DNA of 64,000 bases from Astropecten irregularis (lineage: Eukaryota; Echinodermata; Asteroidea; Paxillosida; Astropectinidae), in NCBI GenBank assembly GCA_963971285.1, contig OZ020253.1:18922528-18986527 (forward strand). The letters run 5' to 3'. The stretch's first letter is position 1, and every line of letters starts with the position of its first letter. Below, piece after piece: positions 1 through 64,000 of this stretch. Below the pieces are notes generated by a model that saw only the letters and a program-made list of their open reading frames with translations, was not told the origin of the DNA and did not search any database. Made by a program: the position numbers and the translations under genes.

Positions 1-112
1 AGTAATCAGACATAGTACGTGGTGGGTTTGTATGTCACTCAAGTGCACATTGTATGTATACAATTATAATGTCCAATCTAAATGAAGATAAATACAAAAA
101 GGCATGATCCAA

Positions 113-151
113 TCATGGAGCTACATGTAGGAAGAGTCTCTAGCTCCATGA
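113..151. repeat. Short inverted repeat
   Basis: An 11-base arm TCATGGAGCTA at 113-123 is matched by its exact complement TAGCTCCATGA at 141-151, leaving a 17-base loop. Function unknown; it may be chance or a remnant of a foldback element. Confidence 0.55.
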
Positions 152-397
152 TCCAACTCACACCATTAAACAGCAATGTGCACGTACAAATGTGCATTTA
201 TAATGCAGCGGATGATTTGGACTCTTGCACCTGTGCCTAGTATTACATAGTGATGCTGCACAGACTGCTGACAGGTAGGGGTACATTACATGAACAGACT
301 TAGGATTGTGCAGAGACGTAGAGTCCACGTTTCTCATGTGAGCATGACTTGTCACGATCATGATCATCCTGAAGTACAGGGGCCATTTTCATGGCGC

Positions 398-423
398 TGC
401 TAAGCACAAAAATGTGCTTAGCA
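398..423. repeat. Perfect 11-bp hairpin with AAAA loop
   Basis: The arms TGCTAAGCACA (398-408) and TGTGCTTAGCA (413-423) are exact complements around a four-A loop. No T-run follows on either side that would make it a terminator, and nothing ties it to a gene. Confidence 0.6.
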
Positions 424-926
424 CAAGAATGTCTTGCCCAATAAATTGTTACCAAACAAACCACTGTTAAACATTTCATTGTCAGTGAACACCAGCCAAA
501 GAACAATAACAAGCGATACACATGCAAATTTGGTTGTTAACCCTGTTTTTATTAAGACAGAAATGGCATGCTTAGTAATTGTTTGTGCTAAGCAGCGCTG
601 TGAAATTGGCCCCAGGTCTGTGTGCCTACATACCTGCACTGTACATTTTATGTACACATACAGTACATGTACATACACAGTACAAACTGTGGACACTTTT
701 AAAACTAAGTATTGTTTGATGAAAATTGTTATTATATTCAAATGATAGGTGTCAAGTCCCAATTTCATATCGAACAAACATTGTAAACTGTAACAGATAA
801 TAGGCCTCATTAGTCATTACTGATAGAGTACATGTAGGTGTACAGTAAAGTGTAAACACAGTCTGTTGTTGGTTACATGAAGCCAATATCTGACTGCGCT
901 AACCCAGTCACGCCATCGTAACCCGG

Positions 927-981
927 CCTTGGTCTGACATGGGAACATGCCTTGGGTCCATCTCCCCATGTCTGACCAAGG
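927..981. repeat. Foldback sequence, copy 1
   Basis: A perfect 17-base arm beginning CCTTGGTCTGACATGGG (927-943) is complemented at 965-981. Its inner sequence GGTCTGACATGGG recurs in the larger foldback at 1154-1238, so both are probably copies of one foldback or MITE-like family. Confidence 0.65.
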
Positions 982-1153
982 GTTATGACCATCGCATCCC
1001 GCGCACCTGTACATGTACCTGTGCAAGGAAAGTCCTACTGGGAAGAATTCCACTGACGAGTGATGACCATCACTTGCACACAAACCTTTAGAACCGACAG
1101 AGGGTGTTTTGCGAAAAATGGCTGCCGCTGCATTCAAAGTGTATAATTGTAGT

Positions 1154-1238
1154 AGTTGTGATGATCAAAACCCTAGGTCTGACATGGGGCCTAGGTCCCA
1201 GTCCCCATGTCAGACCTAAGGTTACAATCATCGCAACT
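1154..1238. repeat. Foldback sequence, copy 2
   Basis: Arms of 36 bases at 1154-1189 and 1203-1238 are complementary at about 31 of 36 positions, including an unbroken run ending GGTCTGACATGGGG, with a 13-base loop. It shares the arm core with 927-981. Confidence 0.7.
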
Positions 1239-1454
1239 ATATAGGTTTAAAAAAACTCACTTTTCAGATATGCTATCCCAGTGTTATCCTAGTGTTATAC
1301 ACCTGACATTGTGTTCATTGTGACTTGTATCCAAATGATTTCTTGAAGGATCCGAAGATATGCGCGGGGTAACGAACTTAGGCCTAACACGTTAATCATT
1401 TTTTCGTAACTAATGGTCATCATGACATTGTTGGTCAAGAATGATAAATTTCAC

Positions 1455-1715
1455 GGAAAGAATTCCACTGATGACCATTACGGAAAAAGGAAATATCCTC
1501 CAAGAGTTAAGTTATTGGATACAAATTATGATGAACTTATATCTCAGGTGTGGAAAACTTGGGAAGCATATCTGTAAAGTGAGTTTTACAGGGTTTTTTA
1601 CCTACAAATTGTACACTTCCAATACAGCGGTGCCATTTTGCTCAAAACGCCCTCTGTTGCAGTGTTGGTTCCATAGAGTTGTGCACAAAAAATGGTCATC
1701 AGTGGAATTCTTTCC
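1455..1715. repeat. 24-bp inverted repeat pair 213 bp apart
   Basis: The arm GGAAAGAATTCCACTGATGA plus CCAT (1455-1478) has an exact complement at 1692-1715. A third, imperfect direct copy lies near 1040-1070. The spacing and exact arms suggest a small foldback element or the termini of a MITE. No flanking duplication is evident. Confidence 0.6.
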
Positions 1716-2741
1716 AATTTCACAAGTCTCAGAACCACTGATGTGTGAATACAAATGGTAAACAAGATGAATTTGATTACACAACAAACAATCAACCGAT
1801 TCACTTGAGAATTAATTTGTTTACCTTGGGTTTGGCCATGCAATGCAATGCAAGTCGCACAGAACTCGATCACTCAGGGTCTCTGCTGTAATTCTGCTCC
1901 GTTTGTGGTCCGTCACTTCGACTTCGTCATGGATGTTGAAACAATCACGATCGGTGTCCTGTTAAAACCTGGGGTAGGCCTACACTGTATATTACTGCTG
2001 TATGATTAAACGATACAATTGAAACTTGTTGTGAATTGAAGATGATCGTTCTGTAAAGTATTTTATGGATCAACACAGTGACTCAACATCGGACTAGTCC
2101 AATCTTGATGCTACGTATGCCATTACAATGACATGTTATGTGCATAAGTCCCATTCACACATCACATACACAGTACGGCAAAATTCACATGTGTGTGCCA
2201 AGCTGAAGTACTACACGTTTTCTTATTGGAAGGTAAGGTGACAATAATACACCATGGACCAATCAGATGAGGTGTTTCACTTGGTCCAAGGCAATGGGAG
2301 CGACAGAGGGCGCTATGGTGTTTCTTGGTGACTATTTAACCGGTAATCGCGAGTTCTGACCGAAACTCATTATTTTTTTATTTTTATGCAAAAGAAAAAA
2401 GAAATGATAATCCGAACACAAGTTTTGAATGGCGCCCTCTTTTGATTAAAGGTAATATCAAACTTTGTTTTTTGTCAAAGACATACAGATTCATGGGCAA
2501 AAAATATCAAGGTCATATCAGTCATCTGTGAAAATTTCAGTCCCATACGGTGCCTACTCTTTTTGAGAATTGAGGAATAATAAAAGCCCGGAGTAACATC
2601 ACAAGAACATAACTCAAGTATTTATCGGTCTCCATGCGCCAAGGAGATGGGACAAATAGTACCTCAACGATGAGAATCATCATGCATGGACAAAGTTCAA
2701 GCCAAAAAGAGCCAACATGAAGATCATCTGATTTGGTACAT
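1716..2741. other. Unique DNA, no gene recognised
   Basis: No long open frame, RNA gene or repeat array is visible. A short A/T-rich stretch lies around 2370-2405. Confidence 0.45.
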
Positions 2742-2806
2742 GGGACTTGGGGTTCGTTTGAGATTTGGGAATTGGGATTTGGGGTTTGGGGTTTGGAATT
2801 TGGGAT
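2742..2806 (+). repeat. Degenerate G-tract repeat, possible G-quadruplex
   Basis: At least seven runs of two to four G are separated by T- and A-rich spacers, with a core resembling (TTTGGGG)n. Four or more runs of three or more G within about 50 bases meet the usual pattern for an intramolecular G-quadruplex on the plus strand. It is too degenerate to call telomeric. Confidence 0.5.
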
Positions 2807-3003
2807 TGCTGTGATTCTAATGAAACAACAACAAAAATGGTTTTAAAATACATTGGAATTTATTATTTGGTTGTGTTCGACAAGAACTTTGAAAGAGTGC
2901 CATTTGCCCGTACATTTTACTGATATAAAATAATTATTACATTAGTCTGTAGATGAACCGGGGTGGGGGGATATGCAAGATCCGCCACTGAACTCACAAT
3001 GGG

Positions 3004-3390
3004 CAATGTTGCAAAAGTGGCATTCGCCACCATCTAAACATGACAGCAGGCCAAACAAATGCCTTGTGTGCTTTCCTTATGGAGAATTAGTTTGTGTGTA
3101 AACTCCCATAGACAATTTTGTGGCAAAAGTCGGATTCGCCACTAAAAACAGTTGACCAATCAGATGCTTTGTGTGCTTTCCTTATGGAGAATCAGTTTGT
3201 GTGTAAAATCCCATAGACAATTTTGTGGCAAAAGTGGGATTCGCTACTAAAACAGTTGACCAATCAGATGCCTTGTGTGCTTTTCTTATGGAGAGTCAAT
3301 TTGTGTGTAAACTCCCATAGAACATTTTGTCGCAAAAGTAGGATTCACCAGTACCGGCAGTAGACCAATCAGCATCCTGAAAAGTCTAAC
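3004..3390 (+). repeat. ~104-bp tandem repeat, about 3.7 copies
   Basis: The unit contains GTGGCAAAAGT, GGATTCGCCACTAAAA, GACCAATCAG, GTGTGCTTTCCTTATGGAGA and TGTGTGTAAACTCCCATAG, recurring with starts near 3004, 3113, 3217 and 3320. Copies diverge by several bases each. From the second copy on, every unit carries a CCAAT box, so the array multiplies a potential NF-Y site just upstream of the TATA-like sequence at 3482. Confidence 0.75.
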
Positions 3391-3515
3391 CAATGAACGG
3401 AGGGATTCAACAGTAGCCAATCAAAACAGTTTTGTTATGCCCGGCTCAAACTATACATTGCATATCCAATGCGAATGACTGTATAAAATTCATGTAGATT
3501 TTTTTGGCGGGAATT
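3150..3515 (+). promoter_or_regulatory. Promoter-like cluster: CCAAT boxes, TATA box, E2F-like site
   Basis: CCAAT boxes lie at 3156, 3260, 3365, 3390 and 3417, a TATAAAA at 3482-3488, and the E2F-type sequence TTTGGCGGGAA at 3503-3513. The nearest CCAAT box is about 65 bp upstream of the TATA box, a common metazoan spacing, so a start site near 3512 on the plus strand is plausible. No convincing coding exon follows directly; the 65-codon frame at 3745-3942 has no recognisable features. This is inferred from motifs only. Confidence 0.4.
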
Positions 3516-3559
3516 ACATTGGCGTGGACTCACTTTTGTCGTTGCATTCGTCTGCTTAT

Positions 3560-4140
3560 GTAATTTATTCTAAACAGTAGATGGGTATTATGTTATTCTA
3601 TGGCACAAAAGGTTGAGCGTGATGACCCATTGAAGAGCTGACTAGGCAGGGTGGGGTTATAGGGGCATGTAATAGGTTTGTTTTTTGGTAAGGTGATTTC
3701 CTTACATTGTACACAATCCATTCCCACTTATATCATAGTTTATAATGGTTGATACAGAGGCGGTCAAGCTGCATGTACTAACTGTTCGTGCTAAACAAGA
3801 AACAAAATCAAACCCTTTTAAAAGTCACATTTTGCCCAGGAGTATCATGAAATCATGGTCTATAGTAATTTTTCAGTCAACCAGACGAACCCCTTTCATG
3901 TCACTTTCAGAAATAGTACAATTCTTTTCCCCTTCATTCTAAATTCGAAATTCATGGGATATCTTCAGATTAACTCAAAGCCGAATTGTATTTACTCCCT
4001 CTAACATCTTTTATCTCCCTTAGACCTTAAATCCTCCCGGCAGCCCAAAAAGCATGTGCGTGGTGAAAGGCTAGGACGCACAATTAAAAATATGCCGATT
4101 ATTTGGGCCTATTCAAAAGCAACCGGCCTGAACAGGTTCC
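3560..4140. other. No gene recognised downstream of the promoter-like cluster
   Basis: This contains a short unremarkable ATG frame (3745-3942) and otherwise unique DNA. It could be the 5' UTR or first intron of a transcript starting near 3512, but no splice pair can be defended. Confidence 0.35.
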
Positions 4141-4181
4141 AACCACTCCATCTTCCATACCGTTTGTTCGCCCAGGGAATA

Positions 4182-4240
4182 TATAAAAATGAGCCTCGGC
4201 AAGGCTCTATTATCCATTGACTTTCTAGAATCTTCTGGAG
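4182..4240 (+). promoter_or_regulatory. TATA-like site with heat-shock-type element
   Basis: TATAAAA at 4182-4188 is followed directly by ATGAGCCTCGGCA. At 4228-4240 GAATCTTCTGGAG fits three alternating GAA/TTC pentamer units, the pattern bound by heat-shock factor. A TGACGTCA palindrome lies near 4284. The same TATA-plus-ATGAGCCT arrangement recurs at 4559. Motif-only evidence. Confidence 0.3.
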
Positions 4241-4558
4241 ATCTTATTTCAATCCGCACGTTTGAAGTACCCCCAACATTATGATGACGTCATTATCACT
4301 GTTTATGCCCTATTCTGGCATAAAAAATAGAACCATGTAATTAAAATAAACCCACAAAATCTCCGAAATATAATGCCTAACTTGCAATGTAAGGAGTAAC
4401 TCATTGAAACAATACCTAAAATAAAATTCCTTTCAAAAAATTGGAATTCGGTGAGAGAAATGTCAAAAAGTGTGATTCGCGGAGAAATATCGGTGGGGTG
4501 GTCCGTCCCCCAAAGAGCGCAATATACGAACCCCCTCTAATAACCACGCGTTACCGAG

Positions 4559-4840
4559 TATAAAACCATGAGCCTGGGCACCGCGTTATCATTCCGCAGT
4601 CAGAAGTCAGTCGGTGAAGGTGTGTCCCTATATCGTTCGGGTGTGGCAGAAAATTCGCACGTGCTTTTTGACGGGGACAGCGGCGTTGGAGTCGAGGGAT
4701 GGATACCGACACGTCACTGGATTGTTTCACCGTGTGTGTGTCACCAAGTGTGCCAGGATTCCACCGCCGTACCTCTCGGCTTGGCAAGCAAGACGGACCC
4801 GCCAGCAAGACCTGAAGACGGACCCCGTGCTGGGGATTGA
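4559..4840 (+). promoter_or_regulatory. TATA-like start of a GC-richer transcribed-looking segment
   Basis: TATAAAA at 4559-4565 is followed by CCATGAGCCTGGGCA and about 280 bp that is clearly richer in GC than its surroundings. Two overlapping ATG frames (4568-4840, 90 codons; 4614-4883, 89 codons) cover it, but neither resembles a protein I know. It could be the first exon of a gene or the promoter/R region of a solo LTR. No matching second LTR was seen. Confidence 0.3.
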
Positions 4841-5076
4841 ACTGTGCAGTGTGCATGGACTAATAATCGAACTGAGGAATTGAACTCTCCTGTTTGTTAC
4901 AAATACAGGAACTTTTCACTCTGTTTCCCCCCTTGGGGCCGGGAACGGTTTCCACTACTGGCACTAGTTACCCCCCTTGGGGCAGGGAATGAGTACGCGA
5001 AAAAATATATCAAGTTTTTGAATTCCGTGAGGATAGAAGGAAAATGATATTTCTTCATTTTGACATGGAAGTTCAA

Positions 5077-5158
5077 GCACAAGATGAACTAAATTGTGCT
5101 TGGATTTGCAAACTGTTTCCATAGTGAAACTTCGAGCACAAGATGAACTAAATTGTGC
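5077..5158 (+). repeat. 23-bp direct repeat, 59 bp apart
   Basis: GCACAAGATGAACTAAATTG plus TGC occurs at 5077-5099 and again exactly at 5136-5158. Each copy has complementary ends (GCACAA and TTGTGC), so each could fold into a small hairpin. Confidence 0.6.
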
Positions 5159-5784
5159 GTGGATGTTGTGAACGTATTTTGTCGAATGATCTGAATGAGG
5201 AATTTGTGGGATTTCAAGATTCAAGAGCAAGTTGGGGTAAGTCAATTACATTTCTTTTTTGCCCCCTGCAACTGTCAAACTCCCCAGAAATTTTGATTTC
5301 GCGCTCCATATCTGACACAAAACACCTTACAATTTTTACATAGTCAAAATGAACCGATGTTCATTTTTTTTTTACAAGATTATTCACCTGTGTAATACAT
5401 GCAGGCGCACATTGTGGCGCGTACTGCAGCTATGGGCACGCGTGTGGGCGTGGCCATAGCTCATTAATAATGCAATTTGTCAGAACTCCCTAGCGCAAAA
5501 TATTTACATGCTTTTAGGGACTTGAGGGGTATTTTTGTGATGTTTGCTGGGTCCGGTCCATGATTAGAAACATTGTTGAACTTGACAACTTGACTCAAAG
5601 AGAGGATTCTTGTGATTTTACTGTATGATAACTAATGTTAGGGAGAATTATTTTTCTGAAAACGCATGAAGGAAAAACTTCTTTTTACGGAGGGTGTTTT
5701 TTTTTAACTTAAAAAATAAATTTTAAATAAACTTCAAATAAAATCAAACCTAGGTCAATTCTTGTTCCTACTTAGTGTAGGTAT
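5159..5784. other. Unique DNA, no gene recognised
   Basis: No supported exon. A GC-richer patch lies at 5400-5460. A/T-rich sequence with T-runs occurs at 5362-5372 and 5697-5706. Confidence 0.4.
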
Positions 5785-7340
5785 ATGGTGCTTGAAGGAG
5801 TAATGAAGGGGTAACCTCCTGTGTAGGGCCCTTCCTTGTCAACTGTTTTGATGAGATGCTCGAAGGAGTAACGAAGGGGTAACCTCCTGTGTAGGGCCCT
5901 TCCTTGTAAACGTTTTTTAATGAGATGCTTGAAGGAGTAATGAAGGGGTAACCTCCTGTGTAGGGCCCTTCCTTGTAAACATTTTTGATGAGATGCTTGA
6001 AGGAGTAATGAAGGGGTAACCTCCTGTGTAGGGCCCTTCCTTGTAAACTTTTTTGATGAGATGCTTGAAGGAGTAAATGAAGGGGTAACCTCCTGTGTAG
6101 GACCCTTCCTTAAAACTGTTTTGATGAGATGCTTGAAGGAGTAATGAAGGGGTAACCTCCTGTGTAGGGCCCTTCCTTGTAAACTGTTTTGATGAGATGC
6201 TTGAAGGAGTAATGAAGGGGTAACCTCCTGTGTAGGGCCCTTCCTTAAAACTGTTTTGATGAGATGCTTGAAGGAGTAATGAAGGGGTAACCTCCTGTGT
6301 AGGGCCCTTCCTGGTAAACTGTTTTGATGAGATGCTTGAAGGAGTAACGAAGGGGTAACCTGTGTAGGGTTCTTCCTTGTAAACTTTTTTGATGAGATGC
6401 TTGAAGGAGTAAATGAAGGGGTAACCTCCTGTGTAGGGCCCTTCCTTGTAAACATTTTTGATAAGATGCTTGAAGGAGTAATGAAGGGGTAACCTTCGTG
6501 TAGGGCCCTTCCTTGTAAACTGTTTTGATGAGATGCTTGAAGGAGTAAATGAAGGGGTAACCTCCTGTGTAGGGCCCTTCCTTAAAACTGTTTTGATGAT
6601 ATGCTTGAAGGAGTAATGAAGGGGTAACCTCCTGTGTAGGGCCCTTCCTTAAAACTGTTTTGATGAGGTGCTTGAAGGAGTAATGAAGGGGTAACCTCCT
6701 GTGTAGGGCCCTTCCTTGTAAACTGTTTTGATGATGAGATGCTTGAAGGAGTAATGAAGGGGTAACCTCCTGTGTATGGCCCTTCCTTAAAACTGTTTTG
6801 ATGAGATGCTTGAAGGAGTAATGAAGGGGTAACCTCCTGTGTAGGGCCCTTCCTGGTAAACTGTTTTGATGAGATGCTTGAAGGAGTAACGAAGGGGTAA
6901 CCTGTGTAGGGTTCTTCCTTGTAAACTTTTTTGATGAGATGCTTGAAGGAGTAAATGAAGGGGTAACCTCCTGTGTAGGGCCCTTCCTTGTAAACATTTT
7001 TGATAAGATGCTTGAAGGAGTAATGAAGGGGTAACCTCCTGTGTAGGGCCCTTCCTTGTAAACTGTTTTGATGAGATGCTTGAAGGAGTAAATGAAGGGG
7101 TAACCTCCTGTGTAGGGCCCTTCCTTAAAACTGTTTTGATGATATGCTTGAAGGAGTAATGAAGGGGTAACCTCCTGTGTAGGGCCCTTCCTTAAAACTG
7201 TTTTGATGAGGTGCTTGAAGGAGTAATGAAGGGGTAACCTCCTGTGTAGGGCCCTTCCTTGTAAACATTTTTGATGATGAGATGCTTGAAGGAGTAATGA
7301 AGGGGTAACCTCCTGTGTAGGGCCCTTCCTTGTAAACATT
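5785..7340. repeat. 68-bp minisatellite, about 23 copies
   Basis: The unit reads ATGCTTGAAGGAGTAATGAA, GGGGTAACCTCCTGTGTAGG, GCCCTTCCTTGTAAACTGTT, TTGATGAG. Starts at 5925, 5993 and 6061 give an exact 68-bp step; other copies gain or lose one to four bases. A longer-range repeat of about 542 bp (eight units) is marked by unusual units with AACCTGTGTAGGGTTC at about 6357 and again at about 6899. The unit has no stop codon in any minus-strand frame, which accounts for long open frames on that strand (227 and 364 codons). I therefore do not call a protein. Confidence 0.9.
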
Positions 7341-7690
7341 TTAGAGAAGACTATGTACTTGTATAGACAATTATTGGATAAACTGTTTTCGAAGGATCCT
7401 CTCTTTTAAGATCAACAGTGAGGCATGCCTGTTAATGAAATTTGTATTGAATTTCATTAACTACAGAGTGGCATAAAATTATGTACAGTTGTACATGAGT
7501 TTATGCATTATCCGCTCTTATAAAGAAATGGACCCAGAGACACGAAAATATCCCTCTTAGCTTTGTAATAATAGAAACTTGCCCCATATGTACCTAGAAT
7601 AGGCTGTATACAATTGTGGAAACTAGGGAAACTGTGAATGAAATCTATCTACAATCATTGTGCAAAAAATGGGCGTTTGTAATTTTGTTC
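7341..7690. other. Unique spacer between two minisatellites
   Basis: No gene or array is visible. The sequence passes from the 68-bp minisatellite into the ~92-bp array, with a (GT)n run just beyond at about 7725-7738. Confidence 0.45.
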
Positions 7691-10600
7691 CTTATGCATA
7701 AGAATAAAACCTGCATTACAAATTGTGTGTGTGTGTGTTTATTTCTAGTAGGAAAAATTATGACCCCCATAACAACTAAGAAAAACATTGCGAATAAAAC
7801 ATAAATATACAAAAAGCCTCGTTTTCGTGTGTTTTTTTTTTCAGCAGATTGGTAGAAACTAAGAATTGTATTGAAGGAAAAATGTGAATAAAACATGGAT
7901 GATGAATGTTTGTTTGTGTGTTTTCTTCAGCAGGGAAAAACTAGCAAAAATATGTTCAGAAAAATGTTAATAAAACATGGATGAAAAATGTTTTGTCTTT
8001 GTGGGCTTTTTTTCCAAGCAGGGAAAATATAGAAAATGTATGTATATAGGCCTATGGAAAATGTGAATAAAACATGGATGAAAAGTGTTTGGTCTTTGTG
8101 TGCTCTTTTCCAAGCAGGCAAAATATAGAAAATGTATGTATATAGGCCTGTGGAAAATGTGAATAAAACATGGATGAAAAGTGTTTGTTTGTGTATTTTC
8201 TTCACCAGGGAAAATCTAGGAAATGTGTGTAATATGCAGGCCTACAGACTATAGACAAAATGTGAAGAAACATTTGTTTTTGTGGTTTTCTAGTAGGATA
8301 GGAAATTCAAACGAAGAAATGTATCTCAGAAAATTTGTGATTAAACCATGGATAAAGAAAAGGTGTTTGTGTGGTTCTTTTGGAGCAGGAAAAAATGTGA
8401 TGGAAAATGTGAATAAAATATGAATGGAAAATGTTTGTTTTTGTGTCTTTTCTTTTCAGCAGGAAGCTAGAAAATGCATGTATGGGAAATGTGAATAAAA
8501 TATGGATGAAAAAGTTTGTTTCTGTGTTTATTTTCTTCAGCAGGGTAAAACTATGAAATGTCTTTCAGACATGTGAATAAAACATGGTGGAAAATGCTTG
8601 TTTGTGTGTGTTCCTCACCAGGAAATGTGTGTAATATGCAGGCCTACAGACTAGACAAAATGTGAATAAACATTTGTTTTTGTGGTTTCTCTATTATATA
8701 GTAGGATAGGAAATTCAAACAAAGAAATGTATCTTAGAAAATTTGCCATTAAACCATGAATAAAAAAAGGTGTCTGTGTGGTTCTTTTTGAGCAGGAAAA
8801 ATATGTTCAGAAAAATGTTAATAAAACATGGATGAAAAATGTTTGGTCTTTGTGTGCTTTTTTTCCAAGCAGGGAAAATATAGAAAATGTATGTAGGCCT
8901 ATGGAAAATGTTAATAAAACATGGATGAAAAATGTTTGGTCTTTGTGTGCTTTTTTTCCAAGCAGGGAAAATATAGAAAATGTATGTAGGCCTATGGAAA
9001 ATGTGAATAAAACATGGATGGAAAATGTTTGGTCTTTGTGTGCTTTTTTTCCAAGCAGGGAAAATATAGAAAATGTATGTAGGCCTATGGAAAATGTGAA
9101 TAAAACATGGATGGAAAATGTTTGGTCTTTGTGTGCTCTTTTCCAAGCAGGCAAAATATAGAAAATGTATGTAGGCCTATGGAAAATGTGAATAAAACAT
9201 GGATGGAAAATGTTTGGTCTTTGTTTGCTTTTTTCCAAGCAGGCAAAATATAGAAAATGTATGTAGGCCTATGGAAAATGTGAATAAAACATGGATGGAA
9301 AATGTTTGGTCTTTGTTTGCTTTTTTCCAAGCAGGCAAAATATAGAAAATGTATGTAGGCCTATGGAAAATGTGAATAAAACATGGATGGAAAATGTTTG
9401 GTCTTTGTTTGCTTTTTTCCAAGCAGGCAAAATATAGAAAATGTATGTAGGCCTATGGAAAATGTGAATAAAACATGGATGGAAAATGTTTGGTCTTTGT
9501 TTGCTTTTTTCCAAGCAGGCAAAATATAAAAAATGTATGTAGACATATGGAAAATGTGAATAAAACATGGATGATGAATGTTTGTTTCTGTGTGGAATTT
9601 CTTCAGCAGGGTAGAACTAGGAAATGTAAATAAAACATGATGACAAATATTTGTTTCTGTGTTATTCTTCTCCAGCACGGAAATACCAGGAAATGTATGT
9701 ATACACTTCAGACATAGGTGAATAAAACATGGTTTAAAATGTTTGTTTGTGTTTTCTTCACCAGGGAAAATCTAGGAAATGTGTGTAATATGCAGGTCTA
9801 CTGACTAGACAAAGGTGAATAAACATTTGTTTTTGTGGTTTTCTTGTAGGATAGGAAATTCAAACAAAGAAATGTATCTCAGAACATGCGATTAAACCAT
9901 GAATAAAAAAGGTGTTTGTGTGGTTCTTTTTGAGCAGGAAATATGTGAGGAAAAAATGAGAATAAAATATGAATGAAAAGAGTTTGTCTTTGTGTGTTTT
10001 TCTTCAGCAGGGAGAAACTAAATTGTATTGAAGGATAACTGTCAATAAAACATGGATGACAAAATGTTTGTCTTTGTGTGCTTTTCTTCAGCAGGGAGAA
10101 ACTAAGAAATGTATGAAGGCCTATGGAAAATGTGAATAAAATATGGACAAAAAAAAGTTTGTTTTTGTGTGGATTTTTTCAGCAGGAAAATATGTATGGA
10201 AAATTTGAATAAAACAAGGATGACAAATTATTGTCTTTGTGTGCTTGAAACCCTATAGAAAATGACTGTAGACCTACGGAAAATGTGAATAAAACATGGA
10301 TGAAAAATATTCGCTTTTGTGTCTAGAAAATGCAGTGTATGGAAAATGTGAATAAAACATGGATGAAAAAATGTTTGTCTTTGTGTGTTTTTCTTCAGCA
10401 GGGAAAACTTTAGGAAATGTATGTAGGCCTATGAACAAAGTGAATAAAATATGGATGAAAAATGTTTGTTTCTGTGTGGATTTTCTTCAGCAGGGAAAAA
10501 CTAGGAAATGTAGGCTATGTACAGACAAAAGTGAATAAAACTTGTTAGAAAAATGTTTGTTTTTGTGTGTTCTTCTTTTCAGCAGGGAAAAACTAGGAAA

Positions 10601-10905
10601 AATAATGTTCAGAAAAATGTGAATAAAACATAGATGAAAAATGTTTGTCTCTGTGTCGTTTTTCTAAGCAGGGGAAATCTAGGAAATGCATGTAGGCCTA
10701 TGGAAAGTGTGAATAAAACATGGATGGAAAATGTTTGCTTTGTGTTTCTTTTCAGCAGGGAAAAACTATAGGAAAAACAATGTTCAGAAAAATGTGAATA
10801 AAATATGAATGAAAAATGTTTGTCTTTGTGTGCTTTTTTTTCTAAGCAGGAAAAACTAGGAAATGCATGTATGGGAAATGTGAATAAAACATGTTTATTA
10901 AACTT
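7690..10905 (+). repeat. ~92-bp tandem array carrying poly(A)-signal-like and acceptor-like motifs
   Basis: Each unit has AATAAAACATGGATG, then a GT-rich run such as TGTTTGTCTTTGTGTG, then a pyrimidine tract ending in AGCAGG or TTCAGCAGG, then AAATATAGAAAATGTATGTA and GGCCTATGGAAAATGTG. The homogeneous core has an exact 92-bp step (9190, 9282, 9374, 9466); outer copies are degenerate. I count roughly three dozen AATAAA motifs, nearly all in the same position of the unit. Open frames of 80-145 codons on both strands are repeat shadows. Confidence 0.85.
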
Positions 10906-11195
10906 TCTTTTCTTTGCATGCATGTTTCATTACTGTACACTTTAATCAAACTGTTATGCAAAATGAACATGTACTAATTATACCCTTCTTTTCCTTTTAC
11001 ATGTTTAATTTAACTTTTTTCTCCCATCTCTGTGCTATATTGATGAGCTTGTAGATAACCTTTTCCCTTGTATACAGGATTTTTATGAACCTTATAAAAC
11101 TCTTGCAATATGAACATGTGCTAACCTTTGTTTCTTTCAATTTGTGCCATATTAATTGTTGAGCTTAACTTTTTCCCTTATGTGTGTTATACTCA
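10906..11195. other. AT-rich spacer with decayed array-like sequence
   Basis: T-rich DNA with weak similarity to the 193-bp array that follows (pyrimidine tracts preceded by CTAAC near 11120). No gene seen. Confidence 0.4.
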
Positions 11196-13330
11196 ACTTT
11201 ATTATCAAACTGTTTTGCATAATTATGCTAACCTTTTTTCTCTCCATTCTTTGTGCTTTATTTCAATTGCAAAACTCTTGCAAAGTGAACATAATTTTTA
11301 TACTAACTTTCTTTTCTCCTTTTCTCTTGCCAGGTATATGTGGTATGTATATTGTATTTGTTGGCTTTGTGAAATTGTTCTGAATGTGTATGTGCTTGTT
11401 AATTAGCTGTTTCGCATGCGGCGGAACAGCTATTGTTTTTGTTATTTTTTTTTTTCTTTCTTTTTTTTTTTTTTTTATTCCACTTTTTTCCCATAGACAT
11501 TACACAGGGTTTTTATACAAGTCACTTCTACCATTATGCCAGTTCCGATGAACTTCATACTTGGCACATAGTTAGACCACCAGCCCAGGTGCCATGCCGA
11601 AACATTTCGTCATCATGACGTCATCACGTGCACCATGACGTCATCATAAAAGTGCAAATTTCAAGGCTCTTTATCTCCGAAACTGCAAGTCCGATGCAAC
11701 TCAAACTTGGTATGTAAGTATATGGGGACGTGATATAGACAAAAATTGCAGTCACGTGTTGATGACGTCATCGTGCGATTTTATACGAATTATTCAATTT
11801 TTGGACCTTTTCTTGATATCTCATGAACCACAAATCGTATTTTCGAAATTCTTTCGTCAAAATGTTTGTTAGGCTATAGGCACATGCCACAAAATACCGA
11901 AAAGTGGTGACGTCATGATGACGTCATCAAAAAGCCGATTTTCTGATTCACATATAAGGGAATATCCGATGGCGTTGAAACTTGGTGGGTAGGTAGGGAA
12001 TGGTACTAGTATCCCAAATCTGAAGTGACGTCACGATGACGTCATCGGCTGATTTTTTATTGATTTTTGAATATTTAATTTTGCCAATTTTTCCCAGAAA
12101 CACATATAAGCGTATATCCGATCGTACTGAAACTTGGTGGGTAGGTACGAAATGGTATTAGTATCCCTAATGTGAAGTGACGTCACGATGACGTCATCGC
12201 CTGATTTTTTATTGATTTTTTTTTAATGATTAATTTTGCCATTTAGAGGCAAACCATAAGACACAACACGGGCTTTGGAACTTTTTGGACCGCTGATATG
12301 GCTATCCATAGTAGTGGGCCAATTGTGTACAGGTAAACGTAGCACGACGAGCTAGAAAATCAGTCATTTTGCTGTTTCCACCGTCCATAAGCACAACCAT
12401 ACATACTATGTGTGCTGACCTATAGTGGACTCTGCCATTTCCGTGTTTCTCATGGCCGTGTGTATGTATCTGTACTACCGGTATACGTGTATTGATGGAC
12501 GAGTGACGACGCTCCTGGTACATGTACATGTAGTTGTTTAGGACAATTAAGACACCGCTGATTAACTATTTCTCTGTGACGACGCTCCTGGTACATGTAC
12601 ATGTAGTTGTTTAGGACAATTAAGACACCGCTGATTAACTGTTTCTCTGTACTGGGTCAATTGTGTACATATGTTTGTTTCGTACATTTTATAAAACAAA
12701 CGCGAAACAGCTCAGTGTTTGTACACAAACACATGTCTAGTTGTGATTCCTTTTGAGTAGCTTACTAACCTAGATATCCATTCTTTGTGCTATATTTCAA
12801 TTGCAGAACTCTTGCAAAGTGAACATAATTTTTATACTAACTTTCTTTTCTCTTTTTCTCTTGCCAGGTATAATTATGTGGTATGTATATTGTATTTGTT
12901 GGCTTTGTGTGAAATTATTCTCTGAATGTGCTTGTTCATTGTGATTCCTTTTGAGTAGCTTACTAACTATCCATTCTTTGTGCTATATTTCAATTGCAGA
13001 ACTCTTGCAAAGTGAACATAAGTTTTATACTGACTTTCTTTTCTCTTTTTCTCTTGCCAGGTATATGTGGTATGTAGATTGTATTTGTTGGCTTTGTTAA
13101 ATTGTTCTGAATGTGTACGTGCTTGTTAATTGTGATTCCTTTTGAGTAGCTTACTAACCTATCCATTCTTTGTGCTATGTTTCAATTGCAAAACTCTTGC
13201 AAAGTGAACATAATTTTTATACTAACTTTCTTTTCTCCTTTTCTCTTGCCAGGTATAATTATGTGGTATGTATATTGTATTTGTTGGCTTTGTGTGAAAT
13301 TGTTCTAAATGTGTATATGCTTGTTAATTG
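11196..13330 (+). repeat. ~193-bp tandem array with acceptor/donor-like junctions, interrupted by a mobile element
   Basis: Four good copies carry AACTCTTGCAAAGTGAACAT, then TATACTAACTTTC or a variant, then a long pyrimidine tract ending TTGCCAG, then GTATAT or GTATAATTATG. The CAG|GT junctions fall at 11333/11334, 12867/12868, 13060/13061 and 13252/13253. Steps are 193 and 192 bp, and 196 bp between the first two once the 1338-bp insertion is subtracted. Open frames here have no coding character. Confidence 0.8.
11405..12740 (+). mobile_element. Complete non-autonomous Helitron-like element (separate subfamily)
   Basis: The 5' end is AGCTGTTTCGC followed by a short hairpin and a T-rich run. 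The 3' end has the inverted GCGAAACAGCT, the hairpin GTGTTTGTACACAAACAC and the terminal ATGTCTAG. This is the asymmetric subterminal-repeat plus 3'-hairpin layout of HINE/Helentron-type elements. The body has several paired TGACGTCA motifs, a ~152-bp repeat (around 11957-12240) and a 71-bp direct repeat (around 12502-12650). It sits in a unit of the 193-bp array. An uninterrupted unit at about 13110-13131 shows the empty site: TTAATTGTG has become TTAATT-element-TTGTG. No transposase gene. Confidence 0.85.
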
Positions 13331-13390
13331 TGATTTACTTACCTATCCTAGCTTGGCTAGGTCGAATCTCTTTTCTTTTTCTCGTTGCAG

Positions 13391-13433
13391 TTGCCTGTTT
13401 AGATCTTTCTACCTGCTTGATGCAAGATGCTGG
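13391..13433 (+). CDS. Probable internal coding exon of a cysteine-rich protein
   Basis: The exon follows a pyrimidine-rich acceptor ending CTCGTTGCAG and ends at the donor GG|GTGAGAA. In the third frame it reads ACLDLSTCLMQDA plus two bases of a glycine codon that the next exon completes. The frame stays open across both downstream junctions to a stop codon, which is the main support. An alternative donor, CAG|GTGGGT after 13532, would leave every frame stopped within the exon. No upstream exon could be identified. Family unknown. Confidence 0.4.
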
Positions 13434-13945
13434 GTGAGAATGTACAGACAGCCGGAAGCAGGGAGGACCGAGGACAGATGTTTGCCTGAGTGATGACCCT
13501 GCTTGCTGAGCTTTCCATGACAAAATCCTCAGGTGGGTGTCATTCAGAATGATTTGAAAAAGCTTCAAAACATCTTCAAAAATCTTGTCACCAAAAAGTG
13601 ACAAGATTTTTGCACTATGAGCTTAGAGGCTTAAGCTTTCAAGATACAGAGATCGATGCGGGACTATAGTTCCGATTTTAATCTGATTTCAGAATTTGGT
13701 TGGGATTTTTAATTCAAAATGTCAACTTTTTGTACACCTGCTCTGCACAAAAGTATAGGAACTCTGTTTAAATTTCAGCTTTTTCCTTGGTGTTTTCAGA
13801 TTTTCTTTTGGCAGTCCACTCACATATCCCTGAAGAGTGAAAATATCCTTCATAGTTCGTGTATTTTTGGGTTTCAGGATTAGTCTCAAGATGAGTTTGT
13901 TGGTGCTTAATATCTTTTCTTTCTATTTGATTTTGATTTCTACAG
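13434..13945 (+). other. Predicted intron with perfect 14-bp hairpin
   Basis: Bounded by GTGAGA and a pyrimidine tract ending TTTCTACAG. It contains an exact inverted repeat, AAAAATCTTGTCAC (13578-13591) and its complement (13598-13611), around a six-base loop. Confidence 0.4.
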
Positions 13946-14024
13946 GGATTGCAGTGGATGTACTTGCAGCATGGATTGCAATAACATGAAGGAAGGATTC
14001 ACACCTGTAGGATTTCCGCTTGAG
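13946..14024 (+). CDS. Probable coding exon of a cysteine-rich protein
   Basis: Good consensus boundaries: acceptor TTTCTACAG before 13946 and donor GAG|GTAAGA after 14024. The first base completes the preceding glycine codon. The next 26 codons are open and include DCSGCTCSMDC, with four cysteines in ten residues, followed by KEGFTPVGFPLE. The exon ends exactly on a codon boundary. The other two frames contain stops. I do not recognise the domain. Confidence 0.5.
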
Positions 14025-14465
14025 GTAAGAATGACACCTGTCAATGTTACTGTCACTGCTTTGGCAATATTTCTGGGTGTGAAGTAAATTCAACTTTAAC
14101 TCATCAAGTCTATCGTTTAAAAACCTATGTTCACACCCAGAGTGTTTCCAAAGCACACAGTGCATCTGTCTGTATGTTGGTCTGGCCTTTGCTGTCTGTA
14201 TGTATGTCCATTGATGTATTACTAGCAGATGTGTACTTCAGAAAATCTTTGAGGAAAACAAAATTCTAAATACTAATCAGTGTTGTTGACTCAAGTTGGT
14301 GATTTTGACTCCGGTTCTACTCACCAATCTTTGCAACTTCACTTGACTTGACTTGGGAATATTTTTACTTGGTCATTTGAACATTTGCTAGTAATACATC
14401 AGAGAAGGAGAGTCTTTCAATGACTTTGTAATTTTCTCATTACTTCTCTCATTTTTTGGTTTCAG
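14025..14465 (+). other. Predicted intron with a long imperfect foldback
   Basis: Bounded by GTAAGA and a pyrimidine-rich acceptor ending TTTGGTTTCAG. It contains the 109-nt foldback at 14054-14162, listed separately. Nothing else notable. Confidence 0.45.
14054..14162 (+). ncRNA. Candidate intronic hairpin RNA
   Basis: The 5' arm (14054-14083) contains TTTGGCAATATTTCTGGGTG. The 3' arm (14130-14162) contains TTCACACCCAGAGTGTTTCC. They pair as CACTG/CAGTG, TTTGG/CCAAA and an uninterrupted 12-bp TCTGGGTGTGAA stem, with mismatches between, around a 46-nt loop. The first nine bases from 14060, TTTGGCAAT, equal the 5' end of the miR-182 family as I remember it, but the rest differs and the loop is long. 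It may equally be a decayed foldback element. Confidence 0.25.
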
Positions 14466-14507
14466 ATTTCATCAACTTGCTCAGGGCTGAGGTGCAACAC
14501 TTGTTGA
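14466..14507 (+). CDS. Probable last coding segment, cysteine-rich C-terminus
   Basis: After the acceptor TTTGGTTTCAG the frame continues as ISSTCSGLRCNTC and ends in tandem stop codons (TGA at 14505 and 14508). With the two upstream exons it gives 53 residues containing nine cysteines. This suggests an extracellular disulfide-rich or metal-binding module, but no family can be named. The start codon and upstream exons are missing, so only the end of the gene is described. Confidence 0.45.
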   Translation: MSSTCSGLRCNTC

Positions 14508-15060
14508 TGAGTATCGATCGTCCAGTCATCATCCGCACGCGTACTTCATTGATAAATATTTTATCGTGCTGTTCCCATTTATGTCTGCTTCCATGAAGAT
14601 GAAAAATCATTTATCAAAGCTGATTTTGCATCATTTGTGATGAAAGACATGATTTCTGGATCCATATTTTATGGAAGTGAACAAAAATGGGTACAGCAAG
14701 ATAAATTCTAATTTAAGGTTAATCAGGATGCTGCAAGAGGTTCTCAAGAACATGAAATGAAATTTTGGAAACAAATTTTTGTTTTGGCAATGTGAAATAT
14801 TATCCACCCTGTGCATCCTGATCCACCTCAGTTTACCCTTAACTTGAGACAAATCCCACCATCAATCTTTGTGAGACTGCCATAACCTTAAGCTGCTAGA
14901 ATACAGTATGATGTGCACCATCGTTATCGTCTTTCCTATAGTAACTGTACTCGGTCACCTAGCCTCAACCTGCAATTGACATAAGGCTAATGGCTGTGGC
15001 TCACTGCTTTCATTTGTCTAACTTTACAGGAGGAATAAACCTTACTTTCAAGTCCTTGTA
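14508..15060 (+). other. Predicted 3' UTR
   Basis: No coding character. It extends from the tandem stops to a canonical AATAAA at 15034-15039, with T-rich sequence after it. Cleavage would be expected about 15-25 bases later. The Helitron-like nest begins about 190 bp further on. Confidence 0.4.
15034..15039 (+). terminator. Poly(A) signal AATAAA
   Basis: A canonical hexamer in the plausible position for the end of the gene whose last coding segment is at 14466-14507. Confidence 0.4.
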
Positions 15061-15375
15061 ATCTAACTTATTATCAATAATTCTGCCAATTTTTTAAATG
15101 GTTTAATTGAAGCGCTTCTAAACAGTCAATGGCTAAATTGGTGCAATTATTGGACACTTGGAAATTGTGGATATTACAAGATGATTAAGTTTAAAAAAAA
15201 GTTCAGTTACAATTGAAACTTACAACAATTTCTAACATCATCTTATAACTTTATTAGCTGTTCCGACATTTCGGATGTCGGAACAGGTTTAGTTTTTGCT
15301 TAGATTTTTATTATTATTATTAGCTGTTCCGACATTTCTGATGTCGGAACAGGTTTTGTTTTTGTTCTGATTTTT

Positions 15376-15424
15376 AGCTGTTCCGACATTTCTGATGTCG
15401 GAACAGGTTTTGTTTTTGTTCTGA

Positions 15425-15457
<33 letters not shown>

Positions 15458-17449
15458 GCTGTTCCGACATTTCCGATGTCGGAACAGGTTTTGTTTTTCT
15501 TCTGATTTTTATTATTATTATACTTTATCACCCCAAATTTTGTTTATTCCTAATCTTTTATAATGTTTGTCTGGTCAGCTTATATGAGGTATCATATGAA
15601 AGCTTATAATCTGAAGTTAATCCTAAGACTGAGTTTGATAAATTTATTAATTAATTAGGCACGTGACAGCTCATTTGCATATTTAATTAGTCAATTTTGT
15701 TCGCAGCATATCTTGAGAACGACAAAGGCTATGAATATGATTCTTTTTGCAAAGGCTTAGTAGCATCATGTAGTTGTGCATGCTACCAAGAAATGTACCG
15801 TGACGTCATCATGACGTCATCAAAAATGCTGATTTTATTATTAGCAGCATATCTCGAGAACGGTAAGTGCTACGGTAATGATTCTTTTTGCAAAGGCTTA
15901 GTAGCAACATGTAGTTGTGCATGCTGCCAAAAAATTTACCGTGACGTCATCATGACGTCATTACAAATGCTGATTTTATTATTAGCAGCATATCTCGAGA
16001 ACGGTAAGTGCTACGGTATTGGTTCTTTTTGTAAAAGCTTTGTTACATCATTTAGTTGTGCATGCTGCTCCGAAATTTACAGTGACGTCATCATGACGTC
16101 ATCAAAAAAGGTAATTTTTGGTTTATAGCAGTATATCTCGAGAACGGTAAGTGCTACGGTATTGGTTCTTTTTGTAAAAGCTTTGTTAGACCCTGTATAT
16201 TTGCATGCTGTTGTGAAATTAACCGTGACGTCATTATGACGTCATCAAAAGGCATAATTTATGTGCAAACAGAGAACATTGAGAATGGCAAAAGCTCCAT
16301 GGGAACGATTCTTTTCACAAAAGCTTTGCAAGAAACTTTAGATGAACGCTGCTTTGTAAATGACCGTGACGTCATCATGACGTCATCGAAGCTTATAAAG
16401 TTGATCAAATAAGTCGGAACAGCTCCGTGTTCGTCCACGAACACTTAAATGTCTAGTTATTATTATACTTTATCACCCAAAGTTTGTTTATTCCTGATCT
16501 CTTACTTAGCTTCTTCTGATCAGCTTATTTGAGGTATCATATGAAAGCTTATAAGCTGAAGTTAATCCTAAGACTGAGTTTGTTAAAATTCTTAATTAAT
16601 TATGCACGTGACAGCTCATTTGCATATTTAATTAGTACATTTTGTTAGCAGCGTATCTCAAGAACTACAAGTGCTATAAAAATAATTCTTTTTCCAAAAG
16701 CTTTGTTACATCATGTAGTTATGCATGCTGCCAAGAAATTAACAGTGACGTCATCATGACGTCATCAAAAATGCTGATTTTTATTAGAAGCAGCATATCT
16801 CGAGAACGGTAAGTGCTAAGGCATTGATTCTTTTTGTAAAAGCTTTGTTACATCATGTAGTTGTGCATGCTGTCCCAAAATTTACAGTGACGTCATCATG
16901 AAGTCATCAAAAAAGGTAATTTTTAATTCTTTAATAATTAAGCACGTGACAGCTCATTCAAATTTTTAATTAGTCAATTTTGTTAGCAGCATATCTCGAG
17001 AACGACAAAGGCTATGAATATGATTCTTTTTGCAAAGGCTTAGTAGCATAATGTAGTTGTGCATGCTGCCAAGAAATTTACCGTGACGTCATCATGACGT
17101 CATCAAAAATGATGATTTTTTGTTTATAGCATCATATCTCGAGAACGGTAAGTGCTACGGTAATGATTCTTTTTGTAAAAGCTTTGTTACATCATGTAGT
17201 TGTGCATGCTGCCCCTAAATTTACAGTGACGTCATCATGACGTCATCAAAAAAGGTAATTTTTGGTTTATAGCAGTATATCTCGAGAACGGTAAGTGCTA
17301 CGGTATTGGTTCTTTTTGTGAAAGCTTTGTTAGAAACTGCAGATGCATGCTGCTTTGCATAAAATGACCATGACGTCATCGGAGCTTATAAGGCTGATCA
17401 AATAAGTCGGAACAGCTCCGTGTTCGTCCACGAACACTTAAATGTCTAG
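15376..17449 (+). mobile_element. Helitron-like element, one nested insertion
   Basis: The head at 15376 entered the T-run of the 15322 head (GATTTTT then AGCTG). It is interrupted by the element at 15467-16456; the body resumes at 16457 and ends in CTAG at 17449. The tail region has a short deletion form ending CATAAAATGACCATGACGTC. Confidence 0.75.
15467..16456 (+). mobile_element. Uninterrupted element (subfamily d)
   Basis: Head with CTTCTG after the T-rich block and body beginning ACTTTATCACCCCAAATTTT. This head-body combination defines subfamily d. The tail hairpin and CTAG at 16453-16456 are intact. It holds about five CRE-pair monomers. Confidence 0.85.
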
Positions 17450-17574
17450 TTAGCTGTTCCGACATTTCCGATGTCGGAACAGGTTTTGTTTTTGTTCTGA
17501 TTTTTATTATTATTAGCTGTTCCGACATTTCTGATGTCGGAACAGGTTTTGTTTTTGTTCTGATTTTTATTATT

Positions 17575-19443
17575 AGCTGTTCCGACATTTCCGATGTCGG
17601 AACAGGTTTTGTTTTTCTTCTGATTTTTAGCTGTTCCGACATTTCTGATGTCGGAACAGGTTTTGTTTTTGTTCTGATTTTTATTATTATTATTATTATT
17701 ATTATACTTTATCACCCAAAGTTTGTTTATTCCTGATCTCTTACTTAGCTTCTTCTGATCAGCTTAAATGAGGTATCATATGAAAGCTTATAAGCTGAAG
17801 TTAATCCTAAGACTGAGTTTGTTAAAATTCTTAATTAATTATGCACGTGACAGCTCATTTGCATATTTAATTAGTCAATTTTGTTAGCAGCGTATCTCGA
17901 GAACTACAAATGCTATGAAAATAATTCTTTTTGCAAAGGCTTAGTAGCATCATGTAGTTGTGCATGCTGCCAAGAAATTTACCGTGACGTCATCATGACG
18001 TCATCAAAAATGCTGATTTTATTTTTAGCAGCATATCTCGAGAACGGTAAGTGCTACGGTAATGATTCTTTTTTTAAAAGCTTTGTTACATCATGTAGTT
18101 GTGCATGCTGCCCCGAAATTTACAGTGACGTCATCATGACGTCATCAAAAAAGGTAATTTTCGGTTAAGAGCATTATATCTGGTGAACGGTAAGTGCTAC
18201 GGTATTGGTTCTTTTTGTAAAAGCTTTGTTAGACCCTGTAGATTTGCATGCTGTTGTGAAATTAACTGTGACGTCATTATGACGTCATCAAAAGGCATAA
18301 TTTATGTTTGCAGCATATCTTGAGAATGACAAAAGCTATGGTAATGATTCTTTTCACAAAAGCTTTGTTAGACAATTTAGATGCACGCTGCTTTGTAAAT
18401 GACCGTGACGTCATCATGACGTCATCGGAGCTTATAAAGCTGATCAAATAAGTCGGAACAGCTCCGTGTTCGTCCACGAACACTTAAATGTCTAGTTATT
18501 ATTATTATACTTTATCACCCCAAATTTTGTTTATTCCTAATCTTTTATAATGTTTGTCTGGTCAGCTTATATGAGGTATCATATGAAAGCTTATAATCTG
18601 AAGTTAATCCTAAGACTGAGTTTGATAAATTTATTAATTAATTAGGCACGTGACAGCTCATTTGCATATTTAATTAGTCAATTTTGTTCGCAGCATATCT
18701 TGAGAACGACAAAGGCTATGAATATGATTCTTTTTGCAAAGGCTTAGTAGCATCATGTAGTTGTGCATGCTACCAAGAAATTTACCGTGACGTCATCATG
18801 ACGTCATCAAAAATGCTGATTTTATTATTAGCAGCATATCTCGAGAACGGTAAGTGCTACGGTGATGATTCTTTTTGCAAAGGCTTAGTAGCAACATGTA
18901 GTTGTGCATGCTGCCAAAAAATTTACCGTGACGTCATCATGACGTCATTACAAATGCTGATTTTATTATTAGCAGCATATCTCGAGAACGGTAAGTGCTA
19001 CGGTAATGATTCTTTTTGTAAAAGCTTTGTTACATCATTTAGTTGTGCATGCTGCTCCGAAATTTACAGTGACGTCATCATGACGTCATCAAAAAAGGTA
19101 ATTTTTGGTTTATAGCAGTATATCTCGAGAACGGTAAGTGCTAAGGTATTGGTTCTTTTTGTAAAAGCTTTGTTAGACCCTGTATATTTGCATGCTGTTG
19201 TGAAATTAACCGTGACGTCATTATGACGTCATCAAAAGGCATAATTTATGTGCAAACAGAGAACATTGAGAATGACAAAAGCTCCATGGGAACGATTCTT
19301 TTCACAAAAGCTTTGCAAGAAACTTTAGATGAACGCTGCTTTGTAAATGACCGTGACGTCATCATGACGTCATCGAAGCTTATAAAGCTGATCAAATAAG
19401 TCGGAACAGCTCCGTGTTCGTCCACGAACACTTAAATTTCTAG
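17575..19443 (+). mobile_element. Interrupted element (subfamily d)
   Basis: The head at 17575 has TTTCCGATG and CTTCTG. After the nested copy 17629-18495 the body resumes as ACTTTATCACCCCAAATTTT, exactly the subfamily-d body predicted from the head. The tail reads TTTCTAG instead of TGTCTAG, ending 19443. Confidence 0.85.
17629..18495 (+). mobile_element. Uninterrupted element
   Basis: The head entered the T-run of the 17575 head (GATTTTT then AGCTG). The complete body has a monomer with a TTTTTTTAAAAGC variant. The tail is intact and CTAG ends at 18495. Confidence 0.85.
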
Positions 19444-19460
19444 TTATTATTATTATTATT

Positions 19461-20326
19461 AGCTGTTCCGACATTGCTGATGTCGGAACAGGTTTTGTTT
19501 TTGTTCTGATTTTTATTATTATTATTATTATTATTATACTTTATCACCCAAAGTTTGTTTATTCCTGATCTCTTACTTAGCTTCTTCTGATCAGCTTATA
19601 TGAGGTATCATATGAAAGCTTATAAGCTGAAGTTAATCCTAAGACTGAGTTTGTTAAAATTCTTAATTAATTATGCACGTGACAGCTCATTTGCATATTT
19701 AATTAGTCAACTTTGTTAGCAGCGTATCTCGAGAACTACAAATGCTATGAAAATAATTCTTTTTGCAAAGGCTTAGTAGCATCATGTAGTTGTGCATGCT
19801 GCCAAGAAATTTACCGTGACGTCATCATGACGTCATCAAAAATGCTGATTTTATTTTTAGCAGCATATCTCGAGAACGGTAAGTGCTACGGTAATGATTC
19901 TTTTTTTAATTGCTTTGTTACATCATGTAGTTGTGCATGCTGCCCCGAAATTTACAGTGACGTCATCATGACGTCATCAAAAAGGTAATTTTTGGTTAAG
20001 AGCATTATATCTGGAGAACGGTAAGTGCTACGGTATTGGTTCTTTTTGTAAAAGCTTTGTTAGACCCTTTAGATTTGCATGCTGTTGTGAAATTAACTGT
20101 GATGTCATTATGACGTCATCAAAAGGCATAATTTATGTTTGCAGCATATCTTGAGAATGACAAAAGCTATGGTAATGATTCTTTTCACCAAAGCTTTGTT
20201 AGACAATTTAGATGCACGCTGCTTTGTAAATGACCGTGACGTCATCATGACGTCATCGGAGCTTATAAAGCTGATCAAATAAGTCGGAACAGCTCCGTGT
20301 TCGTCCACGAACACTTAAATGTCTAG
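19461..20326 (+). mobile_element. Uninterrupted element with variant head loop
   Basis: The head hairpin loop reads TTGCTG rather than TTTCTG, a private change. The body resembles that of 17629-18495 and the tail is intact, ending 20326. Confidence 0.85.
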
Positions 20327-21334
20327 TTATTATTATTATTATACTTTATCACCCAAAGTTTGTTTATTCCTGATCTCTTACTTAGCTTCTTCTGATCAGC
20401 TTAAATGAGGTATCATATGAAAGCTTATAAGCTGAAGTTAATCCTAAGACTGAGTTTGTTAAAATTCTTAATTAATTATGCACGTGACAGCTCATTTGCA
20501 TATTTAATTAGTCAATTTTGTTAGCAGCGTATCTCGAGAACTACAAATGCTATGAAAATAATTCTTTTTCCAAAAGCTTTGTTACATCATGTAGTTGTGC
20601 ATGCTGCCAAGAAATTTACAGTGACGTCATCATGACGTCATCAAAAATGCTGACTTCTATTATTAGCAGCATATCTCGAGAACGGTAAGTGCTACGGTAA
20701 TGATTCTTTTTGTAAAAGCTTTATTACATCATGTAGTTGTGCATGCTGCCCCAACATTTACAGTGACGTCATCATGAAGTCATCAAAAAAGGTATTTTTT
20801 AATTCTTTAATAATTAAGCACGTGACAGCTCATTTAAATTTTTAATTAGTCAATTTTGTTAGCAGCGTATCTCTAGAACGACAAAGGCTATGAATATGAT
20901 TCTTTTTGTAAAAGCTTTGTTACCTCATGTATTTGTGCATGCTGCCCCAAAATTTACAGTGACGTCATCATGACGTCATCAATAAAGGTAATTTTTGGTT
21001 AATAGCATTATATCTCGAGAACGGTAAGTGCTACGGTATTGGTTCTTTTTGTAAAAGCTTTGTTAGACCCTGGAGATTTGCATGCTGTTGTGAAATTGAC
21101 TGTGACGTCATTATGACGTCATCAAAAGGCATAATTTATGTTTGCAGCATGTCTTGAGAATGACAAAAGCTATGGTACTGATTCTTTTTACAAAAGCTTT
21201 GTTAGAAACTTTAGATGCACGCTGCTTTGTGAATGACCGTGACGTCATCATGACGTCATCGGAGCTTATAAAGCTGATCAAATAAGTCGGAACAGCTCCG
21301 TGTTCGTCCACGAACACTTAAATGTCTAGTTATT

Positions 21335-24300
21335 AGCTGTTCCGACATTTCCGATGTCGGAACAGGTATTGTTTTTGCTCATGTTTTCTCGCTCATTAGC
21401 TTTGTGCACAAAGTTTGTTTATTCGTAATCTTTTATAATCTTTTTCTGGTGAGCTTATATGAGGTATCTTATGAAAGCTTATAAGCTGAAGTTAATCCCA
21501 AGACTGAGTTTGTTAAAATTCTTAATTAATTAGTCGCGTGACAGTCATTTGAATATTTAATTAGTAATTTTTGTTAGCAGCGTATCTCGAGAACGGCAGG
21601 TGGTACGGAATTAATTCTTTTTGCAAAAGCTTAGTAACACCCTGTAGATGTGCATGCTGCCATAAAATTTGTGACGTTACGTCATCATGACGTCACAACC
21701 GGAAGTTGAATTTTGACGCGAAATAACTCAAAAACTAATGGATTTGGGCATTTAAAACCAACAGTCTAAAAAATAGAGACATGCTAGGGCTTTCAGAAAA
21801 TATAAGTGATGACGTCATACGGGTTACACAGCGCCCTCTACGGTTGATTAAAGATATACAGTGATTACGTAATCCGAAAAAAACCAACGGATTTCCGTGA
21901 AATTTGGTAAGTGTCAAGCACTGGAACACCTCCTTATGTTTGTGAAGTTTGAATGTGATGACGTCATTCAACCGGAAGTTATGTGCTTTTAAAGGAAAAA
22001 TGACGTCATTGTTAAAATACTATTTACTCGGTAACGGCATATGCTAAGAAAATAACTCTTTTTTCCAAAAGCTTGTTTACATCCTTTAGTTGTGCATGCT
22101 GCAATGAAAATAGCCGCGAAGTCATCATGACGTCATAAAACTGGCTGTTTTAAAGCCCGGGATCGAGGGCCCATAATGTATATGTGCATGGCCATTATGG
22201 TATGTGTGTGTACATTGCATGTGGTACTCTTTACAGTGAATCCCCAAGACCCCGAATTAGCTGGGACTGGTTTATCTTAACACGCCGGCTTCAAAGATCC
22301 AAAAATGAACAATGCAGAGTATAGCACAATATTCCTATGATACTTAATGAATGTTTTTGTGAAAAAAATCAGAAATATATGTCGTGTAATTAAGGTTATA
22401 ACACAAAAACACTATAAGGGCAAATTAGGTCGTATACGTATTTCCAGCCTCAGCAATTGTTAGGATGTCGCACACCAATATGGTTTTATAGATGTACTGG
22501 TAGCTGTGACTTTGTTGCAGCTGCCGCATGAGAATTCCAGGAAGGCGATACATCACGTACGATGGTTTTAGCCATACACTGGCAAAACTTTAACAATAAC
22601 TGAATTAGGAAAATCCGTCTGTTGAAACCATAATTAGGCTTTTCAGAATGATTCACAAAATGGTTTTTGAGGTGACGAAATGTTTGCGACTTGACAAAAT
22701 GTTTTCGGGTTGACGTAATGTTTGCGAGTTGAGGCAATGTTTTAGAGTTGACGCAATGTTTGCGAGTTGAGGCAATGTTTTCGAGTTGACGTAATGTTTG
22801 CGAGTTTGCGCAATGTTTTAGAGTTGACGTAATGTTTGCGAGTTGAGGCAATGTTTTCGAGTTGACAAAATGTTTGCTACTTGACAAAATGTTTTCGGGT
22901 TGACGCAATGTTTGTGAGTTTACGGAATGTTTTCGAGTTGACGTTATGTTTGCGAGTTGGCGCAATGTTTTAGAGTTGACGCAATGTTTGCGAGTTGAGG
23001 CAATGTTTTCGAGTTGGCGCAATGTTTGCGAGTTTGCGCAATGTTTTCGAGTTGACGTAATGTTTGCGATTTTCCGCAATGTGTTAGAGTTGACGTAATG
23101 TTTGCGAGTTGAGGCAATGTTTTCGAGTTGACGAAATGTTTGCTACTTGACAAAATGTTTTCGGGTTGACGCAATGTATGAGTTTACGGAATGTTTTCGA
23201 GTTGACGTAATGTTTGCGGGTTGGCGCAATGTTTTAGAGTTGACGCAATGTTTGCGAGTTGAGGCAATGTTTTCGAGTTGGCGCAATGTTTGCGAGTTGG
23301 CGCAATGTTTTAGGGTTGAAGCAATGTATGCGAGTTGAGGCAATGTTTTCGAGTTGGCGCAATGTTTGCGAGTTGACACAATGTTTTTGAGTTGGCGCAA
23401 TTAATGTTTGCGAGTTGACGTAATGTTTGCGATTTGAGGCAATGTTTTAGAGTTGATGTAATGTTTGCGAGTTGAGGCAATGTTTAAGAGTTGACGCAAT
23501 GTTTAAGAGTTGACACAATAGTAAAGGCAAGCATGGGCACCAAAAAGTGCCCAAAATGCTATGTAAGAGGTAGGCCAGCAAGTACATGACCAGGCACTGT
23601 TGCCACGGTAACAATTTAGGTACGTGTGTAGTATACAAGGGCATATACATGTAGTAGGATATTGAAAGTACTGTAAAGTCTCCATTATTTTGCGTGTAAA
23701 GTCTCCATTATTTTGCGTGTGGAGGTTGTGTTATCAGGCTTAGTTTCATTACCCCATCAGTTTCATATACTTGTAAATTTTGAGAGCGACAAGTGCTACG
23801 AACTTGATTCTTTTATCTGTTATATCATGTACACCTGTACATGTAGTTGTGTACGTGTATGCTGCCACGAAAATGACTGTGACATCATTACGATAAGTCA
23901 TTGTCATCGAAATTTGGGTTTCCTATTTAAAGATACGTGATTGAAAGATTTTTTTTCTACGGTTAATACTAAAATGTCCGTGAATTACTTGAATAAAAAT
24001 CATTTGTCAGAGAATGTGACATTGAGACTGAAGTCACTGATAGAATTGCTACGAGGAACATTAAAAACTAAAATACACCATACAGCCCTTATACCTCAAA
24101 ACAAAAGAATAATCTTCCGCTTTGTGTGACGTCTCGTGACCATGGCTTGCGATATGAAGGTAGATTTAGGTCGATCGGCAGCACACCAATAGCGCCACCA
24201 AGCATCTTAACGTTATGAAAAATGCTGATTTTTTTGTTTGCAGTATATCTCGAGAACGACAAATGCTATGGTAATGATTCTTTTTGCAAAAGTTCTGTTA

Positions 24301-25274
24301 GATCCTGAAGATGTACATGCGGCAGTGAAAATAAATGTGATGTCACCATGACGTCATAAAAAGCTGAATTTTATTCCGTATCGTTAAGAATGTCTGATTG
24401 TCAGGAAACTTGGTATGTGTGATGTCTGTGCTATAATAATACTCCAATAATGTTTAAGTAATGATTTATAATTTGGAATTAAACATTTTTTGGTAAATTT
24501 TTTAGAATTGTCGAGATATGCTGGTAAATTTTACATCATATAGTTGTGCATGCTGCCAAGAAATTTACCGTGACGTCATCATGACGTCATCAAAAATGCT
24601 GATTTAATTATTAGCAGCACATCTCGAGAACGGTAAGTGCTACGGTAATGATTCTTTTTGTAAAAGCTTCGTTTCATCATGTAGTTGTGCATGCTGCCCC
24701 GAAATTTACAGTGACGTCATCATGAAGTCATCAAAAAGTAATGTTTAATTCTTTAATATTTAAACACGTGGCAGCTCATTTAAATGTTAAATTAGTAAAT
24801 TTTGTTAGCAGCGTATCTCGAGAACGACAAAGGCTATGAATATGATTCTTTTTGCAAAAGCTTAGTTACATCATGTTGTTGTGCATGTTGCCAAGAAATT
24901 TACCGTGACGTCATCATGACGTCATAAAAAAGGTAATGTTTGGGTAGCAGTATATCTCGAGAACGGTAAGTGATACGGTAATGGTTCTTTTTTATAAAAG
25001 CTTTGAAAGACCCTGTAGATGTGCATGCTGTTGTGAAATTAACTGTGACGTCATTATGACGTCATCAATAGGCATAATTAATGTTTGCAGGATATCTTGA
25101 GAATGACAAAAGCTATGGTAATGATTCTTTTCGCAAAAGCTTTGTTATAGCCTTTATATATGCATGCTGCTTTGGAAATGACCGTGACGTCATCATGACG
25201 TCATCGGAGCTAATAAAGCTGATCAAATAAGTCGGAACAGCTCCGTGTTCGTCCACGAACACTTAAATGTCTAG
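21335..25274 (+). mobile_element. 3.94-kb element with captured minisatellite (subfamily c), copy 1
   Basis: The head continues GGTATTGTTTTTGCTCATG rather than the usual form. The body adds unrelated DNA, CCGGAAGTT motifs and a 19-bp minisatellite (22655-23515) before returning to standard monomers and a normal tail. Open frames such as those at 22486-23079 and 23941-24129 are repeat shadows or short unsupported frames. A copy of the same length, 3940 bp, lies at 36626-40565 with different flanks. Confidence 0.85.
22655..23515 (+). repeat. 19-bp minisatellite inside the first 3.94-kb element
   Basis: About 45 units of the form N-CGAGTTGACGCAATGTTT, with units ending GTTTGCGAG and GTTTTCGAG or GTTTTAGAG often alternating. 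It yields open frames on both strands rich in TLRQLENIAS-like repeats, which I treat as shadows. Confidence 0.9.
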
Positions 25275-26276
25275 TTATTATTATACTTTATCACCCAAAG
25301 TTTGTTTATTCCTGATCTCTTACTTAGCTTCTTCTGATCAGCTTAGATGAGGTATCATATGAAAGCTTATAAGCTGAAGTTAATCCTAAGACTGAGTTTT
25401 TTTAAATTCTTAATTAATTAGGCACGTGACAGCTCATTTGCATATTTAATTAGTCAATTTTGTTAGCAGCGTATCTCGAGAACTACAAATGCTATGAAAA
25501 TAATTCTTTTTCCAAAAGCTTTGTTACATCATGTAGTTGTGCATGCTGCCAAGAAATTTACAGTGACGTCATCATGACGTCATCAAAAATGCTGATTTCT
25601 ATTATTAGCAGCATATCTGGAGAACGGTTAGTGCTACGGTAATGATTCTTTTTGTAAAAGCTTTATTACATCATGTAGTTGTGCATGCTGCCCTGAAATT
25701 TACAGTGACGTCATCATGAAGTCATCAAAAAAGGTAATTTTTAATTCTTTAATAATTAAGCACGTGACAGCTCATTTAAATTTTTAATTAGTCAATTTTG
25801 TTAGCAGCGTATCTCGAGAACGACAAAGGCTATGAATATGATTCTTTTTGGAAAGGCTTAGTTACATCATGAAGTTGTGCATGCTGCCCCGAAATTTACA
25901 GTGACGTCATCATGACGTCATCAAATAAGGTAATTTTTGGGTAATAGCATTATATCTCGAGAACGGTAAGTGCTACAGTATTGGTTCTTTTTGTTAAAGC
26001 TTTGTTAGACCCTGTAGATTTGCATGCTGTTGTGAAATTGACTGTGACGTCATTATGACGTCATCAAAAGGCATAATTTATGTTTGCAGCATATCTTGAG
26101 AATGGCAAAAGCTATGGTAATGATTCTTTTTACAAAAGCTTTGTTAGAAACTTTAGATGCACGCTGCTTTGTAAATGACCGTGACGTCATCATGACGTCA
26201 TCGGAGCTTATAAAGTTGATCAAATAAGTCGGAACAGCTCCGTGTTCGTCCACGAACACTTAAATGTCTAGTTATT

Positions 26277-26325
26277 AGCTGTTCCGACATTTCGGATGTC
26301 GGAACAGGTTTAGTTTTTGCTTAGA

Positions 26326-26361
<36 letters not shown>

Positions 26362-27138
26362 TTTATCACCCTCTAAGCTTGTTAACAGCTTATCTCTTCT
26401 TAGCTTCTTCTGATCAGCTTAGATGAGGTATCATATGAAAGCTTATAAGCTAAGGATCATACTGGCACTGAGTTGTAAAAATTCCTCATTAATTAGGCAC
26501 GTGACAGCTCATTTGCATATTTAATTAGTCAATTTTGTTAGCAGCATATCTTGAGAACGACAAAGGCTATGAATATGATTCTTTTTGCAAAGGCTTAGTA
26601 GCATAATGTAGTTGTGCATGCTGCAAAGAAATTGACCGTGACGTCATCATGACGTCATCAAAAATGCTGATTTTATTATTAGCAGCATATCTCGAGAACG
26701 GTAAGTGCTACGGTAATGATTCTTTTTGTAAAAGCTTTGTTACATCATGTAGTTTTGCATGCTGCCCCTAAATTTACAGTGACGTCATCATGACGTCATC
26801 AAAAAAGGTAATTTTTGGTTTATAGCAGTATATCTCGAGAACGGTAAGTGTTACGGTATTGGTTCTTTTTGTACAAGCTTTGTTAGACCCTGTAGATTTG
26901 CATGCTGTTGTGAAATTAACTGTGACGTCATTATGACGTCATCAAAATGCATAATTTATGATTGCAGCATATCTTGAGAATGACAAAAGCTATGGTAATG
27001 ATTCTTTTCACAAAAGCTTTGTTAGAAACTGCAGATGCATGCTGCTTTGTAAATGACCATGACGTCATCGGAGCTTATTAAGCTGATCAAATAAGTCGGA
27101 ACAGCTCCGTGTTCGTCTACGAACACTTAAATGTCTAG
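26277..27138 (+). mobile_element. Uninterrupted element (subfamily a)
   Basis: A subfamily-a head (TTTCGGATG, TTTAGTTTTTGCTTAG) is followed directly by a subfamily-a body (CTTTATCACCCTCTAAGC). The tail hairpin carries TCTACGA in place of TCCACGA. This intact copy establishes which head belongs with which body. Confidence 0.85.
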
Positions 27139-27140
27139 TT

Positions 27141-27246
27141 AGCTGTTCCGACATTTCCGATGTCGGAACAGGTTTTGTTTTTCTTCTGATTTTTATTAGC
27201 TGTTCCGACATTTCGGATGTCGGAACAGGTTTAGTTTTTGCTTAGA

Positions 27247-27278
<32 letters not shown>

Positions 27279-29423
27279 CTTTATCACCCTCTAAGCTTGT
27301 TAACAGCTTATCTCTTCTTAGCTTCTTCTGATCAGCTTAGATGAGGTATCATATGAAAGCTTATAAGCTAAGGATCATACTGGCACTGAGTTGTAAAAAT
27401 TCTTCATTAATTAGGCACGTGACAGCTCATTTGCATATTTAATTAGTCAATTTTGTTAGCAGCGTATCTCGAGAACCCAAAATGCTATGAAAATAATTCT
27501 TTTTCCAAAAGCTTTGTTACGTCCTGTAGTTGTGCATGCTGCCACGAAAATGGCCGTGACGTCATCATGACGTCATAAAATTGGCTGTTTTTAAGCCCTA
27601 TGTCAGAGCATAGGCCTATTATGTGTGTGTAGTGTGTAGTGTGTACACGTACATGTACTGTATTACTGTATACAGTTAACCCCATTTGCTGCTGGGATTG
27701 TTTATCTCAAATGATCAGAGTCTGAGGAATGTGCTGTTATGTAAGAGGTAGGCCAGCAAGTGCATGATCATGCACTGTTGCCACGGTAACAAGGTGTGTT
27801 AGTATTCAAGCGCATGAAAGCACATGTAGTATGATGTTGAAAGTACTGTCAAGTTCATCGTCTAGAGGATGTGTTATGAGGCTCACTTTCTGACCCAAGT
27901 TTATATGCTTATTTCTTTTGATTATTTAGTCAGTTCATGGTTAGTTTGATATTATGGAAATGACCATGACGTCATCATGACGTCATCAAAAATGCTGATT
28001 TTATTATTAGCAGCATATCTCAAGAACGGTTAGTGCTACGGTAATGATTCTTTTTGTAAAAGCTTTGTTATATCATGTAGTTGTGCATGCTGCCCCGAAA
28101 TTTTCAGTGACGTCATCATGACGTCATTAAAAAAGGTAATTTTTGGTTTATAGAAGTAAATCTCGAGAACGGTAAGTGCTACAGTATTGGTTCTTTTTAT
28201 AAAAGCTTTGTTAGACCCTGTAGATTTGCGCGCTGTTGTGAAATTAACTGTGACGTCATTATGACGTCATCAAAAGGCATAATTTATGTTTGCAGCATAT
28301 CTTGAGAATGACAAAAGCTATGGTAATGATTCTTTTCACAAAAGCTTTTTTAGAAACTTTAGATGCACGCTGCTTTGTGAATGACCGTGACGTCATGATG
28401 ACGTCATCGGAGCTTATAAAGCTGATCAAATAAGTCGGAACAGCTCCGTGTTCGTCCACGAACACTTAAATGTCTAGTTATTATTATACTTTATCACCCC
28501 AAATTTTGTTTATTCCTAATCTTTTATAATGTTTGTCTGGTCAGCTTATATGAGGTATCATATGAAAGCTTATAATCTGAAGTTAATCCTAAGACTGAGT
28601 TTGATAAATTTATTAATTAATTAGGCACGTGACAGCTCATTTGCATATTTAATTAGTCAATTTTGTTCGCAGCATATCTTGAGAACGACAAAGGCTATGA
28701 ATATGATTCTTTTTTGCAAAGGCTTAGTAGCATCATGTAGTTGTGCATGCTACCAAGAAATTTACCGTGACGTCATCATGACGTCATCAAAAATGCTGAT
28801 TTTATTATTAGCAGCATATCTCGAGAACGGTAAGTGCTACGGTAATGATTCTTTTTGCAAAGGCTTAGTAGCAACATGTAGTTGTGCATGCTGCCAAAAA
28901 ATTTACCGTGACGTCATCATGACATCATTACAAATGCTGATTTTATTATTAGCAGCATATCTCGAGAACGGTAAGTGCTACGGTAATGATTCTTTTTGTA
29001 AAAGCTTTGTTACATCATTTAGTTGTGCATGCTGCTCCGAAATTTACAGTGACGTCATCATGACGTCATCAAAAAAGGTAATTTTTGGTTTATAGCAGTA
29101 TATCTCGAGAACGGTAAGTGCTAAGGTATTGGTTCTTTTTGTAAAAGCTTTGTTAGACCCTGTATATTTGCATGCTGTTGTGAAATTAACCGTGACGTCA
29201 TTATGACGTCATCAAAAGGCATAATTTATGTGCAAACAGAGAACATTGAGAATGACAAAAGCTCCATGGGAACGATTCTTTTCACAAAAGCTTTGCAAGA
29301 AACTTTAGATGAACGCTGCTTTGTAAATGACCGTGACGTCATCATGACGTCATCGAAGCTTATAAAGCTGATCAAATAAGTCGGAACAGCTCCGTGTTCG
29401 TCCACGAACACTTAAATGTCTAG
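27141..29423 (+). mobile_element. Interrupted element (subfamily d)
   Basis: The head at 27141 has CTTCTG. After the nested subfamily-a element (27198-28477) the body resumes at 28489 with ACTTTATCACCCCAAATTTT, the subfamily-d body predicted by the head. Confidence 0.85.
27198..28477 (+). mobile_element. Uninterrupted element (subfamily a) with extra internal segment
   Basis: A subfamily-a head and body, with about 380 bp of unrelated DNA near 27590-27960 between monomers. Part of this (GTAAGAGGTAGGCCAGCAAG and GTTGCCACGGTAACA) also occurs in the 3.94-kb elements near 23570-23610, but without the 19-bp minisatellite. Confidence 0.8.
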
Positions 29424-29425
29424 TT

Positions 29426-30297
29426 AGCTGTTCCGACATTTCCGATGTCGGAACAGGTATTGTTTTCGTACGGATTTTTCATTATTCCTTCGCTCTTTTT
29501 GCTCCCATAGCTTTGTGCACAAAGTTTGTTTATTGTTTATCTCTTCTAAGCTTCTTCTGATCAGCTGAAATGAGGTATCATATGAAAGCTTATAAGCTAA
29601 GGATCATTCCGGAACGGAGGTGTTAAAATTCTTAATTAATTAGGCACGTGACAGCTCATTTGCATATTTAATTAGTCAATTTTGTTAGCAGCGTATCTCG
29701 AGAACCACAAGGGCTACGAAAATGATTCTTTTTCCAAAAGCTTTGTTACATCCTGTAGTTGTGCATGCTGCCACGAAACTTACCGTGACGTCATCATGAC
29801 GTCATCAAAAATGCTGATTTTATTATTAGCAGCATATCTCGAGAACGATAAGTGCTACGGCAATGATTCTTTTTGTAAAAGCTTTGTTACATCATGTAGT
29901 TGTGCATGCTGCCCCGAAATTTACAGTGACGTCATCATGACGTCATCAAAAAAGGTAATTTTTGGTTTATAGCAGTATATCTCGAGAACGGTGAGTGCTA
30001 CGGTATTGGTTCTTTTTTTTTAAAGCTTTGTTAGACCCTGTAGATTTGCATGCATGAAATTAACTGTGACGTTATTATGACGTCATCAAAAGGCATAATT
30101 TATGTTTGCAGCATATCTTGAGAATGACAAAAGCTATGGTAATGATTCTTTTCACAAAAGCTTTGTTAGATCATGTATAGATGTGCATGCTGCTTTGCAA
30201 ATGACAGTGACGTCATCATGACGTCGCCAGAGCTTATAAAGCTGATCAAATAAGTCGGAACAGCTCCGTGTTCGTCCACGAACACTGAAATGTCTAG
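29426..30297 (+). mobile_element. Uninterrupted element (subfamily c-related head)
   Basis: The head continues GGTATTGTTTTCGTACGG and lacks the TTA run, with AGCTTTGTGCACAAAGTTTG following, as in the 3.94-kb elements. The body has ordinary monomers. The tail reads CACTGAAATGTCTAG, ending 30297. Confidence 0.85.
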
Positions 30298-30476
30298 TTA
30301 TTAGCTGTTCCGACATTTCTGATGTCGGAACAGGTTTTGTTTTTGTTCTGATTTTTATTATTATTAGCTGTTCCGACATTTCTGATGTCGGAACAGGTTT
30401 TGTTTTTGTTCTGATTTTTATTAGCTGTTCCGACATTTCTGATGTCGGAACAGGTTTTGTTTTTGTTCTGATTTTT

Positions 30477-32546
30477 AGCTGTTCCGACATTTCTGATGTC
30501 GGAACAGGTTTTGTTTTTGTTCTGATTTTTATTATTATTATTATTAGCTGTTCCGACATTTCTGATGTCGGAACAGGTTTTGTTTTTGTTCTGATTTTTA
30601 TTATTATTATTATTATTATTATACTTTATCACCCAAAGTTTGTTTATTCCTGATCTCTTCCTTAGCTTCTTCTGATCAGCTTAAATGAGGTATCATATGA
30701 AAGCTTATAAGCTGAAGTTAATCCTAAGACTGAGTTTGTTAAAATTCTTAATTAATTATGCACGTGACAGCTCATTTGCATATTTAATTAGTCAATTTTG
30801 TTAGCAGCGTATCTCGAGAACTACAAATGCTATGAAAATAATTCTTTTTGCAAAGGCTTAGTAGCATCATGTAGTTGTGCATGCTGCCAAGAAATTTACC
30901 GTGACGTCATCATGACGTCATCAAAAATGCTGATTTTATTATTAGCAGGATATTTCAAGAACGGTAAGTGCTACGGTTATGATTCTTTTTATAAAAGCTT
31001 TGTTATATCATGTAGTTGTGCATGCTGCCCCGAAATTTACAGTGACGTCATCATGACGTCATCAAAAAAGGTAATTTTTGGTTTATAGAAGTATATCTCG
31101 AGAACGGTAAGTGCTACGGTATTGGTTCTTTTTGTAAAAGCTTTGTTAGACCCTGTAGATTTGCACGCTGTTGTGAAATTAACTGTGACGTCATTATGAC
31201 GTCATCAAAAGGCATAATTTATGTTTGCAGCATATCTTGAGAATGACAACAGCTATGGTAATGATTCTTTTCACAAAAGCTTTTTTAGAAAGTTTAGATG
31301 CACGCTGCTTTGTGAATGACCGTGACGTCATCATGACGTCATCGGAGCTTATAAAGCTGATCAAATAAGTCGGAACAGCTCCGTGTTCGTCCACGAACAC
31401 TTAAATGTCTAGTTATTATTATACTTTATCACCCAAAGTTTGTTTATTCCTGATCTCTTACTTAGCTTCTTCTGATCAGCTTATTTGAGGTATCATATGA
31501 AAGCTTATAAGCTGAAGTTAATCCTAAGACTGAGTTTGTTAAAATTCTTAATTAATTATGCACGTGACAGCTCATTTGCATATTTAATTAGTACATTTTG
31601 TTAGCAGCGTATCTCAAGAACTACAAGTGCTATAAAAATAATTCTTTTTCCAAAAGCTTTGTTACATCATGTAGTTATGCATGCTGCCAAGAAATTAACA
31701 GTGACGTCATCATGACGTCATCAAAAATGCTGATTTTTATTAGAAGCAGCATATCTCGAGAACGGTAAGTGATAAGGCATTGATTCTTTTTGTAAAAGCT
31801 TTGTTACATCATGTAGTTGTGCATGCTGTCCCAAAATTTACAGTGACGTCATCATGAAGTCATCAAAAAAGGTAATTTTTAATTCTTTAATAATTAAGCA
31901 CGTGACAGCTCATTCAAATTTTTAATTAGTCAATTTTGTTAGCAGCATATCTCGAGAACGACAAAGGCTATGAATATGATTCTTTTTGCAAAGGCTTAGT
32001 AGCATAATGTAGTTGTGCATGCTGCCAAGAAATTTACCGTGACGTCATCATGACGTCATCAAAAATGATGATTTTTTGTTTATAGCATCATATCTCGAGA
32101 ACGGTAAGTGCTACGGTAATGATTCTTTTTGTAAAAGCTTTGTTACATCATGTAGTTGTGCATGCTGCCCCTAAATTTACAGTGACGTCATCATGACGTC
32201 ATCAAAAAAGGTAATTTTTGGTTTATAGCAGTATATCTCGAGAACGGTAAGTGCTACGGTATTGGTTCTTTTTGTAAAAGCTTTGTTAGACCCTGTAGAT
32301 TTGCATGCTGTTGTGAAATTAACTGTGACGTCATTATGACGTCATCAAAAGGCATAATTTATGATTTCAACATATCTTGAGAATGACAAAAGCTATGGTA
32401 ATGATTTTTTTCACAAAAGCTTTGTTAGAAACTGCAGATGCATGCTGCTTTGTATATAAAATGACCATGACGTCATCGGAGCTTATAAATCTGATCAAAT
32501 AAGTCGGAACAGCTCCGTGTTCGTCCACGAACACTTAAATGTCTAG
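30477..32546 (+). mobile_element. Interrupted element
   Basis: The head entered the T-run of the 30423 head. After the nested copy 30546-31412 the body resumes at 31413 and carries the CTTATTTGAGG and GCATTGATTC markers also seen in 15376-17449, 33412-34484 and 58346-59417. Confidence 0.7.
30546..31412 (+). mobile_element. Uninterrupted element, innermost at nesting depth seven
   Basis: Fifth of five consecutive heads. Complete body and tail ending 31412. It has a monomer variant GGATATTTCAAGAACGG shared with 62967-63833. Confidence 0.85.
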
Positions 32547-33411
32547 TTATTATTATACTTTATCACCCAAAGTTTGTTTATTCCTAATCTTCTATAATCT
32601 TGTTCTGGTCAGCTTATATGAGGTATCATATGAAAGCTTATCAGCTGAAGTTTATTATAAGACTGAGTTTGTTAAAATTCTTAATTAATTAGGCACGTGA
32701 CAGCTCATTTGCATATTTAATTAGTCAATTTTGTTAGCAGCATATCTTGAGAACGACAAAAGCTATGAATATGATTCTTTTTGCAAAGGCTTAGTAGCAT
32801 CATGTAGTTGTGCATGCTACCAAGAAATTTACCGTGACGTCATCATGACGTCATCAAAAATGCTGATTTTATTATTAGCAGCATATCTCGAGAACGGTAA
32901 GTGCTACGGTAATGATTCTTTTTGTAAAAGCTTTGTTACATCATGTAGTTGTGCATGCTGCCCCGAAATTTACAGTGACGTCATCATGACGTCATCAAAA
33001 AAGGTAATTTTTGGTTTATAGTAGTATATCTCGAGAACGGTAAGTGCTACGGTATTGGTTCTTTTTTTTAAAAGCTTTGTTAGAACCTGTAGATTTGCAT
33101 GCTGTTGTGAAATTAACTGTGACGTCAATATGACGTCATCAAAAGGCATAATTTAAGTTTGCAGCATATCTTGAGAATGAAAAAAGCTATAGTAATGATT
33201 CTTTTCACAAAAGCTTTGTTAGAAACTTAAGATGCACGCTGCTTTGTAAATGACCGTGACGTCATCATGACGTCATCGGAGCTTATAAAGCTGATCAAAT
33301 AAGTCGGAACAGCTCTGTGTTCGTCCACGAACACTTAAATGTCTAGTTAGCTGTTCCGACATTTCTGATGTCGGAACAGGTTTTGTTTTTGTTCTGATTT
33401 TTATTATTATT

Positions 33412-33460
33412 AGCTGTTCCGACATTTCTGATGTCGGAACAGGTTTTGTTTTTGTTCTGA

Positions 33461-33501
<41 letters not shown>

Positions 33502-34484
33502 CTTTATCACCCAAAGTTTGTTTATTCCTGATCTCTTACTTAGCTTCTTCTGATCAGCTTATTTGAGGTATCATATGAAAGCTTATAAGCTGAAGTTAAT
33601 CCTAAGACTGAGTTTGTTAAAATTCTTAATTAATTATGCACGTGACAGCTCATTTGCATATTTAATTAGTACATTTTGTTAGCAGCGTATCTCAAGAACT
33701 ACAAGTGATATAAAAATAATTCTTTTTCCAAAAGCTTTGTTACATCATGTAGTTATGCATGCTGCCAAGAAATTAACAGTGACGTCATCATGACGTCATC
33801 AAAAATGCTGATTTTTATTAGAAGCAGCATATCTCGAGAACGGTAAGTGCTAAGGCATTGATTCTTTTTTGTAAAAGCTTTGTTACATCATGTAGTTGTG
33901 CATGCTGTCCCAAAATTTACAGTGACGTCATCATGAAGTCATCAAAAAAGGTAATTTTTAATTCTTTAATAATTAAGCACGTGACAGCTCATTCAAATTT
34001 TTAATTAGTCAATTTTGTTAGCAGCATATCTCGAGAACGACAAAGGCTATGAATATGATTCTTTTTGCAAAGGCTTAGTAGCATAATGTAGTTGTGCATG
34101 CTGCCAAGAAATTTACCGTGACGTCATCATGACGTCATCAAAAATGATGATTTTTTGTTTATAGCATCATATCTCGAGAACGGTAAGTTCTACGGTAATG
34201 ATTCTTTTTGTAAAAGCTTTGTTACATCATGTAGTTGTGCATGCTGCCCCTAAATTTACAGTGACGTCATCATGACGTCATCAAAAAAGGTAATTTTTGG
34301 TTTATAGCAGTATATCTCGAGAACGGTAAGTGCTACGGTATTGGTTCTTTTTGTAAAAGCTTTGTTAGAAACTGCAGATGCATGCTGCTTTGCATAAAAT
34401 GACCATGACGTCATCGGAGCTTATAAGGCTGATCAAATAAGTCGGAACAGCTCCGTGTTCGTCCACGAACACTTAAATGTCTAG
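33412..34484 (+). mobile_element. Uninterrupted element
   Basis: A complete copy with long TTA run, the CTTATTTGAGG marker and the shortened 3' region ending CATAAAATGACCATGACGTC. CTAG ends at 34484. Confidence 0.85.
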
Positions 34485-34498
34485 TTATTATTATTATT

Positions 34499-35556
34499 AG
34501 CTGTTCCGACATTTCCGATGTCGGAACAGGTTTTGTTTTTGTTCTGATTTTTATTATTATTATTATTATACTTTATCACCCAAAGTTTGTTTATTCCTGA
34601 TCTCTTACTTAGCTTCTTCTGATCAGCTTAAATGAGGTATCATATGAAAGCTTATAAGCTGAAGTTAATCCTAAGACTGAGTTTGTTAAAATTCTTAATT
34701 AATTATGCACGTGACAGCTCATTTGCATATTTAATTAGTCAATTTTGTTAGCAGCGTATCTCGAGAACTACAAATGCTATGAAAATAATTCTTTTTCGAA
34801 AAGCTTTGTTACATCATGTAGTTGTGCATGCTGCCAAGAAGTTTACAGTGACGTCATCATGACGTCATCAAAAATGCTGATTTCTATTATTAGCAGCATA
34901 TCTGGAGAACGGTAAGTGCTACGGTAATGATTCTTTTTGTAAAAGCTTTATTACATCATGTAGTTGTGCATGCTGCCCTGAAATTTACAGTGACGTCATC
35001 ATGAAGTCATCAAAAAAGGTAATTTTTAATTCTTTAATAATTAAGCACGTGACAGCTCATTTAAATTTTTAATTAGTCAATTTTGTTAGCAGCGTATCTC
35101 GAGAACGACAAAGGCTATGAATATGATTCTTTTTGGAAAGGCTTAGTTACATCATGAAGTTGTGCATGCTGCCCCGAAATTTACAGTGACGTCATCATGA
35201 TGTCATCAAATAAGGTAATTTTTGGGTAATAGCATTATATCTCGAGAACGGTAAGTGCTACGGTATTGGTTCTTTTTGTTAAAGCTTTGTTAGACCCTGT
35301 AGATTTGCATGCTGTTGTGAAATTGACTGTGACGTCATTATGACGTCATCAAAAGGCATAATTTATGTTTGCAGCATATCTTGAGAATGGCAAAAGCTAT
35401 GGTAATGATTCTTTTTACAAAAGCTTTGTTAGAAACTTTAGATGCACGCTGCTTTGTAAATGACCGTGACGTCATCATGACGTCATCGGAGCTTATAAAG
35501 TTGATCAAATAAGTCGGAACAGCTCCGTGTTCGTCCACGAACACTTAAATGTCTAG
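34499..35556 (+). mobile_element. Uninterrupted element (subfamily e reference copy)
   Basis: The head TTTCCGATG with GTTCTG is followed directly by the subfamily-e body (CATATCTGGAGAACGG, TTTGGAAAGGCTTAG). It is the intact standard for the interrupted 17452-26271 element. Confidence 0.85.
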
Positions 35557-36625
35557 TTATTATTATACTTTATCACCCAAAGTTTGTTTATTCCTGATCT
35601 CTTACTTAGCTTCTTCTGATCAGCTTAAATGAGGTATCTTATGAAAGCTTATAAGCTGAAGTTAATCCTAAGACTGAGTTTGTTAAAATTCTTAATTAAT
35701 TATTCACGTGACAGCTCATTTGCATATTTAATTAGTCAATTTTGTTAGCAGCGTATCTCAAGAACTACAAATGCTATGGAAATGATTCTTTTTCCAAAAG
35801 CTTCGTTATATCGTGTAGTTGTGCATGCTGCCAAGAAATTTACAGTGACGTCATCATGACGTCATCAAAAATGCTGATTTTTATTATTAGCAGCATATCT
35901 CGAGAACGGTAAGTGCTACGGCAATGATTCTTTTTGTAAAAGCTTTGTTACATCATGTAGTTGTGCATGCTGCCCCAAAATTTACAGTGACGTCATCATG
36001 AAGTCATCAAAAAAGGTAATTTTTAATTCTTTAATAATTCAGCACGTGACAGCTCATTCAAATTTTTAATTAGTCAATTTTGTTAGCGGTGTATCTCGAG
36101 AACGACAAAGGCTATGAATATGATTCTTTTTGCAAAAGCTTAGTTACATCATGTAGTTGTGCATGCTGCCAAGAAATTTACCGTGACGTCATCATGACGT
36201 CATTAAAAAAAGGTAATTTTTGGTTAGCAGTATATCTCGAGAACGGTAAGTGATACGGTAACGGGTTCTTTTTGTAAAAGCTTTGAAAGACCCTGGAGAT
36301 GTGCATGCTGTTGTGAAATTAACTGGACATCATTATGACGTCATCAAAAGGCATAATAAATGTTTGCAGGATATCTTGAGAATGACAAAAGCTATGGTAA
36401 TGATTCTTTTCGCAAAATCTTTGTTATAGCCTTTAGAAGCACGCTGCTTTGTTAATGACCATGACGTCATCATGACGTCATCGGAGCTTATAAAGCTGAT
36501 CAAATAAGTCGGAACAGCTCCGTGTTCGTCCACGAACACTTAAATGTCTAGTTATTATTATTATTATTAGCTGTTCCGACATTTCTGATGTCGGAACAGG
36601 TTTTGTTTTTGTTCTGATTTTTATT

Positions 36626-39600
36626 AGCTGTTCCGACATTTCCGATGTCGGAACAGGTATTGTTTTTGCTCATGTTTTCTCGCTCATTAGCTTTGTGCAC
36701 AAAGTTTGTTTATTCGTAATCTTTTATAATCTTTTTCTGGTGAGCTTATATGAGGTATCTTATGAAAGCTTATAAGCTGAAGTTAATCCCAAGACTGAGT
36801 TTGTTAAAATTCTTAATTAATTAGTCGCGTGACAGTCATTTGAATATTTAATTAGTAATTTTTGTTAGCAGCGTATCTCGAGAACGGCAGGTGGTACGGA
36901 ATTAATTCTTTTTGCAAAAGCTTAGTAACACCCTGTAGATGTGCATGCTGCCATAAAATTTGTGACGTTACGTCATCATGACGTCACAACCGGAAGTTGA
37001 ATTTTGACGCGAAATAACTCAAAAACTAATGGATTTGGGCATTTAAAACCAACAGTCTAAAAAATAGAGACATGCTAGGGCTTTCAGAAAATATAAGTGA
37101 TGACGTCATACGGGTTACACAGCGCCCTCTACGGTTGATTAAAGATATACAGTGATTACGTAATCCGAAAAAAACCAACGGATTTCCGTGAAATTTGGTA
37201 AGTGTCAAGCACTGGAACACCTCCTTATGTTTGTGAAGTTTGAATGTGATGACGTCATTCAACCGGAAGTTATGTGCTTTTAAAGGAAAAATGACGTCAT
37301 TGTTAAAATACTATTTACTCGGTAACGGCATATGCTAAGAAAATAACTCTTTTTTCCAAAAGCTTGTTTACATCCTTTAGTTGTGCATGCTGCAATGAAA
37401 ATAGCCGCGAAGTCATCATGACGTCATAAAACTGGCTGTTTTAAAGCCCGGGATCGAGGGCCCATAATGTATATGTGCATGGCCATTATGGTATGTGTGT
37501 GTACATTGCATGTGGTACTCTTTACAGTGAATCCCCAAGACCCCGAATTAGCTGGGACTGGTTTATCTTAACACGCCGGCTTCAAAGATCCAAAAATGAA
37601 CAATGCAGAGTATAGCACAATATTCCTATGATACTTAATGAATGTTTTTGTGAAAAAAATCAGAAATATATGTCGTGTAATTAAGGTTATAACACAAAAA
37701 CACTATAAGGGCAAATTAGGTCGTATACGTATTTCCAGCCTCAGCAATTGTTAGGATGTCGCACACCAATATGGTTTTATAGATGTACTGGTAGCTGTGA
37801 CTTTGTTGCAGCTGCCGCATGAGAATTCCAGGAAGGCGATACATCACGTACGATGGTTTTAGCCATACACTGGCAAAACTTTAACAATAACTGAATTAGG
37901 AAAATCCGTCTGTTGAAACCATAATTAGGCTTTTCAGAATGATTCACAAAATGGTTTTTGAGGTGACGAAATGTTTGCGACTTGACAAAATGTTTTCGGG
38001 TTGACGTAATGTTTGCGAGTTGAGGCAATGTTTTAGAGTTGACGCAATGTTTGCGAGTTGAGGCAATGTTTTCGAGTTGACGTAATGTTTGCGAGTTTGC
38101 GCAATGTTTTAGAGTTGACGTAATGTTTGCGAGTTGAGGCAATGTTTTCGAGTTGACAAAATGTTTGCTACTTGACAAAATGTTTTCGGGTTGACGCAAT
38201 GTTTGTGAGTTTACGGAATGTTTTCGAGTTGACGTTATGTTTGCGAGTTGGCGCAATGTTTTAGAGTTGACGCAATGTTTGCGAGTTGAGGCAATGTTTT
38301 CGAGTTGGCGCAATGTTTGCGAGTTTGCGCAATGTTTTCGAGTTGACGTAATGTTTGCGATTTTCCGCAATGTGTTAGAGTTGACGTAATGTTTGCGAGT
38401 TGAGGCAATGTTTTCGAGTTGACGAAATGTTTGCTACTTGACAAAATGTTTTCGGGTTGACGCAATGTATGAGTTTACGGAATGTTTTCGAGTTGACGTA
38501 ATGTTTGCGGGTTGGCGCAATGTTTTAGAGTTGACGCAATGTTTGCGAGTTGAGGCAATGTTTTCGAGTTGGCGCAATGTTTGCGAGTTGGCGCAATGTT
38601 TTAGGGTTGAAGCAATGTATGCGAGTTGAGGCAATGTTTTCGAGTTGGCGCAATGTTTGCGAGTTGACACAATGTTTTTGAGTTGGCGCAATTAATGTTT
38701 GCGAGTTGACGTAATGTTTGCGATTTGAGGCAATGTTTTAGAGTTGATGTAATGTTTGCGAGTTGAGGCAATGTTTAAGAGTTGACGCAATGTTTAAGAG
38801 TTGACACAATAGTAAAGGCAAGCATGGGCACCAAAAAGTGCCCAAAATGCTATGTAAGAGGTAGGCCAGCAAGTACATGACCAGGCACTGTTGCCACGGT
38901 AACAATTTAGGTACGTGTGTAGTATACAAGGGCATATACATGTAGTAGGATATTGAAAGTACTGTAAAGTCTCCATTATTTTGCGTGTAAAGTCTCCATT
39001 ATTTTGCGTGTGGAGGTTGTGTTATCAGGCTTAGTTTCATTACCCCATCAGTTTCATATACTTGTAAATTTTGAGAGCGACAAGTGCTACGAACTTGATT
39101 CTTTTATCTGTTATATCATGTACACCTGTACATGTAGTTGTGTACGTGTATGCTGCCACGAAAATGACTGTGACATCATTACGATAAGTCATTGTCATCG
39201 AAATTTGGGTTTCCTATTTAAAGATACGTGATTGAAAGATTTTTTTTCTACGGTTAATACTAAAATGTCCGTGAATTACTTGAATAAAAATCATTTGTCA
39301 GAGAATGTGACATTGAGACTGAAGTCACTGATAGAATTGCTACGAGGAACATTAAAAACTAAAATACACCATACAGCCCTTATACCTCAAAACAAAAGAA
39401 TAATCTTCCGCTTTGTGTGACGTCTCGTGACCATGGCTTGCGATATGAAGGTAGATTTAGGTCGATCGGCAGCACACCAATAGCGCCACCAAGCATCTTA
39501 ACGTTATGAAAAATGCTGATTTTTTTGTTTGCAGTATATCTCGAGAACGACAAATGCTATGGTAATGATTCTTTTTGCAAAAGTTCTGTTAGATCCTGAA

Positions 39601-40565
39601 GATGTACATGCGGCAGTGAAAATAAATGTGATGTCACCATGACGTCATAAAAAGCTGAATTTTATTCCGTATCGTTAAGAATGTCTGATTGTCAGGAAAC
39701 TTGGTATGTGTGATGTCTGTGCTATAATAATACTCCAATAATGTTTAAGTAATGATTTATAATTTGGAATTAAACATTTTTTGGTAAATTTTTTAGAATT
39801 GTCGAGATATGCTGGTAAATTTTACATCATATAGTTGTGCATGCTGCCAAGAAATTTACCGTGACGTCATCATGACGTCATCAAAAATGCTGATTTAATT
39901 ATTAGCAGCACATCTCGAGAACGGTAAGTGCTACGGTAATGATTCTTTTTGTAAAAGCTTCGTTTCATCATGTAGTTGTGCATGCTGCCCCGAAATTTAC
40001 AGTGACGTCATCATGAAGTCATCAAAAAGTAATGTTTAATTCTTTAATATTTAAACACGTGGCAGCTCATTTAAATGTTAAATTAGTAAATTTTGTTAGC
40101 AGCGTATCTCGAGAACGACAAAGGCTATGAATATGATTCTTTTTGCAAAAGCTTAGTTACATCATGTTGTTGTGCATGTTGCCAAGAAATTTACCGTGAC
40201 GTCATCATGACGTCATAAAAAAGGTAATGTTTGGGTAGCAGTATATCTCGAGAACGGTAAGTGATACGGTAATGGTTCTTTTTTATAAAAGCTTTGAAAG
40301 ACCCTGTAGATGTGCATGCTGTTGTGAAATTAACTGTGACGTCATTATGACGTCATCAATAGGCATAATTAATGTTTGCAGGATATCTTGAGAATGACAA
40401 AAGCTATGGTAATGATTCTTTTCGCAAAAGCTTTGTTATAGCCTTTATATATGCATGCTGCTTTGGAAATGACCGTGACGTCATCATGACGTCATCGGAG
40501 CTAATAAAGCTGATCAAATAAGTCGGAACAGCTCCGTGTTCGTCCACGAACACTTAAATGTCTAG
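36626..40565 (+). mobile_element. 3.94-kb element with captured minisatellite (subfamily c), copy 2
   Basis: Same length as 21335-25274 (3940 bp); every compared landmark is offset by exactly 15291. The left flank is the T/TTA run of the 36569 head and the right flank is TTA DNA before the head at 40580, both unlike copy 1. Two separate insertions of one recent source therefore fit better than a segmental duplication. Confidence 0.85.
37946..38806 (+). repeat. 19-bp minisatellite inside the second 3.94-kb element
   Basis: It corresponds to 22655-23515 with the same order of variant units as far as compared. Long frames at 37777-38370 and 38434-38691 are shadows. Confidence 0.9.
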
Positions 40566-40579
40566 TTATTATTATTATT

Positions 40580-40628
40580 AGCTGTTCCGACATTTCTGAT
40601 GTCGGAACAGGTTTTGTTTTTGTTCTGA

Positions 40629-40663
<35 letters not shown>

Positions 40664-41983
40664 CTTTATCACCCAAAGTTTGTTTATTCCTGATCTCTTA
40701 CTTAGCTTCTTCTGATCAGCTTAAATGTGGTATCATATGAAAGCTTATAAGCTGAAGTTAATCCTAAGACTGAGTTTGTTAAAATTCTTAATTAATTATG
40801 CACGTGACAGCTCATTTGCATATTTAATTAGTCAATTTTGTTAGCAGCGTATCTCGAGAACTACAAATGCTATGAAAATAATTCTTTTTCCAAAAGCTTT
40901 GTAACATCATGTAGTTGTGCATGCTGCCAAGAAATTTACAGTGACGTCATCATGACGTCATCAAAAATGCTGATTTCTATTATTAGCAGCATATCTCGAG
41001 AACGGTAAATGCTACGGTAATGATTCTTTTTGTAAAAGCTTTATTACATCATGTAGTTGTGCATGCTGCCCCGAAATTTACAGTGACGTCATCATGAAGT
41101 CATCAAAAAAGGTAATTTTTAATTCCTTAATAATTAAGCACGTGACAGCTCATTTAAATGTTTAATTAGTCAATTTTGTTAGCAGCGTATCTCGAGAACG
41201 ACAAAGGCTATGAATATGATTCTTTTTGCAAAGGCTTAGTTACATCATGTAAGTGTGCATGCTGCCAAGAAATTTACCGTGTCGTCATCATGACGTCATC
41301 AAAAATGCTGATTTTATTTTTAGCAGCATATCTCGAGAACGGTAAGTGCTACGGTAATGATTCTTTTTGTAAAAGCTTTGTTACATCATGTCGTTGTGCA
41401 TGCTGCCCCGAAATTTACAGTGACGTCATCATGAAGTCATCAAAATAGAGAATTTTTAATTATTTAATAATTAAGCACGTGACAGCTCATTTAAATTTTT
41501 AATTAGTCAATTTTGCTAGCAGCGTATCTCGAGAACGACAAAGGCTTTGAATATGATTCTTTTTGCAAAGGCTAAGTTACATCATGTAGTTGTGCATGCT
41601 GCCAAAAAAATTACCGTGGCGTCATTATGACGTCATCAAAAGGCACAATTAATGTTTGCAGGATATCTTGAGAATGACAAAAGCTATGGTAATGAATTTT
41701 TTTCGCAAAATCTTTGTTATAGCCTTTAGATATGCATGCTGCTTTGGAAATGACCGTGACGTCATTATGACATCTTCAAAAGGCAAAATTTATGTTTGCA
41801 GCATATCTTCAGAATGACAAAAGCTATGTTAATGATTCTTTTCACAAAAGCTTTGTTAGAAATTTTAGATGCACGCTGCTGTGTAAATGACCGTGACGTC
41901 ATCATGACGTCATCGGAGCTTATAAAGTTGATCAAATAAGTCGGAACAGCTCCGTGTTCGTCCACGAACACTTAAATGTCTAG
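40580..41983 (+). mobile_element. Uninterrupted element (subfamily j)
   Basis: Complete, ~1.4 kb, with about nine monomers. Markers are GTGTCGTCATCATGACG, ATCAAAATAGAG and TGACATCTTCAAAAGGC. It is one of four near-identical bodies. Confidence 0.85.
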
Positions 41984-43379
41984 TTATTATTATTATTATA
42001 CTTTATCACCCAAAGTTTGTTTATTCCTGATCTCTTACTTAGCTTCTTCTGATCAGCTTAAATGTGGTATCATATGAAAGCTTATAAGCTGAAGTTAATC
42101 CTAAGACTGAGTTTGTTAAAATTCTTAATTAATTATGCACGTGACAGCTCATTTGCATATTTAATTAGTCAATTTTGTTAGCAGCGTATCTCGAGAACTA
42201 CAAATGCTATGAAAATAATTCTTTTTCCAAAAGCTTTGTAACATCATGTAGTTGTGCATGCTGCCAAGAAATTTACAGTGACGTCATCATGACGTCATCA
42301 AAAATGCTGATTTCTATTATTAGCAGCATATCTCGAGAACGGTAAATGCTACGGTAATGATTCTTTTTGTAAAAGCTTTATTACATCATGTAGTTGTGCA
42401 TGCTGCCCCGAAATTTACAGTGACGTCATCATGAAGTCATCAAAAAAGGTAATTTTTAATTCCTTAATAATTAAGCACGTGACAGCTCATTTAAATGTTT
42501 AATTAGTCAATTTTGTTAGCAGCGTATCTCGAGAACGACAAAGGCTATGAATATGATTCTTTTTGCAAAGGCTTAGTTACATCATGTAAGTGTGCATGCT
42601 GCCAAGAAATTTACCGTGTCGTCATCATGACGTCATCAAAAATGCTGATTTTATTTTTAGCAGCATATCTCGAGAACGGTAAGTGCTACGGTAATGATTC
42701 TTTTTGTAAAAGCTTTGTTACATCATGTCGTTGTGCATGCTGCCCCGAAATTTACAGTGACGTCATCATGAAGTCATCAAAATAGAGAATTTTTAATTAT
42801 TTAATAATTAAGCACGTGACAGCTCATTTAAATTTTTAATTAGTCAATTTTGCTAGCAGCGTATCTCGAGAACGACAAAGGCTTTGAATATGATTCTTTT
42901 TGCAAAGGCTAAGTTACATCATGTAGTTGTGCATGCTGCCAAAAAAATTACCGTGGCGTCATTATGACGTCATCAAAAGGCACAATTAATGTTTGCAGGA
43001 TATCTTGAGAATGACAAAAGCTATGGTAATGAATTTTTTTCGCAAAATCTTTGTTATAGCCTTTAGATATGCATGCTGCTTTGGAAATGACCGTGACGTC
43101 ATTATGACATCTTCAAAAGGCAAAATTTATGTTTGCAGCATATCTTCAGAATGACAAAAGCTATGTTAATGATTCTTTTCACAAAAGCTTTGTTAGAAAT
43201 TTTAGATGCACGCTGCTGTGTAAATGACCGTGACGTCATCATGACGTCATCGGAGCTTATAAAGTTGATCAAATAAGTCGGAACAGCTCCGTGTTCGTCC
43301 ACGAACACTTAAATGTCTAGTTAGCTGTTCCGACATTTCTGATGTCGGAACAGGTTTTGTTTTTGTTCTGATTTTTATT

Positions 43380-43428
43380 AGCTGTTCCGACATTTCTGAT
43401 GTCGGAACAGGTTTTGTTTTTGTTCTGA

Positions 43429-43463
<35 letters not shown>

Positions 43464-44783
43464 CTTTATCACCCAAAGTTTGTTTATTCCTGATCTCTTA
43501 CTTAGCTTCTTCTGATCAGCTTAAATGTGGTATCATATGAAAGCTTATAAGCTGAAGTTAATCCTAAGACTGAGTTTGTTAAAATTCTTAATTAATTATG
43601 CACGTGACAGCTCATTTGCATATTTAATTAGTCAATTTTGTTAGCAGCGTATCTCGAGAACTACAAATGCTATGAAAATAATTCTTTTTCCAAAAGCTTT
43701 GTAACATCATGTAGTTGTGCATGCTGCCAAGAAATTTACAGTGACGTCATCATGACGTCATCAAAAATGCTGATTTCTATTATTAGCAGCATATCTCGAG
43801 AACGGTAAATGCTACGGTAATGATTCTTTTTGTAAAAGCTTTATTACATCATGTAGTTGTGCATGCTGCCCCGAAATTTACAGTGACGTCATCATGAAGT
43901 CATCAAAAAAGGTAATTTTTAATTCCTTAATAATTAAGCACGTGACAGCTCATTTAAATGTTTAATTAGTCAATTTTGTTAGCAGCGTATCTCGAGAACG
44001 ACAAAGGCTATGAATATGATTCTTTTTGCAAAGGCTTAGTTACATCATGTAAGTGTGCATGCTGCCAAGAAATTTACCGTGTCGTCATCATGACGTCATC
44101 AAAAATGCTGATTTTATTTTTAGCAGCATATCTCGAGAACGGTAAGTGCTACGGTAATGATTCTTTTTGTAAAAGCTTTGTTACATCATGTCGTTGTGCA
44201 TGCTGCCCCGAAATTTACAGTGACGTCATCATGAAGTCATCAAAATAGAGAATTTTTAATTATTTAATAATTAAGCACGTGACAGCTCATTTAAATTTTT
44301 AATTAGTCAATTTTGCTAGCAGCGTATCTCGAGAACGACAAAGGCTTTGAATATGATTCTTTTTGCAAAGGCTAAGTTACATCATGTAGTTGTGCATGCT
44401 GCCAAAAAAATTACCGTGGCGTCATTATGACGTCATCAAAAGGCACAATTAATGTTTGCAGGATATCTTGAGAATGACAAAAGCTATGGTAATGAATTTT
44501 TTTCGCAAAATCTTTGTTATAGCCTTTAGATATGCATGCTGCTTTGGAAATGACCGTGACGTCATTATGACATCTTCAAAAGGCAAAATTTATGTTTGCA
44601 GCATATCTTCAGAATGACAAAAGCTATGTTAATGATTCTTTTCACAAAAGCTTTGTTAGAAATTTTAGATGCACGCTGCTGTGTAAATGACCGTGACGTC
44701 ATCATGACGTCATCGGAGCTTATAAAGTTGATCAAATAAGTCGGAACAGCTCCGTGTTCGTCCACGAACACTTAAATGTCTAG
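43380..44783 (+). mobile_element. Uninterrupted element (subfamily j)
   Basis: Complete copy nested in the head of another subfamily-j element. The body is near-identical to 40580-41983. Confidence 0.85.
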
Positions 44784-44791
44784 TTATTATT

Positions 44792-45647
44792 AGCTGTTCC
44801 GACATTTCTGATGTCGGAACAGGTTTTGTTTTTGTTCTGATTTTTATTATTATTATTATTATTATTATACTTTATCACCCAAAGTTTGTTTATTCCTGAT
44901 CTCTTACTTAGCTTCTTCTGATCAGCTTAAATGAGGTATCATATGAAAGCTTATAAGCTGAAGTTAATCCTAAGACTGAGTTTGTTAAAATTCTTAATTA
45001 ATTATGCACGTGACAGCTCATTTGCATATTTAATTAGTCAATTTTGTTAGCAGCGTATCTCGAGAACTACAAATGCTATGAAAATAATTCTTTTTGCAAA
45101 GGCTTAGTAGCATCATGTAGTTGTGCATGCTGCCAAGAAATTTACCGTGACATCATCATGACGTCATCAAAAATGCTGATTTTATTTTTAGCAGCATATC
45201 TCGAGAACGGTAAGTGCTACGGTAATGATTCTTTTTTTAAAAGCTTTGTTACATCATGTAGTTGTGCATGCTGCCCCGAAATTTACAGTGACGTCATCAT
45301 GACGTCATCAAAAAAGGTAATTTTTGGTTAAGAGCATTATATCTGGAGAACGGTAAGTGCTACGGTATTGGTTCTTTTTGTAAAAGCTTTGTTAGACCCT
45401 GTAGATTTGCATGCTGTTGTGAAATTAACTGTGACGTCATTATGACGTCATCAAAAGGCATAATTTATGTTTGCAGCATATCTTGAGAATGACAAAAGCT
45501 ATGGTAATGATTCTTTTCACAAAAGCTTTGTTAGAAACTGCAGATGCATGCTGCTTTGTAAATGACCATGACGTCATCGGAGCTTATAAGGCTGATCAAA
45601 TAAGTCGGAACAGCTCCGTGTTCGTCCACGAACACTTAAATGTCTAG
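44792..45647 (+). mobile_element. Uninterrupted element
   Basis: The body resembles 17629-18495 at its 5' side and ends with the CAGATGCATGCTGC-type tail region. CTAG ends at 45647. Confidence 0.85.
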
Positions 45648-46977
45648 TTATTATTATACTTTATCACCCAAAGTTTGTTTATTCCTGATCTCTTACTTAG
45701 CTTCTTCTGATCAGCTTAAATGTGGTATCATATGAAAGCTTATAAGCTGAAGTTAATCCTAAGACTGAGTTTGTTAAAATTCTTAATTAATTATGCACGT
45801 GACAGCTCATTTGCATATTTAATTAGTCAATTTTGTTAGCAGCGTATCTCGAGAACTACAAATGCTATGAAAATAATTCTTTTTCCAAAAGCTTTGTAAC
45901 ATCATGTAGTTGTGCATGCTGCCAAGAAATTTACAGTGACGTCATCATGACGTCATCAAAAATGCTGATTTCTATTATTAGCAGCATATCTCGAGAACGG
46001 TAAATGCTACGGTAATGATTCTTTTTGTAAAAGCTTTATTACATCATGTAGTTGTGCATGCTGCCCCGAAATTTACAGTGACGTCATCATGAAGTCATCA
46101 AAAAAGGTAATTTTTAATTCCTTAATAATTAAGCACGTGACAGCTCATTTAAATGTTTAATTAGTCAATTTTGTTAGCAGCGTATCTCGAGAACGACAAA
46201 GGCTATGAATATGATTCTTTTTGCAAAGGCTTAGTTACATCATGTAAGTGTGCATGCTGCCAAGAAATTTACCGTGTCGTCATCATGACGTCATCAAAAA
46301 TGCTGATTTTATTTTTAGCAGCATATCTCGAGAACGGTAAGTGCTACGGTAATGATTCTTTTTGTAAAAGCTTTGTTACATCATGTCGTTGTGCATGCTG
46401 CCCCGAAATTTACAGTGACGTCATCATGAAGTCATCAAAATAGAGAATTTTTAATTATTTAATAATTAAGCACGTGACAGCTCATTTAAATTTTTAATTA
46501 GTCAATTTTGCTAGCAGCGTATCTCGAGAACGACAAAGGCTTTGAATATGATTCTTTTTGCAAAGGCTAAGTTACATCATGTAGTTGTGCATGCTGCCAA
46601 AAAAATTACCGTGGCGTCATTATGACGTCATCAAAAGGCACAATTAATGTTTGCAGGATATCTTGAGAATGACAAAAGCTATGGTAATGAATTTTTTTCG
46701 CAAAATCTTTGTTATAGCCTTTAGATATGCATGCTGCTTTGGAAATGACCGTGACGTCATTATGACATCTTCAAAAGGCAAAATTTATGTTTGCAGCATA
46801 TCTTCAGAATGACAAAAGCTATGTTAATGATTCTTTTCACAAAAGCTTTGTTAGAAATTTTAGATGCACGCTGCTGTGTAAATGACCGTGACGTCATCAT
46901 GACGTCATCGGAGCTTATAAAGTTGATCAAATAAGTCGGAACAGCTCCGTGTTCGTCCACGAACACTTAAATGTCTA

Positions 46978-47013
<36 letters not shown>

Positions 47014-48998
47014 CTTTATCACCCAAAGTTTGTTTATTCCTGATCTCTTACTTAGCTTCTTCTGATCAGCTTAAATGAGGTATCTTATGAAAGCTTATAA
47101 GCTGAAGTTAATCCTAAGACTGAGTTTGTTAAAATTCTTAATTAATTATTCACGTGACAGCTCATTTGCATATTTAATTAGTCAATTTTGTTAGCAGCGT
47201 ATCTCAAGAACTACAAATGCTATGAAAATAATTCTTTTTCCAAAAGCTTTGTTACATCGTGTAGTTGTGCATGCTGCCAAGAAATTTACAGTGACGTCAT
47301 CATGACGTCATCAAAAATGCTGATTTTTATTATTAGCAGCATATCTCGAGAACGGTAAGTGCTACGGCAATGATTCTTTTTGTAAAAGCTTTGTTACATC
47401 ATGTAGTTGTGCATGCTGCCCCAAAATTTACAGTGACGTCATCATGAAGTCATCAAAAAAGGTAATTTTTAATTCTTTTATAATTCAGCACGTGACAGCT
47501 CATTCAAATTTTTAATTAGTCAATTTTGTTAGCGGTGTATCTCGAGAACGACAAAGGCTATGAATATGATTCTTTTTGCAAAAGCTTAGTTACATCATGT
47601 AGTTGTGCATGCTGCCAAGAAATTTACCGTGACGTCATCATGACGTCATTAAAAAAAGGTAATTTTTGGTTAGCAGTATATCTCGAGAACGGTAAGTGAT
47701 ACGATAACGGGTTCTTTTTGTAAAAGCTTTGAAAGACCCTGGAGATGTGCATGCTGTTGTGAAATTAACTGGACATCATTATGACGTCATCAAAAGGCAT
47801 AATAAATGTTTGCAGGATATCTTGAGAATGACAAAAGCTATGGTAATGATTCTTTTCGCAAAATCTTTGTTATAGCCTTTAGAAGCACGCTGCTTTGTTA
47901 ATGACCATGACGTCATCATGACGTCATCGGAGCTTATAAAGCTGATCAAATAAGTCGGAACAGCTCCGTGTTCGTCCACGAACACTTAAATGTCTAGTTA
48001 TTATTATACTTTATCACCCAAAGTTTGTTTATTCCTGATCTCTTACTTAGCTTCTTCTGATCAGCTTAAATGAGGTATCATATGAAAGCTTATAAGCTGA
48101 AGTTAATCCTAAGACTGAGTTTGTTAAAATTCTTAATTAATTATGCACGTGACAGCTCATTTGCATATTTAATTAGTCAATTTTGTTAGCAGCGTATCTC
48201 GAGAACTACAAATGCTATGAAAATAATTCTTTTTGCAAAGGCTTAGTAGCATCATGTAGTTGTGCATGCTGCCAAGAAATTTACCGTGTCGTCATCATGA
48301 CGTCATCAAAAATGCTGATTTTATTTTTAGCAGCATATCTCGAGAACGGTAAGTGCTACGGTAATGATTCTTTTTGTAAAAGCTTTGTTACATCATGTCG
48401 TTGTGCATGCTGCCCCGAAATTTACAGTGACGTCATCATGAAGTCATCAAAATAGAGAATTTTTAATTATTTAATAATTAAGCACGTGACAGCTCATTTA
48501 AATTTTTAATTAGTCAATTTTGCTAGCAGCGTATCTCGAGAACGACAAAGGCTTTGAATATGATTCTTTTTGCAAAGGCTAAGTTACATCATGTAGTTGT
48601 GCATGCTGCCAAAAAAATTACCGTGGCGTCATTATGACGTCATCAAAAGGCACAATTAATGTTTGCAGGATATCTTGAGAATGACAAAAGCTATGGTAAT
48701 GAATTTTTTTCGCAAAATCTTTGTTATAGCCTTTAGATATGCATGCTGCTTTGGAAATGACCGTGACGTCATTATGACATCTTCAAAAGGCAAAATTTAT
48801 GTTTGCAGCATATCTTCAGAATGACAAAAGCTATGTTAATGATTCTTTTCACAAAAGCTTTGTTAGAAATTTTAGATGCACGCTGCTGTGTAAATGACCG
48901 TGACGTCATCATGACGTCATCGGAGCTTATAAAGTTGATCAAATAAGTCGGAACAGCTCCGTGTTCGTCCACGAACACTTAAATGTCTAGTTATTATT

Positions 48999-50089
48999 AG
49001 CTGTTCCGACATTTCTGATGTCGGAACAGGTTTTGTTTTTGTTCTGATTTTTATTATTATTATTATTATTTTTCTTTATCACCCAATTTTGTTTATTGTT
49101 TATTTCTTCTTAGCTTCTTCTGATCAGCTTAGATGAGGTATCATATGAAAGCTTATTAGCTAAGGATCATACTGGCACTGAGTTGAAGAAATTCTTAATT
49201 AATTAAGCACGTGACAGCTCATTTGAATATTTAATTAGCAAACTTGTTCGCAGCATATCTCGAGAACGGCAAATGCTACGGAAATGATTCTTTGTGCAAA
49301 AGCTTTGTTATATCATGTAGTTGTGCATGCTGCCAAGAAATTTAGTGTGACGTCATCATGACGTCATCAAAAAAGCTGATTTTTGATTAGCACTATATCT
49401 CGAGAACGGTAAGTGCTACGGTAATGATTCTTTTTGCAAAAGCTTTGTTATATCATGTAGTTGTGCATGCTGCCAAGAAATTTAGTGTGACGTCATCATG
49501 ACGTCATCAAAAAAGCTGATTTTTGATTAGCACTATATCTCAAGAACGGTAAGTGCTATGGTAATGATTCTTTTTGCAAAAGCTTTGTTATATCATGTAG
49601 TTGTGCATGCTGCCAATAAATTTACCGTGACGTCATCATGACGTCATCAAAAATGCTGATTTTATTATTAGCAGCATATCTCGAGAACGGTAAGTGCTAC
49701 GGTAATGATTCTTTTTGTAAAAGCTTTGTTACATCATGTTGTTGTGTAAGGAAATTGTTGGTTTATAGCAGTATATCTCAAGAACGGTAAGTGCTACGGT
49801 ATTGGTTCTTTTTGTAAAAGCTTGGTTAGACCCTGTAGATTTGCATGCTGTTGTGAAATTAACTGTGACGTCATTATGAAGTCATCAGAAGTCATAATTT
49901 ATGTTTGCAGCATATCTTGAGAATGACAAAAGCTATGGTAATGATTCTTTTCACAAAAGCTTTGTTAGAAACTTTAGATGCACGCTGCTTTGTAAATGAC
50001 CGTGTCATCATGACGTCATCGGAGCTTATAAAGCTGATCAAATAAGTCGGAACAGCTCCGTGTTCGTCCACGAACACTTAAATGTCTAG
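48999..50089 (+). mobile_element. Uninterrupted element (subfamily f)
   Basis: The body begins CTTTATCACCCAATTTTG. It has two successive monomers with TTTAGTGTGACGTCATC that look like a recent local duplication, and a partly deleted monomer near 49740. The tail has lost a few bases in its last CRE pair. Confidence 0.8.
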
Positions 50090-51799
50090 TTATTATTATA
50101 CTTTATCACCCAAAGTTTGTTTATTGCTTATCTCTTCTTAGCTTCTTCTGATCAGCTTAGATGAGGTATCATATGAAAGCTTATAAGCTAAGGATCATTC
50201 CGACACTGAGTTGTAAAAATTCTTCATTAATTAAGCACGTGACAGCTCATTTGCATATTTAATTAGTCAATTTTGTAACCGAGGTATCTCGAGAACGACA
50301 AAGGCTATGAATATGATTCTTTTTGCAAAAGCTTAGTTACATCATATAGTTGTGCATGCTGCCAAGAAATTTACTGTGACGTCATCATGACGTCATCAAA
50401 AATGCTGATTTTATTATTAGCAGCATATCTCAAGAATGGTAAGTGCTACGGTAATGATTCTTTTTGTAAAAGCTTTGTTACATCGTGTAGCTGTGCATGC
50501 TGCCCCAAAATTTACAGTGACGTCATCATGACGTCATCGAAAAATGTAATTTTTTGTTTAAAGCAGTATATCTCGAGAACGGTAAGTGCTACGGTAATGG
50601 TTCTTTTTGTAAAAGCTTTGTTAGACCCTGTAGATGTGCATGCTGTTGTGAAAATAACTGTGACGTCATTATGACGTCTTTAAAAGGCATAATTTATGTT
50701 TGCAGCATATCTTGAGAATGACAAGCTATTGTAATGATTCTTTTCACAAAAGCTTTGTTAGAAACTTAAGATATGCATGCTGCTTTGTAAATGACCGTGA
50801 CGTCATCATGACGTCATCGGAGCTTATAAAGCTGATCAAATAAGTCGGAACAGCTCCGTGTTCGTTCACGAACACTTAAATGTCTAGTTATTATTATTAT
50901 TCTTTATCACCCTCTAAGCTTGTTAACAGCTTATCTCTTCTTAGCTTCTTCTGATCAGCTTAGATGAGGTATCATATGAAAGCTTATAAGCTAAGGATCA
51001 TACTGGCACTGAGTTGTAAAAATTCCTCATTAATTAGGCACGTGACAGCTCATTTGCATATTTAATTAGTCAATTTTGTTAGCAGCATATCTTGAGAACG
51101 ACAAAGGCTATGAATATGATTCTTTTTGCAAAGGCTTAGTAGCATAATGTAGTTGTGCATGCTGCCAAGAAATTGACCGTGACGTCATCATGACGTCATC
51201 AAAAATGCTGATTTTATTATAAGCAGCATATCTCGAGAACGGTAAGTGCTACGGTAATGATTCTTTTTGTAAAAGCTTTGTAACATCATGTAGTTGTGCA
51301 TGCTGCCCCTAAATTTACAGTGACGTCATCATGACGTCATCAAAAAAAGGTAATTTTTGGTTTATAGCAGTATATCTCGAGAACGGTAAGTGTTACGGTA
51401 TTGGTTCTTTTTGTACAAGCTTTGTTAGACCCTGTAGATTTGCATGCTGTTGTGAAATTAACTGTGACGTCATTATGACGTCATCAAAAGGCATAATTTA
51501 TGATTGCAGCATATCTTGAGAATGACAAAAGCTATGGTAATGATTCTTTTCACAAAAGCTTTGTTAGAAACTGCAGATGCATTCTGCTTTGTAAATGACC
51601 ATGACGTCATCGGAGCTTATAAGGCTGATCAAATAAGTCGGAACAGCTCCGTGTTCGTCTACGAACACTTAAATGTCTAGTTAGCTGTTCCGACATTTCT
51701 GATGTCGGAACAGGTTTTGTTTTTGTTCTGATTAGCTGTTCCGACATTTCTGATGTCGGAACAGGTTTTGTTTTTGTTCTGATTTTTATTATTATTATT

Positions 51800-54700
51800 A
51801 GCTGTTCCGACATTTCTGATGTCGGAACAGGTTTTGTTTTTGTTCTGATTTTTATTATTATTATTATTATACTTTATCACCCAAAGTTTGTTTATTGCTT
51901 ATCTCTTCTTAGCTTCTTCTGATCAGCTTAGATGAGGTATCATCTGAAAGCTTATAAGCTAAGGATCATTCCGTAACTGAGTTGTAAAAATTCTTCATTA
52001 ATTAAGCACGTGACAGCTCATTTGCATATTTAATTAGTCAATTTTGTAACCAGCGTATCTCGAGAACGGTAAATGCTACGGAAATGATTCTTTTTGCAAA
52101 AGCTTAGTAACATCATGTAGAGGTGCATGCTGCCATTAAAATGGTCGTGACGTCATCATGACGTCATCAAAAGGCTGTTTTTACGAAGCATATATTTTGA
52201 AAACGACATGTGCCACGGTAATGATTCTTATTGCTTATCTTTTCTTATCTTCGAGTGATTAATAGCTTAGATGAAGTATCTTAGGAATGCTTTTATAGGC
52301 TAAGGATCATTTTCACACTATAACAAAAATCCTTCATTAATTAGGCACGTGACAGCTCATTTGCATATTTAATTAGACTTTTTTGTAACCACCATATCTC
52401 GAGAACGACAAAGGCTATGAATATGATTCTTTTTGCAAAAGCATAGTAGCATCAGCTAAAGTATTATTATTATACTTTATCACCCAAAGTTTGTTTATTG
52501 CTTATCTCTTCTTAGCTTCTTCTGATCAGCTTAGATGAGGTATCATCTGAAAGCTTATAAGCTAAGGATCATTCCGTAACTGAGTTGTAAAAATTCTTCA
52601 TTAATTAAGCACGTGACAGCTCATTTGCATATTTAATTAGTCAATTTTGTAACCAGCGTATCTCGAGAACGGTAAATGCTACGGAAATGATTCTTTTTGC
52701 AAAAGCTTAGTAACATCATGTAGAGGTGCATGCTGCCATTAAAATGGTCGTGACGTCATCATGACGTCATCAAAAGGCTGTTTTTACGAAGCATATATTT
52801 TGAAAACGACATGTGCCACGGTAATGATTCTTATTGCTTATCTTTTCTTATCTTCGAGTGATTAATAGCTTAGATGAAGTATCTTAGGAATGCTTTTATA
52901 GGCTAAGGATCATTTTCACACTATAACAAAAATCCTTCATTAATTAGGCACGTGACAGCTCATTTGCATATTTAATTAGACTTTTTTGTAACCACCATAT
53001 CTCGAGAACGACAAAGGCTATGAATATGATTCTTTTTGCAAAAGCATAGTAGCATCAGCTAAAGTATTATTATTATACTTTATCACCCAAAGTTTGTTTA
53101 TTGCTTATCTCTTCTTAGCTTCTTCTGATCAGCTTAGATGAGGTATCATCTGAAAGCTTATAAGCTAAGGATCATTCCGTAACTGAGTTGTAAAAATTCT
53201 TCATTAATTAAGCACGTGACAGCTCATTTGCATATTTAATTAGTCAATTTTGTAACCAGCGTATCTCGAGAACGGTAAATGCTACGGAAATGATTCTTTT
53301 TGCAAAAGCTTAGTAACATCATGTAGAGGTGCATGCTGCCATTAAAATGGTCGTGACGTCATCATGACGTCATCAAAAGGCTGTTTTTACGAAGCATATA
53401 TTTTGAAAACGACATGTGCCACGGTAATGATTCTTATTGCTTATCTTTTCTTATCTTCGAGTGATTAATAGCTTAGATGAAGTATCTTAGGAATGCTTTT
53501 ATAGGCTAAGGATCATTTTCACACTATAACAAAAATCCTTCATTAATTAGGCACGTGACAGCTCATTTGCATATTTAATTAGACTTTTTTGTAACCACCA
53601 TATCTCGAGAACGACAAAGGCTATGAATATGATTCTTTTTGCAAAAGCATAGTAGCATCAGCTAAAGTATTATTATTATACTTTATCACCCAAAGTTTGT
53701 TTATTGCTTATCTCTTCTTAGCTTCTTCTGATCAGCTTAGATGAGGTATCATCTGAAAGCTTATAAGCTAAGGATCATTCCGTAACTGAGTTGTAAAAAT
53801 TCTTCATTAATTAAGCACGTGACAGCTCATTTGCATATTTAATTAGTCAATTTTGTAACCAGCGTATCTCGAGAACGGTAAATGCTACGGAAATGATTCT
53901 TTTTGCAAAAGCTTAGTAACATCATGTAGAGGTGCATGCTGCCATTAAAATGGTCGTGACGTCATCATGACGTCATCAAAAGGCTGTTTTTACGAAGCAT
54001 ATATTTTGAAAACGACATGTGCCACGGTAATGATTCTTATTGCTTATCTTTTCTTATCTTCGAGTGATTAATAGCTTAGATGAAGTATCTTAGGAATGCT
54101 TTTATAGGCTAAGGATCATTTTCACACTATAACAAAAATCCTTCATTAATTAGGCACGTGACAGCTCATTTGCATATTTAATTAGACTTTTTTGTAACCA
54201 CCATATCTCGAGAACGACAAAGGCTATGAATATGATTCTTTTTGCAAAAGCATAGTAGCATCATGTAGTTGTGCATGCTGCCAAGAAATTTACCATGACG
54301 TCATCATGACGTCATCAAAAATGCTGATTTTATTATAAGCAGCATATCTCGAGAACGGTAAGTGCTACGGTAATGATTTTTTTGTAAAAGATGTAGTTGT
54401 GCATGCTGCCTCGATTTTACAGTGACTTCATCATGACGTCATCAAAAAAGGTAATTTTTGGTTTATAGCAGTATATCTCGAGAACGGTAAGTGCTACGGT
54501 ATTGGTTCTTTGTAGATTTGCATGCTGTTGTGAAATTAACTGTGACGTCATCATGACGTCATCAAAAGGCATTATTTATGTTTGTAGCATATCTTGAGAA
54601 TGACAAAAGCTATGGTAATGATTCTTTTCACAAAAGCTTTGTTAGAAACTTTAGATGCACGCTGCTTTGTAAATGACCGTGACGTCATCATGACGTCATC

Positions 54701-56472
54701 GGAGCTTATAAAGCTGATCAAATAAGTCGGAACAGCTCCGTGTTCGTCCACGAACACTTAAATGTCTAGTTATTATTATACTTTATCACCCAAAGTTTGT
54801 TTATTGCTTATCTCTTCTTAGCTTCTTCTGATCAGCTTAGATGAGGTATCATCTGAAAGCTTATAAGCTAAGGATCATTCCGTAACTGAGTTGTAAAAAT
54901 TCTTCATTAATTAAGCACGTGACAGCTCATTTGCATATTTAATTAGTCAATTTTGTAACCAGCGTATCTCGAGAACGGTAAATGCTACGGAAATGATTCT
55001 TTTTGCAAAAGCTTAGTAACATCATGTAGAGGTGCATGCTGCCATTAAAATGGTCGTGACGTCATCATGACGTCATCAAAAGGCTGTTTTTACGAAGCAT
55101 ATATTTTGAAAACGACATGTGCCACGGTAATGATTCTTATTGCTTATCTTTTCTTATCTTCGAGTGATTAATAGCTTAGATGAAGTATCTTAGGAATGCT
55201 TTTATAGGCTAAGGATCATTTTCACACTATAACAAAAATCCTTCATTAATTAGGCACGTGACAGCTCATTTGCATATTTAATTAGACTTTTTTGTAACCA
55301 CCATATCTCGAGAACGACAAAGGCTATGAATATGATTCTTTTTGCAAAAGCATAGTAGCATCAGCTAAAGTATTATTATTATACTTTATCACCCAAAGTT
55401 TGTTTATTGCTTATCTCTTCTTAGCTTCTTCTGATCAGCTTAGATGAGGTATCATCTGAAAGCTTATAAGCTAAGGATCATTCCGTAACTGAGTTGTAAA
55501 AATTCTTCATTAATTAAGCACGTGACAGCTCATTTGCATATTTAATTAGTCAATTTTGTAACCAGCGTATCTCGAGAACGGTAAATGCTACGGAAATGAT
55601 TCTTTTTGCAAAAGCTTAGTAACATCATGTAGAGGTGCATGCTGCCATTAAAATGGTCGTGACGTCATCATGACGTCATCAAAAGGCTGTTTTTACGAAG
55701 CATATATTTTGAAAACGACATGTGCCACGGTAATGATTCTTATTGCTTATCTTTTCTTATCTTCGAGTGATTAATAGCTTAGATGAAGTATCTTAGGAAT
55801 GCTTTTATAGGCTAAGGATCATTTTCACACTATAACAAAAATCCTTCATTAATTAGGCACGTGACAGCTCATTTGCATATTTAATTAGACTTTTTTGTAA
55901 CCACCATATCTCGAGAACGACAAAGGCTATGAATATGATTCTTTTTGCAAAAGCATAGTATTATCATGTAGTTGTGCATGCTGCCAAGAAATTTACCATG
56001 ACGTCATCATGACGTCATCAAAAATGCTGATTTTATTATAAGCAGCATATCTCGAGAACGGTAAGTGCTACGGTAATGATTTTTTTGTAAAAGATGTAGT
56101 TGTGCATGCTGCCTCGATTTTACAGTGACTTCATCATGACGTCATCAAAAAAGGTAATTTTTGGTTTATAGCAGTATATCTCGAGAACGGTAAGTGCTAC
56201 GGTATTGGTTCTTTGTAGATTTGCATGCTGTTGTGAAATTAACTGTGACGTCATCATGACGTCATCAAAAGGCATTATTTATGTTTGTAGCATATCTTGA
56301 GAATGACAAAAGCTATGGTAATGATTCTTTTCACAAAAGCTTTGTTAGAAACTTTAGATGCACGCTGCTTTGTAAATGACCGTGACGTCATCATGACGTC
56401 ATCGGAGCTTATAAAGCTGATCAAATAAGTCGGAACAGCTCCGTGTTCGTCCACGAACACTTAAATGTCTAG
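51800..56472 (+). mobile_element. Element with internally duplicated body
   Basis: One head (51800) but two tails (CTAG at 54769 and 56472). The body from 51871 is expanded by tandem duplication (see the 51871-56482 repeat), which copied one tail without a head. Excluding the duplicated tail restores bracket balance and agrees with the T-run scar at 58337. Confidence 0.7.
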
Positions 56473-56482
56473 TTATTATTAT
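51871..56482 (+). repeat. 603-bp and 1703-bp higher-order tandem duplication
   Basis: Body starts (ACTTTATCACCC) occur at 51871, 52474, 53077, 53680, 54780 and 55383: steps of 603, 603, 603, 1100 and 603. The 603-bp unit ends at a private junction, CATCAGCTAAAGTATTATTA. The block 53077-54779 (1703 bp, including a tail) is repeated as 54780-56482. Units look almost identical, so the expansion is recent, or it is an assembly matter. Confidence 0.85.
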
Positions 56483-56483
56483 T

Positions 56484-57337
56484 AGCTGTTCCGACATTTC
56501 CGATGTCGGAACAGGTTTTGTTTTTGTTCTGATTTTTATTATTATTATTATACTTTATCACCCAATTTTGTTTATTGTTTATCTCTTCTTATCTTCTTCT
56601 GATCAGCTTAGATGAGGTATCATATGAAAGCTTATAAGCTAAGGATCATACTGGCACTGAGTTGAAAAAATTCTTAATTAATTAGCCACGTGACAGTCAT
56701 TTGAATATTTAATTAGTCAATTTTGTTAGCAGTATATCTCGAGAACGGAAAGTGCTACGGAAATGATTCTTTTTGCAAAAGCTATGTAATAGCATGTAGA
56801 TGTGCATGCTGCCATGAAATTTACCGTGACGTCATCATGACGTCATCAAAAAAGCTGATTTTTTTTTTAGCAGTATATCTCAAGAACGGTAAATGCTACG
56901 GTAATGATTCTTTTTCCAAAAGCTTAGTTATATCATGTAGTATTGCATGCTGCCACGAAATTTACTGTGACGTCATTATGACGTCATCAAAAAGGCTGAT
57001 TTTTGGTTCACAGCATATCTCAAGAACGGTAAATGCTACGGAAATAATTCTTTTTGCAAAAGCTTAGTTATATCATGTAGTTGTGCATGCTGCTACAAAA
57101 ATTACCATGACGTCATCATGACGTCATCAGAAAGGCTGATTTTTGGTTCACAGCATATCTCGAGAACGACAAATGCTATGGTAATGATTCTTTTTGTAAA
57201 AGCTTTGTTATATCTTGTAGTTGAGCATGCCGCTACGAAAATGAATATGACGTCATTATGACGTCATCAGAGCTTATAAAGTTGATTAAATAAGTCGGAA
57301 CAGCTCCGTGTTCGTCCACGAACACTTAAATGTCTAG
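56484..57337 (+). mobile_element. Uninterrupted element (subfamily f-like body)
   Basis: The head TTTCCGATG with GTTCTG precedes a body starting ACTTTATCACCCAATTTTG. Monomers here are more diverged than in most copies (TATTGCATGCTGCCACG, AACGGAAAGTGC), suggesting an older or separate lineage. Confidence 0.8.
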
Positions 57338-58345
57338 TTATTATTATTATTATACTTTATCACCCAAAGTTTGTTTATTCCTGATCTCTTACTTAGCTTC
57401 TTCTGATCAGCTTATTTGAGGTATCATATGAAAGCTTATAAGCTGAAGTTAATCCTAAGACTGAGTTTGTTAAAATTCTTAATTAATTATGCACGTGACA
57501 GCTCATTTGCATATTTAATTAGTACATTTTGTTAGCAGCGTATCTCAAGAACTACAAGTGATATAAAAATAATTCTTTTTCCAAAAGCTTTGTTACATCA
57601 TGTAGTTATGCATGCTGCCAAGAAATTAACAGTGACGTCATCATGACGTCATCAAAAATGCTGATTTTTATTAGAAGCAGCATATCTCGAGAACGGTAAG
57701 TGCTAAGGCATTGATTCTTTTTTGTAAAAGCTTTGTTACATCATGTAGTTGTGCATGCTGTCCCAAAATTTACAGTGACGTCATCATGAAGTCATCAAAA
57801 AAGGTAATTTTTAATTCTTTAATAATTAAGCACGTGACAGCTCATTCAAATTTTTAATTAGTCAATTTTGTTAGCAGCATATCTCGAGAACGACAAAGGC
57901 TATGAATATGATTCTTTTTGCAAAGGCTTAGTAGCATAATGTAGTTGTGCATGCTGCCAAGAAATTTACCGTGACGTCATCATGACGTCATCAAAAATGA
58001 TGATTTTTTGTTTATAGCATCATATCTCGAGAACGGTAAGTGCTACGGTAATGATTCTTTTTGTAAAAGCTTTGTTACATCATGTAGTTGTGCATGCTGC
58101 CCCTAAATTTACAGTGACGTCATCATGACGTCATCAAAAAAGGTAATTTTTGGTTTATAGCAGTATATCTCGAGAACGGTAAGTGCTACGGTATTGGTTC
58201 TTTTTGTAAAAGCTTTGTTAGAAACTGCAGATGCATGCTGCTTTGCATAAAATGACCATGACGTCATCGGAGCTTATAAGGCTGATCAAATAAGTCGGAA
58301 CAGCTCCGTGTTCGTCCACGAACACTTAAATGTCTAGTTTTTATT

Positions 58346-58394
58346 AGCTGTTCCGACATTTCTGATGTCGGAACAGGTTTTGTTTTTGTTCTGA

Positions 58395-58435
<41 letters not shown>

Positions 58436-59417
58436 CTTTATCACCCAAAGTTTGTTTATTCCTGATCTCTTACTTAGCTTCTTCTGATCAGCTTATTTGA
58501 GGTATCATATGAAAGCTTATAAGCTGAAGTTAATCCTAAGACTGAGTTTGTTAAAATTCTTAATTAATTATGCACGTGACAGCTCATTTGCATATTTAAT
58601 TAGTACATTTTGTTAGCAGCGTATCTCAAGAACTACAAGTGCTATAAAAATAATTCTTTTTCCAAAAGCTTTGTTACATCATGTAGTTATGCATGCTGCC
58701 AAGAAATTAACAGTGACGTCATCATGACGTCATCAAAAATGCTGATTTTTATTAGAAGCAGCATATCTCGAGAACGGTAAATGCTAAGGCATTGATTCTT
58801 TTTGTAAAAGCTTTGTTACATCATGTAGTTGTGCATGCTGTCCCAACATTTACAGTGACGTCATCATGAAGTCATCAAAAAAGGTAATTTTTAATTCTTT
58901 AATAATTAAGCACGTGACAGCTCATTCAAATTTTTAATTAGTCAATTTTGTTAGCAGCATATCTCGAGAACGACAAAGGCTATGAATATGATTCTTTTTG
59001 CAAAGGCTTAGTAGCATAATGTAGTTGTGCATGCTGCCAAGAAATTTACCGTGACGTCATCATGACGTCATCAAAAATGATGATTTTTTGTTTATAGCAT
59101 CATATCTCGAGAACGGTAAGTGCTACGGTAATGATTCTTTTTGTAAAAGCTTTGTTACATCATGTAGTTGTGCATGCTGCCCCTAAATTTACAGTGACGT
59201 CATCATGACGTCATCAAAAAAGGTAATTTTTGGTTTATAGCAGTATATCTCGAGAACGGTAAGTGCTACGGTATTGGTTCTTTTTGTAAAAGCTTTGTTA
59301 GAAACTGCAGATGCATGCTGCTTTGCATAAAATGACCATGACGTCATCGGAGCTTATAAGGCTGATCAAATAAGTCGGAACAGCTCCGTGTTCGTCCACG
59401 AACACTTAAATGTCTAG
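58346..59417 (+). mobile_element. Uninterrupted element
   Basis: A complete copy of the CTTATTTGAGG type with the shortened 3' region. Inserted in the remaining TTTTTATT of the 51683 head. Confidence 0.85.
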
Positions 59418-60431
59418 TTATTATTATTATTATACTTTATCACCCAAAGTTTGTTTATTCCTGATCTCTTACTTAGCTTCTTCTGATCAGCTTAAATGAG
59501 GTATCATATGAAAGCTTATAAGCTGAAGTTAATCCTAAGACTGAGTTTGTTAAAATTCTTAATTAATTATGCACGTGACAGCTCATTTGCATATTTAATT
59601 AGTCAATTTTGTTAGCAGCGTATCTCGAGAACTACAAATGCTATGAAAATAATTCTTTTTCCAAAAGCTTTGTTACATCATGTAGTTGTGCATGCTGCCA
59701 AGAAATTTACAGTGACGTCATCATGACGTCATCAAAAATGCTGATTTCTATTATTAGCAGCATATCTGGAGAACGGTAAGTGCTACGGTAATGATTCTTT
59801 TTGTAAAAGCTTTATTACAACATGTAGTTGTGCATGCTGCCCTGAAATTTACAGTGACGTCATCATGAAGTCATCAAAAAAGGTAATTTTTAATTCTTTA
59901 ATAATTAAGCACGTGACAGCTCATTTAAATTTTTAATTAGTCAATTTTGTTAGCAGCGTATCTCGAGAACGACAAAGGCTATGAATATGATTCTTTTTGG
60001 AAAGGCTTAGTTACATCATGAAGTTGTGCATGCTGCCCCGAAATTTACAGTGACGTCATCATGACGTCATCAAATAAGGTAATTTTTGGGTAATAGCATT
60101 ATATCTCGAGAACGGTAAGTGCTACGGTATTGGTTCTTTTTGTTAAAGCTTTGTTAGACCCTGTAGATTTGCATGCTGTTGTGAAATTGACTGTGACGTC
60201 ATTATGACGTCATCAAAAGGCATAATTTATGTTTGCAGCATATCTTGAGAATGGCAAAAGCTATGGTAATGATTCTTTTTACAAAAGCTTTGTTAGAAAC
60301 TTTAGATGCACGCTGCTTTGTAAATGACCGTGACGTCATCATGACGTCATCGGAGCTTATAAAGTTGATCAAATAAGTCGGAACAGCTCCGTGTTCGTCC
60401 ACGAACACTTAAATGTCTAGTTATTATTATT

Positions 60432-60531
60432 AGCTGTTCCGACATTTCCGATGTCGGAACAGGTTTTGTTTTTCTTCTGATTAGCTGTTCCGACATTTCC
60501 GATGTCGGAACAGGTTTTGTTTTTGTTCTGA

Positions 60532-60562
<31 letters not shown>

Positions 60563-62160
60563 ACTTTATCACCCAAAGTTTGTTTATTCCTTATCTCTTA
60601 CTTAGCTTCTTCGGATCAGCTTAGATGAGGTATCTAATGAAAGCTTATAAGCTGAAGTTAATCCTAAGACTGAGTTTGTTAAAATTCTTAATTAATTGAG
60701 CACGTGACAGCTCATTTGCATATTTAATTAGTCAATTTTGTAACCAGCATATCTCAAGAACAACAAAGGCTATGAATATGATTCTTTTTGCAAAGGCTTA
60801 GTAGCATCATGTAGTTGTGCATGCTGCCAAAAAATTTACCGTGACGTCATCATGACGTCATCAAAAATGCTGATTTTATAATTAGCAGCATATCTCGAGA
60901 ACGGTAAGTGCTACAATAATGATTCTTTTTGTAAAAGCTTTGTTACATCATGTAGTTGTGCATGCTGCCCCGAAATTTACAGTGACGTCATCATGACGTC
61001 ATCAAAAAAGGTACTTTTTGGTTAATAGCATTATATCTCGAGAACGGTAAGTGCTACGGTATTGGTTCTTTTTGTAAAAGCTTTGTTAGACCCTGTAGAT
61101 TTGCATGATGTTGTGAAATTAACTGTGACGTCATTATGACATCATCAAAATGCATAAGTTATGTTTGCAGCATATCTTGAGAATGACAAAAGCTATGGTA
61201 ATGATTCTTTTCACAAAAGCTTTGTTAGAAACTTTAGATGCACGCTGCTTTGTAAATGACCGTGACGTCATCATGACGTCATCGGAGCATATAAAGCTGA
61301 TCAAATAAGTCGGAACAGCTCCGTGTTCGTCCACGAACACTTAAAATGTCTAGTTTTTATTATTATTATACTTTATCACCCCAAATTTTGTTTATTCCTA
61401 ATCTTTTATAATGTTTGTCTGGTCAGCTTATATGAGGTATCATATGAAAGCTTATAATCTGAAGTTAATCCTAAGACTAAGTTTGATAAATTTATTAATT
61501 AATTAGGCACGTGACAGCTCATTTGCATATTTAATTAGTCAATTTTGTTCGCAGCATATCTTGAGAACGACAAAGGCTATGAATATGATTCTTTTTGCAA
61601 AGGCTTAGTAGCATCATGTAGTTGTGCATGCTACCAAGAAATGTACTGTGACGTCATCATGACGTCATCAAAAATGCTGATTTTATTATTAGCAGCATAT
61701 CTCGAGAACGGTAAGTGCTACGATAATGATTCTTTTTGTAAAAGCTTTGTTACATCATGTAGTTGTGCATGCTGCCCCGAAATTTACAGTGACGTCATCA
61801 TGACGTCATCAAAAAAGGTTAATTTTTGGTTTATAGCAGTATATCTCGAGAACGGTAAGTGCTACGGTATTGGTTCTTTTTGTAAAAGCTTTGTTAGACC
61901 CTGTAGATTTGCATGCTGTTGTGAAATTAACTGTGACGTCATTATGACGTCATCAAAAGGCATAATTTATGTTTGCAGCATATCTTGAGAATGACAAAAG
62001 CTATGGTTATGATTCTTTTCACAAAAGCTTTGTTAGAAACTTTAGATGCACGCTGCTTTGTAAATGACCTTGACGTCATCATGACGTCATCGGAGCTTAT
62101 AAAGCTGATCAAATAAGTCGGAACAGCTCCGTGTTCGTCCACGAACACTTAAATGTCTAG
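60432..62160 (+). mobile_element. Interrupted element (subfamily d)
   Basis: The head at 60432 has CTTCTG and was entered at GATT. After the nested 60483-61353 copy the sequence resumes CTAGTTTTTATTATT (displaced T-run) and then a subfamily-d body (ACTTTATCACCCCAAATTTT). Both the scar and the marker confirm the pairing. Confidence 0.85.
60483..61353 (+). mobile_element. Uninterrupted element
   Basis: Complete copy. The tail reads CACTTAAAATGTCTAG with one extra A, ending 61353. The body is moderately diverged (TTCGGATCAGC, GTACTTTTTGG). Confidence 0.85.
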
Positions 62161-62961
62161 TTATTATTATACTTTATCACCCAAAGTTTGTTTATTCCTA
62201 ATCTTCTATAATCTTGTTCTGGTCAGCTTATATGAGGTATCATATGAAAGCTTATCAGCTGAAGTTTATTATAAGACTGAGTTTGTTAAAATTCTTAATT
62301 AATTAGGCACGTGACAGCTCATTTGCATATTTAATTAGTCAATTTTGTTAGCAGCATATCTTGAGAACGACAAAAGCTATGAATATGATTCTTTTTGCAA
62401 AGGCTTAGTAGCATCATGTAGTTGTGCATGCTACCAAGAAATTTACCGTGACGTCATCATGACGTCATCAAAAATGCTGATTTTATTATTAGCAGCATAT
62501 CTCGAGAACGGTAAGTGCTACGGTAATGATTCTTTTTGTAAAAGCTTTGTTACATCATGTAGTTGTGCATGCTGCCCCGAAATTTACAGTGACGTCATCA
62601 TGACGTCATCAAAAAAGGTAATTTTTGGTTTATAGTAGTATATCTCGAGAACGGTAAGTGCTACGGTATTGGTTCTTTTTTTTAAAAAGCTTTGTTAGAA
62701 CCTGTAGATTTGCATGCTGTTGTGAAATTAACTGTGACGTCATTATGACGTCATCAAAAGGCATAATTTATGTTTGCAGCATATCTTGAGAATGACAAAA
62801 GCTATAGTAATGATTCTTTTCACAAAAGCTTTGTTAGAAACTTAAGATGCACGCTGCTTTGTAAATGACCGTGACGTCATCATGACGTCATCGGAGCTTA
62901 TAAAGCTGATCAAATAAGTCGGAACAGCTCTGTGTTCGTCCACGAACACTTAAATGTCTAG
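62161..62961 (+). mobile_element. Headless element remnant (subfamily g)
   Basis: The body resumes after TTA DNA with the subfamily-g markers, and the tail variant AGCTCTGTG is the same as in 30423-33346. No unpaired head remains upstream, so its 5' block was lost, probably by recombination among heads, or a duplication moved this part. Confidence 0.65.
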
Positions 62962-62966
62962 TTATT

Positions 62967-63833
62967 AGCTGTTCCGACATTTCTGATGTCGGAACAGGTT
63001 TTGTTTTTGTTCTGATTTTTATTATTATTATTATTATTATTATACTTTATCACCCAAAGTTTGTTTATTCCTGATCTCTTACTTAGCTTCTTCTGATCAG
63101 CTTAAATGAGGTATTATATGAAAGCTTATAAGCTGAAGTTAATCCTAAGACTGAGTTTGTTGAAATTCTGAATTAATTATGCACGTGACAGCTCATTTGC
63201 ATATTTAATTAGTCAATTTTGTTAGCAGCGTATCTCGAGAACTACAAATGCTATGAAAATAATTCTTTTTGCAAAGGCTTAGTAGCATCATGTAGTTGTG
63301 CATGCTGCCAAGAAATTTACCGTGACGTCATCATGACGTCATCAAAAATGCTGATTTTATTATTAGGAGGATATTTCAAGAACGGTAAGTGCTACGGTAA
63401 TGATTCTTTTTATAAAAGCTTTGTTACATCATGTAGTTGTGCATGCTGCCCCGAAATTTACAGTGACGTCATCATGACGTCATCAAAAAAGGTAACTTTT
63501 GGTTTATAGAAGTATATCTCGAGAACGGTAAGTGCTACGGTATTGGTTCTTTTTGTAAAAGCTTTGTTAGACCCTGTAGATTTGCACGCTGTTGTGAAAT
63601 TAACTGTGACGTCATTATGACGTCATCAAAAGGCATAATTTATGTTTGCAGCATATCTTGAGAATGACAAAAGCTATGGTAATGATTCTTTTCACAAAAG
63701 CTTTTTTAGAAAGTTTAGATGCACGCTGCTTTGTGAATGACTGTGATGTCATCATGACGTCATCGGAGCTTATAAAGCTGATCAAATAAGTCGGAACAGC
63801 TCCGTGTTCGTCCACGAACACTTAAATGTCTAG
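62967..63833 (+). mobile_element. Uninterrupted element
   Basis: Complete copy closely similar to 30546-31412 (shared GGATATTTCAAGAACGG monomer). One CRE in the last pair is changed to TGATGTCATCATGACG. Confidence 0.85.
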
Positions 63834-64000
63834 TTATTATTATACTTTATCACCCAAAGTTTGTTTATTGCTTATCTCTTCTTAGCTTCTTCTGATCAGC
63901 TTAGATGAGGTATCATATGAAAGCTTATAAGCTAAGGATCATTCCGACACTGAGTTGTAAAAATTCGTTATTAATTAAGCACGTGACAGCTCATTTGCAT
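63834..64000 (+). mobile_element. Headless element body running off the window
   Basis: TTA DNA and a body start (ACTTTATCACCC) follow the tail at 63833, and the E-box/octamer block is reached at the window edge. No free head upstream matches it. Confidence 0.6.

Follow-up and report, generated by a model that had tools for sequence, protein, structure and literature searches.

Helentrons and HINEs/DINE-1 elements, as presented in the sections of Thomas et al. 2014 considered here (PMC4067079), share with the elements of the present locus a 5' subterminal inverted repeat (subTIR) with palindrome, a microsatellite, central tandem repeats, a 3' subTIR with stem-loop, insertion within TT with the Ts belonging to the element, a Rep-helicase-endonuclease partner and an occasional minus-strand ORF, but neither self-targeting nor such nests are described in those sections. 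The Cg_HINE elements of the Pacific oyster have the same anatomy, with a microsatellite and satellite-like repeats, but they are described as dispersed, and the word 'nested' is absent from the main text (PMC7492417). For the Helitron2-like FoHelis of Fusarium, self-insertion near the 5' end has been inferred, with several 5' termini on one copy; the part of that report used here gives single cases, with no tract reused repeatedly (PMC5148889). Nested intermediates and several 3' termini have been described for maize Helitrons, although a common internal target tract does not appear in the passages drawn upon (PMC3288121). In SaTar MULE arrays, transposon copies are joined by a microsatellite, but in the account consulted this lies outside the element, the arrays are uniformly non-nested and the elements have TIRs and TSDs (PMC5907723). 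Centromeric Helitron arrays likewise hold clustered copies with several 5' ends; as they are cited, many have several 5' ends and a single 3' end, whereas here tails outnumber heads (Xiong et al. 2016, cited in PMC12628747). Nested Helitrons and microsatellite-targeted arrays are already published. In the literature searched on self-targeting transposons, SaTar was the sole close case found, and a self-renewing internal landing site was not found. To our knowledge, the insertion preference of rolling-circle transposons is poorly understood beyond a preference for AT or TT.

In the present study, the window (the whole stretch of DNA analysed, 64,000 nt) was found to contain most of an array which we read, with a probability of roughly 0.8, as a nest of HINEs, partners of a Helentron, inserted for the most part in the T/TTA tract that immediately follows the head of a resident family copy (Table 1). 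A typical copy starts with a head whose hairpin has a 12-bp stem. The head is followed by the tract GATTTTT(ATT)n, by a body carrying tandem repeats about 141 bp long and by a tail made up of the 3' subTIR, a stem-loop and CTAG. The subterminal inverted repeats are AGCTGTTCCGAC in the head and GTCGGAACAGCT in the tail, and the stems read from the sequence are CTGTTCCGACAT/ATGTCGGAACAG (12 bp) and GTGTTCGT/ACGAACAC (8 bp). Such repeats mark Helentrons and HINEs, as do a microsatellite and central tandem repeats, both common but not universal traits of the group; here the tandem repeats are carried by the bodies, and of 21 uninterrupted heads 18 have (ATT)3-11 runs. At two paralogous empty-site joins, insertion had occurred within TT and without target duplication, the terminal Ts being the element's own. 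Outside the array, the same ends occur on an autonomous relative (C1:8709549-8729214, 19.7 kb); its 3188-residue stop-to-stop ORF carries PF14214, PF05970 and PF03372, and also OTU, and so encodes the Rep, PIF1 helicase and endonuclease domains of an autonomous partner, in which the endonuclease is AP-like and C-terminal. By these sequence characters the array elements are classified as non-autonomous Helentrons (HINEs), and the ends, the T^T insertion and the autonomous relative make more exact the initial annotation, which had called them Helitron-like. A canonical Helitron (Helitron1; 5'-TC start, A/T insertion) was rejected, as the head starts (TT)AGCTG and inserts at T^T. A SaTar-like microsatellite-targeted MULE was also rejected, the hosts being interrupted and no TSD being present at the two sites tested.

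Table 1. Coordinates of the array and its parts (window numbering; run lengths in ATT units)
Feature	Position	Strand	Remarks
Nested HINE/Helentron array	15256..64000 in window; continues to 70157 outside window	+	Head/tail positions
Outer head stack with TTA tracts (4 heads: 15256, which is G type, 15322, 15376, 15457)	15256..15521	+	First head in non-family DNA
Uninterrupted copy, F935 body family	15457..16456	+	Run of 3; reference for hosts 17575 and 27141
F984 element, head and body split by the 15457 copy	15376..17449	+	9+2 = 11, as in 2 uninterrupted relatives
Stack of 4 heads: 17452, 17515, 17575, 17629	17452..17705	+	
F935 element with 17629-18495 copy inside	17575..19443	+	0+3 = 3
Innermost F790a copy	17629..18495	+	C8, C10 and C11 relatives score higher than array ones
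F987 element enclosing copies 17515 to 25274	17452..26271	+	3+1+2 = 6 vs 5 in uninterrupted copy (mismatch)
3.9-kb copy; its head is a variant lacking the TTA run	21335..25274	+	Identical to 36626-40565
Second, identical 3.9-kb copy, other site	36626..40565	+	
F935 element with 27198-28477 copy inside	27141..29423	+	1+2 = 3
Stack of 5 heads, depth 7	30303..30622	+	
Element enclosing the deepest nest	30303..48990	+	Bracket pair H30303-T48947
F1321 element, two interruptions (36626-40565, 40580-41983)	36569..43320	+	1+4+4 = 9, as in 2 uninterrupted relatives
F1321 element, two interruptions (43380-44783, 44792-45647)	43323..46978	+	1+2+2 = 5 vs 9 in relatives (mismatch)
Body (G type) with tail; paired by brackets with the G head 15256, 35.6 kb away	50901..51680	+	4+3 = 7 vs 9 (mismatch)
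F984 element, post hoc pair H51734-T58294	51734..58337	+	4+3+4 = 11; flanks GATT left, TTTTTATT right
F987 element, post hoc pair H51683-T60377	51683..60420	+	0+1+4 = 5; head base T vs C in 2 relatives
Element with CTTCTG head and CCCCAAATTTTG body	60432..62160	+	60483-61353 inserted after GA of GATTTTT
Last tail in window	63790..63833	+	Further downstream tails 67301, 68090, 69322, 70114

Within the window, 37 heads and 39 tails were counted on the plus strand, and the opposite strand of these 64 kb yielded no tail; the array in full has 38 heads and 43 tails. A rolling-circle tandem Helitron array, with its many 5' ends and single 3' end, was rejected on these last counts. When heads are read as opening and tails as closing brackets from 15256, depth 7 is reached at 30546 and the count returns to zero at the tail 51637-51680, as had been claimed from the sequence beforehand. 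This balance is not a natural unit, since the array ends only at 70157 with five headless tails (60377, 62918, 67301, 68090 and 70114 in the bracket pairing of the whole array). Non-family DNA adjoins it at the first head (G type) and at the last tail (after a G-type body), which are separated by 54.9 kb, and several of the bodies in this interval have no head. The end at 62160 given in the initial annotation also falls short, the array going on for 6.2 kb beyond the window; the heads and tails lie at the places which that annotation gave. Stacks of up to five heads are seen (30303-30546); between the conserved stretch of the first head (..GA) and the next head, only T and ATT units are present at 17 of 17 head-head junctions, and the tail-head gaps also consist of T and ATT units only (20/20). 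Tails without a following head are succeeded by a T/ATT tract and then a body in 22 of 23 cases, the sole exception being the last tail (70114), which adjoins other DNA. Overall, for 37 of the 38 array heads the insertion site is a T/TTA tract that follows a head or tail of the family.

These junctions bear on a simple alternative, a tandem array without nested insertion, produced either through rolling-circle replication or through recombination of circles into the TTA tract. Plant Helitrons have been reported to form such arrays (Xiong 2016, as given in PMC12628747), a circle model has been proposed for SaTar MULEs in the part of that work considered here (PMC5907723), and 20 of the 38 heads do stand directly behind a tail. 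However, a tandem array predicts head-body and tail-head junctions only, and here 17 junctions are head-head and 22 are tail-tract-body; adjacent bodies are mostly of different families, and the two alignable hosts are interrupted and rejoin. Contradicted in this way, a tandem origin is highly improbable.

The nested reading was further examined by pairing and by restoration of hosts, and the array is a nest of mutually inserted elements. All nine testable bracket pairs agree in head type and body family (P=6e-5), and four of the nine have run lengths that give the exact sum (P=0.023; 5e-6 when combined with head type). In a second cluster, host 21040 rejoined is identical to the uninterrupted window copy 29426 at 137 of 142 positions and host 19062 to the uninterrupted copy 4910 at 698 of 709; both rejoin at T^T, and neither alignment has a gap at the cut. 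The prediction that removal of inner copies restores older elements thus stood for these two hosts and for head type in the window, and run length supported it in only four of nine pairs. Because of their run lengths, two bracket pairs are probably wrong, H51734 closing at T58294 and H51683 at T60377 instead; this post hoc re-pairing gives 6/9 for run sums and 8/9 for head types, but it was picked with the run lengths known, and its P values are therefore no independent evidence. The second cluster has 16 heads and 17 tails; its H8139 brackets a body of another type, its H3449 brackets an unexpected body, and its contiguous copy H28707 indicates that head type and body type are not strictly linked. 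We counted against the nest these three cases, the five failed run sums, and the unequal numbers of heads and tails in the array, in the second cluster and at the locus L040 (1 vs 3).

Such surpluses of tails would be expected if the array had partly spread as composites, in which the first tail is skipped and one head moves with several tails, so that a body is not always its own insertion event. At L040, one head and three tails lie between non-family flanks, and its first tail-body junction shares 97.3% identity over 894 bp with one on C15 (cluster L005) and 97.1% with another on C25 (L001), the families themselves being alike; Helitrons with several 3' termini also occur in maize, in the portion of the report cited (PMC3288121). 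Within the array, however, the full-length identity between any two tail-body junctions is at most 97.5%, and we regard a partly composite spread as a credible but weaker possibility. Under the nest reading, the missing heads, which are direct repeats of about 60 bp, may have been lost later by slippage or unequal exchange; alternatively, one-headed composites may have moved through end-bypass.

The same habit was found at other loci, where similar stacks had been proposed as a check. Exact matches in the genome numbered 657 heads and 610 tails. The 100 heads listed on C1 (C1:1-20.93 Mb), assigned partly by eye, comprise 84 within family tracts, 3 within family bodies and 13 at other sites; the last two groups were counted against the nest model. 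Neighbours closer than 130 bp numbered 38 among these heads vs a mean of 0.06 for random placement in 20.93 Mb. General targeting of TTA microsatellites or of TT, with the family tract chosen only for its richness in TTA, would agree with the 37 nested array heads, all in T/TTA tracts, and with the TT insertion that the cited part of Thomas et al. gives as usual for Helentrons (PMC4067079). However, none of the 53 (ATT)6+ tracts away from exact family ends in C1:1-20.93 Mb had a listed head within 300 bp, and TTA tracts as such are therefore not the target. Among the heads listed on C1, only 1 of the 13 non-family insertions adjoins a TTA tract of at least 3 units, against the 84 of 100 in family tracts, and a T5 tract behind a head without a TTA run was also used. 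General targeting is accordingly quite unlikely, and in the sampled part of C1 these counts show a preference for own copies as target. In a scan of 88 kb of DNA, one (TTA)5 tract was seen outside the family, too few for a rate. Of the proposal that the family carries its own landing site in its TTA run, the reuse of the tract behind its own head stands, and the TTA microsatellite as the target does not.

An excess of nests could also arise if copies inserted near their donor, or if other insertions were purged and mostly nests survived. The listed C1 copies are indeed clustered, and the array holds identical bodies, four of 1,321 bp and two of 3,888 bp; the identity of the two 3.9-kb copies ends in the tract at the element ends, and from there outward they differ. 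Nevertheless, for guest 17706 the best match within the array scores below relatives on C8, C10 and C11, and of the 40 bodies compared, 10 have a better match in the sampled DNA beyond the array than within it, the margin for some being under half a percentage point. Purging would need to remove nearly all other insertions, because family tracts make up about 3e-5 of the genome (an order-of-magnitude estimate). Local hopping or selection is thus an unlikely account, if less so than general TTA targeting.

For the nest of HINEs, we suggest that a new copy enters between two Ts without target duplication, mostly in the tract next to a resident head. The Rep/endonuclease complex would recognise this head, whose hairpin is its presumed start of transposition, and would integrate in the first downstream T tract; hairpin recognition is a proposed step. 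The arrival would supply a new tract, while the old head, the remaining tract and the body stay put, and the target would therefore be self-renewing and growing. The wider reading is offered tentatively, at slightly under even odds: a self-homing DNA transposon, whose Helentron machinery docks at the resident 5' hairpin and inserts in the adjoining T/TTA tract, may build and enlarge its own safe harbour across chromosomes, with most copies entering harmless DNA.

The bracket grammar makes the order of nesting readable at one locus. Most sampled copies lie in the short tract of their own family and look-alike microsatellites are spared, which points to a testable self-recognition in target choice. 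Such recognition would explain the growth of satellite-like Helentron clusters, the origin of 5'-end stacks and surplus 3' ends, and how a transposon may multiply with little gene damage.

The head of the family was read as AGCTGTTCCGAC, a hairpin and GATTTTT(ATT)n, and the tail as GTCGGAACAGCT, a stem-loop and CTAG. As far as the accessible parts of both papers describe them, this is the anatomy of the Helentron-derived HINEs of Thomas et al 2014 (PMC4067079) and of oyster HINEs (PMC7492417). The window, C17:18922528-18986527, held 37 heads and 39 tails on the + strand, at the positions given by the initial annotation. The array, placed by that annotation at 15256..62160, was prolonged by two further 10-kb stretches and ends at coordinate 70157. 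As a whole it counts 38 heads and 43 tails, and non-family DNA adjoined both its first head and its last tail. With heads read as open and tails as close, the claimed maximum depth of seven and return to zero at 51680 were found again, but new heads follow, and then five headless tails.

Coordinates of the main features (bare numbers follow the window, continued beyond 64000)
Position	Feature	Details
5789-7337, 7961-10893, 12741-13335	Tandem arrays left of the nest	Units 68-bp, mostly about 92-bp, 193-bp
15256	First head
70114	Last tail
about 15703-63764	~141-bp tandem repeats of bodies	Often hold TGACGTCATCATGACGTCATCA with palindrome TGACGTCA, a CRE-like site
22663-23519, 37954-38810	19-bp minisatellite GAGTTGACGCAATGTTTGC	Inside both identical 3.9-kb copies; overlapped by a 197-aa open frame
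51871-54769, 54780-56472	Copies differing in count of ~603-bp internal units	Each unit starts ACTTTATCACCC behind a TATTATTATTAT stretch
C1:20899001-20932000	Second cluster	16 heads, 17 tails
C1:8709549-8729214	19.7-kb element	Head, tract and tail same as window copies; antisense stop-to-stop ORF, 3188 residues: DUF6570, Herpes_teg_N, OTU protease, Helitron_like_N, PIF1 helicase, C-terminal Exo_endo_phos
L040:2576-5357 (C11)	Locus with one head, three bodies, three tails	Flanks non-family

Only T and ATT units followed the conserved stretch of the first head in all 17 head-head junctions of the array, and nothing else filled the 20 tail-head gaps; the remaining 23 tails were followed by tract and body in 22 cases, the last one leading into other DNA. 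A tract was also present in 18 of the 21 heads directly before a body, the three exceptions (21335, 29426, 36626) being variants that lack the TTA run. A tandem array, or recombination of a circle into a tract, predicts head-body and tail-head junctions only and does not fit, since head-head and tail-tract-body junctions were seen. Tracts between tail and body (e.g. 16457-16466) kept at least two ATT units in 22/22 cases and exactly two in 13, as if about 10 bp of tract 3' of the insertion point may be required.

For host restoration, bodies were grouped by identity, the head type of each family was taken from copies with contiguous head and body, and this type was compared with that of the head which pairs by brackets with an interrupted body of the same family. 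A reference was available for nine of the 17 interrupted bracket pairs, and the head type agreed in all nine (P=6e-5, 200,000 shuffles of heads); five of these are of the commonest type and have little weight, so that the result is carried by G at 15256, C/GTTCTG at 17452 and C/CTTCTG at 17575 and 27141. One pair without a contiguous reference combines a CTTCTG head (60432) with a CCCCAAATTTTG body (61370). If a tract was merely split, the ATT units on the two sides of the guests, taken together, should equal the run found in uninterrupted relatives. These sums were exact in four of nine pairs (0+3 and 1+2 against 3, 9+2 against 11, 1+4+4 against 9; P=0.023, jointly with head type 5e-6) and off in five. 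Two failures disappear on post hoc re-pairing of H51734 with T58294, also suggested by the left flank GATT of the head and the right flank TTTTTATT of the tail, and of H51683 with T60377, with which the head base at 51683 disagrees. Three failures persist, for which microsatellite slippage is a ready excuse.

The search of other loci that the annotation had proposed led to a second nested cluster, on C1, in which two hosts were interrupted within alignable sequence. Host 21040, cut at GATTT^TTCATT, was rejoined without gap at 137/142 to the uninterrupted window copy 29426, and host 19062, cut inside the body, at 698/709 to the uninterrupted copy 4910, gapless at the cut. Judged from these alignments, both joins show insertion at T^T without target duplication, the two Ts being part of the element. 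Of the six interrupted bracket pairs of this cluster, compared by eye, 3503, 3563, 19062 and 21040 agreed with contiguous relatives, while the T-type H8139 brackets a G-type body and H3449 an unexpected body; head-body linkage is not absolute, because the contiguous copy 28707 is itself mixed in head and body. Overall, the claim that removal of inner copies restores older elements held for head type and at the two empty sites, and in part for the run sums.

The 475.7-Mb genome (168 contigs) contained 657 exact heads and 610 exact tails. Target preference was evaluated in 100 listed heads covering C1:1-20.93 Mb, in which, by position, an exact head stood directly upstream of 38 and an exact tail of 28 others. 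Of the other 34, whose flanks were read by eye, 18 directly follow a diverged head or tail (in L061 only the final stretch of a tail), three lay inside family bodies (L045, inverted, L067 and L073) and 13 in other DNA, one of which (L062) adjoins a TTA tract of at least three units. Family tracts hold 84 of the 100 heads, some not independent (L050 and L051 have a common flank), and their share of the genome, taking some 20-30 bp for each of 657 heads, is estimated at roughly 3-4e-5; the excess is therefore of the order of ten thousandfold. General targeting of TTA tracts was considered with a pattern of at least six ATT units and, at its end, any base but A; this pattern misses tracts with other ends. 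It gave 72 tracts in the same region. For 19 of them an exact family head or tail lay on the same strand at a distance of no more than 200 bp; of the remaining 53, a few of which may adjoin diverged family copies, none had a listed head within 300 bp, and hence a TTA tract is not in itself the target. The T/ATT content of the array junctions supports the proposed repeated insertion into the TTA run of the family's own heads.

No difference separates copies 21335 and 36626 across 3,950 bp, counted from the head; the identity stops in the tract on each side and the flanks beyond differ, a pattern of transposition and not duplication. Four 1,321-bp bodies are identical as well, which makes a portion of the nest recent. 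Comparison of 46 tail-body junctions gave five pairs at 100%, which are the same place in overlapping loci, and a best match of 97.5% over the whole stretch within the array; hence there is no sign of block duplication of these junctions in the array. Local hopping by itself is not enough to account for the nest, as the closest known relatives of at least some guests are on other contigs: for guest 17706, matches on C8, C10 and C11 outscore its best array mate (C17:18942076; 18 of 896 candidates scored), and of 40 bodies (among 43) matched over most of their length, inside or outside the array, ten have a better match in a small sample of outside DNA, some with a margin under half a percentage point. 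Surplus tails are best explained by lost heads, the heads being ~60-bp direct repeats, and our guess is that one deletion between G-type heads left the four headless outer tails, giving a true depth of 11. Alternatively, they could be end-bypass composites, with which the locus L040 agrees as well as with head loss; its junction is about 97% alike to junctions on C15 and C25, leaving room for composites.

Scoring of 150 of 154 candidates gave at least 149 genomic matches to Helitron_like_N (PF14214); many of these stand in open frames of ~3000 residues, and many Helitron-like elements are apparently intact. One subtype, whose profile match begins at position 1, has some of its members in or near clusters of this family on C1 and C14. 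The 19.7-kb element on C1 encodes an endonuclease domain, described as the distinctive Helentron feature in the available text of PMC4067079. A tail stands directly before this element and tract and body after it; therefore it too is nested.

The Rep protein should bind the hairpin to start transposition. We propose that the machinery would recognise a resident head and then use the T tract beside it, because the hairpin is the expected Rep site, T5 without a TTA run was used and the sampled non-family TTA tracts were ignored. Nesting has been described for maize Helitrons with several 3' ends (PMC3288121), self-insertion with several 5' ends for Fusarium (PMC5148889), and microsatellite-targeted arrays for SaTar MULEs (PMC5907723), which, in the accessible portions of these papers, are uniformly non-nested, in contrast to the copies here. 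A literature search with most subscription papers outside its reach gave no Helentron in which a tract inside the element serves as a self-renewing landing site, which is weak evidence of absence; to that extent, this feature may be new. Insertion occurred at T^T at the two tested sites, and guests entered the tract that follows a family head, or one that follows a tail lying in such a tract; the host sequence stays in place, and each guest supplies a new tract.
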